A stretch of 64,000 nt of DNA from Jiangella alba (GTDB taxonomy: Bacteria > Actinomycetota > Actinomycetes > Jiangellales > Jiangellaceae): NCBI RefSeq assembly GCF_900106035.1, contig NZ_FNUC01000004.1, positions 3,261,722 through 3,325,721 on the forward strand, read 5' to 3'. This document shows positions 1 through 64,000 of the stretch, piece after piece; position 1 is the stretch's first letter, and every line of letters begins with the position of its first letter. The translations under genes and the position numbers were made by a program. Below the pieces are notes generated by a model. That model was not told where the DNA came from and made no database searches. It saw only the letters and a list, made by a program, of their open reading frames with translations.

Positions 1-1
1 G

Positions 2-250
2 TCGCCGAAGGCGCGCGACCTCGCCACCCGGCTGCGCTCGCGCTGGAACGTCGAGTTCGACGACGCCGGCGCCATCGGCCGCCGCTATCGCCGTCAGGAC
101 GAGATCGGCACCCCGTTCTGCGTCACCGTCGACTTCGCCACCCTCGAGGACGACGCCGTCACCGTCCGCGACCGCGACACCATGCACCAGGAGCGCATCG
201 GCCTCGACCGCGTCGAGGCGTATCTCGGGGAGCGGCTGCCCACATGCTGA
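2..250 (+). CDS. glyS: Glycyl-tRNA synthetase, C-terminal end (5' part outside window)
   Basis: This is the last 82 codons of a gene that begins upstream of the window. The frame reads a basic helix followed by [17 protein letters not shown] and then [11 protein letters not shown], which is the end of the anticodon-binding domain of class II glycyl-tRNA synthetase. The enzyme charges tRNA-Gly in the cytoplasm. The TGA stop at 248-250 sits inside ATGCTGA, a sequence that would once have overlapped the start of dusB. A 20-bp tandem duplication now separates the two genes. Both are translation-related housekeeping genes and are probably co-transcribed. Confidence 0.88.
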
Positions 251-270
251 TGCGGCTGCCCACATGCTGA
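232..270 (+). repeat. 20-bp tandem duplication across the glyS stop / dusB start
   Basis: The 19-mer GCGGCTGCCCACATGCTGA occurs at 232-250 and again at 252-270, a period of 20 bp. The first copy holds the glyS stop (248-250) and a now useless ATG at 244. That ATG runs into TGA at 268, because 20 is not a multiple of three. The second copy supplies the real dusB start at 264. The duplication turned a 4-base-offset overlap (ATGCTGA) into a gap of 13 bases. Confidence 0.9.
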
Positions 271-1409
271 CCACGCTCCCGTCCGTCGCCCCGCTGCAGC
301 TGGGATCGCTGCGGGTCGGCCCGCCGGTCGTGCTCGCGCCGATGGCCGGCGTCACCAACGCCGCGTTCCGCCGGCTCTGCGCCGAACAGGGCGCCGGGCT
401 GTACGTGTGCGAGATGATCACCTCGCGCGGCGTCGTCGAACGCGACGAGAAGACGCTGAACATGCTGGTCTTCGCCGACGTCGAGGACGTCCGCTCGGTC
501 CAGCTCTACGGCGTCGACCCCTACTACGTCGGCGAGGCCGTCAAGGTCCTGGCCGGCGACTTCGGCGTCGCCCACGTCGACCTCAACTTCGGCTGTCCCG
601 TGCCCAAGGTGACGCGCAAGGGCGGCGGCGCGGCGCTGCCGTACAAGCGCGGGCTGCTCGAGGCCATCCTGCGCTCCGCAGTCGCCGCCGCCGCGCCGTA
701 CGGCATCCCCGTCACCATGAAGACCCGCAAGGGCATCGACGACGACCACCTCACCTACCTCGACGCCGGACGCATCGCCGAGGACGCCGGCTGCGCCGCC
801 ATCGCGCTGCACGGGCGCACCGCCGTCCAGCACTACTCCGGCTCGGCCGACTGGACGTCCATCGCTTCGCTGAAGGAGCACGTCGGCATTCCGGTGCTCG
901 GCAACGGCGACATCTGGGAGGCCGCCGACGCCGTCCGCATGCTCGACGCCACCGGCGCCGACGGCGTCGTCGTCGGACGCGGCTGCCTCGGCCGCCCGTG
1001 GCTCTTCCGCGACCTTGCGGCGGTGCTGTCCGGTGCGCCCGCGCCGGCGCTGCCGACCTTGGGCGAGGTGGCCGCGATGATGCGCCGGCACGCCGAGCTG
1101 CTCGCCGACCTCATGGGCGAGGACCGCGGGCTGCGCGACATGCGCAAGCACATGGCCTGGTACCTCAAGGGCTTCATCGCCGGCTCCCAGATCCGCGCGT
1201 CGCTCGGCATGGTGTCGACCCTCGCCGACCTCGACGCGCTGCTCGCCGAGCTGGACCCGTCCCAGCCGTACCCGTCCGCCGAGCTCGGTCAGCCGCGCGG
1301 GCGGCAGGGGAGCCCGCGCAAGGTCGCCCTCCCCGCGGGCTGGCTCGACGACACCGACGGCGTCACCGGCGATCTCGCCGACGCCGAGCTCGACATCTCC
1401 GGCGGCTAG
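264..1409 (+). CDS. dusB: tRNA-dihydrouridine synthase (DusB/NifR3 type)
   Basis: A 381-residue FMN enzyme that reduces uridines in the tRNA D-loop. The N-terminal TIM barrel opens with LAPMAGVTNAAFRRLC. The active-site cysteine lies in LNFGCPVPKV (Cys111), and the FMN phosphate region is seen in GNGDIW and DGVVVGRGCLGRPW. The C-terminal helical domain (MRKHMAWYLKGF, residues about 295-305) is the tRNA-binding part. Length and motifs fit the NifR3/DusB family. The ATG at 264 lies in the second copy of a 20-bp duplication. The ATG at 244 is out of frame and closes after eight codons. The gene follows glyS directly and probably shares its transcript. Confidence 0.93.
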   Translation: MLTTLPSVAPLQLGSLRVGPPVVLAPMAGVTNAAFRRLCAEQGAGLYVCEMITSRGVVERDEKTLNMLVFADVEDVRSVQLYGVDPYYVGEAVKVLAGDFGVAHVDLNFGCPVPKVTRKGGGAALPYKRGLLEAILRSAVAAAAPYGIPVTMKTRKGIDDDHLTYLDAGRIAEDAGCAAIALHGRTAVQHYSGSADWTSIASLKEHVGIPVLGNGDIWEAADAVRMLDATGADGVVVGRGCLGRPWLFRDLAAVLSGAPAPALPTLGEVAAMMRRHAELLADLMGEDRGLRDMRKHMAWYLKGFIAGSQIRASLGMVSTLADLDALLAELDPSQPYPSAELGQPRGRQGSPRKVALPAGWLDDTDGVTGDLADAELDISGG

Positions 1410-1425
1410 CGCGGGCGTGCCGGCC

Positions 1426-1479
1426 GCGATGGCGGGTGGATCGCTGGTGCCAGAGCGCCAGTAAACCGCCCGCCATCGC
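1426..1479 (+). terminator. Inverted repeat downstream of dusB, terminator-like
   Basis: GCGATGGCGGG at 1426-1436 pairs perfectly with CCCGCCATCGC at 1469-1479. The 32-base loop contains a smaller CTGG/CCAG pairing. There is no T-run, as is common in high-GC actinobacteria. It lies 16 bases after the dusB stop and is the best candidate for the end of the glyS-dusB transcript. Confidence 0.5.
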
Positions 1480-1544
1480 TCGCGACGGCCGGGCCCGCGC
1501 CCGGAGTCCGTGCCGACTGCCGACGAAAGGCGTCGTCGCACCTC

Positions 1545-1602
1545 TTGACACCGGACATTCGGTACGGAAGCCTCACCGTAACCGGTTACTGATACCGGTT
1601 AC
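1545..1602 (+). promoter_or_regulatory. Promoter with double GTAACCGGTTAC-like operator before the first ThuA gene
   Basis: A TTGACA -35-like box lies at 1545-1550. A perfect 12-bp palindrome GTAACCGGTTAC (1578-1589) is followed by a second, partly matching site ATACCGGTTAC (1592-1602), with the centres 13 bp apart. Central CCGG-type palindromes of this kind are typical of LacI-family repressors of sugar genes (family knowledge). No LacI gene is in the window, so the regulator would act in trans. The -10 box is not clear. The start of the next gene is about 90 bases downstream, with GGAGAGG as its ribosome site. Confidence 0.55.
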
Positions 1603-1688
1603 ATTCGGCGGGCGCCCCGACGAAACGACGGGCTGCGGCCGGGCACATCGGGGGAGCAGCAGGGGGACTCGACGGAGAGGAACCGCTC

Positions 1689-4600
1689 ATGGCTCAGCCC
1701 GGACCACGTCGGCGTCACAGACTCCTGGCCGCGTTGCGCAGGCGCCTGCTCGGCCTGCGCCTGCCGCGCCCCCGCCCCCGGCGCGGCGGGCAGTCCCAGC
1801 GCCGCAGGTCGGCCGTCCTCGTCACGACCCTCGGGCTGCTGGCCGGCCTGCTGACGGTCGTCGGCGGGCAGGCGGCGCAGGCGCCGGAAGCGGCCGCCCA
1901 CCCGGGCCACGGCGGCTACTCGATCCTGGTGTTCAGCAAGACCGCCGCGTTCCGGCACGACTCCATCCCGGCCGGCATCGCCGCGATCCAGCAGTTGGCC
2001 GCCGAGCACGAGTTCACCGTCACCGCCACCGAGGACGCCGCCGCGTTCACCGACGAGAACCTCGCCCAGTACGACGCCGTCGTCTGGCTGTCGACCACCG
2101 GCGACGTCCTGAACGACGAGCAGCAGGCCGCGTTCGAGCGCTACATCCAGGCGGGCGGCGGCTACGCCGGCGTGCACGCCGCGTCCGACACCGAGTACGA
2201 CTGGCCGTGGTACGGCGAGCTGGTCGGCGCCTACTTCCAGGGCCACCCGCGCAACCAGGACGCCACCGTCACCGTCGCCGACAGCACCCACCCGTCGACG
2301 GCTCATCTCCCCAAGGACTGGCAGCGCTTCGACGAGTGGTACAGCTTCCGCACCAACCCGCGCGGCAGCGTGCACGTGTTGGCCAGCCTCGACGAGAGCA
2401 CGTACGACCCCGAGGCGAACCCGATGGGCCTGGACCACCCGATCGCCTGGTGCCAGACCTACGACGGCGGGCGCTCGTGGTACACCGCCGGCGGCCACAC
2501 CACGGAGAGCTACGCCGAGCCGGAGTTCCTGCAGCACCTGCTCGGCGGCATCGAGACCGCGGCCGGCGTGACGGCCGCCGACTGCGGCGGCACGTCGTGG
2601 GACAGCTTCGACAAGGTCCCGCTCGACACCGGCACCGCGAACCCGATGGAGCTGGACGTCGCCGCGGACGGGCGGGTGTTCTACGTCGAGCGCGCCGGCG
2701 AGGTCCGCATGATCGACCCGCAGAGCAGCCAGACCACCGTCGTCGGCACGCTGGACGTGTACACGCAGCGCGAGGACGGGCTGCTCGGCATCGCGCTGGA
2801 CCCGGACTTCGTCAGCAACGGCTGGCTCTACCTCTACTACTCGCCGGACGGCACGGAGGCCGAGCAGCGGCTGTCCCGGTTCACGCTGACGGGCACGACG
2901 CTCGACCTCGCCAGCGAGGTGCAGCTGCTGGAGGTCCCGGTCGACCGGGCCGTGTCCGGCCACGCCGGCGGCAGCCTCGCCTTCGACGACGCCGGCAACC
3001 TCTACCTCGCCACCGGCGACGACACGAACCCGTTCGAGTCCGAGGGCTACGCGCCGATCGACGAGCGGCCCGGCCGCGGCTCGTTCGACGCCCAGCGCAG
3101 CTCGGGCAACACGAACGACCTGCGCGGCAAGGTGCTGCGCATCCACCCCGAGCCCGACGGCACCGTCACCGTCCCGGCCGGCAACCTGTTCGCGCCCGGC
3201 ACCGCACAGACCCGCCCGGAGATCTACGCCATGGGCTTCCGCAACCCGTTCCGCATCGAGGTCGACGCCGCCACCGGCGCGCTGCTGGTCGGCGACTACG
3301 GCCCGGACGCGCCGCAGGGGAACCCGGACCGCGGCACCGAGGGCCAGGTCGAGTGGAACCGCATCACCGCCGCCGGCAACTACGGCTGGCCGTACTGCCA
3401 CGGCGCCGGCCCGTTCCGCGACTGGGACTTCGCCACCAGCACCGCCGGCCCGCCGTTCGACTGCGCGAACCCGGTCAACGACTCGCCGAACAACACCGGC
3501 CTGACGCAGCTCCCGCCGGTCACCGCGCCGGACGTCTACTACGGCCGTTCCGAGACCGGCACCAACACGCCCGAGATGGGAACCGGCGGCGGCGCGATGG
3601 CCGGCCCGGTGTACCGCTACGACGAGGCGCTGGAGTCCGACGTCAAGTGGCCGCCCTACTACGACGGCGCCGCCCTGTTCTACGAGTGGACGAACACCGA
3701 GGACGGCTACGTGCGGCCGTTCGACAACGACGTCTGGGAGTTCCGGCTCGACGGCGACGCCGTCCACGACGTGAACCCGCTGCTCACCAGCATGGACTTC
3801 CTGCGCCCGATGGACATGACGTTCGGCCCGGACGGCGCGCTGTACGTGATCGAGTGGGGGACGGGGTTCGGCGGCAACAACGCCGACTCCGGCATCTACC
3901 GCATCGAGTACACCGGCGTCGGCACCCGGCCGGTCGCGCAGGCGGCCGCCGACCCGACGTCCGGCGCGCTGCCGCTGACGGTGCGGTTCAGCAGCGACGG
4001 CTCCGGCCACCCGAGTGGCCTGCCGGTGACGTACCACTGGGCGTTCGGCGACGGCGCGGAGTCCACCGACCCGAACCCCGAGCACACCTACACCGTCGCC
4101 GGCCAGTACTCGGCCCGCCTGACGGTGACGGCCGACGACGGCGTGACCCGCAGCCAGACCGTCCAGATCACCGCCGGCAACACCGCGCCGGAGGTGACGC
4201 TCGACCCGCCCGCCGACGGCGGCTTCTTCGACTTCGGCGACGACATCGCCTACGGCATCGAGGTCTCCGACGCCGAGGACGGCTCCACCGGCGCCGGCAC
4301 GATCGGTTGCGACGGCGTCGACCTGCAGGTGCTGTTCGGGCACGCGGGCCACGCGCACCCCGTCGAGGTGCTGCCGGGCTGCGAGGGCGCCGTCGCCACC
4401 AGTACCGACGCCGGCCACCCGGCCGGTGAGGACCTGTTCTGGGTGCTCGAGGCCCGTTACACCGACCAGGGCGGTGCCGGCGTCGGCGCGCTGACCGGCC
4501 GCGACCTGCACGTCCTGCAGCCGAAGCTCAAGGAGGCCGAGCACTTCCAGACGATGAGCGGCATCCAGCTCGAGGCCACCAGCGATCCGCGCGGCGGCCG

Positions 4601-6083
4601 GCAGAACATCGGCTTCATCGACGACGGCGACTACATCTCCTACGACCCGATGAACCTCGCCGGCATCGACGCCATCACCTACCGGTTCGCGTCGGGCGGC
4701 AGCGGCGGGCGCATCGAGATCCGCTCCGGCGCGCCGGACGGCCCGCTGGTCGGCGACAGCGGGTTCATCGAGCCGACCGGCGGCTGGCAGTCGTGGAAGG
4801 ACGTCACCGTCCCGGTCGAGGACCCCGGCGGCACCCACGAGCTGTTCTTCGTGTTCCGGCACGAGCCGGGCTCGACCGGCCTGTTCAACCTCAACTACCT
4901 GAAGTTCCGCGGCAAGGGCGTGTCGGTCGACGCGCGGCCGGAGATCTGGTCGGTCGAGGCGACGCCGCCGTCCGGCGAGCTGCCGTACGAGGTGACGCTG
5001 AGCGCCGAGGCCACCGACCCGGAGGGCCAGGACCTCACCTACACCTGGGACCTCGGCGACGGCACGACGGCCACGGGTGCGCAGGTCACGCACACCTACG
5101 AGCTGTCCGGCGTCTACCGGCCGACGGTGACCGTCACCGACGCCGCGGGATCGGCGGCGCACGACTCCGTCCGCGTCGAGGCCGTGCCACAGGCGTCGCC
5201 GCCGATCGAGTGCGCCGACCCGGGCAGCGACCCGGCGCCCGACGACGAGTTCGACGGCGACCGGCTGGACGGCTGCCGCTGGGACGCCGTCGTTCGCCCG
5301 GACCTCAACCGGTTCCGCGTCGAGGGCGGCCAGCTGAAGATCGACACCACCCCGACCAACCTGTTCGACCAGCACAACAACGCGCCGAACCTCATGCTGC
5401 AGACGATGCCGGCGGGCGACTGGGTGGTCGAGACCCGGGTGTCCGGCGACGTCTGCGAACGCTGGCAGCAGGGCGGCCTGCTGGTCTACGAGAGCGACCT
5501 GACCTTCCTCAAGCTCGACTACGTCGGCACCTCGCCGGTGGGTCAGCCGTGCGTGCGCAAGATCGAGATGCGCCACGAGATCGACGACATCTTCCAGCCG
5601 GCGTTCCCGGAGGTCACCCTGCCCGACGGCGTGACGACGTGGTGGCTGCGGCTGGAGAAGTCCGGCTCGACGTACACCGGGTACTACAGCGCCGACGGCG
5701 TCACCTTCGAGCAGGTCGGCGTCATCGAGAACGACCGCCTGGCCACGGCCGACGTCGGGCTGTACGCGTTCGGCCAGGAGCAGACGCAGGCCACCACCGT
5801 CGCGTTCGACTGGTTCCACGTGCTGGAGTCCGAGCCGCCGGACGCCTGCCCCGACTCCGACGAGAGCCCGACGGTCGTCATCCGCGACGTCGATTCCGGC
5901 GTGACGAACCACGAGCGCGCCGACGGGTGCACCGTCGAGGACCTCATCGAGGACGAGAAGGAGTGGCCGAACGAGGGCCGGTTCCTCATGCACGTCCGCA
6001 GCGTCACCCAGCACCTCGTGCACGACGGCGTGCTGACCCGCACCGAGCGCGCGGCCATCATCGCCGCGGCCGCCCGCAGCTGA
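1689..6083 (+). CDS. Secreted ThuA - glucose/sorbosone dehydrogenase - PKD - CBM6-like - GH43_C2-like protein
   Basis: A 1464-residue exported protein. A long Arg-rich N-region and hydrophobic stretch (about 41-60) form the signal. Domains in order: ThuA-like (about 77-295, with GGGYAGVHAASDTEYDW and HPIAWC); a beta-propeller of the glucose/sorbosone dehydrogenase family (about 308-738; candidate catalytic His425 in SGHAGG, GFRNPFR from 516, YGPDA); PKD (746-828); a domain with His885, His888 and His890 in GHAGHAHP; CBM6-like (948-1078); a second PKD (1080-1168); a GH43_C2-like concanavalin fold (1185-1380); and an acidic tail. The propeller family is usually PQQ-dependent and oxidises sugars; ThuA is tied to trehalose and 3-keto-sugar metabolism. 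Unlike four of its five relatives here it lacks the Cys-Cys pair before the catalytic His. The ATG at 1689 follows GGAGAGG. The substrate is unknown. Confidence 0.85.
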   Translation: MAQPGPRRRHRLLAALRRRLLGLRLPRPRPRRGGQSQRRRSAVLVTTLGLLAGLLTVVGGQAAQAPEAAAHPGHGGYSILVFSKTAAFRHDSIPAGIAAIQQLAAEHEFTVTATEDAAAFTDENLAQYDAVVWLSTTGDVLNDEQQAAFERYIQAGGGYAGVHAASDTEYDWPWYGELVGAYFQGHPRNQDATVTVADSTHPSTAHLPKDWQRFDEWYSFRTNPRGSVHVLASLDESTYDPEANPMGLDHPIAWCQTYDGGRSWYTAGGHTTESYAEPEFLQHLLGGIETAAGVTAADCGGTSWDSFDKVPLDTGTANPMELDVAADGRVFYVERAGEVRMIDPQSSQTTVVGTLDVYTQREDGLLGIALDPDFVSNGWLYLYYSPDGTEAEQRLSRFTLTGTTLDLASEVQLLEVPVDRAVSGHAGGSLAFDDAGNLYLATGDDTNPFESEGYAPIDERPGRGSFDAQRSSGNTNDLRGKVLRIHPEPDGTVTVPAGNLFAPGTAQTRPEIYAMGFRNPFRIEVDAATGALLVGDYGPDAPQGNPDRGTEGQVEWNRITAAGNYGWPYCHGAGPFRDWDFATSTAGPPFDCANPVNDSPNNTGLTQLPPVTAPDVYYGRSETGTNTPEMGTGGGAMAGPVYRYDEALESDVKWPPYYDGAALFYEWTNTEDGYVRPFDNDVWEFRLDGDAVHDVNPLLTSMDFLRPMDMTFGPDGALYVIEWGTGFGGNNADSGIYRIEYTGVGTRPVAQAAADPTSGALPLTVRFSSDGSGHPSGLPVTYHWAFGDGAESTDPNPEHTYTVAGQYSARLTVTADDGVTRSQTVQITAGNTAPEVTLDPPADGGFFDFGDDIAYGIEVSDAEDGSTGAGTIGCDGVDLQVLFGHAGHAHPVEVLPGCEGAVATSTDAGHPAGEDLFWVLEARYTDQGGAGVGALTGRDLHVLQPKLKEAEHFQTMSGIQLEATSDPRGGRQNIGFIDDGDYISYDPMNLAGIDAITYRFASGGSGGRIEIRSGAPDGPLVGDSGFIEPTGGWQSWKDVTVPVEDPGGTHELFFVFRHEPGSTGLFNLNYLKFRGKGVSVDARPEIWSVEATPPSGELPYEVTLSAEATDPEGQDLTYTWDLGDGTTATGAQVTHTYELSGVYRPTVTVTDAAGSAAHDSVRVEAVPQASPPIECADPGSDPAPDDEFDGDRLDGCRWDAVVRPDLNRFRVEGGQLKIDTTPTNLFDQHNNAPNLMLQTMPAGDWVVETRVSGDVCERWQQGGLLVYESDLTFLKLDYVGTSPVGQPCVRKIEMRHEIDDIFQPAFPEVTLPDGVTTWWLRLEKSGSTYTGYYSADGVTFEQVGVIENDRLATADVGLYAFGQEQTQATTVAFDWFHVLESEPPDACPDSDESPTVVIRDVDSGVTNHERADGCTVEDLIEDEKEWPNEGRFLMHVRSVTQHLVHDGVLTRTERAAIIAAAARS

Positions 6084-6114
6084 CCCCGTCCGTCAACCCC
6101 GGAAAGGACCATCC

Positions 6115-7629
6115 ATGCAGCTACGACCGAGGATGAAAGGCGTCGCGGCGGCCGTCGCGACGGTGCTGGTGGCCGGCCTGGCGCTGCCGACCCAGGCCGC
6201 GCCGCCCGCGCCGGCGGCCGCGTCCACGGACCGGCCGGACGACGACCTCTCGCGGGCCGACCGCGCCACCCTGAAGCGCTACGCCGAGGACACCTGGGCG
6301 TCGTTCGCCGCGATGACGGACGTGGCCAGCGGGATGCCCGCGGACAAGCTGAAGGCCGACGGCACGACCAGCGTCCAGACGTCGACGACGAACATCGGCG
6401 CCTACATGTGGAGCGCCGTCGTCGCCGAGGAGCTGGACATCATCGACCGCGACGAGCTGGTCGACCGGCTGTCCGTCACGCTCGAGACGCTCGCCGGGCT
6501 GGAGCGCGACGAGGGCAGCGGCCAGTTCTTCAACTGGTACGACCATCACACCGGCGAGGTCATCACCGTCTGGCCCGACGACGGCAGCACGGTCGTCCCG
6601 CACTACTCGTCGGTCGACAACGGCTGGCTGGCGACCGGCCTGCAGGTCGTCCGCGAGGCGGTACCGGAGCTGGCGGAGCCGGCCGGTGAGCTGTTCGACA
6701 GCATGGACTTCGGGTTCTACTACCGGCCCGAGGTCAACCGCATCCTGTTCCACTACGCGCCCAGCACCGGCGCCGCGCCGTGCTGCTACGACACGCTCGT
6801 CAGCGAGAGCCGCATCGCCACCTACATCGGCATGGCGAAGCGTGAGATCCCGCGCAAGGCCTACTTCGGCACCTTCCGCAGCTTCCCGAACACCTGCGAC
6901 TGGAACTGGACCGAGCAGAAGTCCGTCGGCGAGCACCGCAGCTACCTGGGCCAGGACGTCTGGGAGGGCGCCTACCAGTACCGCGGCATGGAGATCGTCC
7001 CCGCCTGGGGCGGCAGCATGTTCGAGGCGCTGATGCCGACGCTGTTCGTGCCCGAGGAGAGCTGGGGCCGGCGCAGCTGGGCGGTCAACCACCCGAACTA
7101 CGTCCAGGCGCACATCGAGCACGGCCTGGAGGAGGCGCAGTACGGCTACTGGGGCTTCTCGCCGTCGAACAACACCAAGGGCGGCTACAACGTCTACGGC
7201 GTCGAGGCCATCGGGATGGACCCGAACGGCTACCCGTCCAACAACGACGCCACGCTCGTCGACTACGGCTGGGAGGGCTGCGACAAGCCGGCCCAGCCGC
7301 TGCCCGAGCCGGAGGACTACACCAACGGCGTCGTCACGCCGCACGCGTCGTTCCTGGCGCTGCGCTACGCCCCCGAGGAGACGATGGAGAACCTCGCCAA
7401 CCTGGAGCGCGACTTCGACATCTACTCCGACTGGGGCTTCCGCGACGCCGTCAACGTCGACAGCGGCACCGTCGACGAGTACTTCCTGTCGCTCGACCAG
7501 GGCATGATCATGGGCGCCATCGGCAACGCGCTGGCCGACGACCTGCTGCGCGACGCCTTCGTCACGCCGCAGGTCCAGTCGGCGGTGAAGCCGGTCATCG
7601 CCATGGAGGAGTTCACCAACTTCCGCTGA
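6115..7629 (+). CDS. Secreted glycoamylase-family (PF10091-like) glycoside hydrolase
   Basis: A 504-residue protein with a signal peptide (VAAAVATVLVAGLALPTQAA). The mature part is an (alpha/alpha)6-type fold. Its conserved blocks are FFNWYDHHTG, VDNGWLATGL, GAYQYRGMEIVPAWGGSMFEALMP, YGYWGFSPSNN and VTPHASFLALRYAPEETMENL, which match the glycoamylase/GH144-like group. Members hydrolyse glucans, including beta-1,2-glucans, but the specificity cannot be read here. The gene starts 31 bases after the ThuA/dehydrogenase gene, with GGAAAGGA at 6101-6108 as ribosome site, so the two are almost certainly one operon. That links oxidation and hydrolysis of the same glycoside outside the cell. A strong hairpin ends the unit. 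Confidence 0.8.
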   Translation: MQLRPRMKGVAAAVATVLVAGLALPTQAAPPAPAAASTDRPDDDLSRADRATLKRYAEDTWASFAAMTDVASGMPADKLKADGTTSVQTSTTNIGAYMWSAVVAEELDIIDRDELVDRLSVTLETLAGLERDEGSGQFFNWYDHHTGEVITVWPDDGSTVVPHYSSVDNGWLATGLQVVREAVPELAEPAGELFDSMDFGFYYRPEVNRILFHYAPSTGAAPCCYDTLVSESRIATYIGMAKREIPRKAYFGTFRSFPNTCDWNWTEQKSVGEHRSYLGQDVWEGAYQYRGMEIVPAWGGSMFEALMPTLFVPEESWGRRSWAVNHPNYVQAHIEHGLEEAQYGYWGFSPSNNTKGGYNVYGVEAIGMDPNGYPSNNDATLVDYGWEGCDKPAQPLPEPEDYTNGVVTPHASFLALRYAPEETMENLANLERDFDIYSDWGFRDAVNVDSGTVDEYFLSLDQGMIMGAIGNALADDLLRDAFVTPQVQSAVKPVIAMEEFTNFR

Positions 7630-7640
7630 CGGGTGATGCG

Positions 7641-7678
7641 GGCGGGACCGAGGGGATGCCGGCATCCCCTCGCCCGCC
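7641..7678 (+). terminator. Strong palindromic hairpin ending the 1689-7629 operon
   Basis: GAGGGGATGCC (7650-7660) is followed at once by its exact complement GGCATCCCCTC (7661-7671), a 22-bp perfect palindrome. It is extended by GGCGGG (7641-7646) against CCCGCC (7673-7678). No T-run follows. It lies 20 bases past the stop of the glycoamylase-family gene. Confidence 0.6.
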
Positions 7679-7752
7679 CCGCCCGCCGTCCCTCGTCCCG
7701 CGAAATGGGCGAGGGGCGGCGGGGAAGCGGACCCGTCCGTATCCTCGAAGGC

Positions 7753-8001
7753 ATGCAGGCAGGGATCCTCGACTGGGCCTCGACGACCGCCGTCGACCTG
7801 CAGCCGGTGCTGCGGACGGTCGCCGTCACCGTGGCCATCGTGTTCGTCATCTACAAGGCCGTGCACTCGAAGTTCTCGCTCGGCACCATCATCGTGTCCG
7901 CGCTCGCGGCCGGCATCTTCGTCTGGCTCGTCTTCAACGTTGACCAGCTCAGCGACACCATCGGCGAAGACCTCCCCGGCGGGTCGTCCTCGTCCGGCTG
8001 A
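7753..8001 (+). CDS. Small membrane protein, unknown function
   Basis: An 82-residue protein, MQAGILDWAS..., with two hydrophobic segments (about 20-36 and 44-61) and a Gly/Ser-rich acidic tail. No enzyme motif is visible. Small two-helix proteins of this kind turn up in actinobacterial mobile or conjugative modules, but no other such gene is nearby, so I assign no role. The ATG at 7753 is preferred because TATCCT at 7740-7745 lies seven bases upstream, the spacing of a leaderless actinobacterial start. The same frame is open back to 7633, but that longer N-terminus would begin in the terminator palindrome and has biased low-complexity composition. Confidence 0.6.
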   Translation: MQAGILDWASTTAVDLQPVLRTVAVTVAIVFVIYKAVHSKFSLGTIIVSALAAGIFVWLVFNVDQLSDTIGEDLPGGSSSSG

Positions 8002-8040
8002 CCCCGGCGGTGTCGGGATCGCTCTGCTGGTGTCGATGGC

Positions 8041-8508
8041 GTGCACCTCCTGCCTGACGACGTCGCCCGCTGCTCCGTGCCGGTCACGGTGTCCTCACTG
8101 TCGCTGACGCCGAGTCGCGGCGGATCACCGGGCGCGCGGCGTCTACACGTGTGCGGCCACCTACCTCGACGCTGACGAGTGGGTTGCATTCGGCCCGAGG
8201 TCGCGGGCGTTCACGTTGGCCTGCGGCCCTCGCTTGCTCGCACGGTCGTCGATATCGCACGGACGGCACCTCGTGCCGACGCCCTGGTCGTTCCTGATGC
8301 CGCCTTGTCTACGTCGATGACGTCGGCAGATCTGCATGCGGTGCTTGCTGCCTGCCGCTGTGAGGCCGGCCTGGAGGTGGTGCGTTATGGATGGGGGCTG
8401 GCGCGCCACGACCGGACGCAGCTGGCGGCGCGCTTCGCGGCCGTGATCGAGCGGTGTCCGGTGCGTCAGGAACCGTTCCCGTGGTGGCGCTCGCGCATCC
8501 TGGTCTGA
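8041..8508 (+). pseudogene. Decayed DUF559/AbiEi-type protein gene
   Basis: Fragments in two or three frames line up in the usual order of DUF559 (Vsr-like endonuclease) or AbiEi-domain proteins. These are PVTVSS...PGARRLHV (8090-8150), ATYLDADEWVAFGP in another frame, then LARTVVDIARTAPRADALVVPDAAL in the 8179-8508 frame, and a C-terminal LEVVRYGWGLARHDRTQLAARF. The middle, where the nuclease core would be, is missing, and at least two frameshifts are needed. The 109-codon open frame at 8179-8508 is therefore probably a remnant. Base composition is slightly less biased than in the neighbours. Identification is from motif memory and is moderate. Confidence 0.5.
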
Positions 8509-8822
8509 CGTGACGTCCTGGTCTGTCGTTGCGTGAAGCTGCCGGAATCGGCCCCGCGGCGTCACGGCAAGCCAGCACGTCACGCCAGACCAGGACCCTG
8601 GCCCACTGGTAGGGAGAGGTACGTACCAGTACGTGTGCCGTGCGTCACGCGCCACCCACCATGGCTGTGGGGTCGGACGCGGTCACGGATGTACGGGTCG
8701 CGGGCACACTCGCGTTCCGTGCGATTGGTCCGGAAGTGGTCCAAGCGGCCGTTCGGCGCGCGTCGTTAGGCTCCGCGCAACTTCGCACGTTGGATGCCGT
8801 ACGCGACACGGAGGGCCGGCCT

Positions 8823-11525
8823 GTGCAGTACGTTTTCGACTTCACCGAGGGCAGCAGGGACCAACGCGACCTGCTCGGAGGCAAGGGTGCCAACCTCGCC
8901 GAGATGACCTCACTGGGACTCCCCGTTCCACCGGGCTTCACCATCAGCACCGAGGCATGCCGCACGTACCTGGCGACCGGACGCGAGCCCGAGGGCCTCG
9001 CCGACGAGGTCGACCGGCACCTGGCCGGCCTCGAGGCGCAGATGGGCAAGCGGCTCGGCGACGCGACCGACCCGCTGCTGGTGTCGGTGCGTTCCGGGGC
9101 CAAGTTCTCGATGCCCGGGATGATGGACACCGTCCTCAACGTCGGGCTCACCGACATCTCGGTGTCGGGGCTGGCGGCGGTCGCCGGCGACGAGCGGTTC
9201 GCCTGGGACTCCTACCGCCGCCTCGTCCAGATGTTCGGCAAGACCGTGCTCGGCGTCGACGGCGAGCGCTTCGACCACGCGCTGGAGACGCGCAAGAAGG
9301 ACCGCGGCGCCGAGTCCGACGTCGACCTCACCGTCGACGACCTGCGCGACCTCGTCGCCGAGTTCAAGGCGATCGTCCGCGACGCGGCCGGGACGGAGTT
9401 CCCGCAGGACCCGCGCGCCCAGCTCGACCTCGCCGTCCGCGCCGTCTTCGAGTCGTGGAACACCGAGCGGGCCAGCATCTACCGCCGCCAGGAGCGCATC
9501 CCCGACGACCTCGGCACCGCCGTCAACATCGTCGCGATGGTGTTCGGGAACCTCGGGGCCGGATCCGGCACCGGCGTCGCGTTCACCCGCGACCCCGCCA
9601 CCGGCGAGCAGGGCGTCTACGGCGACTACCTGCCCAACGCGCAGGGCGAGGACGTCGTCGCCGGCATCCGCAACACGCTGGCGCTGGCCGAGCTGGAGCG
9701 GCTGGACAAGACCTCGTACGACCAGCTGCTCGACATCATGGAGACGCTGGAGAAGCACTACCGCGACCTGTGCGACATCGAGTTCACCATCGAGCGCGGC
9801 AAGCTCTGGATGCTGCAGACGCGCGTCGGCAAGCGGACGGCGGCCGCGGCGTTCCGCATCGCCGGCCAGCTGGTCGACGAGGGCCTCATCGACGAGGACG
9901 AGGCGCTCGCGCGGGTCACCGGCGCGCACCTGGCGCAGCTGATGTTCCCGCAGTTCGACCCCGCCGCGGATCGGACGGCGATCGCGCGCGGCATGGCGGC
10001 CAGCCCGGGCGCCGCCGTCGGGAAGGCCGCGTTCGACTCCGCGACGGCGGTCGAGTGGGCCCAGCGGGGCGACGACGTCATCCTCGTCCGGCGCGAGACC
10101 AACCCGGACGACCTGCGCGGCATGGTCGCCTCGCGCGGCGTCCTGACCTCGCGCGGCGGCAAGACGTCGCACGCCGCCGTCGTCGCCCGCGGCATGGGCC
10201 GCACCTGCGTCGTCGGGGTCGAGGCGCTGCGGGTCGACCCGCGGGCGCGCGAGTTCACGACGCCCGACGGCGCCCGCGTCGTCGAGGGCGACGTCATCTC
10301 CATCGACGGCGGCACCGGCGAGGTCTTCCTCGGCGCCGTCCCGGTCGTGCCGTCGGCGGTCGTCGACGCGCTCTACGGTGAGACGGAGCCGCCCGCCGAC
10401 GGCGACACCGTCCGCCAGGAGGTGGTCGCCGCCGTCCTGCGGCTCATGCGCCACGCCGACGAACGCCGCCGCATGGAGGTGCGCGCCAACGCCGACACCG
10501 GCGAGGACGCCCGCCGCGCCCGCGAGCTGGGCGCCGCCGGCATCGGGCTGTGCCGGACGGAGCACATGTTCCTCGGCGCCCGCCGCAAGATCGTCGAGCG
10601 GGTCATCCTCGCCCGCACGGCCGAGCAGCGCGACGCCGGACTGGACGAGCTGCGGCCGCTGCAGCGCGCCGACTTCACCGAGATCCTCGAGGCCATGGAC
10701 GGCTTCCCGGTGACGATCCGGCTGCTGGACCCGCCGCTGCACGAGTTCCTGCCCGACGTCACCGACCTCTCCGTCCGCGTGGCCGTGGGCGACGCGACCG
10801 GCGCGCCGGACGCCGAGGCGGCCGCGCTGCTGGCCGAGGTGCAGCGGCTGCACGAGCAGAACCCGATGCTCGGCATGCGCGGCGTGCGGCTCGGGCTGGT
10901 CGTGCCGGGGCTGTTCCAGCTGCAGGTGCGGGCGATCGCCGAGGCGGCCGCCTCGCTGCTGGAGCGCGGGCTGGACCCGCGGCCGCAGATCATGGTGCCG
11001 CTGGTCGCCGCCGTCCAGGAGCTGGAGGCGATCCGCGACATGGCCGAGGCGACGGTGGCCGAGGTCGCGGCCGAGACCGGCGCCGCGCTGCGGTTCCCGA
11101 TCGGGACGATGATCGAGCTGCCCCGCGCGGCGATGACGGCGCACGCCATCGCCGAGGCGGCCGAGTTCTTCTCCTTCGGCACCAACGACCTCACCCAGAC
11201 CACCTGGGGCTTCTCCCGCGACGACGTCGAGGCCACGTTCTTCCCGGCCTACCTCGAGCGCGGCATCTTCGGCGTGAGCCCGTTCGAGTCGATCGACGCC
11301 GACGGCGTGGGCCGGCTGGTCTCGATCGCCGCGTGGGAGGGCAAGGAGACCCGGGAGGACCTGGAGCTGGGCGTCTGCGGCGAACACGGCGGCGACCCCG
11401 ACTCCATCCACTTCTTCGAGTCGATCAAGCTCGACTACGTGTCCTGCTCGCCGTTCCGCGTGCCCGTCGCGCGGCTGGAAGCGGGTCGGGCGGCACTGGT
11501 CACGGAGGGCAGCGACAGCCGCTGA
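8823..11525 (+). CDS. ppdK: Pyruvate, phosphate dikinase
   Basis: A 900-residue cytoplasmic enzyme interconverting pyruvate, ATP and phosphate with PEP, AMP and diphosphate. The N-terminal nucleotide domain opens with GGKGANLAEMTSLGLPVPPGF. The swivelling domain carries the phospho-accepting His450 in SRGGKTSHAAVVARGMG. The C-terminal PEP/pyruvate barrel has FFSFGTNDLTQTTWGFSRDD and the catalytic Cys852 in LGVCGEHGGDP. The start is GTG 8823, chosen because GGAGG (8810-8814) sits eight bases upstream and the residues before it are not family-like, although the frame is open to 8640. TAGGCT at 8767-8772 may be the -10 box. A 10-bp palindrome GGTACGTACC at 8619-8628 is of unknown role. Confidence 0.95.
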   Translation: MQYVFDFTEGSRDQRDLLGGKGANLAEMTSLGLPVPPGFTISTEACRTYLATGREPEGLADEVDRHLAGLEAQMGKRLGDATDPLLVSVRSGAKFSMPGMMDTVLNVGLTDISVSGLAAVAGDERFAWDSYRRLVQMFGKTVLGVDGERFDHALETRKKDRGAESDVDLTVDDLRDLVAEFKAIVRDAAGTEFPQDPRAQLDLAVRAVFESWNTERASIYRRQERIPDDLGTAVNIVAMVFGNLGAGSGTGVAFTRDPATGEQGVYGDYLPNAQGEDVVAGIRNTLALAELERLDKTSYDQLLDIMETLEKHYRDLCDIEFTIERGKLWMLQTRVGKRTAAAAFRIAGQLVDEGLIDEDEALARVTGAHLAQLMFPQFDPAADRTAIARGMAASPGAAVGKAAFDSATAVEWAQRGDDVILVRRETNPDDLRGMVASRGVLTSRGGKTSHAAVVARGMGRTCVVGVEALRVDPRAREFTTPDGARVVEGDVISIDGGTGEVFLGAVPVVPSAVVDALYGETEPPADGDTVRQEVVAAVLRLMRHADERRRMEVRANADTGEDARRARELGAAGIGLCRTEHMFLGARRKIVERVILARTAEQRDAGLDELRPLQRADFTEILEAMDGFPVTIRLLDPPLHEFLPDVTDLSVRVAVGDATGAPDAEAAALLAEVQRLHEQNPMLGMRGVRLGLVVPGLFQLQVRAIAEAAASLLERGLDPRPQIMVPLVAAVQELEAIRDMAEATVAEVAAETGAALRFPIGTMIELPRAAMTAHAIAEAAEFFSFGTNDLTQTTWGFSRDDVEATFFPAYLERGIFGVSPFESIDADGVGRLVSIAAWEGKETREDLELGVCGEHGGDPDSIHFFESIKLDYVSCSPFRVPVARLEAGRAALVTEGSDSR

Positions 11526-11630
11526 CGCTGAGCGGTCGCCGTCCGGATCGCTGGCCGGGTCGCTGGCCGGGGCGCCGTCCGGGGCGCCGTCCGGGTCGCC
11601 GTTCGGGTCCGGTCCGAGGACCTGGACGGT

Positions 11631-11701
11631 GACCTGCCGGCGACCTGGCGGAGGCCTTGCCGGAGCCTTGCCGGCGACCTGCCGGCGACCTGGCGGAGGC
11701 C
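11631..11701 (+). repeat. 26-bp direct repeat in the ppdK-LPDTG gene gap
   Basis: A 26-bp sequence starting GACCTGCCGGCG occurs identically at 11631-11656 and 11676-11701 (45-bp period). Further partial copies of its CCGGCGACCTG core run to about 11735. The gap 11526-11850 otherwise holds GC-rich low-complexity DNA with related GGGGCGCCGTCC repeats (11565-11600) and no credible gene. Confidence 0.75.
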
Positions 11702-11792
11702 GTGCCGGCGACCTGCCGGAGCCGTTCCGGCGACCCGCCCGGCATGTCCCTCGACCCCTCGTTGCCCCGGCACGTCGGTGTCCGATATGTTC

Positions 11793-11810
11793 CCCCTGCC
11801 TCCGCAGGGG
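11793..11810 (+). terminator. Short hairpin in the leader of the LPDTG gene
   Basis: CCCCTGC (11793-11799), loop CTCC and GCAGGGG (11804-11810) form a compact stem, followed by CCTTCT. It could end stray ppdK transcription or act in the leader of the next gene, whose GTG start is 40 bases further on. GATATGTT at 11783-11790 just upstream is a possible -10 region, which would place the hairpin at the very 5' end of the mRNA. Confidence 0.35.
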
Positions 11811-11850
11811 CCTTCTGTGCACCGAAAATCTCACTTACTGAGGGGCAATC

Positions 11851-12594
11851 GTGCGTCGAAAGACCTTCATTGCTGCCGCCTGCGCGGCGATCGCCATGGG
11901 AGCGGCCGCACCCGCTGCCGCCGGCGAAGTACCGGACGATCCGGAACAGTTCGAGGGCAACGTCACCACGTGTGAGGCCGCCATCGCCGCCGGGGCCGAT
12001 TTCACCGGCGATACCGAGTTGGGCGCGTCCATCGTCGAGGGCACCGTCTCCGACGACGGCACGACGCTGCAGCTCGAGCAGATCGACGACTCGTGGACGA
12101 TCACGGCCGTCATCGTCAAGGGTGGTCCCAGGTACAACGTGTACACCCAGCCGCCGTTCGAGGGGCGCGACTTCGTGTCGCCGCTCAACAACGGTGGCAA
12201 CGTGCCCGCGATCAGCCACTGGTTCGTGTGCGGCGTCGAGGGCGGCACCCAGCCGACCGAGCCGCCTACGGAACCCCCGACCGAGCCGCCGACGGAGCCG
12301 CCGACGGAGCCGCCTACGGAGCAGCCGACGGAGCCGCCGACGGAGCCGCCGACGGAGCAGCCGACGGAGACCCCGTCCGAGTCGCCGAGCGAGTCGCCGT
12401 CGGAGACCCCGAGCGAGTCCCCGTCCGGGTCGCCCAGCGAGTCCCCGTCGGAGACCCCGAGCGAGTCGCCGTCGGAGACACCGGACGGCGAGCTGCCCGA
12501 CACCGGAAGTTCGCCGGCCGTGCTGCTCGCGGCCGCCGGCGTGCTGATGTTCGCCGGCCTGCTCGCGCTGCGGCACCGCTTCGTGAAGCCGTAA
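11851..12594 (+). CDS. LPDTG-anchored cell-wall surface protein with Pro/Thr/Glu and Ser/Glu/Pro repeats
   Basis: A 247-residue protein. It has a signal peptide (RRKTFIAAACAAIAMGAAAPAAAG), a globular part to about residue 132 with two cysteines (in TTCEAA and FVCGVEG) that may pair, and a stalk of TEPP/TEQP repeats then SESP/SETP repeats (DNA 12247-12486). The end is a sortase signal: LPDTG (12493-12507), a hydrophobic helix and a basic tail RHRFVKP. The stalk would span the wall and display the small N-terminal domain outside. No sortase gene is in the window. The GTG start follows GAGGGG (11841-11846). The function of the exposed domain is unknown. The degenerate repeat DNA makes stalk length prone to slip. 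Confidence 0.8.
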   Translation: MRRKTFIAAACAAIAMGAAAPAAAGEVPDDPEQFEGNVTTCEAAIAAGADFTGDTELGASIVEGTVSDDGTTLQLEQIDDSWTITAVIVKGGPRYNVYTQPPFEGRDFVSPLNNGGNVPAISHWFVCGVEGGTQPTEPPTEPPTEPPTEPPTEPPTEQPTEPPTEPPTEQPTETPSESPSESPSETPSESPSGSPSESPSETPSESPSETPDGELPDTGSSPAVLLAAAGVLMFAGLLALRHRFVKP

Positions 12595-12607
12595 CACCCG
12601 CTCGTCC

Positions 12608-12645
12608 GGTCAGGCGCTCGGTCCCCAGGGGCCGGGCGCCTGACC
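12608..12645. terminator. Bidirectional terminator between convergent genes
   Basis: GGTCAGGCGC (12608-12617) and GCGCCTGACC (12636-12645) form a perfect 10-bp stem followed by CGTTTCC. It lies between the LPDTG gene and the convergent lhgO gene and could serve both. Confidence 0.65.
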
Positions 12646-12674
12646 CGTTTCCGGGCCGGCGCCGCCCGTCGCCG

Positions 12675-13877
12675 TCAGCCGGCCACGAGTTCGCCCGCGA
12701 CGTCGTCGGCGATGGCGAGGCAGGCGGTCGCGGCCGGCGACGGCGCGTTGCGGATGCACAGCACGTTCCCGCGGCGGCTGGACCGGAAGTCGTCGACCAG
12801 GGTGCCGTCGGCGTCCATGGCCTGCGCGCGGATGCCGGACGGCGCGGGCACGAGGTCCGCTGCCGTCAGCGTGGGCAGGTACTGCCGGGCGGCCGCCGCG
12901 AACCGACGCCGGCTCATCGAGCCGTACAGCTCGTTCACCGCCGTGCGCCGGTTGGCCCACGCGAACCGCCGGAAGCCGTCCCAGCGGGCCAGCCGGATCA
13001 GCTCGGCCGGGTCGATGTCGCGTTTGCGGTAGCCCTCGCGGGCCAGGGCGAGGACGGCGTTCGGCCCGACCATCACCTCGCCGTCGACGCGCTTCGTCAG
13101 GTGCACGCCGAGGAACGGGTAGCGCGGGTCCGGCACCGGGTAGACCAGGCCGTTGACGAGGTGCCGCCGCTCCGGACGCAGCAGCGCGAACTCGCCGCGG
13201 AACGGGACGATGCGCGGGTACGGGTCGTCCCCGGCGATGCGGGCCAGCCGGTCGGACTGCAGCCCCGCGCACACGACGACGCGGTCGAAGGCGAGCGTCT
13301 CGCCGGACGCGGCCGTCACCCGCACCTCGTCGTCGGACTGGTGGAACCGCGTCACCTCGAACCCGGTCCGCACCGTCGCCCCGGCGTCGGCGGCGTCGGC
13401 CAGCAACGCGGCCGCCACCGCGGCGAAGTCGACGATCGCCGTCGTGGGGGAGTGCAGGCCGGCGACGCCGCGCACGTGCGGTTCCAGCTCGCTCAGCGCG
13501 CCCGCGTCGAGCATCCGCACACCGGGGACGCCGTTGGCGACGGCCCGGTCATGCAGGTCGTCGAGGCGCAGCCGCTGCGACTCGTCCAGCGCGACGATCA
13601 CCTTGCCGCACTCGTCGTACGTCAGGCCCCGCTCCGCGCAGTAGTCGCGCAGCAGCCCCACGCCGCGGCGGGAGAACCGGGCCTTCGCCGAGCCGGGCGC
13701 GTAGTAGATGCCGGCGTGCACGACGCCGCTGTTGCGGCGGGTCTGGTGGCGGGCCGGCTCGGCCTCCTTCTCCAGCACGGTGACGGTGGCGGCGTCGGAC
13801 GAACGGGCCAGCGCGCGGGCGACGGCCGCGCCGACGATGCCGCCGCCGACGACGGCGAAACTGGACGGGACGCTCAT
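12675..13877 (-). CDS. lhgO: L-2-hydroxyglutarate oxidase/dehydrogenase
   Basis: A 400-residue FAD enzyme oxidising L-2-hydroxyglutarate to 2-oxoglutarate, usually passing electrons to the respiratory chain. The N-terminal dinucleotide fold reads VVGGGIVGAAVARALA, followed by the family-typical RRNSGVVHAGIYYAPGS. Later blocks PFRGEFALLRPE, VYPVPDPRYPFLGVHLTKRVDGEVMVGPNAVLA and SGIRAQAMDADGTLVDDF are diagnostic of LhgO. The ATG (complement of 13875-13877) follows a good purine-rich ribosome site. It is transcribed away from dgt, with about 75 bases between the two start codons. Confidence 0.92.
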   Translation of the reverse strand: MSVPSSFAVVGGGIVGAAVARALARSSDAATVTVLEKEAEPARHQTRRNSGVVHAGIYYAPGSAKARFSRRGVGLLRDYCAERGLTYDECGKVIVALDESQRLRLDDLHDRAVANGVPGVRMLDAGALSELEPHVRGVAGLHSPTTAIVDFAAVAAALLADAADAGATVRTGFEVTRFHQSDDEVRVTAASGETLAFDRVVVCAGLQSDRLARIAGDDPYPRIVPFRGEFALLRPERRHLVNGLVYPVPDPRYPFLGVHLTKRVDGEVMVGPNAVLALAREGYRKRDIDPAELIRLARWDGFRRFAWANRRTAVNELYGSMSRRRFAAAARQYLPTLTAADLVPAPSGIRAQAMDADGTLVDDFRSSRRGNVLCIRNAPSPAATACLAIADDVAGELVAG

Positions 13878-13952
13878 GCGGCCACTCCCCCCGGTGACGG
13901 TGGCGCCAGGGTACCGAACGCGCGGTGGCCGCGGGCCGCGTAACCTCTGGCA

Positions 13953-15182
13953 GTGATGAGCGGCTACGACGACGCGGACCGCGAGAGGTGGGCGGCCGAG
14001 CCACCGAAGCGGGCGGTCCGCACGGCGTTCGAGCGCGACCGCGCCCGCGTCGTGCACTCGGCGTCGCTGCGGCGGCTGGCGGCCAAGACACAGGTGGTGG
14101 CGCCCGGCAGCGACGACTTCGTCCGCAACCGGCTCACCCACTCGCTCGAGGTGGCGCAGGTCGGCCGCGAGCTCGGCAAGGAGCTCGGCTGCGACCCCGA
14201 CGTCGTCGACGCCGCCTGCCTCGCGCACGACCTCGGGCATCCGCCGTTCGGGCACAACGGCGAGCAGGTGCTGGACGAGATCGCGGCCGGCATCGGCGGG
14301 TTCGAGGGCAACGCGCAGACGTTGCGGCTGCTCACCCGCCTGGAGGCCAAGGCCGCCCACCCCGACGGCCGGTCCGCCGGGCTCAACCTCACCCGCGCCA
14401 GCCTCGACGCGTCGACGAAGTACCCGTGGCGACGCGGCGAGCGCGAGGGCCGCAAGTTCGGCGTCTACGACGACGACGCCGAGGTGTTCGGCTGGCTGCG
14501 CGACGGCGCCGCTGGCGACCGCCGCTGCCTCGAGGCCCAGGTCATGGACTTCTCCGACGACGTCGCCTACTGCGTCCACGACGTCGAGGACGCCGTCGTC
14601 GGCGGCTGGCTGCAGGTCGGGCCGCGTCTCGACGACCCGGACGAGCGGGCGCGGGTCGCCACGCTGACCCGCGACTGGTACCTCCCCGACGCGCCGGCCG
14701 ACGAGATCACCGAGGCGCTGGACCGGTTGCGTGCGCTGCCCTACTGGGTCGGCTCCTACGACGGGCGGCTCCGCTCGCTGGCCGCGTTGAAGGACATGAC
14801 CAGCCAGCTCATCGGCCGCTTCTGCGACGACGCCGAGCGGGCCACGCACGCGGCCTACGGCGGCGGGAGCCTGACCCGGTACGCCGCCGACCTCGTGGTG
14901 CCGCGGCACACGCGCGCCGAGGTGGCCGTGCTCAAGGGCCTCGCTGCCGTCTACGTCATGACGGCGTCGGACCGCGCGCCGATCTACGCCCGCCAGCGCG
15001 AGCTGATCGAGGAACTGGTGTCGGCGCTGCGGCTGCGGGCGCCGGAGTCGCTGGAGCCGGCCTTCCAGGAGTCCTGGGCCGCCGCCCCCGGCGACGCCGC
15101 CCGGCTGCGCGTCATCGTCGACCAGGTCGCCTCGCTCACCGACGACTCCGCGGTCGCCCTGCACGCCCGCCTCACCCGCTGA
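13953..15182 (+). CDS. dgt: Deoxyguanosinetriphosphate triphosphohydrolase-like protein
   Basis: A 409-residue HD-domain phosphohydrolase that removes triphosphate from dNTPs and so adjusts nucleotide pools. The metal site is seen as NRLTHSLEVAQVGRELG, then HDLGHPPFGHNGEQVL with the HD pair, then QVMDFSDDVAYCVHDVEDA. The adjacent dnaG fits the common actinobacterial dgt-dnaG order. A GTG at 13953 and an ATG at 13956 are both in frame. TAACCT at 13941-13946 ends six bases before the GTG, which points to a leaderless transcript. The downstream gap holds 58-bp repeats rather than a tight operon link. Confidence 0.93.
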   Translation: MMSGYDDADRERWAAEPPKRAVRTAFERDRARVVHSASLRRLAAKTQVVAPGSDDFVRNRLTHSLEVAQVGRELGKELGCDPDVVDAACLAHDLGHPPFGHNGEQVLDEIAAGIGGFEGNAQTLRLLTRLEAKAAHPDGRSAGLNLTRASLDASTKYPWRRGEREGRKFGVYDDDAEVFGWLRDGAAGDRRCLEAQVMDFSDDVAYCVHDVEDAVVGGWLQVGPRLDDPDERARVATLTRDWYLPDAPADEITEALDRLRALPYWVGSYDGRLRSLAALKDMTSQLIGRFCDDAERATHAAYGGGSLTRYAADLVVPRHTRAEVAVLKGLAAVYVMTASDRAPIYARQRELIEELVSALRLRAPESLEPAFQESWAAAPGDAARLRVIVDQVASLTDDSAVALHARLTR

Positions 15183-15243
15183 CGCCCCGCCTCGCTGACC
15201 GACCCCGCCCGGGCCCACCGCCGGGCGTCCGGCCCGCCGTCCC

Positions 15244-15413
15244 GGCGTCGGGCTCTGCCGCCCGCCTGGCCCCGCTGCCTGCCCGCACGGCCCCGCTGCT
15301 CGGCGTCGGGCTCTGCCGCCCGCCGGGCTCCGTTGCCCGGGCGTCCAGCCCCGCTGCTCGGAGTCGGGCTCTGCCGCCCGCCGGGCTCCGTTGCCCGGGC
15401 GTCCGGCCCTGCC
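15244..15413 (+). repeat. 58-bp tandem repeat, almost three units, between dgt and dnaG
   Basis: Units begin at 15244, 15302 and 15360 with GG(C/A)GTCGGGCTCTGCCGCCCG and have a strict 58-bp period. The third unit stops at about 15413. Units two and three are nearly identical, and unit one is more diverged in its second half. A smaller duplication around CACCCCGTCGCGCCCTG follows at 15413-15450. The remainder of the 15183-15574 gap is GC-rich and has no gene. Confidence 0.85.
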
Positions 15414-15561
15414 ACCCCGTCGCGCCCTGCCACACCCCGTCGCGCCCTGGCGCCCGCCCGTCCGGGCCCGGTTCGGACCCGTCCAGCCGTGGTTCCGGTC
15501 GTCCGCGCCGCGTGCCGGCTCTCCTCGGCCTGGGAGGGAAGCGGCGGATCGGCGGCGGTCG

Positions 15562-15567
15562 TAGACT
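15562..15567 (+). promoter_or_regulatory. dnaG: -10 box TAGACT of a leaderless dnaG transcript
   Basis: TAGACT ends seven bases before the GTG start of dnaG at 15575. No ribosome site is present. This is the usual geometry for leaderless mRNAs in actinobacteria and matches the boxes before dgt, the siderophore-binding gene and the small membrane protein. Confidence 0.5.
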
Positions 15568-15574
15568 CGGGCGC

Positions 15575-17506
15575 GTGGCAGGTCGCATCCGGGACGAGGA
15601 CATCGCATCCATCCGCGAGCGCGCCCGAATCGACGTCATCGTCGGCGAGTACGTCGCGTTGCGCAACGCCGGCGGCGGTTCGCTCAAGGGGCTGTGCCCG
15701 TTCCACGACGAGAAGTCGCCGTCCTTCCACGTCACGCCGGCTCGCGGGTTCTTCCACTGCTTCGGCTGCTCCGAGGGCGGCGACGTCATCAGCTTCGTCC
15801 AGAAGATCGATCAGCTGTCGTTCACGGAGGCGATCGAGCGGCTGGCCGACAAGGTCGGGCTGCAGTTGCGGTACGAGGAGACCGGGTCCGGCGGGCCGGC
15901 GCCGCGGCAGAACCGCGAGCAGCGCACCCGGCTGGTCGAGGCGCACCGCGTGGCGGCGGAGTTCTACGCCGAGGCGCTGGCCGGGTCGCCGGAGGCCGTC
16001 GCCGGGCGGCAGTTCCTCGACGAGCGCGGGTTCGACCACGCCGCGGCCGAGCGGTTCGGCGTCGGGTACGCCCCGCAGGGCGGCGAGGTGCTGCGCAAGC
16101 ACCTGCGGCAGAAGGGCTTCAGCGACCACGAGATCATCACCGCCGGGCTGGTCGCGCAGGGCCGCAACGCGCCGTACGACCGGTTCCGCGGCCGGCTGGT
16201 GTGGCCGATCCACGACCTCATGGGCGACGTCGTCGGCTTCGGCGCCCGCCGCCTCTACGACGACGACCGCATCGAGGCCAAGTACCTCAACACCCCCGAG
16301 ACGCCCATCTACAAGAAGAGCCACGTCCTCTACGGCGTCGACCTCGCCAAGAAGGACATCGCGCGCACCTCTCAGGCCGTCGTCGTCGAGGGCTACACCG
16401 ACGTCATGGCCTGTCACCTCGCCGGCGTCACCACCGCCGTCGCCACCTGCGGGACGGCGTTCGGCGAGGACCACGCGCGGATCCTGCGCCGGCTGCTGCG
16501 CGACCAGGACGAGTACCGCGGTCAGGTGATCTTCACCTTCGACGGCGACGCCGCGGGCCAGAAGGCGGCGCTGCGCGCGTTCGAGGGCGACCAGCGCTTC
16601 GTCGGGCAGACGTACGTCGCCATCGACCCCGACGGCCTCGATCCGTGCGAGCGGCGGCAGAACTCCGGCGACCTGGGCGTGCGCGAGCTGATCGCCCGGC
16701 ACCGGCCGCTGTTCGAGTTCGCGATCCGGTCGATGATCGACGAGTACGACCTCGACAACGCCGAGGGCCGGGCGCACGCCCTGGACAAGGCGATCCCGTT
16801 CATCGCCCGCATCCGCGACCGCTCCGTCCGCGACCAGTACGCCGTCCGGCTCTCCGGGTGGGTCGGCCCGCCGCTGGGCCACTCGGAGAACTGGGAACGC
16901 GACGTCGTGTCCCGGGTCCGCGCCGCCGCCGGCGTGCCCGACCGCCGGGCCGCCGCCGGGCGTGGCCGGGCCGCCGCGCCGCCGCCGGCCGGGCAGCAGG
17001 CGCTCGGCGTGCCGGTGCACGGCAACGTCGACCCGCAGACGCTCGAGCTCGAGCGCGCCGCCCTGCGCGTCGCCGTCCAGCGGCCCGCGTTGGCCGGCCC
17101 CACCTTCGACGACCTCGCGCCCGAGGCGTTCCTCTCGCCCGCCTACCGCTCCGTCCGTGAGACCGTCTCCAAGGCCGGCGGCTGCGCCACGCAGGGCGGT
17201 GGGCACGAATGGGTCGAGGCGCTCCTCGCCGTCGCCCCCGACGACGCCGCCCGGCACATCGCCACCCAGCTCGCCGTCGAAGCCATGCCCGTCGACGAGA
17301 ACGCCGTCCAGCGCTACGCCGACTCCGTGGTCCTGCGACTGCACGAGGTGTGGGTGTCGCGGCAGCTGGTCGCGTTGAAGGCCAAGCTGCAGCGCACCGA
17401 CCCGTCGGCGCAGGTGGAGGTCTACAACCGGCTGTTCGGCGAGCTCATGGCGCTCGAGAAGCACCGTCGCGACCTGCGCGAACGAGGCATCGGCAGCGCC
17501 GGCTGA
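15575..17506 (+). CDS. dnaG: DNA primase
   Basis: A 643-residue primase making RNA primers at the replication fork. The zinc-binding domain is Cys41, His44, Cys62 and Cys65 (CPFH ... CFGC). The RNA polymerase domain and Toprim fold follow: Glu272 in VVVEGYTD, then FDGDAAGQKA with Asp323 and Asp325. The C-terminal helicase-binding region (about 490-640) is preceded by an Ala/Pro/Arg-rich linker. The GTG at 15575 (VAGRIRDEDIASIRERA) matches the usual N-terminus. The longer open frame upstream, back into the dgt repeats, is spurious. The 250 bases after the stop are GC-rich low complexity without a gene. Confidence 0.96.
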   Translation: MAGRIRDEDIASIRERARIDVIVGEYVALRNAGGGSLKGLCPFHDEKSPSFHVTPARGFFHCFGCSEGGDVISFVQKIDQLSFTEAIERLADKVGLQLRYEETGSGGPAPRQNREQRTRLVEAHRVAAEFYAEALAGSPEAVAGRQFLDERGFDHAAAERFGVGYAPQGGEVLRKHLRQKGFSDHEIITAGLVAQGRNAPYDRFRGRLVWPIHDLMGDVVGFGARRLYDDDRIEAKYLNTPETPIYKKSHVLYGVDLAKKDIARTSQAVVVEGYTDVMACHLAGVTTAVATCGTAFGEDHARILRRLLRDQDEYRGQVIFTFDGDAAGQKAALRAFEGDQRFVGQTYVAIDPDGLDPCERRQNSGDLGVRELIARHRPLFEFAIRSMIDEYDLDNAEGRAHALDKAIPFIARIRDRSVRDQYAVRLSGWVGPPLGHSENWERDVVSRVRAAAGVPDRRAAAGRGRAAAPPPAGQQALGVPVHGNVDPQTLELERAALRVAVQRPALAGPTFDDLAPEAFLSPAYRSVRETVSKAGGCATQGGGHEWVEALLAVAPDDAARHIATQLAVEAMPVDENAVQRYADSVVLRLHEVWVSRQLVALKAKLQRTDPSAQVEVYNRLFGELMALEKHRRDLRERGIGSAG

Positions 17507-17757
17507 CCGCCCGCCGCCGCAGGCTGACGCCCCGCCGCTGGCGCTCACCGCTGGGCCGCAACCGGCGCCACCGGGCAGATGTCCGGCGCTGCCGGCTGGC
17601 GGCCGCTGCGGCCACCGCTGGCGGGCGCTCGCCCGCTGGGCCGGCTGTCGCCCGGACCGGCGCCGCCCGGCTGACGACCGGTGCGGTCGGCTGACGCTCG
17701 GCGCCGGCCTCCGGCTGGCGGTTGGCGACCGCGGCCGGCGTCGATGGCGGCTTGCGG

Positions 17758-18099
17758 TCAGCCGTCGTCTCGGTGGAACGCGCGCCGCGTCAGTGCGACG
17801 ACGTCGCCGTCGAGGTGCTCGATGCGCCGGTTGACCTCGTCGAACCGGGTGTTCATCTCGGTGCGCATGGAATCGAACTTCGCGTCCATGGCGCCGAACT
17901 TCGCGTCCATGGACTGGAAGCGGGCCTCGGACTTCTCATCCATCGCCGCGAATCGGTGATCGATGGCGTCGAAGCGGCCCTCGAACCGGTTCCCGAGACC
18001 GTCGATCTTCGCGTCGACTGTCCGCAGCAACATCGTGGACATGACGCTGATGACGGCGATGAAGCCGCCGATCAGCGTCCAGGTCTGCGCGTCGTTCAT
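17758..18099 (-). CDS. Small membrane-anchored coiled-coil protein, unknown function
   Basis: A 113-residue protein. An N-terminal hydrophobic helix (about 7-25, LIGGFIAVISVMSTMLL) is followed by a long amphipathic region with an 11-residue pattern. FEGRFDAIDHRFAAMDEK, ARFQSMDAKFGAMDAKFDSM and TRFDEVNRRIEHLDGDV repeat the (R/K)F-x2-(M/I)D motif and predict a coiled coil. Proteins of this shape are common next to phage or regulatory genes, but nothing nearby identifies it. The ATG (complement of 18097-18099) is preceded by AAGGAG at good spacing, which supports expression. Confidence 0.7.
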   Translation of the reverse strand: MNDAQTWTLIGGFIAVISVMSTMLLRTVDAKIDGLGNRFEGRFDAIDHRFAAMDEKSEARFQSMDAKFGAMDAKFDSMRTEMNTRFDEVNRRIEHLDGDVVALTRRAFHRDDG

Positions 18100-18219
18100 C
18101 TAGTGCTCCTTCGTGGATCGTCATGGTACGACCCTGCCCGGGAGCGGCGCAGCTTGCGCTGAACGAATCGGACAGTGTGGATAACGTCGCGGATTGTCCG
18201 GCCCTGTGGACGGAGCGGG

Positions 18220-18891
18220 TCAGACGTGGCCGAACCGGGCCAGGCACTCGGCCAGCGTGAGGCCGTCCGCCAGCGCTGCCCGGATGGACACCTCCGTCGT
18301 GGTCAACCGTTCCGCCGCGTCCAGCACCTCCTCGACCAGATCGGACGGCACCACGATGCCGCCGTCCTCGTCGGCGAGGACGAAGTCGCCGGGCCGCACC
18401 CGCACCCACGCCGTCGTCGCGCCGCGCAGGTAGACGGGCTCCTGCCAGCCGGTGACGGCCCAGCGGCCGATCGACTGCACCGGCGTCCGATACTGCGCGA
18501 ACACCGGGAAGCCGTGCTGCCGCAGCCAGCGCAGATCGCGCACACCACCGTCGACCACGGCGCCGACGCAGCCGCGTTCGCGCAGACCCAGCGCGATCAG
18601 CTCGCCGAAATAGCAGACGCCGTGACCGTCACCCGCCCAGACCGTCACCTCGTCGGCCCCGACGCCCTGGCAGGCCTCCATCTTCGCGGCGTCACCGGTG
18701 CCCGCGTACGGGCGCATCTGGCCGCGGATCGTGTAGGCCCAACCGGCCACCCGCGTGCCCGACACCGCCGCCAGCGACGGCGCCAGCCCCTGGTCGGGCC
18801 GGCCGAGGGCGTCGAGTGCGTCCGCGACGTTCGACGTGTCGACGGCGGCGAAGCGCCGGCGGATCTCTGCTCGCTGCTCTGTCGTGTGCAC
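18220..18891 (-). CDS. RraA-like / 4-hydroxy-4-methyl-2-oxoglutarate aldolase family protein
   Basis: A 223-residue protein of the RraA/HMG-aldolase fold. The signature is VGAVVDGGVRDLRWLRQHGFPVFAQ, with the family D-G-x-x-R-D site, then VRPGDFVLADEDGGIVVP. Enzymatic members are divalent-metal aldolases acting on 4-hydroxy-4-methyl-2-oxoglutarate or decarboxylating oxaloacetate. Others regulate RNase E. Standing alone, the protein cannot be assigned further. I use the GTG (complement of 18889-18891). A longer TTG start at 18957 would add 22 residues of poor quality. The gene is transcribed away from the small gene at 18963. Confidence 0.8.
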   Translation of the reverse strand: MHTTEQRAEIRRRFAAVDTSNVADALDALGRPDQGLAPSLAAVSGTRVAGWAYTIRGQMRPYAGTGDAAKMEACQGVGADEVTVWAGDGHGVCYFGELIALGLRERGCVGAVVDGGVRDLRWLRQHGFPVFAQYRTPVQSIGRWAVTGWQEPVYLRGATTAWVRVRPGDFVLADEDGGIVVPSDLVEEVLDAAERLTTTEVSIRAALADGLTLAECLARFGHV

Positions 18892-18962
18892 GATGGATTG
18901 TCCATCACCACGCGACGCCGCCGCGAGGGAATGCGCCGCAACCCGTTGACGCTTCAATCATC

Positions 18963-19097
18963 ATGAGCGAGCCACGGGACACCACGACCGCCGTCGACGA
19001 CGCGGAGGAGGCGGCCACGGCGCCGCCCGGGTTGATCGTCCTCGGCACCGCAGACGGCGCGGACGGCGAGTGCGCCGACGGCTTCTGCGCTCTGTGA
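18963..19097 (+). CDS. Small acidic protein with C-terminal CADGFC motif
   Basis: A 44-residue open frame MSEPRDTTTAVDD... ending GECADGFCAL. It is acidic and has two cysteines spaced CX4C at the extreme C-terminus. No ribosome site is obvious. It lies 37 bases before a FrnE-like thioredoxin-fold protein. I recall short proteins with a similar Cys-containing end beside such genes in other actinobacteria, so it may be a partner, substrate or metal/redox peptide. It could also be a chance frame. Confidence 0.45.
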   Translation: MSEPRDTTTAVDDAEEAATAPPGLIVLGTADGADGECADGFCAL

Positions 19098-19134
19098 TCG
19101 CGCCCCGAACGCCACCAACGAACGCAAGGAGAAC

Positions 19135-19791
19135 GTGACAGTGCTGGTCGAGGTGTGGTCGGACTTCGTCTGCCCGTGGTGCTACATCGGCAAGCGGCGG
19201 CTCGAGACGGCGTTGAGCCGGTTCGAGCACGCCGGCGATGTCGAGATCGTCTGGCGCAGCTTCCAGCTGGACCCGTCGACGCCGGAAGGCGCGGACGGTC
19301 CGGTGTCGGAGAGCCTGCGGACGAAGTACGGCGTCAGCGCCGAGCAGGTCGTGCAGATGAACGAGCGCGTCACCACGCTCGCCGCCGCCGAGGGGCTCGA
19401 GTACCACCTCGACACCGCGCGCGTCGCCAACACGTTCGACGCGCACCGGGTGGCGCACCTGGCCCGCGAGCACGGGGCCGGGCCGCAGCTGCACGAGCGG
19501 CTGATGCGGGCGCACCTGATCGAGTCGGTGCACCTGGGCACGCCCGAGAACGTGGTCCGGCTGGCCGCCGAGGTGGGCGTGCCGGCCGACGAGGCGCGCC
19601 GGGTGCTCGACGGTGACGACTACGCCGACGACGTGCGGGCGGAGATCGACCTCGCCCGCCAGTTCGGCGCCAGCGGCGTGCCGTTCTTCGTCATGGGCCG
19701 CACGCACGGCGTCGCCGGGGCGCAGCCGGTCGAGGTGTTCGACGGCGCCCTCGCGGAGGCCTACAGCCGGGCGGCCGCGCCCACCGCGTAA
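19135..19791 (+). CDS. DsbA-family (FrnE-like) oxidoreductase
   Basis: A 218-residue cytoplasmic thioredoxin-fold protein. The CPWC redox site is at the N-terminus ([18 protein letters not shown]), and the cis-proline loop is [11 protein letters not shown] (residues about 178-188). No signal peptide is seen, as in FrnE and polyketide-isomerase relatives. The family performs thiol-disulfide exchange or glutathione-like isomerisation, and the true substrate is unknown. The GTG start has AAGGAG at 19125-19130. It probably forms a unit with the small Cys-containing frame just upstream. Confidence 0.88.
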
Positions 19792-19841
19792 CGGCGAACC
19801 CACCGTCGCGGGCACCGGGTCGCGGCGGGCATGATGCGGGC

Positions 19842-21220
19842 ATGACCCTCGTCGCCGGCATCGATTCGTCCACTCAGTCCTGCAAGGTCGTGCTCGTCGA
19901 CGCCGACTCGGGCGCCGTCGTCGCGACCGGCCGCTCCGACCATCCCGACGGCACCGAGGTCGACCCCCGCGCCTGGTGGGACGCTCTGCAGCAGGCCGGC
20001 GACGGGCTGCTCGAGCGCGCCGCCGCGGTCGCCGTCGGGGGCAGCAGCACGGCATGGTCGTCCTCGACGCGGCCGGTGAGGTGGTGCGCCCCGCGCTGCT
20101 GTGGAACGACACGCGTTCGGCCGGCGCCGCCCGCGACCTGACGGCCGAACTCGGCGGCCCCGCGGCGTGGGCCGAGGCCGTCGGCCTGGTGCCGGTCGCG
20201 AGTTTCACCGTCACCAAGCTCCGCTGGCTGGCCCGGCACGAACCGGACCACGCCGCCCGCGTCGAGCAGGTCATGCTCCCGCACGACTACCTCAGCTGGC
20301 GCCTGGCCGGCCGGCCCGAGCAGGCGGTGACCGACCGCGGCGACGCCTCCGGCACCGGCTACTGGTCCGCCGCGACCAACGAGTACCGTCCCGACCTGCT
20401 GGAACTCGGCTTCGGCCGGGCCGTCGGCGTGCCGCGGGTCGCGGGTCCGGCCGAGGTGACGGGCTCGACGGCGTCCGGCGCGGCCATCGCGCCCGGCACC
20501 GGCGACAACATGGGCGCCGCGCTGGGCCTGACGCTCGAGCCGGGCGACGTCGTCGTCTCGCTCGGGACCAGCGGGACGGCGTTCGCGGTGGCCGAGCGGC
20601 CGGTGGCCGACCCCACCGGCACCGTCGCCGGGTTCGCCGACGCGACCGGCCGGCACCTGCCGCTGGTCGCGACCCTCAACGCGGCGCGCGTGCTGACGGC
20701 CGCCGCGACGCTGCTCGGGACCGACCTCGCCGGGCTGGACCGGCTCGCGCTGGAGGCGGAGTCCGGTGCGGGCGGCCTGGTGCTGCTGCCGTACCTCGAC
20801 GGCGAGCGGACGCCGGATCTGCCGGACGCGACCGGCTCGCTGGTCAACCTCACGCGCGCCGCGATGACGCCGCAGAACCTGGCCCGGGCCGCCGTCGAGG
20901 GCATGCTGTGCGGGCTCGCCGACGGTGTGGACGCGCTGGCGGCGCAGGGGGTGACGGTGCGGCGGGTGCTGCTGATCGGCGGTGCGGCGAAGTCGGCCGC
21001 GGTCCGGGCCGTCGCGGCGGAGGTGTTCGGGACTCCGGTGGTCGTGCCGGCCCCGGGCGAGTACGTCGCGCTGGGCGCCGCTCGGCAGGCGGCGTGGGCG
21101 CTCTCCGGCGACGCGACCCCGCCGCCCTGGCCGCTCGACCTGGAGACGACGGTCGACGCGGCGGCGGGCGCCGGGGTGCGCGAGGCGTACGCGGCGGCCC
21201 GGGAACGCCTGCACGGCTGA
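19842..21220 (+). pseudogene. xylB: Xylulokinase (FGGY family), split by a -1 frameshift
   Basis: The first 66 codons encode [24 protein letters not shown]... up to VAVGG. The rest continues one frame over as [25 protein letters not shown] through [36 protein letters not shown] and LIGGAAKS to 21220. The break is in a run of five G at 20037-20041; a sixth G would restore VAVGGQQHGM and a 459-residue kinase of normal length. Xylulokinase phosphorylates D-xylulose. The rest is intact, so this is either a recent mutation, an assembly error in a homopolymer, or phase-variable. CATGAT six bases before the ATG suggests a leaderless start. Confidence 0.85.
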
Positions 21221-21399
21221 CGGTGATTGCGGGCGCCGGTGTGGGTGGCGGTGCCGGTGGGACTCACGCCGACGGCGGCGGCTCGGGCAGCGGCGTCGCG
21301 TCGTGGACGGCGTGCGCCGCACGCCGCGGTGGCGGCGATCACCTGTGTGGGTGGCGGTGCTGGTGGGGCTGACGGCGCAACGTAGTACCGGCAGAGAGG

Positions 21400-21518
21400 T
21401 GGCGCGGAGGTGGACGGCGATCGCGTACGGCTCCGCGCCGTGCTCCTGGGAGCCGGAGGATGGCGCGGAGGTGGCGGCGATCGCGTACCCCCGCGCCGTG
21501 CTCACTGGCAGCCGACGG
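21400..21518 (+). repeat. 61-bp tandem duplication in the xylB-monooxygenase gap
   Basis: TGGCGCGGAGGTGG begins at 21400 and 21461. The two units share the cores CGGCGATCGCGTAC and CGCGCCGTGCTC and differ by small indels. An earlier pair of GTGGGTGGCGGTG copies lies at 21240 and 21348. The gap 21221-21650 otherwise shows no gene. Confidence 0.7.
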
Positions 21519-21650
21519 TGGCGGTTCGGAGGGCGATTCGGCCGCGGGAAGGGCGTGAAACCGCACGCCATGGCGGGTCGGGGGTGGCTGCACGGCGACG
21601 CCGGGCGTGACACTCTGGAATACGGGCACACGTCGGCCGGTTGTGGCGGT

Positions 21651-21671
21651 TAGATTTGGTTGACACGTCAA
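21651..21671 (+). promoter_or_regulatory. -10 box and TTGACACGTCAA operator before the flavin monooxygenase pair
   Basis: TAGATT (21651-21656) is a good -10 hexamer. The near-palindrome TTGAC-AC-GTCAA (21660-21671) begins four bases later and would cover the transcription start. Palindromes of this size are typical of MarR- or TetR-type repressors. No such gene is adjacent. GAGAGGGAG follows as the ribosome site for the ATG at 21698. Confidence 0.5.
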
Positions 21672-21697
21672 CAGTCGGCGAGAGGGAGTGACGCGAG

Positions 21698-22846
21698 ATG
21701 CAGTTCGGGATCTTCACGGTGGGGGACGTGACCACCGATCCCACCACGGGGCGGACGCCTACCGAGAACGAGCGGATCAAGGCGACGGTGGCGATCGCGA
21801 GGAAGGCCGAGGAGGTCGGCCTGGACGTCTTCGCGACCGGCGAGCACCACAACCCGCCGTTCATCGCGTCGGCGCCGACGACCACGCTGGCCTACATCGG
21901 CGCGCAGACCGAGCGGATCATCCTCTCGACGGCGACGACGCTGATCACGACCACCGACCCGGTGCTGATCGCGGAGAACTACGCCAAGCTGCAGCACCTC
22001 ACCGACGGCCGGGTCGACCTCATGATGGGCCGCGGTAACACCGGCCCGGTGTACCCGTGGTTCGGCAAGGACATCCGCGACGGCATCGCGCTGGCTGTGG
22101 AGAACTACGCGCTGTTGCACCGCCTGTGGAGAGAGGACGTCGTCGACTGGCAGGGACGGTTCCGCACCCCGCTGCAGGGCTTCACGTCGACCCCGCGGCC
22201 GCTGGACGGCGTGCCGCCGTTCGTGTGGCACGGCTCGATCCGCAGCCCGGAGATCGCCGAGCAGGCCGCCTATTACGGCGACGGGTTCTTCCACAACAAC
22301 ATCTTCTGGCCGATGTCGCACACGAAGCAGATGGTGGGCCTGTACCGCCGCCGCTTCGAGCACTACGGCCACGGCCCGGCCGACACCGCGATCGTGGGGC
22401 TCGGCGGGCAGGTGTTCATGCGGCCCAACTCGCAGGACGCGATCCGCGAATTCCGCCCGTACTTCGACGTCGCGCCGGTGTACGGCCACGGGCCCTCGCT
22501 GGAGGAGTTCATGGACCAGACGCCGCTCACGGTGGGCAGCCCGCAGCAGGTCATCGACCGGTACGCGGCCATGCGCGACGACGTCGGGCACTATCAGCGC
22601 CAGTTGTTCCTGATGGACCACGCGGGCCTGCCGCTCGACATCGTCCTGGAGCAGATCGAGATCCTCGGCACGGAGGTCGTGCCGGTGCTGCGCCGCGAGA
22701 TGGCGAACGGCCGCCCGGAGCACATCCCCGACGCGCCGACGCACGCGTCGCTGGTGGCGGCGGCCGGCGGGGCGCGCGACGCGACGGTGCACGCCGAGGA
22801 CGACGTCACCGGCCGGACGGCGGAGAACGCGGAGGCCGCCCGATGA
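21698..22846 (+). CDS. LLM-class flavin-dependent monooxygenase (CE1758-like)
   Basis: A 382-residue bacterial-luciferase-like TIM barrel that uses reduced FMN and oxygen. Conserved parts are MQFGIFTVGDV, a long EEVGLDVFATGEHHNPPF, ERIILSTATTLITTTDPVLIAENYAKLQHLTDGRVDLMMGRGN, and FVWHGSIRSPEIAEQAAYYGDGFFHNN. The stop overlaps the start of the FMN reductase gene (ATGA at 22843), which would provide the reduced flavin, so the two form a two-component system. The substrate is unknown; relatives act on small organic or sulfur compounds. An operator-like palindrome lies in the promoter. Confidence 0.88.
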   Translation: MQFGIFTVGDVTTDPTTGRTPTENERIKATVAIARKAEEVGLDVFATGEHHNPPFIASAPTTTLAYIGAQTERIILSTATTLITTTDPVLIAENYAKLQHLTDGRVDLMMGRGNTGPVYPWFGKDIRDGIALAVENYALLHRLWREDVVDWQGRFRTPLQGFTSTPRPLDGVPPFVWHGSIRSPEIAEQAAYYGDGFFHNNIFWPMSHTKQMVGLYRRRFEHYGHGPADTAIVGLGGQVFMRPNSQDAIREFRPYFDVAPVYGHGPSLEEFMDQTPLTVGSPQQVIDRYAAMRDDVGHYQRQLFLMDHAGLPLDIVLEQIEILGTEVVPVLRREMANGRPEHIPDAPTHASLVAAAGGARDATVHAEDDVTGRTAENAEAAR

Positions 22847-23484
22847 CGACGTCGCGGCGCATCGCGGTGGTGTCGGCGGGCCTGCGCCAGCCGTCGTCGA
22901 CCCGGTTGCTGGCCGACCGGCTCGCCGACGCCGCCGGCCGCCAGTTCGCCGCCCGCGACGTCGACGTCGACCTGCGCGTGGTCGAACTGCGCGAGCACGC
23001 GCACGATCTGACGAACCACCTGCTCAGCGGCTTCCCGAGCGCGTCGCTGGAGCAGGCGATCGAGGCGGTGACGACGGCCGACGGGCTGATCACGGTGTCG
23101 CCGATCTTCACCGCCTCCTACAGCGGCCTGTTCAAGACCTTCTTCGACGTGGTCGAGGCCGACGCGCTCGACGGGATGCCGGTGCTGCTCGGCGCGACCG
23201 GTGGGACCGAGCGGCACTCGCTGGCGCTGGAGCACGCGATGCGGCCGCTGTTCACCTACCTGCACGCCATCGTCGTGCCGACGGCCGTGTACGCGGCGAC
23301 CTCCGATTGGGGTGCGGAGAACGCGGGTGACGGCGACGGCGGCGCGGTGCCGACCGGGCTGACCCGGCGCATCGAGCGCGGCGCCCGCGAGTTCGCCGAA
23401 CTGGTCAGCGACCGCGAACCGCGCCAGGCGGCCGACCCGTTCGCCGTGCCGACGCCGTTCGAGCAGCTGCTCGCGGAGAACTGA
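22843..23484 (+). CDS. NADPH-dependent FMN reductase (CE1759/MsuE-like)
   Basis: A 213-residue flavodoxin-like reductase. It starts RRIAVVSAGLRQPSSTRLLADRL, with the FMN phosphate loop in SAGLRQPSST. TVSPIFTASYSGLFKTFFDVVE and PVLLGATGGTERHSLALEHAMRPLF follow. It supplies reduced FMN to the monooxygenase encoded just upstream, whose stop codon it overlaps by four bases, indicating translational coupling. Length is normal. The segment after the stop degenerates into GC-rich repeats. Confidence 0.88.
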   Translation: MTTSRRIAVVSAGLRQPSSTRLLADRLADAAGRQFAARDVDVDLRVVELREHAHDLTNHLLSGFPSASLEQAIEAVTTADGLITVSPIFTASYSGLFKTFFDVVEADALDGMPVLLGATGGTERHSLALEHAMRPLFTYLHAIVVPTAVYAATSDWGAENAGDGDGGAVPTGLTRRIERGAREFAELVSDREPRQAADPFAVPTPFEQLLAEN

Positions 23485-23741
23485 CCGGCCGGGGTGGCGC
23501 TGCGTAGCCCGGGCGGGGCTGCGTGCGGGTGCCCGGCCGGGTGGTAGGCGGGTGGCGCTTGCGGGTCGGGTGACGGGCCTGGGCGACGGGCGGTGGCGGG
23601 CCTGGGCGACGGGCGGGTGGCGGTGCCCGGCTGGTGGCACTTGGCTGGGTGATGATCTGGCGGGCAGGTCCGGCCTGGCGCCGGTGGGACGACGTCGTGC
23701 CGGGGACGGGCTGGCGGCCGCACGCCGCGGGTTCGGGCGCT

Positions 23742-24020
23742 TCGCGCACGCTCGTCGAGGTTCGGTACGGGGCGGGTTCGGGCGTCTCGCGCACGCTCGT
23801 CGAGGCGCGGCCGTACGCGGTGGGCGCGGGTGCCTCGCGCACGCTCGTCGAGGCGCGGCCGTACGCGGCGGGTTCGGGCGTCTCGCGCACGCTCGTCGAG
23901 GCGCGGCCGTACGCGGTGGGCTCGGGCGTCTCGCGCACGCTCGTCGAGGCGCGGCTGTACGCGGTGGGTTCGGGCGCTTCGCACACGCACGTCGAGGCTC
24001 GGCACGCGGCGGGCTCGGCC
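23742..24020 (+). repeat. 48-bp minisatellite, six units
   Basis: Units begin TCGCGCACGCTCGTCGAGG at 23742, 23787, 23835, 23883, 23931 and (diverged) 23979. The period is 45 bp once and then 48 bp four times. In between runs (C/T)GCGGC(C/T)GTACGCGG(T/C)GGG(C/T)(T/G)CGGGCG. The period is a multiple of three, so several frames stay open across it, but none looks like a gene. The stretch 23485-23740 before it is GC-rich with short repeats, such as GGGCCTGGGCGACGGGCGG twice near 23577-23615, and no gene. Confidence 0.9.
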
Positions 24021-24048
24021 CCCCGCATAGGGCTCGGCGTCCCGCCGA

Positions 24049-24834
24049 TCAGATGCCCAGCAGGCGGTCCTTGGCCGTCTCGTACTCGTCCCGGGTGAGG
24101 GAGCCGGAGCGGTACTGTGCGGCCAGCTCGGCCAGCTCCGTCGCGAAGAACGCCGGGCTCCTGCCGCCGTTCAGCTCCTCGAACGTCGGTATGCGCGGCT
24201 CGTCGGCAGGGGAGTGGGTCGGGTCGTGGCCGTGCCGTGCGACCTGGCCGAACGCCCATCCGTCGGAGCCCCGCCAGATCCACACCGGGTCGCCGATGGT
24301 GAACAGGCCGTGGCCGGGCCGGCTGCGCGACCGGGCGTCGACGAAGATCACCTCGCCGCCGGGCGCCTCGGCGACGACCAGGACGGTGACCGACCGCCAG
24401 GACGTCGGGTCGCCCGTCGGGTAGGACACCCAGACGGCCCGCCCGTGCTCCGGGTCGGTGCCGCTCGCGATCGTGGCCATGGCCTCGCGGCCGCGACGGA
24501 TCTTGCGCCGGCGCAGCTGCCACCGGATGAACCATGCCCAGAGCGGACCCAGGACCACCCACGGGACGAGCAGCCAGGCCACGTTCCAGAACCACGGGAG
24601 GACGGGATCGTCCGTCCACAGGGCGATCGTGATGAACCGGACGCCCACCACGGACAGCACCGTCAGGGCGAGGAACCCCAGCACGGCCAAGGGGACCGAC
24701 GGGGTCTCGAGGAAGTCGTCGGGGTCGCCGGAGAAGACGCGTGCGTCCTCGCCGCGGTCGACCAGGCGCAACGCGGTGCTGGGGCCGCCGTTCCTGGCTT
24801 CGTCGCTGTAGCTGCGCGAGGAGGGTTCGGCCAC
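24049..24834 (-). CDS. Membrane protein with C-terminal SHOCT domain
   Basis: A 261-residue protein. Two hydrophobic segments (about 48-70 and 80-104, LAVLGFLALTVLSVVGVRFI and the Trp-rich VAWLLVPWVVLGPLWAWF) are followed by a basic RRRKIRRGREAM. A cytoplasmic beta-rich part holds RSVTVLVVAEAPGGEVIFVDAR and DPVWIWRGSDGWAFG. The last about 30 residues (LAELAAQYRSGSLTRDEYETAKDRLLG) are a SHOCT domain, a short helical module thought to mediate oligomerisation. The GTG start is the complement of 24832-24834. Function is unknown. Its 3' end abuts the 48-bp repeat array. Confidence 0.72.
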   Translation of the reverse strand: MAEPSSRSYSDEARNGGPSTALRLVDRGEDARVFSGDPDDFLETPSVPLAVLGFLALTVLSVVGVRFITIALWTDDPVLPWFWNVAWLLVPWVVLGPLWAWFIRWQLRRRKIRRGREAMATIASGTDPEHGRAVWVSYPTGDPTSWRSVTVLVVAEAPGGEVIFVDARSRSRPGHGLFTIGDPVWIWRGSDGWAFGQVARHGHDPTHSPADEPRIPTFEELNGGRSPAFFATELAELAAQYRSGSLTRDEYETAKDRLLGI

Positions 24835-24908
24835 AGGGGGCGACGCCTTTCAGGGGGCGGCGAGGTGCTGGGCCGAGCCTACCGGGTGCCCGTGACGAGG
24901 CGGACGGG

Positions 24909-26144
24909 TCAGCCGGCGGCGGCGGTGGCGGCCGACATGAGCAGATCGACCTGCGCCGGCGCCAGGGCGTGGTCGATGACCATGACGGCCGCGCCGATGA
25001 TGCCGGCGCGGTCGCCGGTGCTGGACTGGACGATGCGGAGGTCCTGCGTGGCCAGTGGCAGCGACCGCCGGTAGACGATCTCGCGGACGCCGGCGATGAG
25101 GTGCTCGCCGGCCTGGGAGAGGGATCCGCCGATGACGATGACGGACGGGTTGAACAGGCTCACCGCGGCGGCCAGCACCTCGCCGATGTCGCGGCCGGCC
25201 TGCCGGAGCAGCTGAAGGGCCTCGATGTTCCCGCCGCGGGCCAGCCCGACGACGTCGAAGCTGGAGGAGGCGTCGATGCCGCGGGCGGCGAGCTTGGCGG
25301 CGATGGCGGCGCCGCTGGCGACGGCCTCGAGGCAGCCGGTGTTGCCACAGCGGCAGACGACGTCGGTGCCGTGCGGGAGCTGCAGGTGCCCCATGTCGCC
25401 GGCGGCGCCCTGGGCGCCGCGATGCAGCCGCCCGTCGCTGATCAGGCCGCTGCCGATACCGGTGGCGACCTTGACGAACATCATGTGCGGCGCGCCGCTC
25501 CACGCCACGTGGTGCTCGCCCAGCGCCATGATGTTGACGTCGTTGTCGACGAGGGAGACCGCGCCGAAGCGGTCCTGCAGGTAGCCCTGCACGTCGAAGC
25601 CGTCCCAGCCGGGCATGATCGGCGGGCTGACGGGGCGGCCGGTGGAGTGCTCGACCGGGCCGGGCAGGCCGAGGCCCACGCCGAGGAGGTCGGACGGGTC
25701 GCGGCCGGCGTCGCGGATGAGCTCGTGGCCGATGCGGTCGACCCAGTCGAGGACGGTCTCGGGGCCGGCCGCGACGAGGAGGTCGTCGGCGGACTGGGCC
25801 AGCACCTCGGCGGCGAGATCGGTGAGCGCCAGCCGGGCGTGCGTGGCGCCGATGTCGGCGGCCAGCACGTACCGGGCGTTGGGGTTGAACGCGAACCGGG
25901 TGGGCGGCCGCCCGCCGGTGGACGCGGCCTTGTCGGCCGGGCCGATCAGGTTGCTCGCCAGCAGGGCGTCGACGCGCTGGGTGACGGTCGAGCGGGCCAG
26001 GCCGGTCTCGGCCGCCAGTTCGGCACGCGTGCGCGGCCGGCCGTCGCGCAGCAACTGGAACAGCGACCCCGCCGAGTACATGGAAGCGCCGTCGGGCTGG
26101 ACGTTTGCCGGCCGTGACGTCGTGACGCCTACGCCTTCGAGCAT
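24909..26144 (-). CDS. ROK-family transcriptional regulator (first)
   Basis: A 411-residue NagC/XylR-type regulator. The N-terminal winged helix is TRAELAAETGLARSTVTQRVDALLASNLI. The sugar-sensing ROK kinase-like domain has ADIGATHARLALTDL, SLVDNDVN and the zinc site GHLQL ... CRCGNTGCLEA. It is divergent from the operon starting at 26256, and the 111-bp gap holds an 8-11-8 inverted repeat, so it most likely represses that sugar operon and responds to the imported sugar. It shares PVSPPIMPGWDG and YRRSLPLAT with the ROK protein at 45804, so the two are close paralogues. I chose ATG at 26144; the longer frame to 26228 would cross the operator. Confidence 0.9.
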   Translation of the reverse strand: MLEGVGVTTSRPANVQPDGASMYSAGSLFQLLRDGRPRTRAELAAETGLARSTVTQRVDALLASNLIGPADKAASTGGRPPTRFAFNPNARYVLAADIGATHARLALTDLAAEVLAQSADDLLVAAGPETVLDWVDRIGHELIRDAGRDPSDLLGVGLGLPGPVEHSTGRPVSPPIMPGWDGFDVQGYLQDRFGAVSLVDNDVNIMALGEHHVAWSGAPHMMFVKVATGIGSGLISDGRLHRGAQGAAGDMGHLQLPHGTDVVCRCGNTGCLEAVASGAAIAAKLAARGIDASSSFDVVGLARGGNIEALQLLRQAGRDIGEVLAAAVSLFNPSVIVIGGSLSQAGEHLIAGVREIVYRRSLPLATQDLRIVQSSTGDRAGIIGAAVMVIDHALAPAQVDLLMSAATAAAG

Positions 26145-26209
26145 GCCACTAGTGAAACACACCAGACTTCTTTCTGTGCAACATCCGCACATGCGGTAAC
26201 GACCGCGCA

Positions 26210-26247
26210 ACTTTTGCTTGACGTACATGCAAAAGTGCCTCTAAGTT
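26210..26247 (+). promoter_or_regulatory. Promoter and ROK operator of the first sugar operon
   Basis: ACTTTTGC (26210-26217), 11 bases, then GCAAAAGT (26229-26236) is a perfect inverted repeat. The spacer contains the -35 box TTGACG (26218-26223). TAAGTT at 26242-26247 is the -10, 18 bases on. A dimeric repressor bound here would block the -35 region. The adjacent divergent ROK gene is the obvious candidate. A sister site, ACTTTCGC-N9-GCGAAAGT, lies before the second ROK gene. Confidence 0.7.
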
Positions 26248-26255
26248 CCTCTGCC

Positions 26256-27395
26256 ATGGCAGTGACTCCGATCACAGACCGCGCGGCCGGTGCGGATTCC
26301 TTCCCCGAGACGGGGTACCGGGCAGCGATCGTCGGGACCGGCTTCATGGGCCGTGTGCATGCGCGGGCGGTCCAGGTGGCCGGCGGCCGGGTGGTCGGAG
26401 CGGTCGGCTCCACACCGGAGCGCGCGGCGGCGGCGCAGGGCGAGCTGCAGGCCGACGCGGTCTACACGACCCTCGACGACCTGCTGGACCGCGCCGACGT
26501 CGACGTCGTCCACGTGTGCACCCCCAACCACCTGCACGAGCCGGTCGTGCTCGCCGCGCTGGCCGCCGGCAAGCACGTCGTGTGCGAGAAGCCGCTCGCG
26601 ACCTCCACCGAAGCCGCCGCCGCGATGACGGCCGCCGCCCGTGAGGCCGGCCGCGTCGCCGCCGTCCCGTTCGTCTACCGCTTCCACCCGATGGTGCGCG
26701 AGGCGCGCGAGCGGGTCCGCGCCGGCGAGGTCGGCAGCATCTTCCTCGCCCACGGCAGCTACCTGCAGGACTGGCTGCTGCACCCGACCGACGACAACTG
26801 GCGGGTCGACCCGCGCCTCGGCGGCCCGACCCGCGCGTTCGGCGACATCGGCTCGCACTGGTGCGACCTGCTGGAGTTCGTGACGGGGGAACGCATCGCC
26901 CGGCTGTCGGCGCAGTCGTCGACGGTGAACAAGCTGCGCGGCGTCGAGACGCTGCGCGACGTCACCACCGAGGACGTCGTGATCGTCCAGTTCGCCACCC
27001 GCGGCGGCGCGATCGGCTCGGTCGTCGTCAGCCAGGTGTCGGCGGGCCGGAAGAACCGGCTGCTGCTGGAGGTCTCCGGCTCGCGCGGCTCGCTCTCGTT
27101 CGACCAGGAGAACCCCGAGCAGCTGTGGTGGGGCGGACGTGAGCGCAGCAGCCAGCTGGTCCGCGACCCCGAGACGCTCAGCTCGCCGGCCGCCCGCTAC
27201 GCCCGGGTGCCGGCCGGCCACCCGCAGGGCTACCAGGACTGCTTCGACGCGTTCGTCGCCGACACCCAGGCGGCCATCGGCGGCGAGATCCCCGACGGCC
27301 TGCCCACGTTCGACGACGGCCTGCGCGCCGCCCGGCTGGCCGAGGCCGTCGTGACGTCGGCCCGCGAGAGCGACTGGGTGGAGGTGCCCGAATGA
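26256..27395 (+). CDS. Gfo/Idh/MocA-family sugar oxidoreductase (first)
   Basis: A 379-residue NAD(P)-dependent dehydrogenase. The Rossmann motif is AAIVGTGFMGRVHARAVQ, and the catalytic-lysine motif is KHVVCEKPLATS. The C-terminal beta-sheet domain carries YLQDWLLHPTDDNWRVD and the active-site helix FGDIGSHWCDLLEFVTGERI. Family members oxidise or epimerise sugars and inositols; ThuB-type members make 3-keto-disaccharides. It is the first gene of an importer operon and overlaps the ATPase gene by four bases (ATGA at 27392). The ATG at 26256 is the first in-frame start after the promoter; the longer frame would include the operator. Confidence 0.88.
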   Translation: MAVTPITDRAAGADSFPETGYRAAIVGTGFMGRVHARAVQVAGGRVVGAVGSTPERAAAAQGELQADAVYTTLDDLLDRADVDVVHVCTPNHLHEPVVLAALAAGKHVVCEKPLATSTEAAAAMTAAAREAGRVAAVPFVYRFHPMVREARERVRAGEVGSIFLAHGSYLQDWLLHPTDDNWRVDPRLGGPTRAFGDIGSHWCDLLEFVTGERIARLSAQSSTVNKLRGVETLRDVTTEDVVIVQFATRGGAIGSVVVSQVSAGRKNRLLLEVSGSRGSLSFDQENPEQLWWGGRERSSQLVRDPETLSSPAARYARVPAGHPQGYQDCFDAFVADTQAAIGGEIPDGLPTFDDGLRAARLAEAVVTSARESDWVEVPE

Positions 27396-28906
27396 CCGGT
27401 GTGGCAAGTCCCGCCACGACGCTGCTGCGGATGCGCGGCATCGAGAAGTCGTTCCTCGGCGTCCAGGTGCTGCACGGCGTCGACCTCGACCTGCGCGCGG
27501 GCGAGGTGCACGCGCTGATCGGCGAGAACGGCGCCGGCAAGTCGACGCTGATGAAGATCCTCGCCGGCGTCTACCAGGCCGACGGCGGCAGCGTCGAGCT
27601 GGACGGCGAGCAGGTCCGGTTCGAGCACCCGCTGCTGGCCCAGCAGGCCGGCGTGTCGACGGTGTTCCAGGAGTTCAACCTGCTGCCGGAGCGCACCGTC
27701 GCCGAGAACGTGTTCCTCGGCCGCGAGCCGCGCCGCAACCGGCTGGTCGACGCCGGCCGGATGCACGCCGACACCGCGGCGCTGCTGGACGACCTCGGGC
27801 TGACCTGGCTGCGGCCGGAGACCCGGGTCAGCTCGCTGTCGGTGGCCGGCCAGCAGATCGTCGAGATCGTCAAGGCGCTGTCCTACGACGCGCGGATCAT
27901 CTCGATGGACGAGCCGACCGCGGCGCTGGCCGACGAGGAGGTGGAGCTGCTCTACCGCCTCGTCGCGAAGCTGAAGGAGCGCGGCGTCGCCATCCTCTAC
28001 GTCTCACACCGGCTCAAGGAGATCTTCGACCTGTCCGACCGGGTGACCATCCTCAAGGACGGCGCGCTGGTGGACACCGTCGCCACGTCCGACATCACCT
28101 CGGACGAGCTGGTGCGCAAGATGGTCGGCCGCCCGATCGCCAGCTTCTTCCCGGACAAGCTGCCCGGCACCGAGGCCGGCGACGTCCGCCTCGAGATCCG
28201 CGGCGGCGGCAACGAACAGCTCGACGGCATCGACCTGGACGTCCGCGGCGGCGAGATCGTCGCGCTGGCCGGGCTGCAGGGCAGCGGCCGCACCGAGATC
28301 GCGCACGCCCTGTTCGGCGTCGACCGGTTCACCCGCGGCACGGTGCGCCTGGACGGGCGCCCGCTCACCGCGCGGTCGCCGCGTCAGGCGGTGCGGGCCG
28401 GGCTGGCGCTGGTGACCGAGGACCGCAAGGGCGAGGGCCTGGTGCTCAACCAGTCCATCGCCGCGAACGCCCGGCTGGTGCTGGACGCCGTCCTGCCGCG
28501 CCGCGCGTCGCAGGGGGCGCGGCGGATCCCCGGCATCCTGTCGTCGCTGGAGCTGGTCTCGCGCGGCAGCAGCCAGGAGGTGCGCTTCCTGTCCGGCGGC
28601 AACCAGCAGAAGGTCGTGCTGGCCAAGTGGCTGGCCACCGAACCGAAGGCGATCGTGCTCGACGAGCCCACCCGCGGCATCGACGTCGGCGCGAAGGAGC
28701 GGGTCTACACGCTGATGCGCGAGCTGTCGGCGCAGGGCGTGGCGATCCTGATGATCTCGTCCGAGCTGCCCGAAGTGCTCGGGATGGCCGACCGCATCGT
28801 CGTTCTCCGGGACGGCCGCGTCGCGGGCGAACTCCCCGCCGGCGCTGATGAGGAGACCGTGATGGCACTGGCCACGGGCCACGAGACCGAAGGAACCCAG
28901 CGATGA
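27392..28906 (+). CDS. Sugar ABC transporter, dual ATP-binding protein (RbsA/XylG type)
   Basis: A 504-residue tandem ATPase energising monosaccharide uptake. The first half has Walker A GENGAGKST (44-52), LSVAGQQIVEI and Walker B IISMDEPTAAL. The second half has the degenerate P-loop GLQGSGRTE usual in this family, then LSGGNQQKVVLAKWL and IVLDEPTRGIDVG. Start and stop overlap both neighbours by four bases, so translation is coupled through the operon. The substrate is a sugar or related polyol; the sequence does not say which. Confidence 0.93.
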   Translation: MTGVASPATTLLRMRGIEKSFLGVQVLHGVDLDLRAGEVHALIGENGAGKSTLMKILAGVYQADGGSVELDGEQVRFEHPLLAQQAGVSTVFQEFNLLPERTVAENVFLGREPRRNRLVDAGRMHADTAALLDDLGLTWLRPETRVSSLSVAGQQIVEIVKALSYDARIISMDEPTAALADEEVELLYRLVAKLKERGVAILYVSHRLKEIFDLSDRVTILKDGALVDTVATSDITSDELVRKMVGRPIASFFPDKLPGTEAGDVRLEIRGGGNEQLDGIDLDVRGGEIVALAGLQGSGRTEIAHALFGVDRFTRGTVRLDGRPLTARSPRQAVRAGLALVTEDRKGEGLVLNQSIAANARLVLDAVLPRRASQGARRIPGILSSLELVSRGSSQEVRFLSGGNQQKVVLAKWLATEPKAIVLDEPTRGIDVGAKERVYTLMRELSAQGVAILMISSELPEVLGMADRIVVLRDGRVAGELPAGADEETVMALATGHETEGTQR

Positions 28907-29991
28907 GCCGCGCGGTCGCGGTCACCGGGACCGGCAAGGAGGCCCGCCGCCGGCTGGGCGCCACCGAACTGGTGTGGCTGGCGCTGGCCGGCGTGCTCGT
29001 CATCGGCGCGATCCTGGTGGCGCTGGACGACCAGAACCTGTTCAGCATCGCCAACACCCGCGACATCCTGAGCCGGTCCAGCCTGCTCGGGTTCGTCGCC
29101 ATCGGCCAGACGCTGGTCATCCTGTGCCGGTCGCTGGACCTGTCCGTCGGCTACGTCATGGCGCTGAGCAGCCTGATCGCGGCGACGACGATGAACGGCG
29201 ACCCCGCGCGGGTGCCGCTGGCGATCGTCGCCGTGCTGCTGGTGGCCGGCGGGATCGGCCTGTGCAACGGCCTGATCGTGTCGGTGCTGAAGGTCAACCC
29301 GTTCATCGCGACGCTCGGCGTCGGCCTCATCATCAAGGGCTACCTGGACACCGAGTACCAGGGCCCGGCCGGCGCGGTGCCCAGCTCGTTCCAGCAGTTC
29401 GGCTTCAGCCGCATCGGCCCGATCCCGGTGTCGACGCTGGTCATGCTGATCGTCGCGGTCGCCGGCATCCTGTTCCTGCGCAAGACCCGCACCGGGTACC
29501 ACATGTTCGCCGTCGGCGGCAGCGCGGACGTCGCGCGGCTGTCCGGCATCCGCACCGGCCGGGTGCTGGTGACGGCGCACGTGCTCTGCTCGATCGCGGC
29601 GGGCATCGCCGGCCTGCTGATCGCGGCCCGCTTCGGCACCGGCAGCGCGCTGGTCTACAACTCCGGCTACGACCTGGAGTCGATCGCGGCGGTGGTGCTG
29701 GGCGGGACGCTGCTGCTGGGCGGCCGCGGCGGCATCGCCGGGACGATCGCCGGCGTGCTGATCCTGGCCGTGCTCGACACCGTCTTCAACATCCTCGCGG
29801 TCGACCCGTTCTTCAAGGACGTGCTGCGCGGCACCATCATCGTCGCCGCCGTCGCGATCTACGCCCGCCGGCAGATCGACCGCAAGGCCAGCCGCGTCAG
29901 ATTCGGCGGTGACGGCGGCAGCGGCGGCTCCGCGCCACCCGGACCGAGGCCCGATCAGCCGACGCCAGAGCTCGCCGGAGGCCCCCGATGA
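28903..29991 (+). CDS. Sugar ABC transporter permease (first of two)
   Basis: A 362-residue integral membrane protein of the BPD_transp_2 (RbsC) family with about nine or ten hydrophobic helices. Typical segments are GQTLVILCRSLDLSVGYVMALSSLIAA, NPFIATLGVGLIIKGYL and ESIAAVVLGGTLLLGGRGGIAGTIAGVLIL. It should pair with the second permease as a heterodimer around the ATPase. The C-terminus has an unusual Gly/Pro-rich tail (GGDGGSGGSAPPGPRPDQPTP). It is coupled to both neighbours by four-base overlaps. Confidence 0.92.
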   Translation: MSRAVAVTGTGKEARRRLGATELVWLALAGVLVIGAILVALDDQNLFSIANTRDILSRSSLLGFVAIGQTLVILCRSLDLSVGYVMALSSLIAATTMNGDPARVPLAIVAVLLVAGGIGLCNGLIVSVLKVNPFIATLGVGLIIKGYLDTEYQGPAGAVPSSFQQFGFSRIGPIPVSTLVMLIVAVAGILFLRKTRTGYHMFAVGGSADVARLSGIRTGRVLVTAHVLCSIAAGIAGLLIAARFGTGSALVYNSGYDLESIAAVVLGGTLLLGGRGGIAGTIAGVLILAVLDTVFNILAVDPFFKDVLRGTIIVAAVAIYARRQIDRKASRVRFGGDGGSGGSAPPGPRPDQPTPELAGGPR

Positions 29992-31040
29992 CCGTCACCA
30001 CGCAGCAGCCCACGCCGCAGCGCAGCGCCGGCTCGCGGGCCGGCGACCTGCTCGCGCGGGTCTTCGGCGGCGGCAGCGCCACGGTGTTCGCCCTGCTCAT
30101 CGTCGTGTTCGCGGCGATCTTCATCGTGAACCCGAGCTTCGCCGAGCCGCCGTCGCTGATGGCGTTCCTCAAGCAGGCCGCGCCGCTGATGATCCTGGCC
30201 ATCGGCCAGTACTTCGTCATCGTGTCCGGCGAGTTCGACCTGTCGGTCGGGTCGCTGGTCGGCGCGCAGGTGGTCATCGCCGCCGCGCTGATCGACGGCG
30301 AGGAGGGCCGCACGGTCCCCGTCATCCTGCTGATGCTCGGCTTCGGCATTCTCGTCGGCCTGATCAACGGGCTGATCACCACACTGCTCAAGGTGCAGTC
30401 GTTCATCACGACGCTCGGCATGATGCTGGTGCTCTACGGCGCGATCCGGTTGTGGACCGGCGGCGCGCCGACCGGTGCCCTGTCCGAGGCCTTCCGCCAG
30501 CCCGGACGCGGCGGCATCGACATGTCGGTCGTACGGCAACTGCCGTGGGCGCTGATGATCCTGGTCGGGATCGTCATCATCGCCGTGGCGGTCATGCGCA
30601 GCTCGTACGGCCGCACGTTGATCGCCACCGGCGACAACGAGCGCGCCGCGGGGTTCTCCGGCGTCCGGGTCTGGCGGGTGCGCACGCTGGCGTTCGTCAT
30701 CTCCAGCGTGCTGGCCACGCTGGCCGCGATCCTCATCGGCGGCTACGCCGGTGTCACGGCGCAGGTGGGACAGGGTTTGGAGTTCACCGCGATCACGGCG
30801 GTGGTGCTCGGCGGCGCCGCGCTCGGCGGCGGCCGGGGCTGGGTCGTGGCGGCGATGGCCGGCGCGCTCACCCTCGAGGCCCTGTTCGTCCTGTTCAACC
30901 AGTTGAGCATGCCGTCGACCATCCGGCCGGCGGTTCAAGGCGTGATCATCATCGCGGCCGTCGCCTACGCGGCCCGTGAGAGGGCGCGTCCCCGGCACCA
31001 CCAGGAAGTCCCGTCCCAACCGCAACCGAACGAAGCCTGA
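29988..31040 (+). CDS. Sugar ABC transporter permease (second)
   Basis: A 350-residue RbsC-like permease. Family blocks are LMILAIGQYFVIVSGEFDLSVGSLVGAQVVIAA, VQSFITTLGMMLVLYGAIRLW and TAVVLGGAALGGGRGWVVAAMAGALTLEALFVLF. It overlaps the first permease by four bases. Two permease genes rather than one separates this importer from the second one in the window (58692), which has a single permease. A 69-base gap with its own ribosome site precedes the binding-protein gene. Confidence 0.92.
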   Translation: MTVTTQQPTPQRSAGSRAGDLLARVFGGGSATVFALLIVVFAAIFIVNPSFAEPPSLMAFLKQAAPLMILAIGQYFVIVSGEFDLSVGSLVGAQVVIAAALIDGEEGRTVPVILLMLGFGILVGLINGLITTLLKVQSFITTLGMMLVLYGAIRLWTGGAPTGALSEAFRQPGRGGIDMSVVRQLPWALMILVGIVIIAVAVMRSSYGRTLIATGDNERAAGFSGVRVWRVRTLAFVISSVLATLAAILIGGYAGVTAQVGQGLEFTAITAVVLGGAALGGGRGWVVAAMAGALTLEALFVLFNQLSMPSTIRPAVQGVIIIAAVAYAARERARPRHHQEVPSQPQPNEA

Positions 31041-31109
31041 CTCCGCCGAGGCACGCTTCTCAGCCGAGGCGGCTATGTCATTTTCGTCGTCACCCAAGGA
31101 GGGGGAACG

Positions 31110-32345
31110 ATGCGCACTACGCGCGCTCTACTGGCGGCGGCTGCTGCCGCGGCCCTGACGCTCGCGGCCTGCACCACCGACGAGCCGTCCGACACCGCGG
31201 CGCCCGAGGAGACCGAGGCGGCCGGCGAGGACCCGGGCGCCGAGGGCGAGGAGCCGGAGGACGAGACGGCCGACGGCGAGTTCTTCGTCCGCGCCGACTA
31301 CGACCGGCAGCTGGCCCAGCGTGACATCGCGCCCGAGGGCGACCCGGCCACGCCGTGGCTGCAGGCGATCGAGCCGGAGTACGTCGACACCGCGCAGTAC
31401 GCGCAGGACGGCAACACGCTCTGCTTCTCGAACGCCTCGGTCAGCAACCCGTGGCGGGTCACCGGCTGGATCACCATGCAGCAGCAGGTGGAGGTGCTGC
31501 AGCAGCAGGGCCTGATCGGCGAGTTCCGGGTCTCCGACGCCGCCGACGACGACAACAAGCAGATCTCCGACATCCAGGCGTTCATCGACGCCGGGGACTG
31601 CAACGCCATCATCATCTCGCCGTCGACGACGGCCACCCTGACCCCGGCGGTCGAGGCGGCCTGCGCGAGCGGCGTCCCGGTCATCGTGTTCGACCGCGGC
31701 GTCAACTCCGACTGCATGGCGACGTTCATCCACCCGATCGGCGGCTACGCCTACGGCGCGGACGGCGCGGAGTTCCTGGTCGAGAACCTGGAGCCGGGCT
31801 CGAAGGTGCTGGCGCTGCGGATCCTGCCGGGTGTCGACGTGCTGGAGAACCGCTGGGCGGCGGCGCAGGAGATCTTCGGCGACAGCGAGCTGGAGATCCT
31901 CGGCGACGAGTTCACCGGCGGCGACGGCGCGGAGATCAAGAACATCGTCACGCAGTACCTGCAGCGCGGCGACGTCGACGGCATCTGGATGGACGCCGGT
32001 GACGGCGCCGTCGCGGCCGTCGAGGCGTTCGAGGACACCGGCAACGACTACCCGGTCATGGTCGGCGAGGACGAGCTGAGCTTCCTGCGCAAGTGGCAGG
32101 AGACCGACATAACGGCGGTCGCCCCGGTCTACTCGAACTTCCAGTGGCGCACCCCGATCCTCGCCGCGACGATGATCTGGGCCGGCGAGCAGGTGCCGGT
32201 GGAGTGGGTGCTCCCGCAGGACGAGATCACCGAGGACGACCGCGACGAGTTCCTCGACCGCAACGCCGACATGCCCAGCCTGCACTACGCCAAGTTCGGC
32301 GGCGAGGACCTGCCGGGCTTCCCGGCGGCCTGGCAGGACCGCTGA
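31110..32345 (+). CDS. Sugar ABC transporter substrate-binding lipoprotein (first)
   Basis: A 411-residue lipoprotein. The lipobox LTLAAC places the acylated Cys21, followed by an acidic linker rich in Glu, Asp and Gly (to about 55). The periplasmic-binding-protein fold, of the ribose-binding type, shows LCFSNASVSNPWRVTGWITMQQQVEVL, FIDAGDCNAIIISPSTTATLTPAVEAACASGVPVIVFDRGV and IWMDAGDGAVAAVEAFEDTG. It captures the sugar for the importer encoded just upstream. AAGGAGGGGG is a strong ribosome site. A 14-bp perfect hairpin follows the gene and may protect or limit its transcript. Confidence 0.92.
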   Translation: MRTTRALLAAAAAAALTLAACTTDEPSDTAAPEETEAAGEDPGAEGEEPEDETADGEFFVRADYDRQLAQRDIAPEGDPATPWLQAIEPEYVDTAQYAQDGNTLCFSNASVSNPWRVTGWITMQQQVEVLQQQGLIGEFRVSDAADDDNKQISDIQAFIDAGDCNAIIISPSTTATLTPAVEAACASGVPVIVFDRGVNSDCMATFIHPIGGYAYGADGAEFLVENLEPGSKVLALRILPGVDVLENRWAAAQEIFGDSELEILGDEFTGGDGAEIKNIVTQYLQRGDVDGIWMDAGDGAVAAVEAFEDTGNDYPVMVGEDELSFLRKWQETDITAVAPVYSNFQWRTPILAATMIWAGEQVPVEWVLPQDEITEDDRDEFLDRNADMPSLHYAKFGGEDLPGFPAAWQDR

Positions 32346-32372
32346 TCGGCACCGCCTGAACCGAGTCGCCAC

Positions 32373-32405
32373 CCCCGCCGGCCGCGCGCACCGCGGCCGG
32401 CGGGG
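32373..32405 (+). terminator. 14-bp perfect hairpin after the first binding-protein gene
   Basis: CCCCGCCGGCCGCG (32373-32386) and CGCGGCCGGCGGGG (32392-32405) pair perfectly around a five-base loop, between the lipoprotein gene and the epimerase-like gene. Within an operon this is more likely an mRNA-stabilising or partial-termination element than a full stop. A matching hairpin follows the second binding-protein gene. Confidence 0.65.
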
Positions 32406-32429
32406 CACGGCGGGGAGAGGAGTCCGCAC

Positions 32430-33296
32430 GTGAGCAGAGCGTTCGGGGTCAACACGTGGGTGTGGACGTCGCCGCTCACCGACGCCGCGCTGGCCGAGCT
32501 GGCGCCGCGGATCAGCGGCTGGGGCTTCGACGTCGTCGAGCTGCCGGTCGAGAACCCGGGCGACTGGGACCCGGCCCGCGCCGCCAAGGTGCTGGGCGAC
32601 CACGGCTTGTCGGCGGCGGTCGCGCTGGTCATGGGCGACGGCCGCGAGCTGGTCGCGGCGGACCCGGACACCGTCGCCCACACCCGTGACTACCTGCGCC
32701 ACGTCGTCGACGTCGCCGCGACGGTGGGCGCGCCGGCCATCGCCGGGCCCGCGTACGCGTCGGTCGGGCGGACCTGGCGGATGACGCCGTCCGAGCGCGC
32801 CGCCCACTACGCCGAACTGCGCGACGGGCTCGGCCCGGTGGTCGAGCACGCCCGCGCCGCCGGCGTCACCGTGGCCGTCGAGCCATTGAACCGCTACGAG
32901 ACCAGCCTGATCAACACCGTCGACCAGGCGCTCGAGGCGATCGACGGGCTGCCGGCCGACGGCATCGGCCTGGCGCTGGACGTCTACCACATGAACATCG
33001 AGGAGCAGTCCGTCACCGGAGCGATCGCGCGGGCCGCCGGGCGCATCGCGCATGTCCAGGTGTGCGCCAACGACCGCGGCGCGCCGGGCGCGGACCACCT
33101 CGACTGGCCCGGCATCGTCGCCGCGCTGGACGCGGCGGGCTACACCGGCCCGCTGGTCATCGAGTCCTTCACCGCCGACAACGCGACCATCGCGACCGCG
33201 GCGTCCATCTGGCGGCCGCTGGCCGCGAGCCAGGACGCCATCGCCGTCGACGGACTGGCCTTCCTGAGGGGAGTGGTACCGCAGCACCACGCCTGA
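32430..33296 (+). CDS. Xylose-isomerase-like TIM barrel; ketose 3-epimerase / sugar isomerase family
   Basis: A 288-residue cytoplasmic protein. The expected metal ligands are Glu151 (VEPLNRYE), Asp184 (LALDVYHMN), Gln210 (AHVQVCAND) and Glu245 (VIESF). Their spacing matches D-tagatose 3-epimerase (Glu, Asp, His, Glu), but the His position is Gln, as in hydroxypyruvate-isomerase-type members (family knowledge from memory). It therefore needs testing as an isomerase, epimerase or 3-keto-sugar enzyme. GGGGAGAGGAG precedes the GTG. It lies between the importer and the giant secreted proteins, so it probably acts on the imported product. Confidence 0.82.
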   Translation: MSRAFGVNTWVWTSPLTDAALAELAPRISGWGFDVVELPVENPGDWDPARAAKVLGDHGLSAAVALVMGDGRELVAADPDTVAHTRDYLRHVVDVAATVGAPAIAGPAYASVGRTWRMTPSERAAHYAELRDGLGPVVEHARAAGVTVAVEPLNRYETSLINTVDQALEAIDGLPADGIGLALDVYHMNIEEQSVTGAIARAAGRIAHVQVCANDRGAPGADHLDWPGIVAALDAAGYTGPLVIESFTADNATIATAASIWRPLAASQDAIAVDGLAFLRGVVPQHHA

Positions 33297-33377
33297 CCGC
33301 ACCACGCACGACCGCCGGCGCCGGCACGCCGCGGGGTTTCGAGAAGCATCGTCGCTCTTTCCCTGGAGGAACCCCTC

Positions 33378-36300
33378 ATGCTCGTGGCACTACGCCAGCG
33401 ATGGGCCAGGCTCCTGGCCGTCGCCCTCGCCGCTGTGTTGGCGATACCACTCCTGACGGCAGTGCCGTCGACGGCTCACGAAGGTGAGCACGGCGAGTCA
33501 GCGCACGTCCTGATCTTCACCAAGACCACGCAGTTCCGGCACACCGAGGCGATCACGCAGGGCGTGCCCGTGCTGCAGGCGGCGTTCGAGGCCGCCGGCA
33601 TCACGTCGGAGCACACCGAGGACTCGTCGATCTTCAACGACGAGGACCTGTCCCACTTCGACGCGCTGGTGATGTTCCAGGCGTCCGGCGACCCGTGGAC
33701 GGCCGAGGAGAAGGCCGCCATGGAGCGCTACCAGCAGGCCGGCGGCGGCATCGTCGCCATCCACAACGCCGCGGACATGCGCGGCAACTACGCCTGGTGG
33801 GACAACCTGATCGGCGCGCTGATGCCGGGCCACGCGGCCACCGGCTCCAGCCCGGGCCTGCCCGGCACCGTCCGCGTCGAGGACGGCACCCACCCGTCGA
33901 CGGCCCAGCTGCCGCAGCGCTGGGAGCGCGCCGACGAGTGGTACAACTTCTCGGCCAACGTCCGCGGCACGGCGCACGTGCTGGCGACGATGGACGAGAC
34001 CACCTACGACCCGGGCGGCAACGCCCAGGGGTACGACCACCCGATCTCGTGGTGCAAGCCGTACGACGGCGGACGCGCCTGGGTGACGGCGATGGGCCAC
34101 TTCGGCGCGCACTACACGCAGGAACCGGACTTCGTCCAGCACATCGTCGGCGGCGTGCAGTGGGCCGCGGGCGTGGCCGAGGGCGACTGCGGCGGCACCG
34201 TGTGGGAGCAGTTCGAGCGGGTGCCGCTGGACCAGAACACCAGCGCGCCGTTCGCGATGGACGTCGCGCCCGACGGCCGCGTGTTCTTCACCGAGCTGGT
34301 GCGCGGGCAGATCCGCGTCTACGACCCGGCCACCCAGGTCACGTCGACGGCCATCACCATCCCGGTGTACTCCGGCGGTGAGGACGGCCTGCTGGGCATC
34401 GCGCTGGATCCGAACTTCGCCGAGAACGGGCACCTGTTCGTCTATCACTCGAAGGCCAGTGCCGACGACACCGATCCGGCGAACTTCGTCAGCACGCTGT
34501 CGCGCTTCACCGTCGGCGCGGGCTCGCAGATCGACCCCGCGTCCGAGGTCGTCGTGCTCGAGGTGCCGGCCCGCCGGCTCCCGGACGAGCCCGGCCACAC
34601 CGGCGGCGGCCTGGAGTTCGGCCCCGACGGCAGCCTCTACCTGTCCGTCGGCGACGACGTGAACCCGCACTCGGAGCCGTCGGGCGGCTACGCCCCGCTG
34701 TCCGAGCGCGACGGCACCTTCCACGACGCCCGTGAGACGTCGGCCAACACCAACGACCTGCGCGGCAAGATCCTGCGGATCCAGCCGCAGGCGGACGGCG
34801 GCTACACGATCCCCGAGGGCAACCTGTTCCCGCCGGGGACCGAGGGCACCCGCCCGGAGATCTTCGCGATGGGCTTCCGCAACCCGTTCCGGTTCTCCGT
34901 CGACCCGGAGACGGGCTGGCTGGGCGTCGCCGACTACGGCCCGGACAACGGCAGCAACAACCCGAACCGGGGCCCGGCCGGCATGGTCGAGTGGAACCTG
35001 ATCAAGGAGCCCGGTTTCTACGGCTGGCCGCTGTGCATCGGCCCGAACACGCCGTACCTTGACGTCGACTACCGCACCAACCCGGTCACCGTCGGCGAGC
35101 CGTTCGACTGCGCCAACCCGGTCAACGACTCCGTCCGCAACACCGGCCTGACCGAACTGCCCCCGGCTCAGGAGCCGGAGATGTGGTACGGCTACCAGAC
35201 CTCGTCCGTCCCGTCGGTGATCCCGGCCGGTGGCGGGCTGGCGCCGATGGGCGGCCCGTTCTACGACTACGACCCGGACCTGGTGTCGGACACCAAGTTC
35301 CCGGAGTACTACGACGGCAAGCCGTTCTTCTACGAGTGGGCGAAGAACAAGATGTACTCGCTGGACCTCAACGAGGAGACCAGCGCGCTGGAGAAGATCA
35401 ACCCGTTCCTGCCCGGTGAGCAGTGGATGGCGCCGATCGACTCGTCGTTCGGTCCCGAGGGCTCGATGTACGTGCTCGACTGGGGCGGCGGCTTCGGCCG
35501 CGACAACCCGAACTCGGGCCTGTACCGCGTCGACTACGTGTCCGGCTCGCGCTCGCCGGTGGCGCACGCGACGGCCACGCCCGACTCCGGCCAGGCGCCG
35601 CTGAGCGTCCAGCTCGACGGCACCGGCAGCACCGACCCGGAGAACGAGACGCTCACCTACGAGTGGGACTTCACCGGCGACGGCACCGTCGACTCCACCG
35701 ACGCGCAGGCGTCGTTCACCTACACCGAGAACGGCGTCTACAACGCCCGCCTCACGGTGACCGACCCCGCGGGCAAGACCGGCACCACCACGGTGCCGAT
35801 CACCGTCGGCAACACCCGGCCCGAGGTCGACTTCGACGTGCCGCCGGACGGCTCGTTCTTCGACTTCGGCGACACCGTCGCGTGGGACCTCAGCGTCAGC
35901 GACGCCGAGGACGAGACCATCGACGACGCCGACGTCATCATCCAGCCGGCCCTCGGCCACGACGAGCACGCCCACCCGGCCGACCCGCTCAGCGGGCGCA
36001 CCGGCCAGGTGACGACGGCGCTCGGCGGCGGCCACGGCGAGGACATGAACGTGTTCTACGTCCTCGACGGGCGCTACACCGACGGCGGCGGCGTGGACGG
36101 CGTCCCGGCGCTGACCGGCTCGGACCTCACCCGGTTGTTCCCGCGGCAGCGGGAGGCCGAGTTCTACACCGCCGCGCAGGGCGTCACGACGGCGTCGTCG
36201 CGCGACGTCGAGGGGCACGGCACCGCGGTCTCCGGCCAGGACGGCGCGTGGGCGTCGTACGACCCGGTCAACCTGTACAACGTCGACGCGCTCGTGCTGC

Positions 36301-39146
36301 GGGCGTCGTCGGTGGCCGGCGGCCCGATCGAGCTGCGTCGCGACGCTCCCGACGGCCCGCTGCTCGGCACCGGCGAGGTCCCGGCGACGGGGTCGGGCAC
36401 GTACGCCGACGTCCGCGTCGAGGTCGACGACCCGGGCGAGAGCTTCGTGCTCTACGCCGTGTTCCCGGGCGCCGGCGAGCGGCGGCTGAACTTCGTCGAG
36501 GCCGACGGCAAGGGCGCGGCCACGACGACGAAGCCGACGGTCGCCATCACGGCGCCGACACCGTCCGACGAGCTGGAGCTGGGCGACGTCCAGGTCACGG
36601 CCGACGCCGCCGACGCGGAGAACACGATCACGCAGGTCGAGTTCTTCGTCGGCGACGAGTCCATCGGCGTCGACACCGAAGCGCCGTACGAGGCCACCTG
36701 GACGGTGACCGAGGAGCAGCGCTACCGGCTGACCGCGGTCGCCACGAACGACAACGGCGCCACGACGACGTCGCGGATCGTCCAGGTGGAGATCGGCGAC
36801 CTCTACGGCGACTGGCTGACGTTCTCGCACGCCAGCGCGAACGGCACCTTCGACCGTCCGGACAACAACACCTGGGTGGTCGAGTCCGGCGGCGGCAACA
36901 TGTGGCAGGGGACGGACGAGTACAGCGCCGTGTACCTGCCCGGCGCCGCCGGTGCCACGGGCGACCAGTGGACGGCGACGGCGCAGGTGGTCAGCCAGAC
37001 CAACTCGAACAACTCCGCCAAGGCCGGCCTGATCGTCCGCAACGACGTCACGCAGCCGGGCGTCTCGCCGGGCTACGCGGCGATGACGATGCGGGCGGGC
37101 AACAGCTTCGAGTGGCTGCGCGACAGCGACGGCAACGGCCAGCTCGACGCCAGCACCGGCGCCGGCCAGCACGGCTACCCGGCGTGGGTGCGCATCGTCC
37201 GCGACGGCGACCAGTACACGTCCTACTGGAGCCGCGACGGCGAGACGTTCACGCAGGTGGGCGACCCGGTCACGCTGACGGGCGCGGCGGACGTCCAGGA
37301 CATCGGCCTGGCCGTCACCGCGCACAGCAGCAGCGCCCGCACCACGGCGACGTTCACCGACTTCACGCTGGTGGACGGCCTGCCCGGCCCGGACCCGGAG
37401 CCGGAGCAGCCGCCGGTGTGCCTGATGACGGGGTCGGACCAGTTCGACGGGTCCGAGCTCAACGCCCGCCGGTGGACGACGGTGCGCAGCGCCGACGGCC
37501 TCCCGGTGAGCGTCGCCGACGGCGGTCTGGTGCTGCCGGTCACCAACGGCGACATCAACGAAGGCGTCGAGGGCCCGATCAGCTACGTCGGCCAGCCCAC
37601 CCGCGACGGGGAGTGGACCGTCGAGACCGCGGTCTCGGTGGAGCACACCCGCGAGTGGCAGCACGCCGGCCTGCTGATGCACGGCACCGACGACGACTAC
37701 GTCAAGCTGGCCTTCACCCGCACCAGCTCGGGCAGCCGGATCCTCGAGTTCCAGACCGAGGCCGGCGGCACCCGCACCTGGCACGCCAACGTCACGCTGC
37801 CGGCGGACTTCCCGTCGACGGCGCACCTGCGGCTGGCCAGCGACGGTGAGCAGGTGACGGCGGCCTACTCGGCCGACGGCGAGACGTGGACGGCACTCGC
37901 CGGCGCGGCGCAGGTGATCGACGACTCGACGATCGGGCTGATGGCGGCCGGCGACACGGCGGCGCACTCGGTGAACGCGGTCTTCGACCACTTCACCCTC
38001 ACGCCGGACGTCGCCGGCGACGACGGCTCGCGCGAGCCGTCCGACGAGTTCGACGGCGCCGCGATCGACGGCTGCCGGTGGAACTCGGTGGTGCGCTACG
38101 ACTCGTCGGCGGCCTCGGTGGCCGACGGGCGGCTGCAGATCCAGACGCAGCCGGGCGACATCAACGGCTCCGCCAACGAGGACCCGAACAACTTCATCCT
38201 GCAGCGGGTCCCCGAGGGCGACTGGACGATCGAGACGCGGCTGACGCCGACGATGCTGCACCAGTGGCAGCTGGCCGGCCTCATGGTGTACGGCAGCGAC
38301 GACGACTACGTGAAGTTCGACGTCGTCGCGAACAACGGCGCCACGTCGCCGACCGACCTCCGGGCCGAGCTCGTCTCGGAGAAGGGCGGCCAGTTCGGCA
38401 ACGGCGGCAACCGCAACATCGACATCCCGGAGACCAGCGAGAGCGGCTGGTTCTACCTCCGGATGACGAAGAGCGGCGACACCTACAGCGCTGAGATCAG
38501 CGACGGCGGGGTCAACTGGACCTCGCTGGGCGACCCGGTCACCAACGACGCCGAGCTCACCTCGTTCGGCCTGATGGCGATCGGCCCGCAGCAGACCCAG
38601 CCGGTCACGGTGGCGTTCGACTACTTCCGGGTCACCACGGACCAGCCGGACACCACCCCGCCGGTGATCACGGTCGAGGGCGTCGCCGACGGCGGCAGCT
38701 ACGACCTGGCCACCGGGCTGGAGCTGAGCGCGACGGCGACGGACGACGTGTCCGGCGAGGTCGCGGTGTCGCTGACGCTGGACGGCGCCGCCGTCGAGAA
38801 CCCGTCGACGGTGACGCCGGACCTGGGGGCGCACACGCTGGTCGCCACGGCGGTCGACGAGGCGGGCAACGCCGCGGAGACGACCGTCGCGTTCGAGGTC
38901 GTCGCCACGTACGACGGCGCGAAGGCGCTGGTGCAGCGGTACCGCACCGACGGCGCCGTCAACCGCAACCAGGGCGTCCAGCTGTCCACCCACCTGGCCA
39001 ACGCCGAGCGGCTGGCCGGGCAGGGCGTCACGGACGGCGCCACGCAGTCGCTCAACCGGTTCGTCGCGGTCGCCGAGGAGGTGACGGACGAGACCGCGCG
39101 CGGCTGGCTGCTCGCCTACGCCGACGCGCTGCGGGCTCAGCTGTAA
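33378..39146 (+). CDS. Giant secreted ThuA - sugar dehydrogenase - PKD - multi-ConA-like - FIMAH-like protein
   Basis: A 1922-residue exported protein with a signal peptide of about 33 residues. Order: a diverged ThuA domain (42-265, GGGIVAIHNAADMRGNYAWWDN); glucose/sorbosone dehydrogenase propeller (276-720, candidate His407 in PGHTGG, no Cys pair); PKD (727-811); His-rich domain (His861, His864, His866 in GHDEHAHP); CBM6-like (920-1045); Ig-like (1050-1140); a DUF1080-like concanavalin domain (1141-1334); two GH43_C2-like domains (1348-1545 and 1553-1755); Ig-like (1758-1843); and a helical FIMAH-like end (1846-1922). It probably binds an insoluble polysaccharide and oxidises sugars on it. 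GAGGAA upstream of ATG 33378 is the ribosome site. Substrate and cofactor are inferred from family only. Confidence 0.83.
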   Translation: MLVALRQRWARLLAVALAAVLAIPLLTAVPSTAHEGEHGESAHVLIFTKTTQFRHTEAITQGVPVLQAAFEAAGITSEHTEDSSIFNDEDLSHFDALVMFQASGDPWTAEEKAAMERYQQAGGGIVAIHNAADMRGNYAWWDNLIGALMPGHAATGSSPGLPGTVRVEDGTHPSTAQLPQRWERADEWYNFSANVRGTAHVLATMDETTYDPGGNAQGYDHPISWCKPYDGGRAWVTAMGHFGAHYTQEPDFVQHIVGGVQWAAGVAEGDCGGTVWEQFERVPLDQNTSAPFAMDVAPDGRVFFTELVRGQIRVYDPATQVTSTAITIPVYSGGEDGLLGIALDPNFAENGHLFVYHSKASADDTDPANFVSTLSRFTVGAGSQIDPASEVVVLEVPARRLPDEPGHTGGGLEFGPDGSLYLSVGDDVNPHSEPSGGYAPLSERDGTFHDARETSANTNDLRGKILRIQPQADGGYTIPEGNLFPPGTEGTRPEIFAMGFRNPFRFSVDPETGWLGVADYGPDNGSNNPNRGPAGMVEWNLIKEPGFYGWPLCIGPNTPYLDVDYRTNPVTVGEPFDCANPVNDSVRNTGLTELPPAQEPEMWYGYQTSSVPSVIPAGGGLAPMGGPFYDYDPDLVSDTKFPEYYDGKPFFYEWAKNKMYSLDLNEETSALEKINPFLPGEQWMAPIDSSFGPEGSMYVLDWGGGFGRDNPNSGLYRVDYVSGSRSPVAHATATPDSGQAPLSVQLDGTGSTDPENETLTYEWDFTGDGTVDSTDAQASFTYTENGVYNARLTVTDPAGKTGTTTVPITVGNTRPEVDFDVPPDGSFFDFGDTVAWDLSVSDAEDETIDDADVIIQPALGHDEHAHPADPLSGRTGQVTTALGGGHGEDMNVFYVLDGRYTDGGGVDGVPALTGSDLTRLFPRQREAEFYTAAQGVTTASSRDVEGHGTAVSGQDGAWASYDPVNLYNVDALVLRASSVAGGPIELRRDAPDGPLLGTGEVPATGSGTYADVRVEVDDPGESFVLYAVFPGAGERRLNFVEADGKGAATTTKPTVAITAPTPSDELELGDVQVTADAADAENTITQVEFFVGDESIGVDTEAPYEATWTVTEEQRYRLTAVATNDNGATTTSRIVQVEIGDLYGDWLTFSHASANGTFDRPDNNTWVVESGGGNMWQGTDEYSAVYLPGAAGATGDQWTATAQVVSQTNSNNSAKAGLIVRNDVTQPGVSPGYAAMTMRAGNSFEWLRDSDGNGQLDASTGAGQHGYPAWVRIVRDGDQYTSYWSRDGETFTQVGDPVTLTGAADVQDIGLAVTAHSSSARTTATFTDFTLVDGLPGPDPEPEQPPVCLMTGSDQFDGSELNARRWTTVRSADGLPVSVADGGLVLPVTNGDINEGVEGPISYVGQPTRDGEWTVETAVSVEHTREWQHAGLLMHGTDDDYVKLAFTRTSSGSRILEFQTEAGGTRTWHANVTLPADFPSTAHLRLASDGEQVTAAYSADGETWTALAGAAQVIDDSTIGLMAAGDTAAHSVNAVFDHFTLTPDVAGDDGSREPSDEFDGAAIDGCRWNSVVRYDSSAASVADGRLQIQTQPGDINGSANEDPNNFILQRVPEGDWTIETRLTPTMLHQWQLAGLMVYGSDDDYVKFDVVANNGATSPTDLRAELVSEKGGQFGNGGNRNIDIPETSESGWFYLRMTKSGDTYSAEISDGGVNWTSLGDPVTNDAELTSFGLMAIGPQQTQPVTVAFDYFRVTTDQPDTTPPVITVEGVADGGSYDLATGLELSATATDDVSGEVAVSLTLDGAAVENPSTVTPDLGAHTLVATAVDEAGNAAETTVAFEVVATYDGAKALVQRYRTDGAVNRNQGVQLSTHLANAERLAGQGVTDGATQSLNRFVAVAEEVTDETARGWLLAYADALRAQL

Positions 39147-39159
39147 CTCCGCACCGAAC

Positions 39160-39199
39160 GTGCCGGGCGGCGGTGGTCATCGTCACCGCCGCCCGGCAC
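39160..39199 (+). terminator. 16-bp perfect hairpin after the 1922-residue protein gene
   Basis: GTGCCGGGCGGCGGTG (39160-39175) and CACCGCCGCCCGGCAC (39184-39199) pair fully around GTCATCGT. It lies 14 bases after the stop, with no T-run. It may end the long operon or reduce read-through into the next giant gene at 39274. Confidence 0.7.
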
Positions 39200-39273
39200 C
39201 GGCACCACACTCGCGGCCGAGGCGGGTGGACGGGGGAGCAAGGGGCGCACGCACCGTATTCGAGGAGGCACCG

Positions 39274-42200
39274 TTGCCACGCCAATCGAGACGACCCCTG
39301 CTCAGATCCGCGGCGCTCGCCGCGGCCGGAGCCCTGCTGCTGCCACTCGCCGCGACCACGGCGCCGGCCGCCGCCGAGCCCGTCGTCACCCAAGACGTCG
39401 AGACCATGCACGAGGGCACCCACGTGCTCGTGTTCAGCAAGACCGCCGGGTTCCGGCACGACTCCATCCCGACCGGCATCGCCACCATCCAGGAACTGGG
39501 CGCCGAGCGCGGCTGGGAGGTGACGGCGACGGAGGACGCGGGCGCGTTCACGCCGGAGAACCTCGCCCAGTACGACGTCGTCGTCTGGCTGTCCACGACC
39601 GGTGACGTGCTGAACGACGAGCAGCAGGCCGCGTTCGAGGGCTACGTCGCCGACGGCGGCGGCTACGCCGGCGTGCACGCGGCCGCCGACACCGAGTACG
39701 ACTGGGAGTGGTACGGCGGCCTCGTCGGGGCGTACTTCCAGTCGCACCCGCAGATCCAGCCGGCCACCGTCGTCGTCGAGGACCGCGTCCACCCGTCCAC
39801 CCAGCACCTGCCGGACCGGTGGGAGCGCACCGACGAGTGGTACGACTACCAGGCCAGCCCGCGCGGCGGCGTGCACGTGCTGGCGTCGCTGGACCCGGAC
39901 AGCTACGACGGCGACGTCATGGGCGCGGACCACCCGATCGCCTGGTGTCAGGACTACGAGGGCGGCCGGTCCTGGTACACCGGCGGCGGGCACACCCAGG
40001 AGTCCTACGCCGAGGCGGAGTTCCGCGAGCACCTCGCCGGCGGCATCGAGACCGCCGCGGGCGCCGTCGACGCCGACTGCGGCGCCACCGTCACGGAGAA
40101 CTTCGACCAGGTCACGCTGGCCCGCGGACCGCAGGAGATGGGCGAGCCGATGGGCGTCGCCGTGCTCCCCGACGGCAGCGCGCTGCACACGTCGCGCGAC
40201 GGCCGGGTCTTCTACACCGCGGCGGCCGGCCAGACGACGCTGGCGGCGGACATCCCGGTGTACGACTTCCGCGAGGACGGCATGCAGGGCATCGCCCTCG
40301 ACCCGGACTTCGCCACCAACGGCTGGGTGTACCTCTACTACTCGCCGCCGCTCTCGACCCCGCCGGGCGAGGTGGCGCACTCCAGCCTGGACCCGTCGAT
40401 CTGGGCGGCCTACGAGGGCCACAACAACCTGTCCCGGTTCCGGTTCGCGAACGGCGTGCTGGACCCGGCGTCGGAGCAGGTGGTCCTGCAGGTCCCGCAG
40501 GATCGCGGCAACTGCTGCCACCACGGCGGCGACATCGACTTCGACGCCGACGGCAACCTGTACCTCTCGACGGGTGACGACACCGACCCGTTCGAGTCCA
40601 ACGGGTACGCGCCGATCGACGACCGGACCACGCGGGCGCCGCAGTTCGACGCGCGCCGCACGTCCGGCAACACCAACGACCTGCGCGGCAAGATCCTGCG
40701 AATCACCGTCCAGGAGGACGGGTCGTACACCGTCCCGTCCGGGAACCTGTTCGCGCCGGGCACGGAGCTGACCCGGCCGGAGATCTACGCGATGGGCTTC
40801 CGCAACCCGTTCCGCATCAGCGTCGACCAGGAGACCGGCGACGTGTGGGTCGGCGACTACGGCCCCGACTCCGGCGGCCCGAACCAGTACGGTCCCGGCG
40901 GGCAGGTCGAGTTCGACCGGGTCACCGAGGCGGGCAACTTCGGCTGGCCCTACTGCACCGGCCGCAACACGGCGACCGAGACGTACGCCGACCGCGACTT
41001 CACCTCGTACTACGGCATCGACCCGAACACCGGCCAGCCGGACCCGAACGACGGCACGCAGGACCCCGTCGGCGCGAAGTTCGACTGTGCGGGCGGCGCG
41101 GCGAACGACTCCGCGCTGAACACCGGCCTGCCGACGGTGCCGCCGGCGGTCGCCGCGTGGCTGCCGTACGACGGCGGCTCGGTGCCGGAGCTGGGCAGCG
41201 GCAGCGAGTCGCCGATGGGCGGCCCGGTGTACCGCTACGACCCGGCGCTGGAGTCGGAGACGAAGTTCCCCGCGTACTACGACGGGCAGTTCTTCGCCTA
41301 CGAGTTCGGCCGCCGCTGGATCAAGAACATGACCGTCGGCGCCGACGGGCCGGCGCGCATCGGCGCGTTCTCCGCCTTCATGCAGAACACCCAGCTGATG
41401 GACCTGGAGTTCGGCCCCGAGGGCTCGCTGTACGTCCTCGACTACGGCACCGGGTTCTTCAACGGCGACGAGAACTCGGCGCTCTACCGCATCGACTACG
41501 TCGCCGGCACCCGCTCGCCGTCGGCCGTCGCCACCGCGACGCCGACGTCCGGCCTGGCGCCGCTGACCGTCCAGTTCTCGTCCGAGGGCTCCGCCGACCC
41601 CGACCCCGGTGACGTCCTCAGCTACGCGTGGGACTTCACCAGCGACGGGACCGTCGACTCCACCGAGCCGGCGGCGTCGTACACCTACACCGCCAACGGC
41701 GAGTACACGGCGACGCTCACCGTCACCGACTCCGACGGCAACACCGGCGTGGCCACCGCGCACGTCGTCGTCGGCAACACCGCGCCGGTGGTGGAGTTCG
41801 TGTCGCCGCCCAACGGCGGCCTGTTCAGCTTCGGGCAGGACGTCGCGTTCGAGGTCAGCGTCACCGACCCGGACGGGCAGCCGGTCGACTGCGCCGACGT
41901 CGAGGTGACGTTCGCGCTCGGCCACGACCAGCACACGCACGGCGGCGAGTCGGTGACCGGCTGCTCCGGGACCATCTCCACCGGCACCGACGGCGCGCAC
42001 GGCACCGACGACAACATCTTCGGGCTGCTGCTGGCCGAGTACACCGACACACCGCCGTCGCCCGACACCGTCCCGGTGACGGGGACGGCCGAGCTGGTGC
42101 TGCAGCCGCGGCACCGTCAGGCCGAGCACTTCTCCGCGCAGAGCGGCGTGCAGGTGGTCAGCCACGGCGCGGCCGAGGGCGGCGCCCGGGTCGGCTACAT

Positions 42201-43944
42201 CGACCCCGGCGACTGGATCTCGTTCGAGCCGTACGACCTGGCCGGCGCGAAGTCGGTGCAGCTGCGGGTGTCGGCCGGCGGCCCCGGCGGCACCGTCGAA
42301 CTGCGCACCGGCGCCCCCGACGGCCCGATCGCGGCGGTGGCGGACGTCCCGCACACCGGCAGCCCGGACAACTACGTCGACCTCGAACCCGTCCCGGTCA
42401 CCGACCCGGGCACCGGAACCGGGCCGCTCTACCTGGTGTTCCAGGGCAGCGGCGGCGGGCTGATGGACATCGACGCGTTCACGTTCAGCTCCGACGCGGC
42501 GGCCTGCGAGGACCCTGGCGCCGAGGTGGACCCGAACGACGAGTTCGACGGCACCGCGCTGGACCGCTGCCGGTGGACGTCCATCCTGCGGCCGAACGGC
42601 GAGCATCTTGTGGTGGGCGAGGGGCGCCTGCAGATCGATGCGCTCGAGGGCGACATGTTCGGCGGCAACACCACCGCCGCCAACGTCGTCCTGCAGCCGA
42701 TCGCCGACCCGGCGGCCGGCTTCGAGGCGTCCACCCAGCTGGCCATCCCGGCCGGCGGCGACTACGAGCAGGCCGGGGTGATCGTCCACGCGGGCGACCA
42801 GAACTTCGCCAAGGCCGTGCTCATCAACATCCCCGGTATCGGCTGGCGGTTCGAGTTCGGCCTCAACCAGGGCGGGCAGGCGGTGTTCGACGCCGCGCTG
42901 GACCGCTCCGGGCCGCTGCCGGAGGGCATCAACGAGAACGCGCACGTGAAGATCGTCAGCAACGGCGCGACGCTGACCGCGTACTGGTCCGCCGACGGCG
43001 AGGAGTGGACGGCGTTCGGCCGGCCGCGTCCGACGTCCGGGCTGCCCGGCGCGCGCATCGGCCTGGCCGCGTTCAACGGCGTCGGCCAGCCGGCGACGTT
43101 CGAGCGGTTCACGTTCGGCGAGGCGCCGGTCGTCCAGTGCGACCCGACCGACCCGGGTGCGGGCTACCAGAGCCTGTTCGACGGGACGGCGGACAGCCTG
43201 GCGGCGTGGCGGATGGCCGGTCCGGGCGGCTTCCTGCACGCCGACTGCGAGCTGGTCTCGTACGGCGGGCTGGGGCTCTACTGGTACGACCAGCCGCTCA
43301 CCGACTACTCGCTGAAGCTGGACTGGATGATGCCGGGCGACGACAACTCCGGCGTCTTCGTCGGGTTCCCGAACCCCGGCGACGACCCGTGGCTGGCGGT
43401 GAACCAGGGGCACGAGATCCAGATCGACGCGACGGACGCGCCGGACCGCACGACGGGTGCGATCTACGCGTTCCAGTCGGCCGATGTCGCCGCTCGTGAC
43501 GCCGCGCTCAACCCGCCAGGGGAGTGGAACGCGTACGAGATCGTCGTGCGGGGCGACCGCATCCAGGTCTACCTCAACGGCGCGCTGATCAACGACTACA
43601 CCGACACCGATCCCAACCGGATGAACCAGCCGAGCTTCGTCGGCATCCAGAACCACGGCAACGGCGACGACGTGTACTTCCGCAACGTCCGGGTCCAGGA
43701 GTTCACGTTCGAGTCCGGCGCCCGGCTGGTCGCCGACCACTACGCGGCCGGTGCGCTGAACCGGCAGCAGGAACGCCAGCTCGCCCAGCACCTGTCCATG
43801 GCCTCGCGACTGTCCGGCGACGGCCAGGCGGCGCAGGCCGGGCGGGCGCTGGACCGCTACGACGCCGTGGCCGCCGAGGTCCAGGACGAGGCGGTCCGCG
43901 TCGAGTTGCTCCGCATGAGCGACGCGCTGCGGGCGCGGCTCTAA
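39274..43944 (+). CDS. Giant secreted ThuA - sugar dehydrogenase - PKD - CBM6 - GH43_C2 - DUF1080 - FIMAH-like protein
   Basis: A 1556-residue exported protein. TTG 39274 is chosen as the start because GAGGAGG lies five bases upstream and a clean signal peptide follows (LLRSAALAAAGALLLPLAATTAPAAA). Order: ThuA (49-270, GGGYAGVHAAADTEYDW); propeller dehydrogenase (276-744) with Cys414-Cys415-His416; PKD (753-836); His-rich domain (His884, His887, His889); CBM6-like (948-1069); GH43_C2-like (1085-1284); DUF1080/3-keto-disaccharide hydrolase-type domain (1289-1480, SLFDGTADSLAAWRM, DNSGVFVGFP, HEIQIDA, GEWNAYEIVVRGDRIQVYLNG); FIMAH-like helices (1483-1556). The ThuA plus DUF1080 pairing is the best hint in the window that 3-keto-glycosides are the substrates. 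Confidence 0.84.
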   Translation: MPRQSRRPLLRSAALAAAGALLLPLAATTAPAAAEPVVTQDVETMHEGTHVLVFSKTAGFRHDSIPTGIATIQELGAERGWEVTATEDAGAFTPENLAQYDVVVWLSTTGDVLNDEQQAAFEGYVADGGGYAGVHAAADTEYDWEWYGGLVGAYFQSHPQIQPATVVVEDRVHPSTQHLPDRWERTDEWYDYQASPRGGVHVLASLDPDSYDGDVMGADHPIAWCQDYEGGRSWYTGGGHTQESYAEAEFREHLAGGIETAAGAVDADCGATVTENFDQVTLARGPQEMGEPMGVAVLPDGSALHTSRDGRVFYTAAAGQTTLAADIPVYDFREDGMQGIALDPDFATNGWVYLYYSPPLSTPPGEVAHSSLDPSIWAAYEGHNNLSRFRFANGVLDPASEQVVLQVPQDRGNCCHHGGDIDFDADGNLYLSTGDDTDPFESNGYAPIDDRTTRAPQFDARRTSGNTNDLRGKILRITVQEDGSYTVPSGNLFAPGTELTRPEIYAMGFRNPFRISVDQETGDVWVGDYGPDSGGPNQYGPGGQVEFDRVTEAGNFGWPYCTGRNTATETYADRDFTSYYGIDPNTGQPDPNDGTQDPVGAKFDCAGGAANDSALNTGLPTVPPAVAAWLPYDGGSVPELGSGSESPMGGPVYRYDPALESETKFPAYYDGQFFAYEFGRRWIKNMTVGADGPARIGAFSAFMQNTQLMDLEFGPEGSLYVLDYGTGFFNGDENSALYRIDYVAGTRSPSAVATATPTSGLAPLTVQFSSEGSADPDPGDVLSYAWDFTSDGTVDSTEPAASYTYTANGEYTATLTVTDSDGNTGVATAHVVVGNTAPVVEFVSPPNGGLFSFGQDVAFEVSVTDPDGQPVDCADVEVTFALGHDQHTHGGESVTGCSGTISTGTDGAHGTDDNIFGLLLAEYTDTPPSPDTVPVTGTAELVLQPRHRQAEHFSAQSGVQVVSHGAAEGGARVGYIDPGDWISFEPYDLAGAKSVQLRVSAGGPGGTVELRTGAPDGPIAAVADVPHTGSPDNYVDLEPVPVTDPGTGTGPLYLVFQGSGGGLMDIDAFTFSSDAAACEDPGAEVDPNDEFDGTALDRCRWTSILRPNGEHLVVGEGRLQIDALEGDMFGGNTTAANVVLQPIADPAAGFEASTQLAIPAGGDYEQAGVIVHAGDQNFAKAVLINIPGIGWRFEFGLNQGGQAVFDAALDRSGPLPEGINENAHVKIVSNGATLTAYWSADGEEWTAFGRPRPTSGLPGARIGLAAFNGVGQPATFERFTFGEAPVVQCDPTDPGAGYQSLFDGTADSLAAWRMAGPGGFLHADCELVSYGGLGLYWYDQPLTDYSLKLDWMMPGDDNSGVFVGFPNPGDDPWLAVNQGHEIQIDATDAPDRTTGAIYAFQSADVAARDAALNPPGEWNAYEIVVRGDRIQVYLNGALINDYTDTDPNRMNQPSFVGIQNHGNGDDVYFRNVRVQEFTFESGARLVADHYAAGALNRQQERQLAQHLSMASRLSGDGQAAQAGRALDRYDAVAAEVQDEAVRVELLRMSDALRARL

Positions 43945-43970
43945 ACCACCACAGGAAGGGAGACGTCACC

Positions 43971-44762
43971 GTGCAAGCTCAACGTCCTGCGAACGTGGCG
44001 AACCAACGCGACGAATCACGGAGACCGAGCGCGCGCGGCGGACGGGGGACCGGTGCCGGCCGGTCCTCGTCCCCGGCGCCGGGGCAGCAGTCCCCGCCCC
44101 GGCGCCGGGGCTTCTGGATCGCCGTGGCGGTGGCCCTCGCCGCCGTCAACATCGTCCTGGCGACGCTGGTGCTCAGCGGCGGCCGCGACGACGGCGACCC
44201 GGTGGCCGATCGCGTCGCCGAACTGGAGGCGCAGGAGGAGGTGCGCCAGGTCGAGCTGGTCGGCCAGCTGACCGAGCAGACCACCGCGGCGCACGCCGGG
44301 CTGCTCAACGTGATCGACGGCCTGCACATGGTGGTGCCGTCCGGCGGGCAGGCGGTCGTCTCGCCCGCCGTCAGCCCCGCCGCCTGGCACTCGGCCGTCG
44401 GCGCCGCCATCGGCACGTTCGGCGACCCGCCGTCCGGGTCGACGCAGTTCAACACCGCCCGCAACGGGCTGCTGCTGGCGATCGACCTGCTCGGCTCCGC
44501 GGCGACGGCGTACGAGTCGGCCGTCGTCGCGCCGGCCGGGCCGGACCAGGAGCGGCTGCTGGAGCTGGCCGGGCGGCTGCGCGACCAGGCGGTGGCCGCG
44601 TGGTCGGTGGCCGCCACCCAGCTCGACGTCCTCAACATCGACGCCGGCAACGGCCACGTCCACATCACACTTCCGACGCGGCCCGGCGAGGAGGTCGACC
44701 CGCACGGCGGCGTCGACTTCGAGCCGAAGGCGGAGGACCACACGAACCACACCGGAGGGTAG
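43971..44762 (+). CDS. Single-pass membrane protein with large exported domain, unknown
   Basis: A 263-residue protein starting GTG 43971, 26 bases after the giant gene, with AGGAAGGGA upstream. A polar, Arg/Pro/Ser-rich cytoplasmic segment (about 1-44) precedes one hydrophobic helix (about 45-65, GFWIAVAVALAAVNIVLATLVL). A helical exported domain begins EAQEEVRQVELVGQLTEQTTAAHAGLLNVIDGLHMV and ends in a His-containing tail (GHVHITLP, HTNHTGG). I do not recognise the family. As the last gene behind the sugar-enzyme block it could be a surface anchor or assembly factor. Its stop codon touches the iron-box operator of the next gene. Confidence 0.65.
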   Translation: MQAQRPANVANQRDESRRPSARGGRGTGAGRSSSPAPGQQSPPRRRGFWIAVAVALAAVNIVLATLVLSGGRDDGDPVADRVAELEAQEEVRQVELVGQLTEQTTAAHAGLLNVIDGLHMVVPSGGQAVVSPAVSPAAWHSAVGAAIGTFGDPPSGSTQFNTARNGLLLAIDLLGSAATAYESAVVAPAGPDQERLLELAGRLRDQAVAAWSVAATQLDVLNIDAGNGHVHITLPTRPGEEVDPHGGVDFEPKAEDHTNHTGG

Positions 44763-44763
44763 G

Positions 44764-44793
44764 TGAGGTTAACCTAACTTGGCCGGATAGGCT
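44764..44793 (+). promoter_or_regulatory. DtxR/IdeR-type iron box and -10 of the siderophore-binding gene
   Basis: TGAGGTTAACCTAACTT (44764-44780) contains the perfect palindrome AGGTTAACCT and matches the IdeR/DtxR consensus TTAGGTTAGSCTAACCTAA well. TAGGCT (44788-44793) is a -10 box seven bases before ATG 44801, implying a leaderless transcript repressed by iron-loaded regulator. Confidence 0.75.
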
Positions 44794-44800
44794 GCGGGGC

Positions 44801-45736
44801 ATGACCCTCGTGCCCCGCCGCCTCCGCGCCGCGTCCGCCGTCACCGTCCTCGCTCTCGCCCTGGCCGCCTGCGGTTCCGACGACGAGCCGGCGGCGGACG
44901 CGAGCGGCGCCGCCGGCTACACCGTCGAGCACGCGATGGGGACGACGGAGCTGCCGGGTGAGCCCGAGCGGGTGGTCGTGCTCGACTCGCCGCACCTGGA
45001 CGCCGCGGTGGCGCTCGGCGTCACGCCGGTCGGCGCCACCGAGGCGGAGGCCGGCGCCGGGTACCCCGACTACCTCGGCGACCTGGACGGCGTCGAGACC
45101 GTCGGCCTGACCGTCGAGCCCAGCGTCGAGGCCGTCGCGCAGCTGGAGCCCGACCTCATCATCGGCGCCCGGGTCCGGCACGAGGAGCTGTACGCCGACC
45201 TCAGCCAGATCGCGCCGACCGTGTTCTCCGCCGACTCCGGTACCAACTGGAAGGAGCAGGTCGAGATCGTCGGCGCGGCACTGAACCGCCAGGACGACGC
45301 CGCGGCCCTGCTGGACGAGTTCGCGCAGCGGGCCGCCGCCATCGGCGACTCCGTCGGCGCCGCGGGCCGGACGGTGTCGATGGTGCGGTTCCTGCCGGAG
45401 AACTTCCGCCTCTACGGGCCCGAGACCTTCTCCGGCTCGATCCTCACCGAGGCCGGCTTCGACCTCGGCGACCACGCGTGGAACGAGTACTCGATGGCCG
45501 AGCTGAGCCCCGAGGAGTTCGAGCAGATCGACGGCGACCTCGTCATCCACACCAGCTACGGCGACCCGCAGACCACCACCCGCCCGTCCGTCGAGCGGCT
45601 GTGGACCGGCCTGCCGGCCATCGCCGCGGGCGACGTGCACGAGGTGGAGGACGACACCTGGATGCTGGGCATCGGCGTGCTCGGCGCCGGCCTCATTCTC
45701 GACGAGCTGGAGGCCATCGCCGGGACCGAAGCCTGA
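44801..45736 (+). CDS. Iron-siderophore ABC transporter substrate-binding lipoprotein
   Basis: A 311-residue lipoprotein with lipobox LALAAC (Cys24). The class III binding-protein fold shows RVVVLDSPHLDAAVALGVTPVGA, LEPDLIIGARVRHEELYADLSQIAPTVF and a C-terminal WTGLPAIAAGDVHEVEDDTWMLGIGVLGA. It captures ferric siderophores for a FecCD-type permease, which is not encoded here, so it depends on transporter genes elsewhere. The iron box and leaderless promoter just upstream make it an independent iron-starvation unit inserted between sugar genes. Confidence 0.9.
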   Translation: MTLVPRRLRAASAVTVLALALAACGSDDEPAADASGAAGYTVEHAMGTTELPGEPERVVVLDSPHLDAAVALGVTPVGATEAEAGAGYPDYLGDLDGVETVGLTVEPSVEAVAQLEPDLIIGARVRHEELYADLSQIAPTVFSADSGTNWKEQVEIVGAALNRQDDAAALLDEFAQRAAAIGDSVGAAGRTVSMVRFLPENFRLYGPETFSGSILTEAGFDLGDHAWNEYSMAELSPEEFEQIDGDLVIHTSYGDPQTTTRPSVERLWTGLPAIAAGDVHEVEDDTWMLGIGVLGAGLILDELEAIAGTEA

Positions 45737-45762
45737 GACATCGGCGCTCACGATGGGAGACG

Positions 45763-45800
45763 ACTTTCGCGGTGTAGCGGCGAAAGTGTGGCACGATTAT
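45763..45800 (+). promoter_or_regulatory. ROK operator and -10 of the second ROK gene
   Basis: ACTTTCGC (45763-45770), nine bases, GCGAAAGT (45780-45787) is a perfect inverted repeat differing from the 26210 operator by a single base per arm. GATTAT (45795-45800) is a plausible -10, so the site covers the -35 region. Autoregulation by the ROK protein encoded at 45804 is the simplest reading. Confidence 0.62.
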
Positions 45801-45803
45801 CCC

Positions 45804-46997
45804 ATGGCGCACACGCTCGCCGGCCGGCCGGAGACGGCGACCCAGGCGAAAGTCCTCAAGCTGCTGCGCGACGAGGGGCCGCTCTCCCGGGTGGAGCTCG
45901 CCGATCGGCTCGGAGTCTCACGCACCACCATGGCCAGCGAGGTCAGCCGTCTCACCGAGCTCGGCCTCGCCGAGGGCGCCGGGCCCGCCGCCTCGCGCGG
46001 CGGGCGCCGCTCGACGCTGGTGGACCTGTCGTCCGACGTCCGGTTCGTCGGCGTGGCGATCGGCGCGACCACCGTGTCCGTCGCGCTCACCGACGGCCGG
46101 CTGACGGTGCTCGGGCAGCGCTCCATCGACATGGACGTCCGCCTCGGCCCGGAGCCGGTGCTGGCCAGCGCGCTCGAGCTGACCCACAAGGTGCTCGCCG
46201 AGCACGGCGTCACCCGTCCCGCGGGCGTCGGCGTGGGGGTGCCCGGCCCGGTCGACTTCCACGGCGGCATGCCGGTCTCGCCGCCGATCATGCCCGGCTG
46301 GGACGGCTACCCCGTCCGCGACGCGCTCGCGCGCGAGCTGGGCTGCCCGGTGCTGCTCGACAACGACGTCAACGTCATGGCGCTGGGGGAGCAGCACTCC
46401 GGCGTCGCCAAGAACGCCCGCGACTTCCTCTTCGTCAAGATCGGGACCGGCATCGGCTGCGGCATCGTCGTCGACGGCCAGCTCTACCGGGGCGTCGACG
46501 GCTGCGCGGGCGACATCGGGCACATCCGGGTCGAGGAGTTCGGGCCCACCTGCGCATGCGGCAACACCGGCTGCCTCGAGGCCTTCTTCGGCGGCTCCGC
46601 ACTCGCTCGCGACGCCCTGGCCGCCGCCCGCGGCGGACGGTCGCCGGCGCTGGCGTCGCTGCTCGCCGAGAAGGGCGAACTCACCGGCGCCGACGTCGCC
46701 GCCGCCGTCACCATGGGCGACCCCTACACCGTCCAGATGATCCGCGACGGCGGCCACCGGGTCGGCTGGGTGCTGGCCAGCCTGGTGTCGTTCTTCAACC
46801 CCGGCCTCATCGTCATCGGCGGCCGGGTGGCGCGGCTCGGGCACCCGCTGCTGGCCGAGATCCGCGGCGTGGTCTACCGCCGCTCGCTGCCCCTGGCCAC
46901 CGGCAACCTCCCCGTCGTCCTCAGCGAGATGGGCGACGACGCGGGTGTCGTCGGTGCGGCGGCGCTGATCAGCGACGCGATCTTCGCCGCTCCCTGA
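45804..46997 (+). CDS. ROK-family transcriptional regulator (second)
   Basis: A 397-residue regulator. The winged helix is SRVELADRLGVSRTTMASEVSRLTELGLA. The ROK domain has LLDNDVNVMALGEQ and the zinc motif GHIRVEEFGPTCACGNTGCLEA. It is a paralogue of the 24909-26144 protein (shared PVSPPIMPGWDG, YRRSLPLATG). ATG 45804 is preferred to GTG/ATG starts near 45753, because those would translate the operator. Exact or near half-sites of its operator (GCGAAAGT at 47838-47845; ACTTTCGT at 52401-52408) lie before the promoters of the next two secreted-enzyme genes, suggesting that they belong to its regulon. Confidence 0.9.
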   Translation: MAHTLAGRPETATQAKVLKLLRDEGPLSRVELADRLGVSRTTMASEVSRLTELGLAEGAGPAASRGGRRSTLVDLSSDVRFVGVAIGATTVSVALTDGRLTVLGQRSIDMDVRLGPEPVLASALELTHKVLAEHGVTRPAGVGVGVPGPVDFHGGMPVSPPIMPGWDGYPVRDALARELGCPVLLDNDVNVMALGEQHSGVAKNARDFLFVKIGTGIGCGIVVDGQLYRGVDGCAGDIGHIRVEEFGPTCACGNTGCLEAFFGGSALARDALAAARGGRSPALASLLAEKGELTGADVAAAVTMGDPYTVQMIRDGGHRVGWVLASLVSFFNPGLIVIGGRVARLGHPLLAEIRGVVYRRSLPLATGNLPVVLSEMGDDAGVVGAAALISDAIFAAP

Positions 46998-47175
46998 CGG
47001 GTGGCTTCGCCGTCAGCCGATCGCCGGTCGCCAGCCAGCGGCCAGCGGAGCGGGACCAGCAGCGGAGTCGGTAGCCAAGAACACCACCCACGACCCGCCA
47101 GCGGCCAGCGAACCAGCAGGCCAGCGGAGCCAGAAGCCGAGGCCCTTTTCCGGCCGGCCCCTGACGCTGCTTTCA

Positions 47176-47260
47176 CGAGGGCGCGGGCGGCTGGGTCAAG
47201 CGGTCACGCGCCGCGCGAAGCGCCGCTGGGGTCCGCTTGAGGCGGACGCCCGCGCCCTCG
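47176..47260. repeat. 14-bp inverted repeat enclosing a structured 57-base core
   Basis: CGAGGGCGCGGGCG (47176-47189) and CGCCCGCGCCCTCG (47247-47260) are exact complements. Inside is a second stem TCCGC-TTGAG-GCGGA (47232-47246) and a GC-rich pairing region. It could fold as one long RNA hairpin or be a small inactive element. No flanking target duplication is evident. Confidence 0.55.
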
Positions 47261-47359
47261 ACACTGGAAGCAGCAGGGGCAGACGGAACGGTGGTGACCC
47301 GGCCAACGAGAGCCCGGCGAACGTGCGGCCACTGAGACGTCCGCGCCGCCATGATCATC

Positions 47360-47399
47360 ATCCAGGTTTTGGGGTGCTATCACGCCCGAAATCCTGGAT
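47360..47399. repeat. REP-like extragenic palindrome
   Basis: ATCCAGGTTTTGGGGTG (47360-47376) pairs with CACGCCCGAAATCCTGGAT (47381-47399) around CTAT, with perfect ATCCAGG/CCTGGAT ends and an imperfect middle. The AT content is well above the surroundings. I recall similar sequences scattered between genes in related actinobacteria, but see only one copy here. Confidence 0.55.
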
Positions 47400-47837
47400 G
47401 GTAACGGCGATCCTGGGCGGAGGGGCGCTTCCACGACCCGGAACGCTCGCAATCACACCGCCTCGAGCCGGGCGGCCTGCTGATGCAGCCAAGCTGCTCG
47501 CGCCGCCCGTTGGCCCCCATCGGGTCCGCTCGAGTGGGCGGCCGGCTCCGCTCTGCGCTGCCGGCCGGCGGGCAGCACCGGGCGGCCCTTATCGCCGTCG
47601 CCGCGTCGTCGAGTCGAGGTAGGTATGACCCGCCCCTCTAGGGAGGGTGCCCACCCTACGGGCGGGCACTGACACTCGCGGCGGCCTCGGGCTCCGACAC
47701 GCGGGCGGCGCCGGGTGCTGACGCTCGCGGCAGTCGCCCGATACGCGCGGCGAAGGACGCCGATGCTCGCGGCGGCGGCGGGCACCTGGGGAAACGCTCA
47801 CTATCCCCGGCGCAGGCGTTACTTACCACGTCAAGTT

Positions 47838-47888
47838 GCGAAAGTACGCCGCAAACCGTTGACCAGGGTCTCTCCGGGCGTCTAGTTT
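47838..47888 (+). promoter_or_regulatory. Promoter of the 48033-52325 unit with ROK-type half-site
   Basis: TTGACC (47859-47864), 18 bases, TAGTTT (47883-47888). GCGAAAGT at 47838-47845, 13 bases before the -35, equals one arm of the second ROK operator. TTGCG-N9-CGCAA (47836-47854) overlaps it as an inverted repeat. The transcript leader would be about 135 bases. GAGGAG at 48020-48025 is the ribosome site. Confidence 0.55.
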
Positions 47889-48032
47889 GCGTGATCAACG
47901 GCCGGTTCGGGCCGTTTCTTCGCGCGTTCGCACGGGCACCGGAGCGAAGGGAGGGGGGCATCGCTCGGCGCGCACTTGGCATCCCGTCACCGATCCCGCA
48001 TTGCGGTCGATCGACTCAACGAGGAGAACGAG

Positions 48033-48980
48033 ATGACACGTCCCGAGATCAACCGGCGGCGGTTCCTGGGCGCCGTCGCCGGCACGACCATGGCGGTGAC
48101 GGCGGCGGGGCTCGCCGCTCCGTCCGCCGCGAACGCGGCCAAGGGCATGCTGGTGCCGCCCGGCAAGATCGGCATCCAGCTGTTCACCATCCGCAACCTG
48201 GTCTCGTCGCTCGGCTTCCGGATCGTCTTCGAGGAGCTGGCCCGGCTGGGGTACAAGAACGTCGAGTTCGCCGGCTACAGCTCGCCGGCCGAGCCGGGCA
48301 TCACGGTGCAGCAGATCAGGCAGCTGCTCGACGACAACGGGTTGACGGGTATCGGCAGCCACGTCGGGCTGAACGCGTTCCGCACGAACATCGAGCTGGA
48401 GCTGGACCGCGCCGAGATCCTCGGCCTGCCGTTCATCGGGACGGCGAACGAGCCGGTGACGGCGGCCAACCGGACGGTGGCCGGGTACCGGGCGGCGGCC
48501 GCGGAGTTCAACGCGTTCGGGGCGGCCGCGCAGGTCCGCGGGCTGCGCTGGTACCACCACAACCACCAGAACGAATTCCGGATGGCGGCCGACGACCCCG
48601 GCGTGCGGCTGTACGACCTGCTGCTGTCGGAGACCGACCCGAAGCTGGTCTTCCTCGAGATGGACATCTACTGGGCATACGTGGGCCAGCACATCGCGCC
48701 GGGCTTCGACCCGATCGACTACGTCGTGGCGAACCGGCTGCGGTATCCGCTGTTCCACGCCAAGGACGGACGGCGGTCGGCGGCGGCGAACGGGTACGAC
48801 ATCGTCGAGTTCGGCGCCGGGGACATCGACTTCCAGCGGTTCTACACCAGCATCGGCTCCCGCGGCCGGCACTACTCGCTGTACGAGCAGGACAACGCGC
48901 CGAACACGTCGCCGGACGCCGGCGGCGCGCTGGGCGCGGCCGAACGCAGCTTCGACGCCATCTACGGCCTGCGCGGCTGA
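48033..48980 (+). CDS. Tat-exported TIM-barrel sugar isomerase/epimerase-like protein
   Basis: A 315-residue protein with a twin-arginine signal (INRRRFLGAVAGTTMAVTAAGLAAPSAANA). This implies that it folds, probably with its metal, before export. The xylose-isomerase-like barrel shows KIGIQLFTIRN, WYHHNHQNEF, FLEMDIYWAYVGQ, LFHAKDGRR and SLYEQDNAP, giving a likely Glu, Asp, His, Glu metal site. An exported member of a usually cytoplasmic isomerase family fits 3-keto-sugar cleavage or isomerisation outside the cell. It is followed after 15 bases by a secreted dehydrogenase gene, so the two are one unit. The exact reaction is unknown. Confidence 0.83.
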   Translation: MTRPEINRRRFLGAVAGTTMAVTAAGLAAPSAANAAKGMLVPPGKIGIQLFTIRNLVSSLGFRIVFEELARLGYKNVEFAGYSSPAEPGITVQQIRQLLDDNGLTGIGSHVGLNAFRTNIELELDRAEILGLPFIGTANEPVTAANRTVAGYRAAAAEFNAFGAAAQVRGLRWYHHNHQNEFRMAADDPGVRLYDLLLSETDPKLVFLEMDIYWAYVGQHIAPGFDPIDYVVANRLRYPLFHAKDGRRSAAANGYDIVEFGAGDIDFQRFYTSIGSRGRHYSLYEQDNAPNTSPDAGGALGAAERSFDAIYGLRG

Positions 48981-48995
48981 CGAGAGGACCCCCCC

Positions 48996-51900
48996 ATGCA
49001 CCGCATCCGCAGCATCCTGACCGCCATCCTCGCCGTGCTCCTGCCCGTGGCCGCCCTGACGGCGACGGCTCCGGCGGGCGCCCACGAGGGCCACGACCCC
49101 GCCGCCGACGACCCCGCGCTGGACTGGGACAACTACGAGAAGATCCTGCTCAGCAAGAACACCGGCGAGCCGATCGACCTCGCCGTCCTGCCGGACAGCC
49201 GGATCCTGCACACCGCCCGCAACGGCGACGTCCGGCTGACCGACCCGTCGACCGGCATCACCCGGGTGATCAACACCATCGACGTGTACGCCAACTCCGA
49301 GGACGGCCTGCAGACGATCGCGATCGACCCGGACTTCGCGACGAACCAGTGGGTCTACCTGCTGTACGCGCCGCGCGTGATGCAGGCGCCGTACCCGCAG
49401 ACGACGCCGACGGGCAACGCGCCGAACTCGCTGCCGGCCGGCGAGACCGAGTCGTACTGGGACCGCTGGAAGGGCTACAACGTCCTGTCGCGGTTCAAGT
49501 GGGACGAGGCCACCGACGCGCTCGACCTGTCGACGGAACAGCAGATCATCAAGGTCGAGACGCAGCGCGGCCAGTGCTGCCACGTCGCCGGTGACATGGC
49601 GTGGGACGCCGACGGCAACCTGTATCTCTCGACCGGCGACAACACGCCGGCCAGCACGCCGGGCGCCAACGGCTTCGCGCCGAACAACGACGCGCCGGGG
49701 ATGAACCCGGGCTTCGACGCCCGCCGCGGCCCGGGCAACACCAACGACCTGCGCGGCAAGATCCTGCGCATCCACGTCGAGGACGACGGGTCCTACACCA
49801 TCCCGGACGGCAACCTGTTCGCGCCGGGCACGGCCCAGACCCGCCCGGAGATCTACGTCATGGGCGTGCGCAACCCGTTCCGCATCGATTACGACGTGCA
49901 GACGGGCGCGCTGGTCTGGGGCGACTACGGGCCCGACGCCGGTGCGCCGAACCCGAACCGCGGCCCGATGGGCTACGTCGAGTGGCAGTCCACGCTGCAG
50001 CCGATCAACGGCGGCTGGCCGTACTGCCACGGCCCGAACGCCAACTACAACGAGTGGGACTACGCGACGGCGACGCCCGGGGCGTGGTTCGACTGCGAGG
50101 CCGGCGCCGAGAACAACTCGCGCTGGAACACCGGCCTCGACGTCGTCCCGCCGGCCACCGCACCTCACCTGTACTACGGCGACAACGCCAGCCACCAGCC
50201 GTGGCCGGAGCTGACCGACCTCGGCGGCGGCGGCCAGGGCCCGATGGGCGGCCCGGTGTACCGCTACGACGCGGCCAACCCGTCGCCGGCGAAGTTCCCC
50301 GCGTTCTGGGACGGCCACCCGTTCTTCGCCGAGTTCTCGCAGGACTACGTCGCGGCGTTCACGCTGGACCTCGCCACCAACGGCCCGGTCACGGCCATCA
50401 CCGACTTCCTGCCCAACGCCCACCTCGGCGACGTGGCCCAGCCGATCTGGGACAACGTCATGGACATGGAGTTCGGCCCGGACGGCTCGCTGTACGTGCT
50501 CGAGTACGGTGACGGCTTCTTCCGGCAGAACCCCGACGCCGGCCTGTACCGGGTCGACTACGCCGAGGGCAACAAGTCGCCGCAGGCCCGCTACACCGCC
50601 GACCCGGTCTCCAGCAGCGGCGCACCGCTGACCGTGACGTTCGACGCGTCGGCGTCGGCCGACCCGGAGGGGGCCGCGCTGACCTACGAGTGGGACTTCG
50701 ACGGCGACGGCACGTTCGACGCCACCGGGGTCACCGTCACGCACACCTACACCGAGTTGGGCCAGTACAACGCGGCGCTGCGGGTCACCGACCCGTCCGG
50801 GAAGTTCGGCGTCCGGTCGTCGCAGATCACGGTCGGCAACGTGGCGCCGACGGTCACGCTGGACACCCCGACCGGCGGCTTCTTCGACTGGGGCCAGGCG
50901 GTGCCGGTGACGGTGTCCGTCAGCGACCCCGAGGACGGCGACACCCCGGTCTGCTCGCGGGCGACGTGGGCGTTCGGCCTCGGGCACGACGAGCACGCGC
51001 ACCCGCTCAGCTCGGGCACCGGCTGCACGTTCGGCGTCCCGACGCCGGCCGACGCGCCGGAGCACGGCGAGACGGAGAACATCTACGGCGCGCTGGTGGT
51101 CGGCTACACCGACGGCGGGCACCTGGGCGTCCCGCCGGCCCGCGGCGAGGCGTCGCTGCTGCTGAACCCGAAGACGCAGCAGGCGGAGTGGTTCGACGCG
51201 AGCAGCGGCGTGCAGGTCACCGACGACCCCGACGCGCGCGGCCTGCGCAAGGTGACCTCGTTCGACGCCGGCGACTGGATCGCGTTCGACCCGGTCAACC
51301 TGGCCAACATCGACGGCATCGTCGCCCGCGCCTGGGGACGGGGCACGCTGCACCTGCGCTGGAACGACCCGAAGGCGCCGCCGTTCGCGCAGCTCTCGTT
51401 CCGCAACCGGACCGGCTGGTTCGAGGTGGAGCAGGCGCTGACGAACCCGCCGGCGGGCTCGGGCCGGCTGTACCTGACGTCGACCAGCGGGTTCGACCTC
51501 GACGAGGTCCGCTTCGTCGGCGACGGCGTGGCCGACGTGACCCCGCCGGCGGTGAGCCACACGCTCAACCCGGCGGCGCCGACCGGCCAGAACGGCTGGT
51601 ACACCGGCGACGTCACGCTGACCGTCAACGCCACCGACAACGGCACCGTCGCCAGCCGGCAGCGCTCCACCGACGGCGGCGCCACCTGGGTCAACGCGAA
51701 CAACCCGCTGACCATCACGGCCGAGGGCAGCACGACGGTGCACTACCGGGCCACCGACAACGGCGGCAACGTGTCGTCCGTCGGCTCGGTCACGCTGAAG
51801 ATCGACAAGACGCCCCCGGTCGCGGCCATCGGCGGGGTCGACGCCGGCGGCAGCTACGCGGCGAGCGGTACGCTCACGCCGTCGTTCACCGGCACCGACG

Positions 51901-52325
51901 CGGTCTCCGGGATCGCCTCGGTGACGGGGACGCTGGACGGCGCGCCGCTGGAGTCCGGCGCGACGGTGCAGCTGTGGACGCTGGCCGTCGGCGAGCACAC
52001 GCTGGCCGCCACGGCCACCGACACCGCCGGCCGGCAGGGCACGGCGTCGGCGGCGTTCACCGTCACGACCTCGCTGGCCGATCTCGGCGCGATCGTCGAT
52101 CACTACGCCGCCGCGGGCGTGCTCACGACCGCGGGGGAGAGCCGGCTGCGCTTGCACCTCAGCGCCGCGGTCCGCAACGCCGACGCCGGCCGCAACGACA
52201 GCGCGGTCCGGTCGCTGGCGCAGTTCCTGTCCACCGCCGGCAGCGCCTCGTTCGTCACCGACGCCGCCGCCCGGACCGTGCTCACGCATCACGGGGAGGT
52301 GCTGACCGCCCAGCTCAGCGCCTGA
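48996..52325 (+). CDS. Secreted sugar dehydrogenase - PKD - CBM6-like - Ig-like - FIMAH-like protein
   Basis: A 1109-residue exported protein with a signal of about 28 residues and no ThuA domain. The propeller (about 45-525) has Cys194-Cys195-His196, the block VMGVRNPFRIDYD (where relatives have GFRNPFR) and WGDYGPDAG. Next: PKD (529-613); the His-rich domain (His664, His667, His669 in GHDEHAHP); CBM6-like (729-845); an OmpL47-like Ig domain (850-935, GWYTGDVTLTVNATDN); another Ig-like (938-1025); FIMAH-like helices (1027-1109). It should oxidise a sugar substrate held by its binding domains, probably as a partner of the Tat-exported isomerase-like protein. GAGAGGA precedes ATG 48996. A perfect 15-bp hairpin ends the unit. 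Confidence 0.84.
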   Translation: MHRIRSILTAILAVLLPVAALTATAPAGAHEGHDPAADDPALDWDNYEKILLSKNTGEPIDLAVLPDSRILHTARNGDVRLTDPSTGITRVINTIDVYANSEDGLQTIAIDPDFATNQWVYLLYAPRVMQAPYPQTTPTGNAPNSLPAGETESYWDRWKGYNVLSRFKWDEATDALDLSTEQQIIKVETQRGQCCHVAGDMAWDADGNLYLSTGDNTPASTPGANGFAPNNDAPGMNPGFDARRGPGNTNDLRGKILRIHVEDDGSYTIPDGNLFAPGTAQTRPEIYVMGVRNPFRIDYDVQTGALVWGDYGPDAGAPNPNRGPMGYVEWQSTLQPINGGWPYCHGPNANYNEWDYATATPGAWFDCEAGAENNSRWNTGLDVVPPATAPHLYYGDNASHQPWPELTDLGGGGQGPMGGPVYRYDAANPSPAKFPAFWDGHPFFAEFSQDYVAAFTLDLATNGPVTAITDFLPNAHLGDVAQPIWDNVMDMEFGPDGSLYVLEYGDGFFRQNPDAGLYRVDYAEGNKSPQARYTADPVSSSGAPLTVTFDASASADPEGAALTYEWDFDGDGTFDATGVTVTHTYTELGQYNAALRVTDPSGKFGVRSSQITVGNVAPTVTLDTPTGGFFDWGQAVPVTVSVSDPEDGDTPVCSRATWAFGLGHDEHAHPLSSGTGCTFGVPTPADAPEHGETENIYGALVVGYTDGGHLGVPPARGEASLLLNPKTQQAEWFDASSGVQVTDDPDARGLRKVTSFDAGDWIAFDPVNLANIDGIVARAWGRGTLHLRWNDPKAPPFAQLSFRNRTGWFEVEQALTNPPAGSGRLYLTSTSGFDLDEVRFVGDGVADVTPPAVSHTLNPAAPTGQNGWYTGDVTLTVNATDNGTVASRQRSTDGGATWVNANNPLTITAEGSTTVHYRATDNGGNVSSVGSVTLKIDKTPPVAAIGGVDAGGSYAASGTLTPSFTGTDAVSGIASVTGTLDGAPLESGATVQLWTLAVGEHTLAATATDTAGRQGTASAAFTVTTSLADLGAIVDHYAAAGVLTTAGESRLRLHLSAAVRNADAGRNDSAVRSLAQFLSTAGSASFVTDAAARTVLTHHGEVLTAQLSA

Positions 52326-52340
52326 TCGCGGCATGGAGAA

Positions 52341-52376
52341 CGCCGGTGGGCCGGGTCGCGGCCCGGCCCACCGGCG
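52341..52376 (+). terminator. 15-bp perfect hairpin terminator
   Basis: CGCCGGTGGGCCGGG (52341-52355), loop TCGCGG, CCCGGCCCACCGGCG (52362-52376), followed by TCCTGTC. It lies 15 bases after the stop of the 1109-residue protein gene and before an independent promoter. Confidence 0.75.
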
Positions 52377-52400
52377 TCCTGTCGCGAGCGGACATCGGAC

Positions 52401-52487
52401 ACTTTCGTCACTTCACCGCTCAGATTGCACAGTTAGCGACGAAACTGTTTCAAACGTCTTGACATAGTGGAAACAGGACGTTTATCT
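52401..52487 (+). promoter_or_regulatory. Strong promoter with GAAACTGTTTC palindrome and ROK-like half-site
   Basis: TTGACA (52459-52464), 17 bases, TTATCT (52482-52487) is the best sigma-70-type promoter in the window. GAAAC-T-GTTTC (52441-52451) lies just upstream. ACTTTCGTC (52401-52409) and GACGAAACT (52438-52446) form a spaced inverted repeat with one mismatch, the first arm close to the second ROK operator. These explain control of the 52519 gene separately from the unit before it. Confidence 0.62.
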
Positions 52488-52518
52488 GAGGCCTTCCGAA
52501 CCGTGATCGGAGGGCAGC

Positions 52519-54633
52519 ATGCGCAAAGCCGTAGTGATGGCCGTGGGGGCGCTCGTCGCGTCCACGCTCGTCGCGGCACCGGGCCTCGCCGCGTCCGGGG
52601 CACCTGACGCGGCACCGCCGGATTCGGCGTTCCAAAAGGTCACCCTCAACGACACACCCGGTGAGCCGATGGACCTCGTGGTCCTGCCGGACGGCCGGGT
52701 GCTGCACACGACCCGTGCCGGCGAGGTGTGGCTGCACGACCCCGACACGCGGCTCAACACGCTGGCCGCGGAGCTGGACGTCTACGAGCACGACGAGGAG
52801 GGGCTGCAGAGCATCGCGGTCGACCCCGGCTTCGGCACGACGAACAACTGGATCTACCTGTACTACTCGCCGCCGCTGGACACCCCGCTCGACGACCCCG
52901 ACACCCCGACGCTGAACGAGGGCGACGCGCTGTTCGACGGCGTGCCCGCCGACTGGGAGCCGTTCGAGGGGCACATCACCCTGGCGCGGTTCGAGCTGAC
53001 CGGCGACCAGATCGACCTGTCGACCGAGCAGCACATCATGGACGTCCCGGTCGACCGCGGCATCTGCTGCCACGTCGGCGGCGACATCGCCTTCGACGAC
53101 GCCGGCAACCTCTACCTCGGCACCGGCGACGACACCAACCCGTTCGAGTCCGACGGGTTCGCGCCGATCGACGAACGGTCCACCCGCAACCCGGCGTTCG
53201 ACGCGCAGCGCACCTCGGCCAACACCAACGACCTGCGCGGCAAGATCCTGCGCATCACGGTGCAGGACGACGGCTCGTACACCATCCCGGACGGCAACCT
53301 GTTCGAGCCCGGCACCGCGGGCACCCAGCCCGAGATCTACGCCATGGGCCTGCGCAACCCGTTCCGCCTCGAGGTGCAGCCCGAGACCGGCGACGTCTAC
53401 GTCGGCGACTACTCGCCCGACGCCGGCGCCGACGACCCCGCGCGCGGGCCGGCCGGTCAGGGCAAGTGGACGGTCGTCCGCGAGCCGGCGAACTACGGCT
53501 GGCCGTACTGCGCCACGGCCGACAAGCCCTACGTCGACTACGACTTCGGCACCGGGGCGTCCGGCGCGCCGTTCGACTGCGCGGCGCCGGTGAACGAGTC
53601 GCCGCACAACACCGGCCTGACCGAGCTGCCGCCCGTCACGCAGCCGGACATCTGGTACGGCTACGGAGCGTCGGCGGAGTTCCCGGAGCTGGGCACCGGC
53701 GGCATCGGCCCGATGGGCGGCCCGGCCTACGACTTCGACCGGAACGCCACCCGGGGGCGGGCGCCGATCGCCTGGCCCGAGTACTACGACGGCATCCCGC
53801 TGGCCTACGAGTGGACCCGCGACTGGATCAAGGGCATCCACCTCGACGACGACGGCGGGGTCGAGGCGATCGAGAGCATCGTCCCGTCGATCGTCACCGA
53901 CAACCCGATGGACATGGAGTTCGGCCCCGACGGCGCGCTCTACGTCCTCGAGTACGGCGACGGCTTCTTCGCCGAGAACCCCGACGCCCAGCTGTCGCGC
54001 ATCGACTACATCGGCGTGGGCGGCAACCACACGCCGACGCCCGTCGTCGCGGCGGACGTCACCGAGGGGCTGGCGCCGCTGGCGGTGCAGTTCTCCAGCG
54101 ATGGCACGGCCGACGCCGACGGCGACCGGCTGCGCTACGAGTGGGACTTCGACGGCGACGGCAAGGTCGACTCGCGGCAGAAGAACCCGTCGTTCACCTA
54201 CGAGGAGAACGGCCTGTACCACGCGACGCTGAAGGTCACCGACCTCGGCGGCAAGCACCGCAACAAGTCGGCGTCGGCGGAGGTCGACGTCATCGTCGGC
54301 AACCTCACGCCGCAGGTCGAGTTCGTGACGCCGCAGTCGGGCGACACCTTCAGCTTCGGCGACCAGGTGGCGTACGAGGTGCAGGTCACCGACGACCAGC
54401 CGGTGGACTGCTCGCGGGTGCGCGTGACGTACATCCTCGGCCACGACACCCACGGTCACCCGCAGACGACGGCGCTCGGCTGCAGCGGCACGCTGCTGAC
54501 GACGCTGCCGGGCGGTCACGACCCGGGCGACAACCTCACCGGCGTCTTCAACGTCACCTACACCGACGACCCCGGCGAGGGAGTGCCGGCGCTGACCGAC
54601 AGCGCGGAGGTGGTGCTGGTTCCGGCGGGCTGA
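52519..54633 (+). CDS. Secreted sugar dehydrogenase - PKD protein (short form)
   Basis: A 704-residue exported protein with a signal of about 25 residues (AVVMAVGALVASTLVAAPGLAA). The propeller dehydrogenase (about 35-500) has Cys183-Cys184-His185 and GLRNPFRLEV. PKD (503-594) and the His-rich domain (His642, His645, His647 in GHDTHGHP) follow, and the protein then ends without CBM or FIMAH modules. It is the minimal version of the architecture in this window and suggests that the His-rich domain is a core part, not a linker. CGGAGGG is the ribosome site. A strong promoter with operator-like palindromes precedes it. Confidence 0.85.
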   Translation: MRKAVVMAVGALVASTLVAAPGLAASGAPDAAPPDSAFQKVTLNDTPGEPMDLVVLPDGRVLHTTRAGEVWLHDPDTRLNTLAAELDVYEHDEEGLQSIAVDPGFGTTNNWIYLYYSPPLDTPLDDPDTPTLNEGDALFDGVPADWEPFEGHITLARFELTGDQIDLSTEQHIMDVPVDRGICCHVGGDIAFDDAGNLYLGTGDDTNPFESDGFAPIDERSTRNPAFDAQRTSANTNDLRGKILRITVQDDGSYTIPDGNLFEPGTAGTQPEIYAMGLRNPFRLEVQPETGDVYVGDYSPDAGADDPARGPAGQGKWTVVREPANYGWPYCATADKPYVDYDFGTGASGAPFDCAAPVNESPHNTGLTELPPVTQPDIWYGYGASAEFPELGTGGIGPMGGPAYDFDRNATRGRAPIAWPEYYDGIPLAYEWTRDWIKGIHLDDDGGVEAIESIVPSIVTDNPMDMEFGPDGALYVLEYGDGFFAENPDAQLSRIDYIGVGGNHTPTPVVAADVTEGLAPLAVQFSSDGTADADGDRLRYEWDFDGDGKVDSRQKNPSFTYEENGLYHATLKVTDLGGKHRNKSASAEVDVIVGNLTPQVEFVTPQSGDTFSFGDQVAYEVQVTDDQPVDCSRVRVTYILGHDTHGHPQTTALGCSGTLLTTLPGGHDPGDNLTGVFNVTYTDDPGEGVPALTDSAEVVLVPAG

Positions 54634-54657
54634 CGCCCTGATCGTCCGGACACACAC

Positions 54658-54698
54658 GCCGGCCGGGTTCTCGTCCACGGGGCGAGAACCCGGCCGGC
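54658..54698. terminator. 16-bp perfect bidirectional terminator
   Basis: GCCGGCCGGGTTCTCG (54658-54673), loop TCCACGGGG, CGAGAACCCGGCCGGC (54683-54698), between the convergent dehydrogenase and VOC genes. Its downstream arm ends two bases before the stop of the VOC gene. Confidence 0.8.
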
Positions 54699-54700
54699 CC

Positions 54701-55084
54701 CTACTCCCAGACCGTGGCGGCGGCGGTGAACTCGGCCGGGTCGCTGTGTACCGGGATGACGCACAGCAGGTGCCCGCCTGGCGCCCGCAGCGTGTGGCAG
54801 CCCTGCCACTCGCCGACCTCGACGGCGCCGAGCCCGGTGAGCCGGGCCACCTCGGCCGCGACGTCGTCGGTCTCGATGTCGACGTGGTAGCGCGACGGCC
54901 CGTCCTCGAGCGACTGGACGGCGGTCACCAGCCCGGGGACGGCGCCGGGCAGCCCGTGGAACTGCGGCTCGCCGGGCGGGCTCTGGCTGGTGGTGCCGAG
55001 CGCGGCGGTCCAGAACGCGACGCTCCGCCCGGCCTCGGCGGCCGGTGCGTCGATCAACAGGGTGGAGAGGCGGCTGCGATGCAT
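54701..55084 (-). CDS. VOC-superfamily (glyoxalase-like) protein
   Basis: A 127-residue protein with one pair of beta-alpha-beta-beta-beta units: STLLIDAPAAEAGRSVAFWTAALG and RYHVDIETDDVAAEVARLTGLGAVEV ... CHTLRAPGGHLLCVIP. Such proteins are dimeric metal enzymes or resistance and binding proteins; the function cannot be told from sequence. TAGCGT eight bases before the ATG suggests a leaderless transcript. It is convergent with the dehydrogenase gene and shares its terminator. Confidence 0.8.
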   Translation of the reverse strand: MHRSRLSTLLIDAPAAEAGRSVAFWTAALGTTSQSPPGEPQFHGLPGAVPGLVTAVQSLEDGPSRYHVDIETDDVAAEVARLTGLGAVEVGEWQGCHTLRAPGGHLLCVIPVHSDPAEFTAAATVWE

Positions 55085-55109
55085 GCCCCGTGACGCTACC
55101 CGCCGGGCC

Positions 55110-55330
55110 GTCCGCGCCGTTTGCCATGGACACCGCTACGCACCATCCGCCAGGCGGCCGTCCGCGCTGTTTGCAATGGACACTTCTACGCACCATCCGC
55201 CAGGTCGTCCGCGCCGTTTGCATGGACACCTCTACGCACCACCCGCCAGGCGGTCGTCCGCGCCGTACGCACCACCCGCCAGGTCATCCGCGCCGTTTGC
55301 AATGGGCACCTCTACGCACCACCGTCCGCG
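55110..55330 (+). repeat. Tandem repeat of about 50 bp, five units
   Basis: Units begin (G)TCCGCGC(C/T)G at 55110, 55160, 55207, 55256 and about 55286 and contain TTTGCAATGGACACCTCTACGCACCA then CCCGCCAGG. The fourth unit lacks the TTTGCAATGGACACCTCTA part and is only 30 bp. Several frames stay open through it, but none resembles a protein. Confidence 0.8.
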
Positions 55331-55477
55331 GCGGCGGGACCGGGACTCGGCTCGCTGACCATCACCTTGGCAAGGCTGGTCGTCGCGCGCGTGCCCGGAA
55401 TGCCCGGGTTCGGGCGGCGGCCAGCCTTGCCAAGCTGTGCCCGGCCGCGGGCGGTGCGTAGAGGTGCTCATTGCAAA
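55296..55477. repeat. Nested inverted repeat element, MITE-like
   Basis: A 25-bp arm at 55296-55320, starting TTTGCAATGGGC, recurs inverted at 55453-55477 with one mismatch. Inside, CTTGGCAAGGCTGG (55366-55379) pairs exactly with CCAGCCTTGCCAAG (55421-55434) around a further CCCGG-rich hairpin. The outer arm equals the repeat core of the tandem units at its left. The 182-bp element has no coding capacity and could be a small non-autonomous mobile element or a structured RNA. Confidence 0.6.
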
Positions 55478-55942
55478 GGTGCCGCACGCCATCCGGAATC
55501 AGCCGATGGCCGGGTCGCCGGCCGGTGACCCCGTCGTCGCCGCCGGCGGCGGACCCTTGAATCGGTTCGCGACTTTGTCCAGTGACGGTGAGAAGTTCGT
55601 CGCCGAGATGCGTGAAACCTGGCTTGAGTGCTGACGTTCTGTCGCCACGGCGCCGGATGTTGCCGAACCGTGACCTCGTCCGCTCGCCCGCCGGCCACCC
55701 CGTCCCGGCCGCCGCGCCCGACCCGCCAACCCGCAGCTCAGAGCGCATATTGCCTGGTATCGACCGGATCGTCCAGCTGATCCGGCCGCCACGGCCGGCC
55801 CGGCGGTTGTTCGAGCGTCATCGGCTGGTCACCGGAAGAAACTCGTTCGTAACCCTTGACCGCGACTGGCCGCCCTTCCTAGTTTGTTGTCCCAACCGAC
55901 GAACACTCGTGATGCAGGTCACGCCGGGGAGAGGGGGCACCC
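55478..55942 (+). promoter_or_regulatory. Gene-free leader and promoter of the third ROK / second importer operon
   Basis: No supported gene lies in this stretch. TTGACC (55856-55861), 18 bases, TAGTTT (55880-55885) repeats the promoter pattern seen at 47859 and nearly that at 26218. GAAACTCGTTCG lies just upstream (55838-55849). GGGGAGAGGGGG is the ribosome site before ATG 55943. The 65-codon frame 55437-55634 has mixed composition and is not called. Confidence 0.55.
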
Positions 55943-57193
55943 ATGACGGACGCGTCCGCGCCCGCCGACCAGGTGTTCCTGCGCCGGCACAATCTGGCGA
56001 TGGTCCTGCGCGACCTCCGCGACCACGGGCCGCGCTCGCGGGCCCGCATCGCCGCCGACACCGGCCTCAACAAGGCCACGGTCTCCAGCCTGGTCGCCGA
56101 GCTCGGCGAGCTGGGCCTGGTCCGCGACGGCGACGTCGAGCGCGGCGGCGGGGTGGGCCGGCCCGGGCAGACGGTGGAGATCGACGGCCGCATCTGCGGG
56201 CTGGGCGCCGAGGTGAACGTCGACTACGTCGCGGTGCTCGTGCTCGACCTGCGCGGCGAGCAGGTCAGCTACGTCCGCACCCCGCTCGACGTGCCGCGCC
56301 TGGGCGTGGAGAAGACGCTGGACGAGCTGGCCGCGGCCATCGCGGCGGCCGTCGACCACGCCGCGGCTCAGGGTCACGACGTCGGCGGCATCACCGTCGG
56401 CATCCCGGGCATGGTCGAGACCGCGCCCGGCGTGCTGCGGCACGCGCCGAACATCGGCTGGCGCGAGGTGCGCATCGCCGACGAGCTGACCGCGCGGCTG
56501 GCCGGTCCGGCCGCGGCCATCCGGGTCGACAACGACGCCAACCTCAGCGCGCTGGCCGAGTACGCCGTCGGCTCCTCGGCCGGCACCGGCGACCTCGTCT
56601 ACGTCACCGGCGAGACCGGGGTCGGCGGCGGCGTCATCTCCGACGGCGTGCTGCTGCGCGGCACCGAGGGCTACGGCGGCGAGATCGGGCACATGCCGAT
56701 CGGCGACCCCGCCCACCGCTGCGGCTGCGGCAAGCTCGGCTGCTGGGAGGCGTCGGTCGGCCTGGCGGCGCTGCTCCGCGAGGTGGCCGACAAGGACGAC
56801 CCGGTCACCGACCCGTCGGTCGACCTCGAGGTCCGGCTGGCCGAGATCCGCCGCCGCGCGTCGCTCGGCGACGGCCGCACGCTGCGCGGCATCGAGGCGG
56901 TCGGCACCACGCTCGGGCTCGGCGCGGCCATCCTGGTCAACCTCTTCAACCCGCGGGTGATCGTCCTCGGCGGCTACTTCGCCGCACTCGGCGAGTTCTT
57001 CCTCCCGGCCATGGAGACCGAGCTGGACAAGCGGGTCGTCGCACCGGCCCGCGGCGGCTGCCGCATCGAGCTGTCCGCGCTGGGCTTCACCGCCGCCTGC
57101 CGCGGCGGCGCGCACGTCGCCCTCGAAGCCGTCTTCACCGACCCCGCGTCCGTGGCCACCGTCCCGGCCCCACTTCCCGGAGGTATGGCGTGA
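55943..57193 (+). CDS. ROK-family transcriptional regulator (third)
   Basis: A 416-residue regulator. The winged helix is SRARIAADTGLNKATVSSLVAELGELGLV. The ROK domain has IRVDNDANLSALAEY, VYVTGETGVGGGVISDG and the zinc motif GHMPIGDPAHRCGCGKLGCWEA. It is less related to the other two ROK proteins, lacking PIMPGWDG. Unlike the first, it is co-directional with its target: its stop overlaps the importer ATPase start (GTGA at 57190), so regulator and transporter are one operon and probably autoregulated. It most likely senses the sugar brought in by that importer. Confidence 0.9.
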   Translation: MTDASAPADQVFLRRHNLAMVLRDLRDHGPRSRARIAADTGLNKATVSSLVAELGELGLVRDGDVERGGGVGRPGQTVEIDGRICGLGAEVNVDYVAVLVLDLRGEQVSYVRTPLDVPRLGVEKTLDELAAAIAAAVDHAAAQGHDVGGITVGIPGMVETAPGVLRHAPNIGWREVRIADELTARLAGPAAAIRVDNDANLSALAEYAVGSSAGTGDLVYVTGETGVGGGVISDGVLLRGTEGYGGEIGHMPIGDPAHRCGCGKLGCWEASVGLAALLREVADKDDPVTDPSVDLEVRLAEIRRRASLGDGRTLRGIEAVGTTLGLGAAILVNLFNPRVIVLGGYFAALGEFFLPAMETELDKRVVAPARGGCRIELSALGFTAACRGGAHVALEAVFTDPASVATVPAPLPGGMA

Positions 57194-58695
57194 GCGACCC
57201 GTTGCTGCAGATGACCGGCATCGTCAAGGTCTTCCCGGGCGTGCGGGCCCTCGACGGCGTCGACCTCGAGGTCCGCGCCGGCGAGGTGCACTGCCTGCTC
57301 GGCCAGAACGGCGCCGGCAAGTCCACGCTCATCAAGGTCCTGGCCGGCGCCCACCAGCCGGACGAGGGCGAGATCCGCTGGCAGGGCGAGGCCCTCCGGC
57401 TCACCACGCCGCTGGCGGCGATGAAGAACGGCATCGCGACCATCTACCAGGAGCTCGACCTCGTCGACGGCCTGTCCGTGGCCGAGAACATCTACCTCGG
57501 CCACGAGCTGGCCGCGGCCGGCTTCTCCCGCCGCGGCGACACCCAGAAGCAGGCCGCCACGCTGCTGGCGCGGCTCGGCCACCCGGAGATCTCGCCGCGC
57601 CGCGAGGTCGGCACGCTGTCGGCGGCCGGCAAGCAGATCGTCAGCATGGCGCGGGCGCTGTCGCACGACGTCAAGCTGATCATCATGGACGAGCCGTCGG
57701 CGGTCCTCGACCAGGAGGAGGTCGCCCGGCTGTTCAAGGTCATCCGCGACCTCCAGGCCGAGGGCGTCGCCGTCGTGTACATCTCGCACCGGCTCGAGGA
57801 GATCCGCCAGATCGGCGACCGCGTCACGGTCCTCAAGGACGGCCGCACCGTCGCCACCGGCCTGCCCGCCCGCGACACACCGACCCGCGAGCTGACCCGC
57901 CGCATGACCGGCCGCGACATCGAGTACGTGTTCCCGCAGCGGCAGGCCCGCGACGGCCACGGCTCGGTCGTGCTGGCGGTCCGCGACCTCTCCTCGGGCA
58001 AGGCGTTCAGCGGCGTCGACTTCGAGGTGCGGGCCGGCGAGATCGTCGGGCTGGCCGGGCTGGTCGGGTCCGGGCGCTCGGAGATCCTCGAGACCGTCTA
58101 CGGCGCGCGCAAGGCGGCGTCGGGGTCGGTCAGCGTCGACGGGCGGACCCTGCGCAACGGGTCGGTCCGCGCGGCCGTCGGCGCCGGCGTCGGGCTGTGT
58201 CCCGAGGAGCGCAAGAGCCAGGGCCTGCTGCTCGACGAGGCCATCTACCGCAACGTCAGCCTCGCCACCATGGGGCGGTTCGCCCGCCTCGGCTTCCTCG
58301 ACCGCGGCACCGAGAAGCGCGCCGCCACCGAGCACGTCAAGGCGCTCGACGTCCGCCCGCCCGACGTCGACCGCGCCGTCCGCACCCTGTCGGGCGGCAA
58401 CCAGCAGAAGATCGTCCTCGCCAGGTGGCTGCTCCGGGAATGCCGGGTGCTGCTGCTGGACGAGCCGACGCGAGGGGTCGACGTGGGTGCGCGCAGCGAG
58501 ATCTACGCGCTCGTCCGCCGGCTCGCCGACGACGGTGTCGCCGTCGTCCTGGTCAGCAGTGAGGTCCCCGAGGTGCTCGGCCTGGCCGACCGGGTGCTGG
58601 TCCTGCGGGAAGGGGTCGTCGTGCACACCGGGCCGGCCGACGACATCGACGAGCACCGGGTCCTCGACCTGGTGATGGAAGGGAGCGCAGCGTGA
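57190..58695 (+). CDS. Sugar ABC transporter, dual ATP-binding protein (second importer)
   Basis: A 501-residue RbsA/XylG-type tandem ATPase. The first half has GQNGAGKST, LSAAGKQIVSMARAL and LIIMDEPSAVL. The second half has the degenerate GLVGSGRSE, then LSGGNQQKIVLARWL and LLLDEPTRGVDVG. GTG 57190 overlaps the ROK stop by four bases, and the stop overlaps the permease start in the same way. It energises sugar uptake with the single permease that follows. Confidence 0.93.
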   Translation: MSDPLLQMTGIVKVFPGVRALDGVDLEVRAGEVHCLLGQNGAGKSTLIKVLAGAHQPDEGEIRWQGEALRLTTPLAAMKNGIATIYQELDLVDGLSVAENIYLGHELAAAGFSRRGDTQKQAATLLARLGHPEISPRREVGTLSAAGKQIVSMARALSHDVKLIIMDEPSAVLDQEEVARLFKVIRDLQAEGVAVVYISHRLEEIRQIGDRVTVLKDGRTVATGLPARDTPTRELTRRMTGRDIEYVFPQRQARDGHGSVVLAVRDLSSGKAFSGVDFEVRAGEIVGLAGLVGSGRSEILETVYGARKAASGSVSVDGRTLRNGSVRAAVGAGVGLCPEERKSQGLLLDEAIYRNVSLATMGRFARLGFLDRGTEKRAATEHVKALDVRPPDVDRAVRTLSGGNQQKIVLARWLLRECRVLLLDEPTRGVDVGARSEIYALVRRLADDGVAVVLVSSEVPEVLGLADRVLVLREGVVVHTGPADDIDEHRVLDLVMEGSAA

Positions 58696-59762
58696 GCGAC
58701 CAGACTCCGTCCGCACCGCCGACCACCCCGCCCGCCGACGAGCACCGTCGCATCGAGGCGGCCGCGGCGGCCGAGGGCGAGACCCAGTCCGGCTTCGTCC
58801 GGTTCATGAGCAGCCCGTTCGGCCGGAACCTCGGCCTGGTGCTCGCCCTGCTGGTGCTGTGCGTCGTGGGCGTGGCCACCGCCGGCGACCGGTTCGCCAG
58901 CACCGACAACGTGCTGACGATCCTGCGGTTCGCCTCGGTCATCGGCGTGGTCAGCATCGGCATGACGTTCGTGATCATCGGCGGCGGTTTCGACCTGTCC
59001 GTCGGCGCCATCGTCGCGCTCGCGTCGGTCTGGGCCACCACCCTGGCGACGCAGCGGATGGCCGAGGACACCCACTGGCTGATGATGGTGTTCGTCGCCT
59101 GCGCGGTCGGCGTCGGCTGCGGGTTGGTCAACGGCGTCCTCATCGCCTACGGCGGGATGGCGCCGTTCATCGTCACCTTGGCGATGCTGGTCGCCGCTCG
59201 TGGCCTCGCCGAGATCATCTCCGAGAAGCGCACGCAGATCGTCGACGTCCGCGGGCTGGTCGACACCCTCAACGGCGAGTTCCTCGGCATCTCGGTGCTG
59301 ATCTGGATCTTCGCCGTGATCAGCGCCATCGGGTGGGTGCTGCTCAACCGCACCACGTTCGGCCGGCGCACCATCGCCGTCGGCGGCAACGCGACGGCGG
59401 CGCGGCTGGCCGGCATCGCGGTCAAGCGGCACATCGTGCTGCTGTACGTCCTGGTGGGTCTGGCCTGCGGCATCGCCGGGATCATGCTGACCGCCCGCAC
59501 CGGCACCGGCAGCGCGACGCACGGCCTGTACTACGAGCTGGACGCGATCGCCGCCGTCGTCATCGGCGGCACGCTGCTCTCCGGCGGCCGCGGCACCATC
59601 GTCGGCACCGTCTTCGGCGTGCTGATCTTCACCACGCTGACCAACGTGTTCACCCTCAACAACCTCGACAGTTCCACCCAGGCCGTCGCCAAGGGCGCGA
59701 TCATCGTCATCGCCGTGCTCCTGCAGCAGCGGGTCGCGGTCCGCAGCAGCGACTCGTCCTAG
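58692..59762 (+). CDS. Sugar ABC transporter permease (second importer)
   Basis: A 356-residue RbsC-like membrane protein. A polar N-terminal extension of about 45 residues (EHRRIEAAAAAEGETQ) precedes about nine helices. Family blocks are SIGMTFVIIGGGFDLSVGAIVALASV, MAPFIVTLAMLVAARGLAEI and AIAAVVIGGTLLSGGRGTIVGTVFGVLIF. With only one permease gene it should act as a homodimer, in contrast to the paired permeases of the first importer. The GTG start overlaps the ATPase stop. Confidence 0.92.
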   Translation: MSDQTPSAPPTTPPADEHRRIEAAAAAEGETQSGFVRFMSSPFGRNLGLVLALLVLCVVGVATAGDRFASTDNVLTILRFASVIGVVSIGMTFVIIGGGFDLSVGAIVALASVWATTLATQRMAEDTHWLMMVFVACAVGVGCGLVNGVLIAYGGMAPFIVTLAMLVAARGLAEIISEKRTQIVDVRGLVDTLNGEFLGISVLIWIFAVISAIGWVLLNRTTFGRRTIAVGGNATAARLAGIAVKRHIVLLYVLVGLACGIAGIMLTARTGTGSATHGLYYELDAIAAVVIGGTLLSGGRGTIVGTVFGVLIFTTLTNVFTLNNLDSSTQAVAKGAIIVIAVLLQQRVAVRSSDSS

Positions 59763-59837
59763 CCCCCCAGAGCCCACCCCCAAGAGCGCACCCGCCGGAC
59801 GGGCAGTCCGGGACCGAATCGATCCGAGGAGAGACCC

Positions 59838-60902
59838 ATGTCCGTACGCACGAATCGGCCGTACCGCCGGTTACTGACGTCCACGGTCGCCGTGTTCGCG
59901 GCCGGGGCCTTCGTCGTGGGCTGCACCAGCAACGAGCCGGAGGAGGAGAACGAGCCGGCCGCGGAGACCGACGCCGAGGCGCCGTCCGGCGGCAACGACG
60001 AGATCGGCGAGACCGTGACCATCGGGTTCTCCGGGCCCGAGGCCGACCACGGCTGGCTGGCCGCGGTCAACGACTCGGCCATCGCCGAGGCGGGGAAGTA
60101 CGAGGACATCGAGCTGCGCACCGCCGAGGGCACCAACGACGCCAACCTGCAGATCAGCCAGATCGAGACGTTCATCAACGAGGGCGTCGACGCGATCGTG
60201 CTGCTGCCCACCGACGGCGCGCAGCTCACCGAGGTGGCCACCCGGGCGATGGACGCCGGCATCCCGGTCGTCAACGTCGACCGCGAGTTCTCCACCCCGT
60301 TCGCCGCGCGCACGACGATCCTCGGCGACAACTACGGCATGGGTGTCTCGGCCGGCACCTACGCCTGCCAGCTGATCGAGGACAACGGCATCGCCGACCC
60401 GGTGATCGCCGAGATCGCCGGCATCGACTCGCTGCCGCTGACCCAGGACCGTTCGCAGGGCTTCGCCGACGCGCTGGAGGCCTGCGGGCAGACCGTCGAC
60501 AACCGCGTCGCCGCCGAGTTCACCGTCGAGTCCGGTGAGGAGCAGGCCTCGAACCTGCTGCAGGCGGCTCCGCAGATCGACATCGTCTGGAACCACGACG
60601 ACGACCAGGGCGTCGGCGTGAAGCAGGCGTTCGACAACGCCGGTCGCGACGAGTTCTTCTTCATCGGCGGCGCGGGCTCGGCGAACGCCATGCGGTGGAT
60701 CCAGGACGGCGAGATGGAGGCGACCATCCTCTACCCGCCGACGCAGGCCGCCGACGGCATCCGGCTGGCCCGGCTGCTGGCGCAGAACAAGGGTTTGTCG
60801 GACCTGGTCCAGGTCGAGGTACCGCGCCGGATCGTGCTCAACGCTCCGGTCGTCAACGCCGACAACGTCGAGCAGTACCTCCCCCTGGGGTTCGAATCCT
60901 GA
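59838..60902 (+). CDS. Sugar ABC transporter substrate-binding lipoprotein (second importer)
   Basis: A 354-residue lipoprotein with lipobox VVGC (Cys29) and an acidic linker. The ribose-binding fold shows VTIGFSGPEADHGWLAAVNDSAIAEAGKYEDIELRTAEG, INEGVDAIVLLPTDGAQLTEVATRAMDAGIPVVNVDREF and VWNHDDDQGVGVKQAFDNAG. It differs from the first binding protein in length and binding-site sequence, so the two importers probably take different sugars. Its ribosome site GAGGAGAG precedes ATG 59838. A 22-bp perfect palindrome lies just behind the gene. Confidence 0.92.
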   Translation: MSVRTNRPYRRLLTSTVAVFAAGAFVVGCTSNEPEEENEPAAETDAEAPSGGNDEIGETVTIGFSGPEADHGWLAAVNDSAIAEAGKYEDIELRTAEGTNDANLQISQIETFINEGVDAIVLLPTDGAQLTEVATRAMDAGIPVVNVDREFSTPFAARTTILGDNYGMGVSAGTYACQLIEDNGIADPVIAEIAGIDSLPLTQDRSQGFADALEACGQTVDNRVAAEFTVESGEEQASNLLQAAPQIDIVWNHDDDQGVGVKQAFDNAGRDEFFFIGGAGSANAMRWIQDGEMEATILYPPTQAADGIRLARLLAQNKGLSDLVQVEVPRRIVLNAPVVNADNVEQYLPLGFES

Positions 60903-60920
60903 TTCAGGACGCGGTGAGCG

Positions 60921-60942
60921 GCGGGGCCGGCGCCGGCCCCGC
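60921..60942 (+). terminator. 22-bp perfect palindrome after the second binding-protein gene
   Basis: GCGGGGCCGGC (60921-60931) meets its complement GCCGGCCCCGC (60932-60942) with no loop. Like the hairpin at 32373-32405 it stands between a binding-protein gene and the next metabolic gene in the same direction. Confidence 0.6.
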
Positions 60943-60984
60943 CCGACCCGTCACCGACGGGGGACACAACGGAAGGCACAGCAC

Positions 60985-62178
60985 ATGACGGTTGACGACA
61001 CGCCCATCCTCGGTATCGGAATGGTGGGCTACGCGTTCATGGGGGCAGCCCACTCCCAGGCCTGGCGCAACGCGCCGAGCTTCTTCGACGTACCGGTGGT
61101 CCCGCGCCTGGTGGCGCTGGGCGGCCGCAACGCCGAGGCGGCCGGCGACGTCGCCAGACGCTTCGGGTGGGAGAGCGTCGAGACCGACTGGCGGCAGCTG
61201 ATCGCCCGCGACGACGTGGGCCTGGTCGACGTCTGCACGCCCGGCGACACCCACGCCGAGATCGCGATCGCGGCCCTCGAGGCCGGCAAGCACGTGCTCT
61301 GCGAGAAGCCGCTGGCCAACAGCGTGGCCGAGGCCGAGGCCATGGTCGAGGCGGCGGAGAAGGCGGCGGAGTCGGGGGTGCGCAGCCTGGTCGGCTTCAC
61401 CTACCGCCGGGTGCCGGCCATCGCGCTGGCCCGGCAGCTGGTGGCCGAGGGCCGGCTGGGACAGCTGCACCACGTGCGCGCGCAGTACCTGCAGGACTGG
61501 ATCGCCGATCCGGCTGCACCGTTGTCGTGGCGGTTGCAGAAGGAGCGGGCCGGGTCCGGCGCGCTGGGCGACATCGGCGCGCACATCGTCGACCTCACCC
61601 AGTTCATCACCGGCGAGCGCATCACCGGCGTCAGCGCGATCCTGGAGACGTTCGTCAAGGAACGCCCGATCCCCGAGTCGTTCACCGGACTGGCCGGCTC
61701 CGCCGGCGAGGGCGCCGCGATGGGGCCGGTCACGGTCGACGACACCGCGTTGTTCCTGGCCCGGTTCTCCGGCGGAGCGGTGGCCTCGTTCGAGGCGACC
61801 CGGTTCGCCAGCGGGCGCAAGAACGCCATCCGCATCGAGCTCAACGGGTCGAAGGGCAGCCTCGCGTTCGACTTCGAGGACATGAACGTCCTCAACGTCT
61901 ACGACCACACCGAGGACGCCCGGCTGGCCGGCTTCAGGCGGGTGCTGGTGACCGAGCCCAGCCACCCGTACGTCAGCGCCTGGTGGCCCGCGGGGCACGG
62001 GCTCGGCTACGAGCACGCCTTCACCCACCAGGCCGTCGACCTGCTGACGGCGATCGGCGAGGGCCGTGACCCGGCGCCGTCGTTCGCCGACGGCCTGGTC
62101 GTTCAGCGCGTCCTCGCGGCCGTCGAGGACAGCGCGGCCGCAGGCAGCGCGTGGACGGAGGTGCCCGCACCCGCCTGA
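60985..62178 (+). CDS. Gfo/Idh/MocA-family sugar oxidoreductase (second)
   Basis: A 397-residue dehydrogenase. The nucleotide motif is GIGMVGYAFMGAAHSQAW, and the catalytic lysine is in KHVLCEKPLANS. The C-terminal domain has YLQDWIADPAAPLSWRLQ and GDIGAHIVDLTQFITGERI. It is longer than, and clearly different from, the first oxidoreductase, with a segment SFTGLAGSAGEGAAMGPVTVDD typical of the larger Gfo/Idh sugar dehydrogenases. It follows the second importer and precedes another giant secreted dehydrogenase, repeating the logic of the first locus. It probably acts on the imported sugar or 3-keto sugar in the cytoplasm. Confidence 0.87.
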   Translation: MTVDDTPILGIGMVGYAFMGAAHSQAWRNAPSFFDVPVVPRLVALGGRNAEAAGDVARRFGWESVETDWRQLIARDDVGLVDVCTPGDTHAEIAIAALEAGKHVLCEKPLANSVAEAEAMVEAAEKAAESGVRSLVGFTYRRVPAIALARQLVAEGRLGQLHHVRAQYLQDWIADPAAPLSWRLQKERAGSGALGDIGAHIVDLTQFITGERITGVSAILETFVKERPIPESFTGLAGSAGEGAAMGPVTVDDTALFLARFSGGAVASFEATRFASGRKNAIRIELNGSKGSLAFDFEDMNVLNVYDHTEDARLAGFRRVLVTEPSHPYVSAWWPAGHGLGYEHAFTHQAVDLLTAIGEGRDPAPSFADGLVVQRVLAAVEDSAAAGSAWTEVPAPA

Positions 62179-62264
62179 GCACACCCAGCAGGGGCCGAGT
62201 ACCACCGGGGGCGACCCCGGGCACGGAGCGCATCATCCGTTCCCGACAGTCGAAGGAGACTGTG

Positions 62265-64000
62265 GTGAGTCATCCCGCGCAACGCGCCCGCCGATGGGCG
62301 CGGCGATTATTGGCCGCAGGTGCCGCCGTCGTGACGGCGGTGCCGCTGGCAGTGGCCGCGATGGCGCCTCCGGCGGCGGCCCACCCGGGCCACGGTGGCT
62401 ACTCGATCCTGGTGTTCTCGAAGACGGCGGGGTTCCGGCACGACTCCATCCCCGCGGGCATCGCGGCGATCCAGCAGCTCGGCACCACGCACGAGTTCGA
62501 CGTCACCGCGACGGAGGACGCCGCGGCGTTCACCGACGAGAACCTGGCCCAGTACGACGCCGTCGTCTGGCTGTCGACCACCGGTGACGTGCTCAACACC
62601 GACCAGCAGGCGGCGTTCGAGCGGTACATCCAGAACGGCGGCGGGTACGCCGGCATCCACTCCGCGTCCGACACCGAGTACAGCTGGCCGTGGTACGGCG
62701 AGCTGGTGGGCGCCTACTTCGCCAGCCACCCGCAGAACCAGACCGCGACGGTGAAGGTGGAGGACCCGGCACACCCGTCGACGCAGCACCTCGACCCGCT
62801 CTGGTCCCGGTTCGACGAGTGGTACAACTACCAGACCAATCCGCGCGGCAACGTGCACGTGCTGACGTCGCTGGACGAGAAGTCGTACTCGCCGGGCGGC
62901 GGCGCCATGGGCGCGGACCACCCGATCACCTGGTGCCAGGACTACGACGGCGGCCGGTCCTGGTACACCGGCCTCGGCCACACCCAGGAGTCCTACGCCG
63001 ACCCCGACTTCCTGCAGCTGCTGCTCGGCGGCATCGAGACCGCGGCGGGCGTCACACCGGCCGACTGCTCGGCCAGCCAGCCGGACAGCTTCGAGAAGGT
63101 GACGCTGGACGACAGCACCAGCAACCCGATGGAGCTGGCGGTCGCCGACGACGGCCGCGTCCTCTACATCGACCGCAACGGCGCGGTCCGGCTGATCCGC
63201 CCGGACGGCTCGGCCACCACCACCGGCACCCTGAGCGTGTACACCGGCCAGGAGTTCGGGCTCATGGGCATCGCGCTCGACCCGGACTTCAGCACCAACG
63301 GCTGGGTGTACCTGACGTACGCGCCGGCGGGCGGCGAGGCGATCGACCGGGTGTCGAGGTTCACGCTGACCGGTGAGACGCTCGACCTCGCCAGCGAGAC
63401 CGTCATCATCGAGTACCCGACGAACCGGGTGGAGTGCTGCCACGCCGGCGGCGCGCTGGAGTTCGACAACGACGGCAACCTGTACCTCACCACCGGCGAC
63501 AACACGAACCCGTTCGCGTCCAGCGGCTACGCGCCGATCGACGAGCGGCCCGGCCGGGAGCTGTGGGACGCGCAGCGCACGTCGGCCAACACGAACAGCC
63601 TGAGCGGCAAGGTGCTGCGCATCACCCCGCTGGACGAGGGCGGCTACGCGATCCCCGCGGGCAACCTGTTCGCTCCGGGTACGGCGCAGACCCGTCCGGA
63701 GATCTTCGCGATGGGCTTCCGCAACCCGTTCCGCATCGGCCTGGACCCGGCGACCAACAAGCTCATGGTCGCCGACTACGGGCCCGACGCCGGCAGCGCG
63801 AACCCCAGCCGCGGCCCGGACGGCCGGGTCGAGTGGAACATCGTCGACGAGCCCGGCTTCTACGGCTGGCCGTACTGCGTGGGCAACAACACGCCGTACA
63901 TCGACTTCGACTTCGCCACCAACGCCTCGGGTGCGGCGTTCAACTGCGACGCGCCGGTGAACGACTCGCCGAACAACACCGGCCTCACCCAGCTGCCCGG
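62265..64000 (+). CDS. Secreted ThuA - sugar dehydrogenase protein, 3' end outside window
   Basis: The first 578 codons of another giant exported protein. GTG 62265 is used because AAGGAG lies six bases before it; GTG 62262 is an alternative. A signal of about 40 residues precedes ThuA (46-265, GGGYAGIHSASDTEYSW), which is very close to that of the 1689 gene (HPGHGGYSILVFSKTA in both). The propeller then shows Cys391-Cys392-His393, GFRNPFRIGLD and YGPDAGS, and runs off the window at NNTGLTQLP. PKD and carbohydrate-binding modules are expected downstream but not seen. It is the last visible gene of the second importer locus. Confidence 0.88.
   Translation, partial: MSHPAQRARRWARRLLAAGAAVVTAVPLAVAAMAPPAAAHPGHGGYSILVFSKTAGFRHDSIPAGIAAIQQLGTTHEFDVTATEDAAAFTDENLAQYDAVVWLSTTGDVLNTDQQAAFERYIQNGGGYAGIHSASDTEYSWPWYGELVGAYFASHPQNQTATVKVEDPAHPSTQHLDPLWSRFDEWYNYQTNPRGNVHVLTSLDEKSYSPGGGAMGADHPITWCQDYDGGRSWYTGLGHTQESYADPDFLQLLLGGIETAAGVTPADCSASQPDSFEKVTLDDSTSNPMELAVADDGRVLYIDRNGAVRLIRPDGSATTTGTLSVYTGQEFGLMGIALDPDFSTNGWVYLTYAPAGGEAIDRVSRFTLTGETLDLASETVIIEYPTNRVECCHAGGALEFDNDGNLYLTTGDNTNPFASSGYAPIDERPGRELWDAQRTSANTNSLSGKVLRITPLDEGGYAIPAGNLFAPGTAQTRPEIFAMGFRNPFRIGLDPATNKLMVADYGPDAGSANPSRGPDGRVEWNIVDEPGFYGWPYCVGNNTPYIDFDFATNASGAAFNCDAPVNDSPNNTGLTQLP

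Follow-up and report, generated by a model that had tools for sequence, protein, structure and literature searches.

A candidate extracellular oxidation-elimination system for glycosides on secreted multi-domain proteins of Jiangella alba

Three loci in a 64-kb window of the genome of Jiangella alba, a soil bacterium, probably serve to break glycosides outside the cell by oxidation followed by elimination. Breakdown through 3-keto glycosides is known from Bacteroides, Agrobacterium and Caulobacter, where the enzymes are separate proteins. In Jiangella, oxidative glycoside chemistry appears to reside within giant secreted Gram-positive proteins that carry a propeller dehydrogenase. The best reading is a variant of the known 3-keto-glycoside pathway with the GSDH propeller as candidate oxidase. 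In open-licence literature we found no propeller dehydrogenase tied to 3-keto glycoside breakdown, and a link of ThuA with GSDH in PMC4562250 alone.

In the proposed scheme, CBM6, PKD and GH43_C2-type modules would anchor the large secreted proteins on a glycan or glycoside surface, and the GSDH propeller would oxidise the sugar ring by two electrons, with C3 as the likeliest position. Exported cleavage modules would then release the aglycone or partner sugar from the 3-keto-glycoside. At locus B, the Mn-type barrel at 48033 would act as a beta-eliminase of the AtOGE kind and release 2-hydroxy-3-keto-glucal; cleavage at loci A and C would fall to the ThuA and DUF1080 modules of the fusions themselves, with DUF1080 as an eliminase/hydratase yielding the 3-keto-sugar. 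ROK-controlled Rbs-type importers may take up the product, which the Gfo/Idh enzymes, joined in locus A by the 32430 barrel, may reduce or epimerise back to a usable hexose. We infer the cofactor, electron acceptor, ThuA function, step order and substrates in this scheme.

A sequence-only reading of this DNA had proposed an extracellular 3-keto-glycoside route, non-hydrolytic or mixed. Such a route with a non-hydrolytic cleavage step is supported by the full AtOGE site in the 48033 protein, the predicted hydratase fold of DUF1080 and their physical linkage to GSDH; the idea of a single co-regulated system is not supported.

Loci and modules of the window

The window is the whole stretch analysed, and its features are as follows (Pfam where stated).

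1689..6083, plus strand: secreted ThuA-GSDH-PKD-CBM6-PKD-GH43_C2 protein, 1464 aa (Pfam)
24909..26228, minus strand: locus A ROK regulator, longest frame, real start probably further in (Pfam)
26214..27395, plus strand: Gfo/Idh/MocA oxidoreductase, longest frame, no signal peptide seen (Pfam; N-terminus)
27392-28906, plus strand: locus A Rbs-type ABC ATPase (Pfam)
28903-29991 and 29988-31040, plus strand: two locus A Rbs-type permeases (Pfam)
31110..32345, plus strand: Peripla_BP_4 sugar-binding protein, N-terminus lipoprotein-like by eye (Pfam; N-terminus)
32430..33296, plus strand: xylose-isomerase-like barrel (AP_endonuc_2) without signal, nearest to ketose 3-epimerases
33378..39146, plus strand: secreted ThuA-GSDH-PKD-CBM6-Big_7-GH43_C2-DUF1349-FIMAH protein, 1922 aa (Pfam)
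39274..43944, plus strand: secreted ThuA-GSDH-PKD-CBM6-GH43_C2-DUF1080 protein, 1556 aa; the longest frame begins at 39160 (Pfam; AlphaFold for ThuA-GSDH and DUF1080)
45763..45787, strand not applicable: putative palindromic operator ACTTTCGC-N9-GCGAAAGT in the locus B ROK promoter
45804..46997, plus strand: locus B ROK regulator, start moved from 45753 (Pfam; conserved start and operator)
47821..47845, strand not applicable: further copy of the putative locus B operator, 5' of the gene for the exported barrel
48033..48980, plus strand: Tat-exported AP_endonuc_2 barrel, candidate 3-keto-glycoside beta-eliminase with the HHDHE site kept
48996..52325, plus strand: secreted GSDH-PKD-CBM6-FIMAH protein, beginning 15 bp past the eliminase gene (Pfam)
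52519..54633, plus strand: secreted GSDH-PKD protein (Pfam)
55943..57193, plus strand: locus C ROK regulator (Pfam)
57196-58695, 58692-59762 and 59838-60902, plus strand: locus C Rbs-type ATPase, permease and binding protein (Pfam)
60985..62178, plus strand: Gfo/Idh/MocA oxidoreductase akin to levoglucosan dehydrogenase, under the equivalog cut-off
62151..64000, plus strand: 5' part of a secreted ThuA-GSDH-PKD-CBM6-PKD-DUF1349/GH43_C2-DUF1080-FIMAH protein, 2165 aa in full and ending past the window (L009:7370) (Pfam)

Pfam scans show that the three ROK-headed loci (A, B and C) carry every domain the earlier reading had named. ThuA and GSDH are joined in its three secreted fusions (33378, 39274, 62151) and in the fourth at 1689, and its two further secreted dehydrogenases are the GSDH proteins of locus B. 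Both Gfo/Idh/MocA oxidoreductases (26214, 60985), both Rbs-type importers (27392-32345 with two permeases, 57196-60902 with one) and all three ROK regulators (24909 on the minus strand, 45753 and 55943 on the plus strand) were recovered. So were the two xylose-isomerase-like barrels, the one at 48033 carrying the twin-arginine motif INRRRFLG. The window contains a single DUF1080 domain, in the 39274 protein; the 62151 protein has a second one past the window's end. The domain orders bear out that oxidation, ThuA and DUF1080 modules share exported chains with binding domains. Scores for ThuA, GSDH, DUF1080, ROK and CBM6 are well over the curated cut-offs, which excludes chance matches; in the 39274 protein, ThuA has an E-value of 4e-82 and DUF1080 of 4e-38.

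Secreted ThuA-GSDH-PKD proteins were found in many Actinomycetes and in some Bacteroidota records. If correct, the oxidation-elimination scheme would assign a chemistry to a secreted protein group of unclear role, and give ThuA a testable role and these proteins a substrate hypothesis.

Candidate cleavage modules

Judged by its residues, the exported 48033 barrel is a candidate 3-keto-glycoside beta-eliminase of the AtOGE kind. It is barely over its Pfam cut-off (37.9 vs 31.1 bits), so the family call leans on further comparisons. The barrel retains the AtOGE metal ligands H132, D163, H189 and E233 and the catalytic H134, and the same five residues are kept in 38/38 eliminase homologues. Its closest PDB sequence match is 8tcd (E 1e-19), which we take to be an Alistipes lyase.

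Eliminase homologues occur in 75 genomes, 12 of which belong to the window's genus (its own genome counted). For the 63 genomes of other genera, we compared 38 neighbourhoods (one just 6 kb long); the remaining 25, among them four from the window's family that matched strongly, lie outside this count, as do two regions of the host genome itself, L184, which has ThuA-GSDH, and L185, which lacks it. A GSDH of this subfamily lies near the homologue in 17 of the 38 regions, which come from other genomes of the class and are phylogenetically non-independent, vs 1 of 40 controls; the other 21 homologues have none nearby. Enrichment is not clear for ThuA (4/38 vs 1/40), DUF1080 (2 vs 1) or the ABC ATPase (11/38 vs 9/40).

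The DUF1080 domain of the 39274 protein, by family and in its AlphaFold model, resembles solved 3-keto-2-hydroxy-glucal hydratases (8tda, 8v31); the Pfam copy used calls the family '3-keto-disaccharide hydrolase'. The structure comparison took 27 of 77 DUF1080 stretches, and the His of the QN(H/D)G motif is kept in only 12 of these 27 relatives. Structures ranked after the best 20 in the fold search were mostly lectin-like and were not used.

A close parallel in step logic is an Agrobacterium tumefaciens operon, GlycDH-AtOGE-AtHYD-Gfo, which the available text describes as performing oxidation, beta-elimination, hydration and reduction (PMC10628242). Both systems have Gfo/Idh and barrel genes, and the five key AtOGE residues are identical in the 48033 protein. 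The oxidase differs: GlycDH in A. tumefaciens, a GSDH propeller fused to or beside cleavage modules in Jiangella, where, unlike in that operon, the modules sit on large secreted multi-domain Gram-positive proteins. A second parallel is the BT2156-BT2160 type of 3-keto pathway, reportedly described for Bacteroides and Alistipes by Nasseri in 2024, with which 8tcd, the PDB sequence nearest to 48033, and the DUF1080 fold matches 8tda and 8v31 align the Jiangella modules. BT2158 is given as a periplasmic glycoside 3-dehydrogenase in the accessible part of its source (PMC11300592), whereas the related Jiangella Gfo/Idh enzymes carry no export signal and the exported candidate is GSDH.

The GSDH propeller and its proposed site of oxidation

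The GSDH module, assigned to the PQQ-dependent soluble glucose dehydrogenase family (PF07995) by its profile match and a predicted six-bladed propeller, is an exported oxidoreductase linked to eliminase and cleavage modules. Most likely, GSDH modules oxidise glycosides extracellularly, and we infer C3 as the site. We know of no GSDH-family enzyme that oxidises C3. The option that another locus supplies a classical LacABC-type C3 oxidase was rejected: the Gluconate_2-dh3 subunit (PF13618) had 0 matches in the genome at E 0.001, and a Caulobacter control matched.

By predicted fold and residue mapping, GSDH agrees with sGDH and AA12 in both fold and general base. The structure comparison took 29 of 53 ThuA-GSDH stretches; among these homologues sGDH His144 is kept in 29/29, Arg228 in 28/29 and Asn229 in 29/29, the PQQ contacts Lys377 and Arg408 are both replaced in all 29, Arg406 is kept in 8 and Asp424 in 0. 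Fungal AA12 pyranose dehydrogenases are described, in the text available, as six-bladed propellers with the sGDH His144 that can also carry a carbohydrate-binding module and a cytochrome; CcPDH lacks a counterpart of Lys377 as well as an Arg in the Arg408 position, and still binds PQQ (PMC6881789, PMC6881810). Jiangella GSDH thus shares with AA12 the propeller, His144 and, with CcPDH, the absence of Lys377 and Arg408. It differs in that AA12 oxidises sGDH-style, at C-1, and that the passages available describe no ThuA, DUF1080 or eliminase partner. Among pqq genes we sought pqqC, which had no match in the host genome or nine other genomes of the genus. In the class sample, 4/197 genomes match at E 0.001 (2 over the cut-off), which indicates that the search works, though 0/14 control genomes matched.

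The GSDH proteins could instead be C1-oxidising aldose dehydrogenases (like sGDH, Asd and AA12) on binding scaffolds, with ThuA and DUF1080 as ordinary hydrolases or binders and the barrel as an unrelated neighbour. We consider this unlikely, if still with some weight. The shared fold and general base speak for it, as do two statements in sources available in part: sGDH transfers hydride from C-1 (PMC6881810), and the DUF1080 protein THTE_1561 is listed as an endo-xanthanase/lichenase (PMC9007349). Genomic linkage argues against it. All 12 members of the GSDH subfamily in the genome are tied to a partner (nine ThuA fusions, one DUF1080 fusion, two at the eliminase locus), whereas the genome's other two GSDH proteins have no ThuA, DUF1080 or eliminase module in their ~1.5 kb flanks, and the eliminase-GSDH association is seen again in six families from the class sample.

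GH4 enzymes are NAD-dependent and achieve redox-neutral net hydrolysis without an acceptor. ThuA-GSDH might form a new secreted glycoside-cleaving class in which a C3-oxidising, quinone-type propeller works with a docked ThuA as a hitherto unrecognised 3-keto-glycoside lyase, one chain activating and cutting the bond, possibly in a redox-neutral way. This is rather unlikely; if true, GH4 chemistry would have a counterpart that does not use NAD.

Secreted M768_06655 (Xyl_S) of Cellulosimicrobium cellulans is reported to cleave beta-xylosides and beta-glucosides, and its authors proposed a new hydrolase family, with no oxidation proposed in the portion of the paper available (PMC4562250). It shares the ThuA-GSDH-PKD-CBM6-PKD order with the 1689 protein. 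A form that lacks the last ~500 aa is still active (PMC4562250), so the activity probably resides in the ThuA-GSDH-PKD-CBM6 part. Calcium activated the complex and not the isolated subunit, and the same portion mentions no added acceptor in the assay (PMC4562250), which suggests net hydrolysis and counts against an oxidation-elimination reading. An oxidation-elimination system, if real, might explain this 2015 'new glycoside hydrolase family', which cleaves a taxane xyloside.

The activities of this like-architecture protein favour ThuA-GSDH as a self-contained redox-neutral glycosidase, in which GSDH oxidises transiently, ThuA carries out elimination and rehydration, and the hydride goes back to the sugar, for net hydrolysis without an acceptor. 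The AlphaFold ThuA-GSDH model of the 39274 protein (pTM 0.91), which suggests two domains in fixed relation, is also consistent with it. We nonetheless judge it improbable. ThuA is joined to DUF1080, apart from GSDH, in 50 ORFs of a biased tally (78 loci, a few overlapping, found with a query that carried all three modules), and some relatives outside actinobacteria have an added cytochrome c, suggesting that electrons exit.

Uptake and regulation

By eye, neither Gfo/Idh/MocA N-terminus (26214, 60985) has a signal peptide. Both enzymes look cytosolic, and an imported sugar is a more likely target for them than exported oxidation. That locus C (perhaps also A) takes up an anhydrosugar, such as levoglucosan, or an inositol, with the secreted fusions as unrelated passengers, is highly improbable: the 60985 enzyme scores 336 bits against levoglucosan dehydrogenase 6a3f, but the Gfo/Idh scores for the NCBIfam levoglucosan dehydrogenase NF052479 (378.4 and 171.7) are below its cut-off of 650 bits, Pfam found no barrel gene within locus C in the window, and ThuA/GSDH genes also have the Rbs-Gfo-ROK set next to them in Phytoactinopolyspora (L034), Actinoalloteichus (L038) and Streptomyces (L059, L062). 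A levoglucosan pathway as the entire explanation was rejected on this equivalog cut-off. A TIM-like match 3' of locus C (C4:3338871) was set aside; inositol-phosphate-synthase, UbiA and phosphodiesterase genes intervene, which we take to be an ebo-like cluster.

The locus B ROK gene probably starts at 45804, since the conserved operator sits inside its longest frame. The exact operator has two copies in the 7.68 Mb genome, both at locus B, so that a regulon shared with the other loci is unsupported for this locus. Counted searches used the pattern with N12 spacing: at up to two mismatches the window holds four matches, a number reached in 7 of 100 shuffles, and at one mismatch the genome holds 8, vs 6 for a reversed-pattern control. 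The case for the putative locus B operator stands on its exact, conserved copies.

Gene content and proposed pathway

The best-supported reading of the loci is an extracellular oxidative route. GSDH modules (propeller dehydrogenases, PF07995) would oxidise a glycoside outside the cell, most likely at C3; the oxidised glycoside would then be eliminated or hydrated by an exported barrel, ThuA or DUF1080, and the product would be imported and reduced. The domains listed in the sequence-only reading were confirmed by a Pfam scan of the window (C4:3261722-3325721, GC 72%), which belongs to a genome of 7.68 Mb. Genes are named by their window start coordinates.

Features of loci A, B and C and of one further gene
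Locus A
24909, minus strand: ROK regulator
26214: Gfo/Idh protein
27392-32345: Rbs-type importer
32430: barrel
33378: ThuA-GSDH protein
39274: ThuA-GSDH protein, additionally with DUF1080
Locus B
45753 (longest frame): ROK regulator
48033: Tat-exported barrel
48996 and 52519: GSDH proteins
Locus C
55943: ROK regulator
57196-60902: importer
60985: Gfo/Idh protein
62151, ending outside the window: ThuA-GSDH-DUF1080 protein
Apart from loci A-C
1689: ThuA-GSDH protein

Among named records, seven from Jiangella come closest to the 39274 protein, with best-segment identities of 81-95%. Scored with a subfamily profile, the genome's 14 GSDH proteins fall into a group of 12 (343-663 bits) and a pair at 54 and 119 bits. 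Nine of the 12 are ThuA fusions, one has two fused DUF1080 domains, and the remaining two are encoded in locus B beside the barrel.

Immediately 3' of the 1689 gene lies a Glycoamylase/DUF3131-type protein (6115-7629). About 0.2-9 kb past locus C (region coordinates L009:7611-14651 and L185:7231-8187) are genes for an inositol-phosphate synthase, UbiA, a phosphodiesterase and a TIM barrel, presumably an ebo-like cluster.

The exported barrel as candidate eliminase

In a sequence comparison with the PDB, the 48033 protein matches 8tcd and its neighbouring entries 8tcs and 8tct best (E 1e-19 to 1e-15); these three have generic molecule names, and we take them to be Alistipes/Bacteroides 3-keto-glucoside lyases. 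Next is 8bvk (E 1e-10), the Agrobacterium tumefaciens 3-keto-O-glycoside beta-eliminase AtOGE, described with metal ligands His132, Asp163, His189 and a weak Glu233, and with catalytic residue His134 (PMC10628242). All five site residues are conserved in the 48033 protein aligned with 8bvk, and alignment shows them kept in 38/38 homologues from other genomes.

An eliminase homologue is found at E 1e-15 in 75 of 345 class genomes. Beyond the genus 63 such genomes were available; 38 eliminase regions from these were compared with 40 control regions (37 placed arbitrarily in 32 of those 38 genomes, and three from the window genome). A GSDH-subfamily gene lies nearby in 17/38 eliminase regions and 1/40 controls (Fisher p 6e-6). 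Gfo, binding-protein, permease and ROK seeds each occur in 4-9 of the 38 regions and in none of the controls. There is no clear enrichment around the homologues for ThuA (4/38 versus 1/40), DUF1080 (2/38 versus 1/40) or the ABC ATPase (11/38 versus 9/40). The GSDH-linked regions span six sample families (f1, the window's own, f17, f18, f19, f36 and f37), and 13 of the 17 barrels have a twin-arginine motif by a crude pattern. The other 21 regions are without a subfamily GSDH, so some members of the eliminase family act in other settings.

ThuA is missing from 13 of the 17 GSDH-linked regions. GSDH thus seems to be partnered either by ThuA/DUF1080 or by the barrel, a pattern that suggests a function for ThuA similar in kind to that of the barrel.

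ThuA, DUF1080 and known systems

We tallied fusions in the 78 loci retrieved when the 39274 protein was the query, a query-biased set with a few overlapping loci. It holds 50 DUF1080-ThuA ORFs, in every case accompanied in the locus by GSDH as an ORF of its own, 24 GSDH-ThuA ORFs and 13 with all three modules; stand-alone ORFs number 83 for GSDH, eight for DUF1080 and five for ThuA. A CxxCH motif follows GSDH in 6/10 non-actinobacterial ThuA-GSDH ORFs (the six include four closely related ones, and one of the four motif-less ORFs is cut by a contig end) versus 0/110 actinobacterial GSDH ORFs. In four Sphingobacteriales-type records (L067, L068, L073 and L076), a Gfo/Idh gene without a signal peptide follows the CxxCH-bearing gene.

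The AlphaFold model of the DUF1080 domain (pLDDT 92.4, pTM 0.90) retrieves putative sugar or glycosyl hydrolases and keto-glycoside enzymes in its first 20 Foldseek rows. These include 8v31 and 8tda (3-keto-2-hydroxy-glucal hydratase), 9fbe and 8rr2 (3-keto-glycoside eliminase/hydratase with ligand) and BT2157 (3osd). A sequence profile finds the same entries, the hydratases at E 1e-4 only. In Price et al., BT2157 is named as a 3-ketotrehalose hydrolase, and a periplasmic DUF1080 protein is proposed to hydrolyse 3'-ketolactose; their listing also has a DUF1080 endo-xanthanase/lichenase (PMC9007349). The QN(H/D)G motif of 27 actinobacterial DUF1080 domains has His in 12, the window protein included, and Asp in 15; a possible counterpart is His275, mentioned for hydration in a Bacteroides enzyme (PMC13273386).

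On the reading given above, the window loci are a variant of the already known 3-keto-glycoside pathway. In A. tumefaciens a single operon has AtOGE together with a glycoside dehydrogenase, a Gfo reductase and a probable hydratase (PMC10628242), and Bacteroides uses the periplasmic glycoside 3-dehydrogenase BT2158 (PMC11300592), whose NCBIfam model both window Gfo/Idh proteins match weakly. Eliminase, hydratase-fold and Gfo/Idh components are common to these systems and the window loci, whereas the window's exported oxidoreductase differs in fold and is carried by secreted multi-domain proteins. If proven, the oxidase fold and the role of ThuA would be the new elements.

The closest experimental precedent for the ThuA-GSDH proteins, likened by domain content alone, is M768_06655, a secreted ThuA-GSDH-PKD-CBM6-PKD protein purified from Cellulosimicrobium cellulans and identified by mass spectrometry of native material (Dou et al., 2015; PMC4562250). 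It is reported as the subunit responsible for xylose removal from 7-xylosyl-10-deacetylpaclitaxel, with pNP-xyloside and pNP-glucoside as further substrates; a form lacking ~500 C-terminal residues is still active (kcat 0.061 per s versus 13.2 for the complex) (PMC4562250). The assays as presented there describe no added electron acceptor, and activation by calcium is seen for the complex and not for the subunit by itself (PMC4562250), so its action may be either a redox-neutral cycle or plain hydrolysis.

Regulation and repeats

In locus B, the palindrome ACTTNC-N12-CGAAAGT occurs at the ROK promoter (45763-45787) and the eliminase promoter (47821-47845). Among aligned Jiangella sequences the ROK copy is conserved in 4/4 and the eliminase copy in 4/5, with one base changed in L030. 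No exact copy was found elsewhere in the genome; one mismatch gives four further places (8 matches versus 6 for a reversed control pattern). With two mismatches allowed, the window has no copy outside locus B, and its four matches counting both strands are reached by 7/100 shuffles. Because exact copies of the palindrome are limited to locus B, this locus looks like a separate regulon, which speaks against the earlier expectation of one co-regulated set. The operator of the ROK gene falls inside that gene's longest frame, and the conserved ATG at 45804 is likely the true start.

A dispersed imperfect-palindrome repeat of ~125 bp lies at 47157-47290. It has 56 genome match rows, and 25 of these cover nearly its whole length with 80-100% identity; the matches listed do not include locus L037 of J. 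muralis, and the repeat is present inverted in J. endophytica L029. The locus B half-sites recur with N13 spacing at C3:1218707-1218732 (L108), ~18 kb from another ThuA-GSDH-DUF1080 gene. Upstream (5') of the 1689 gene is a repeat, TAACCGGTTACTGATACCGGTTA (1579-1601); within it, ACCGGTTA occurs at two places, the only two on the window plus strand, and is a possible operator.
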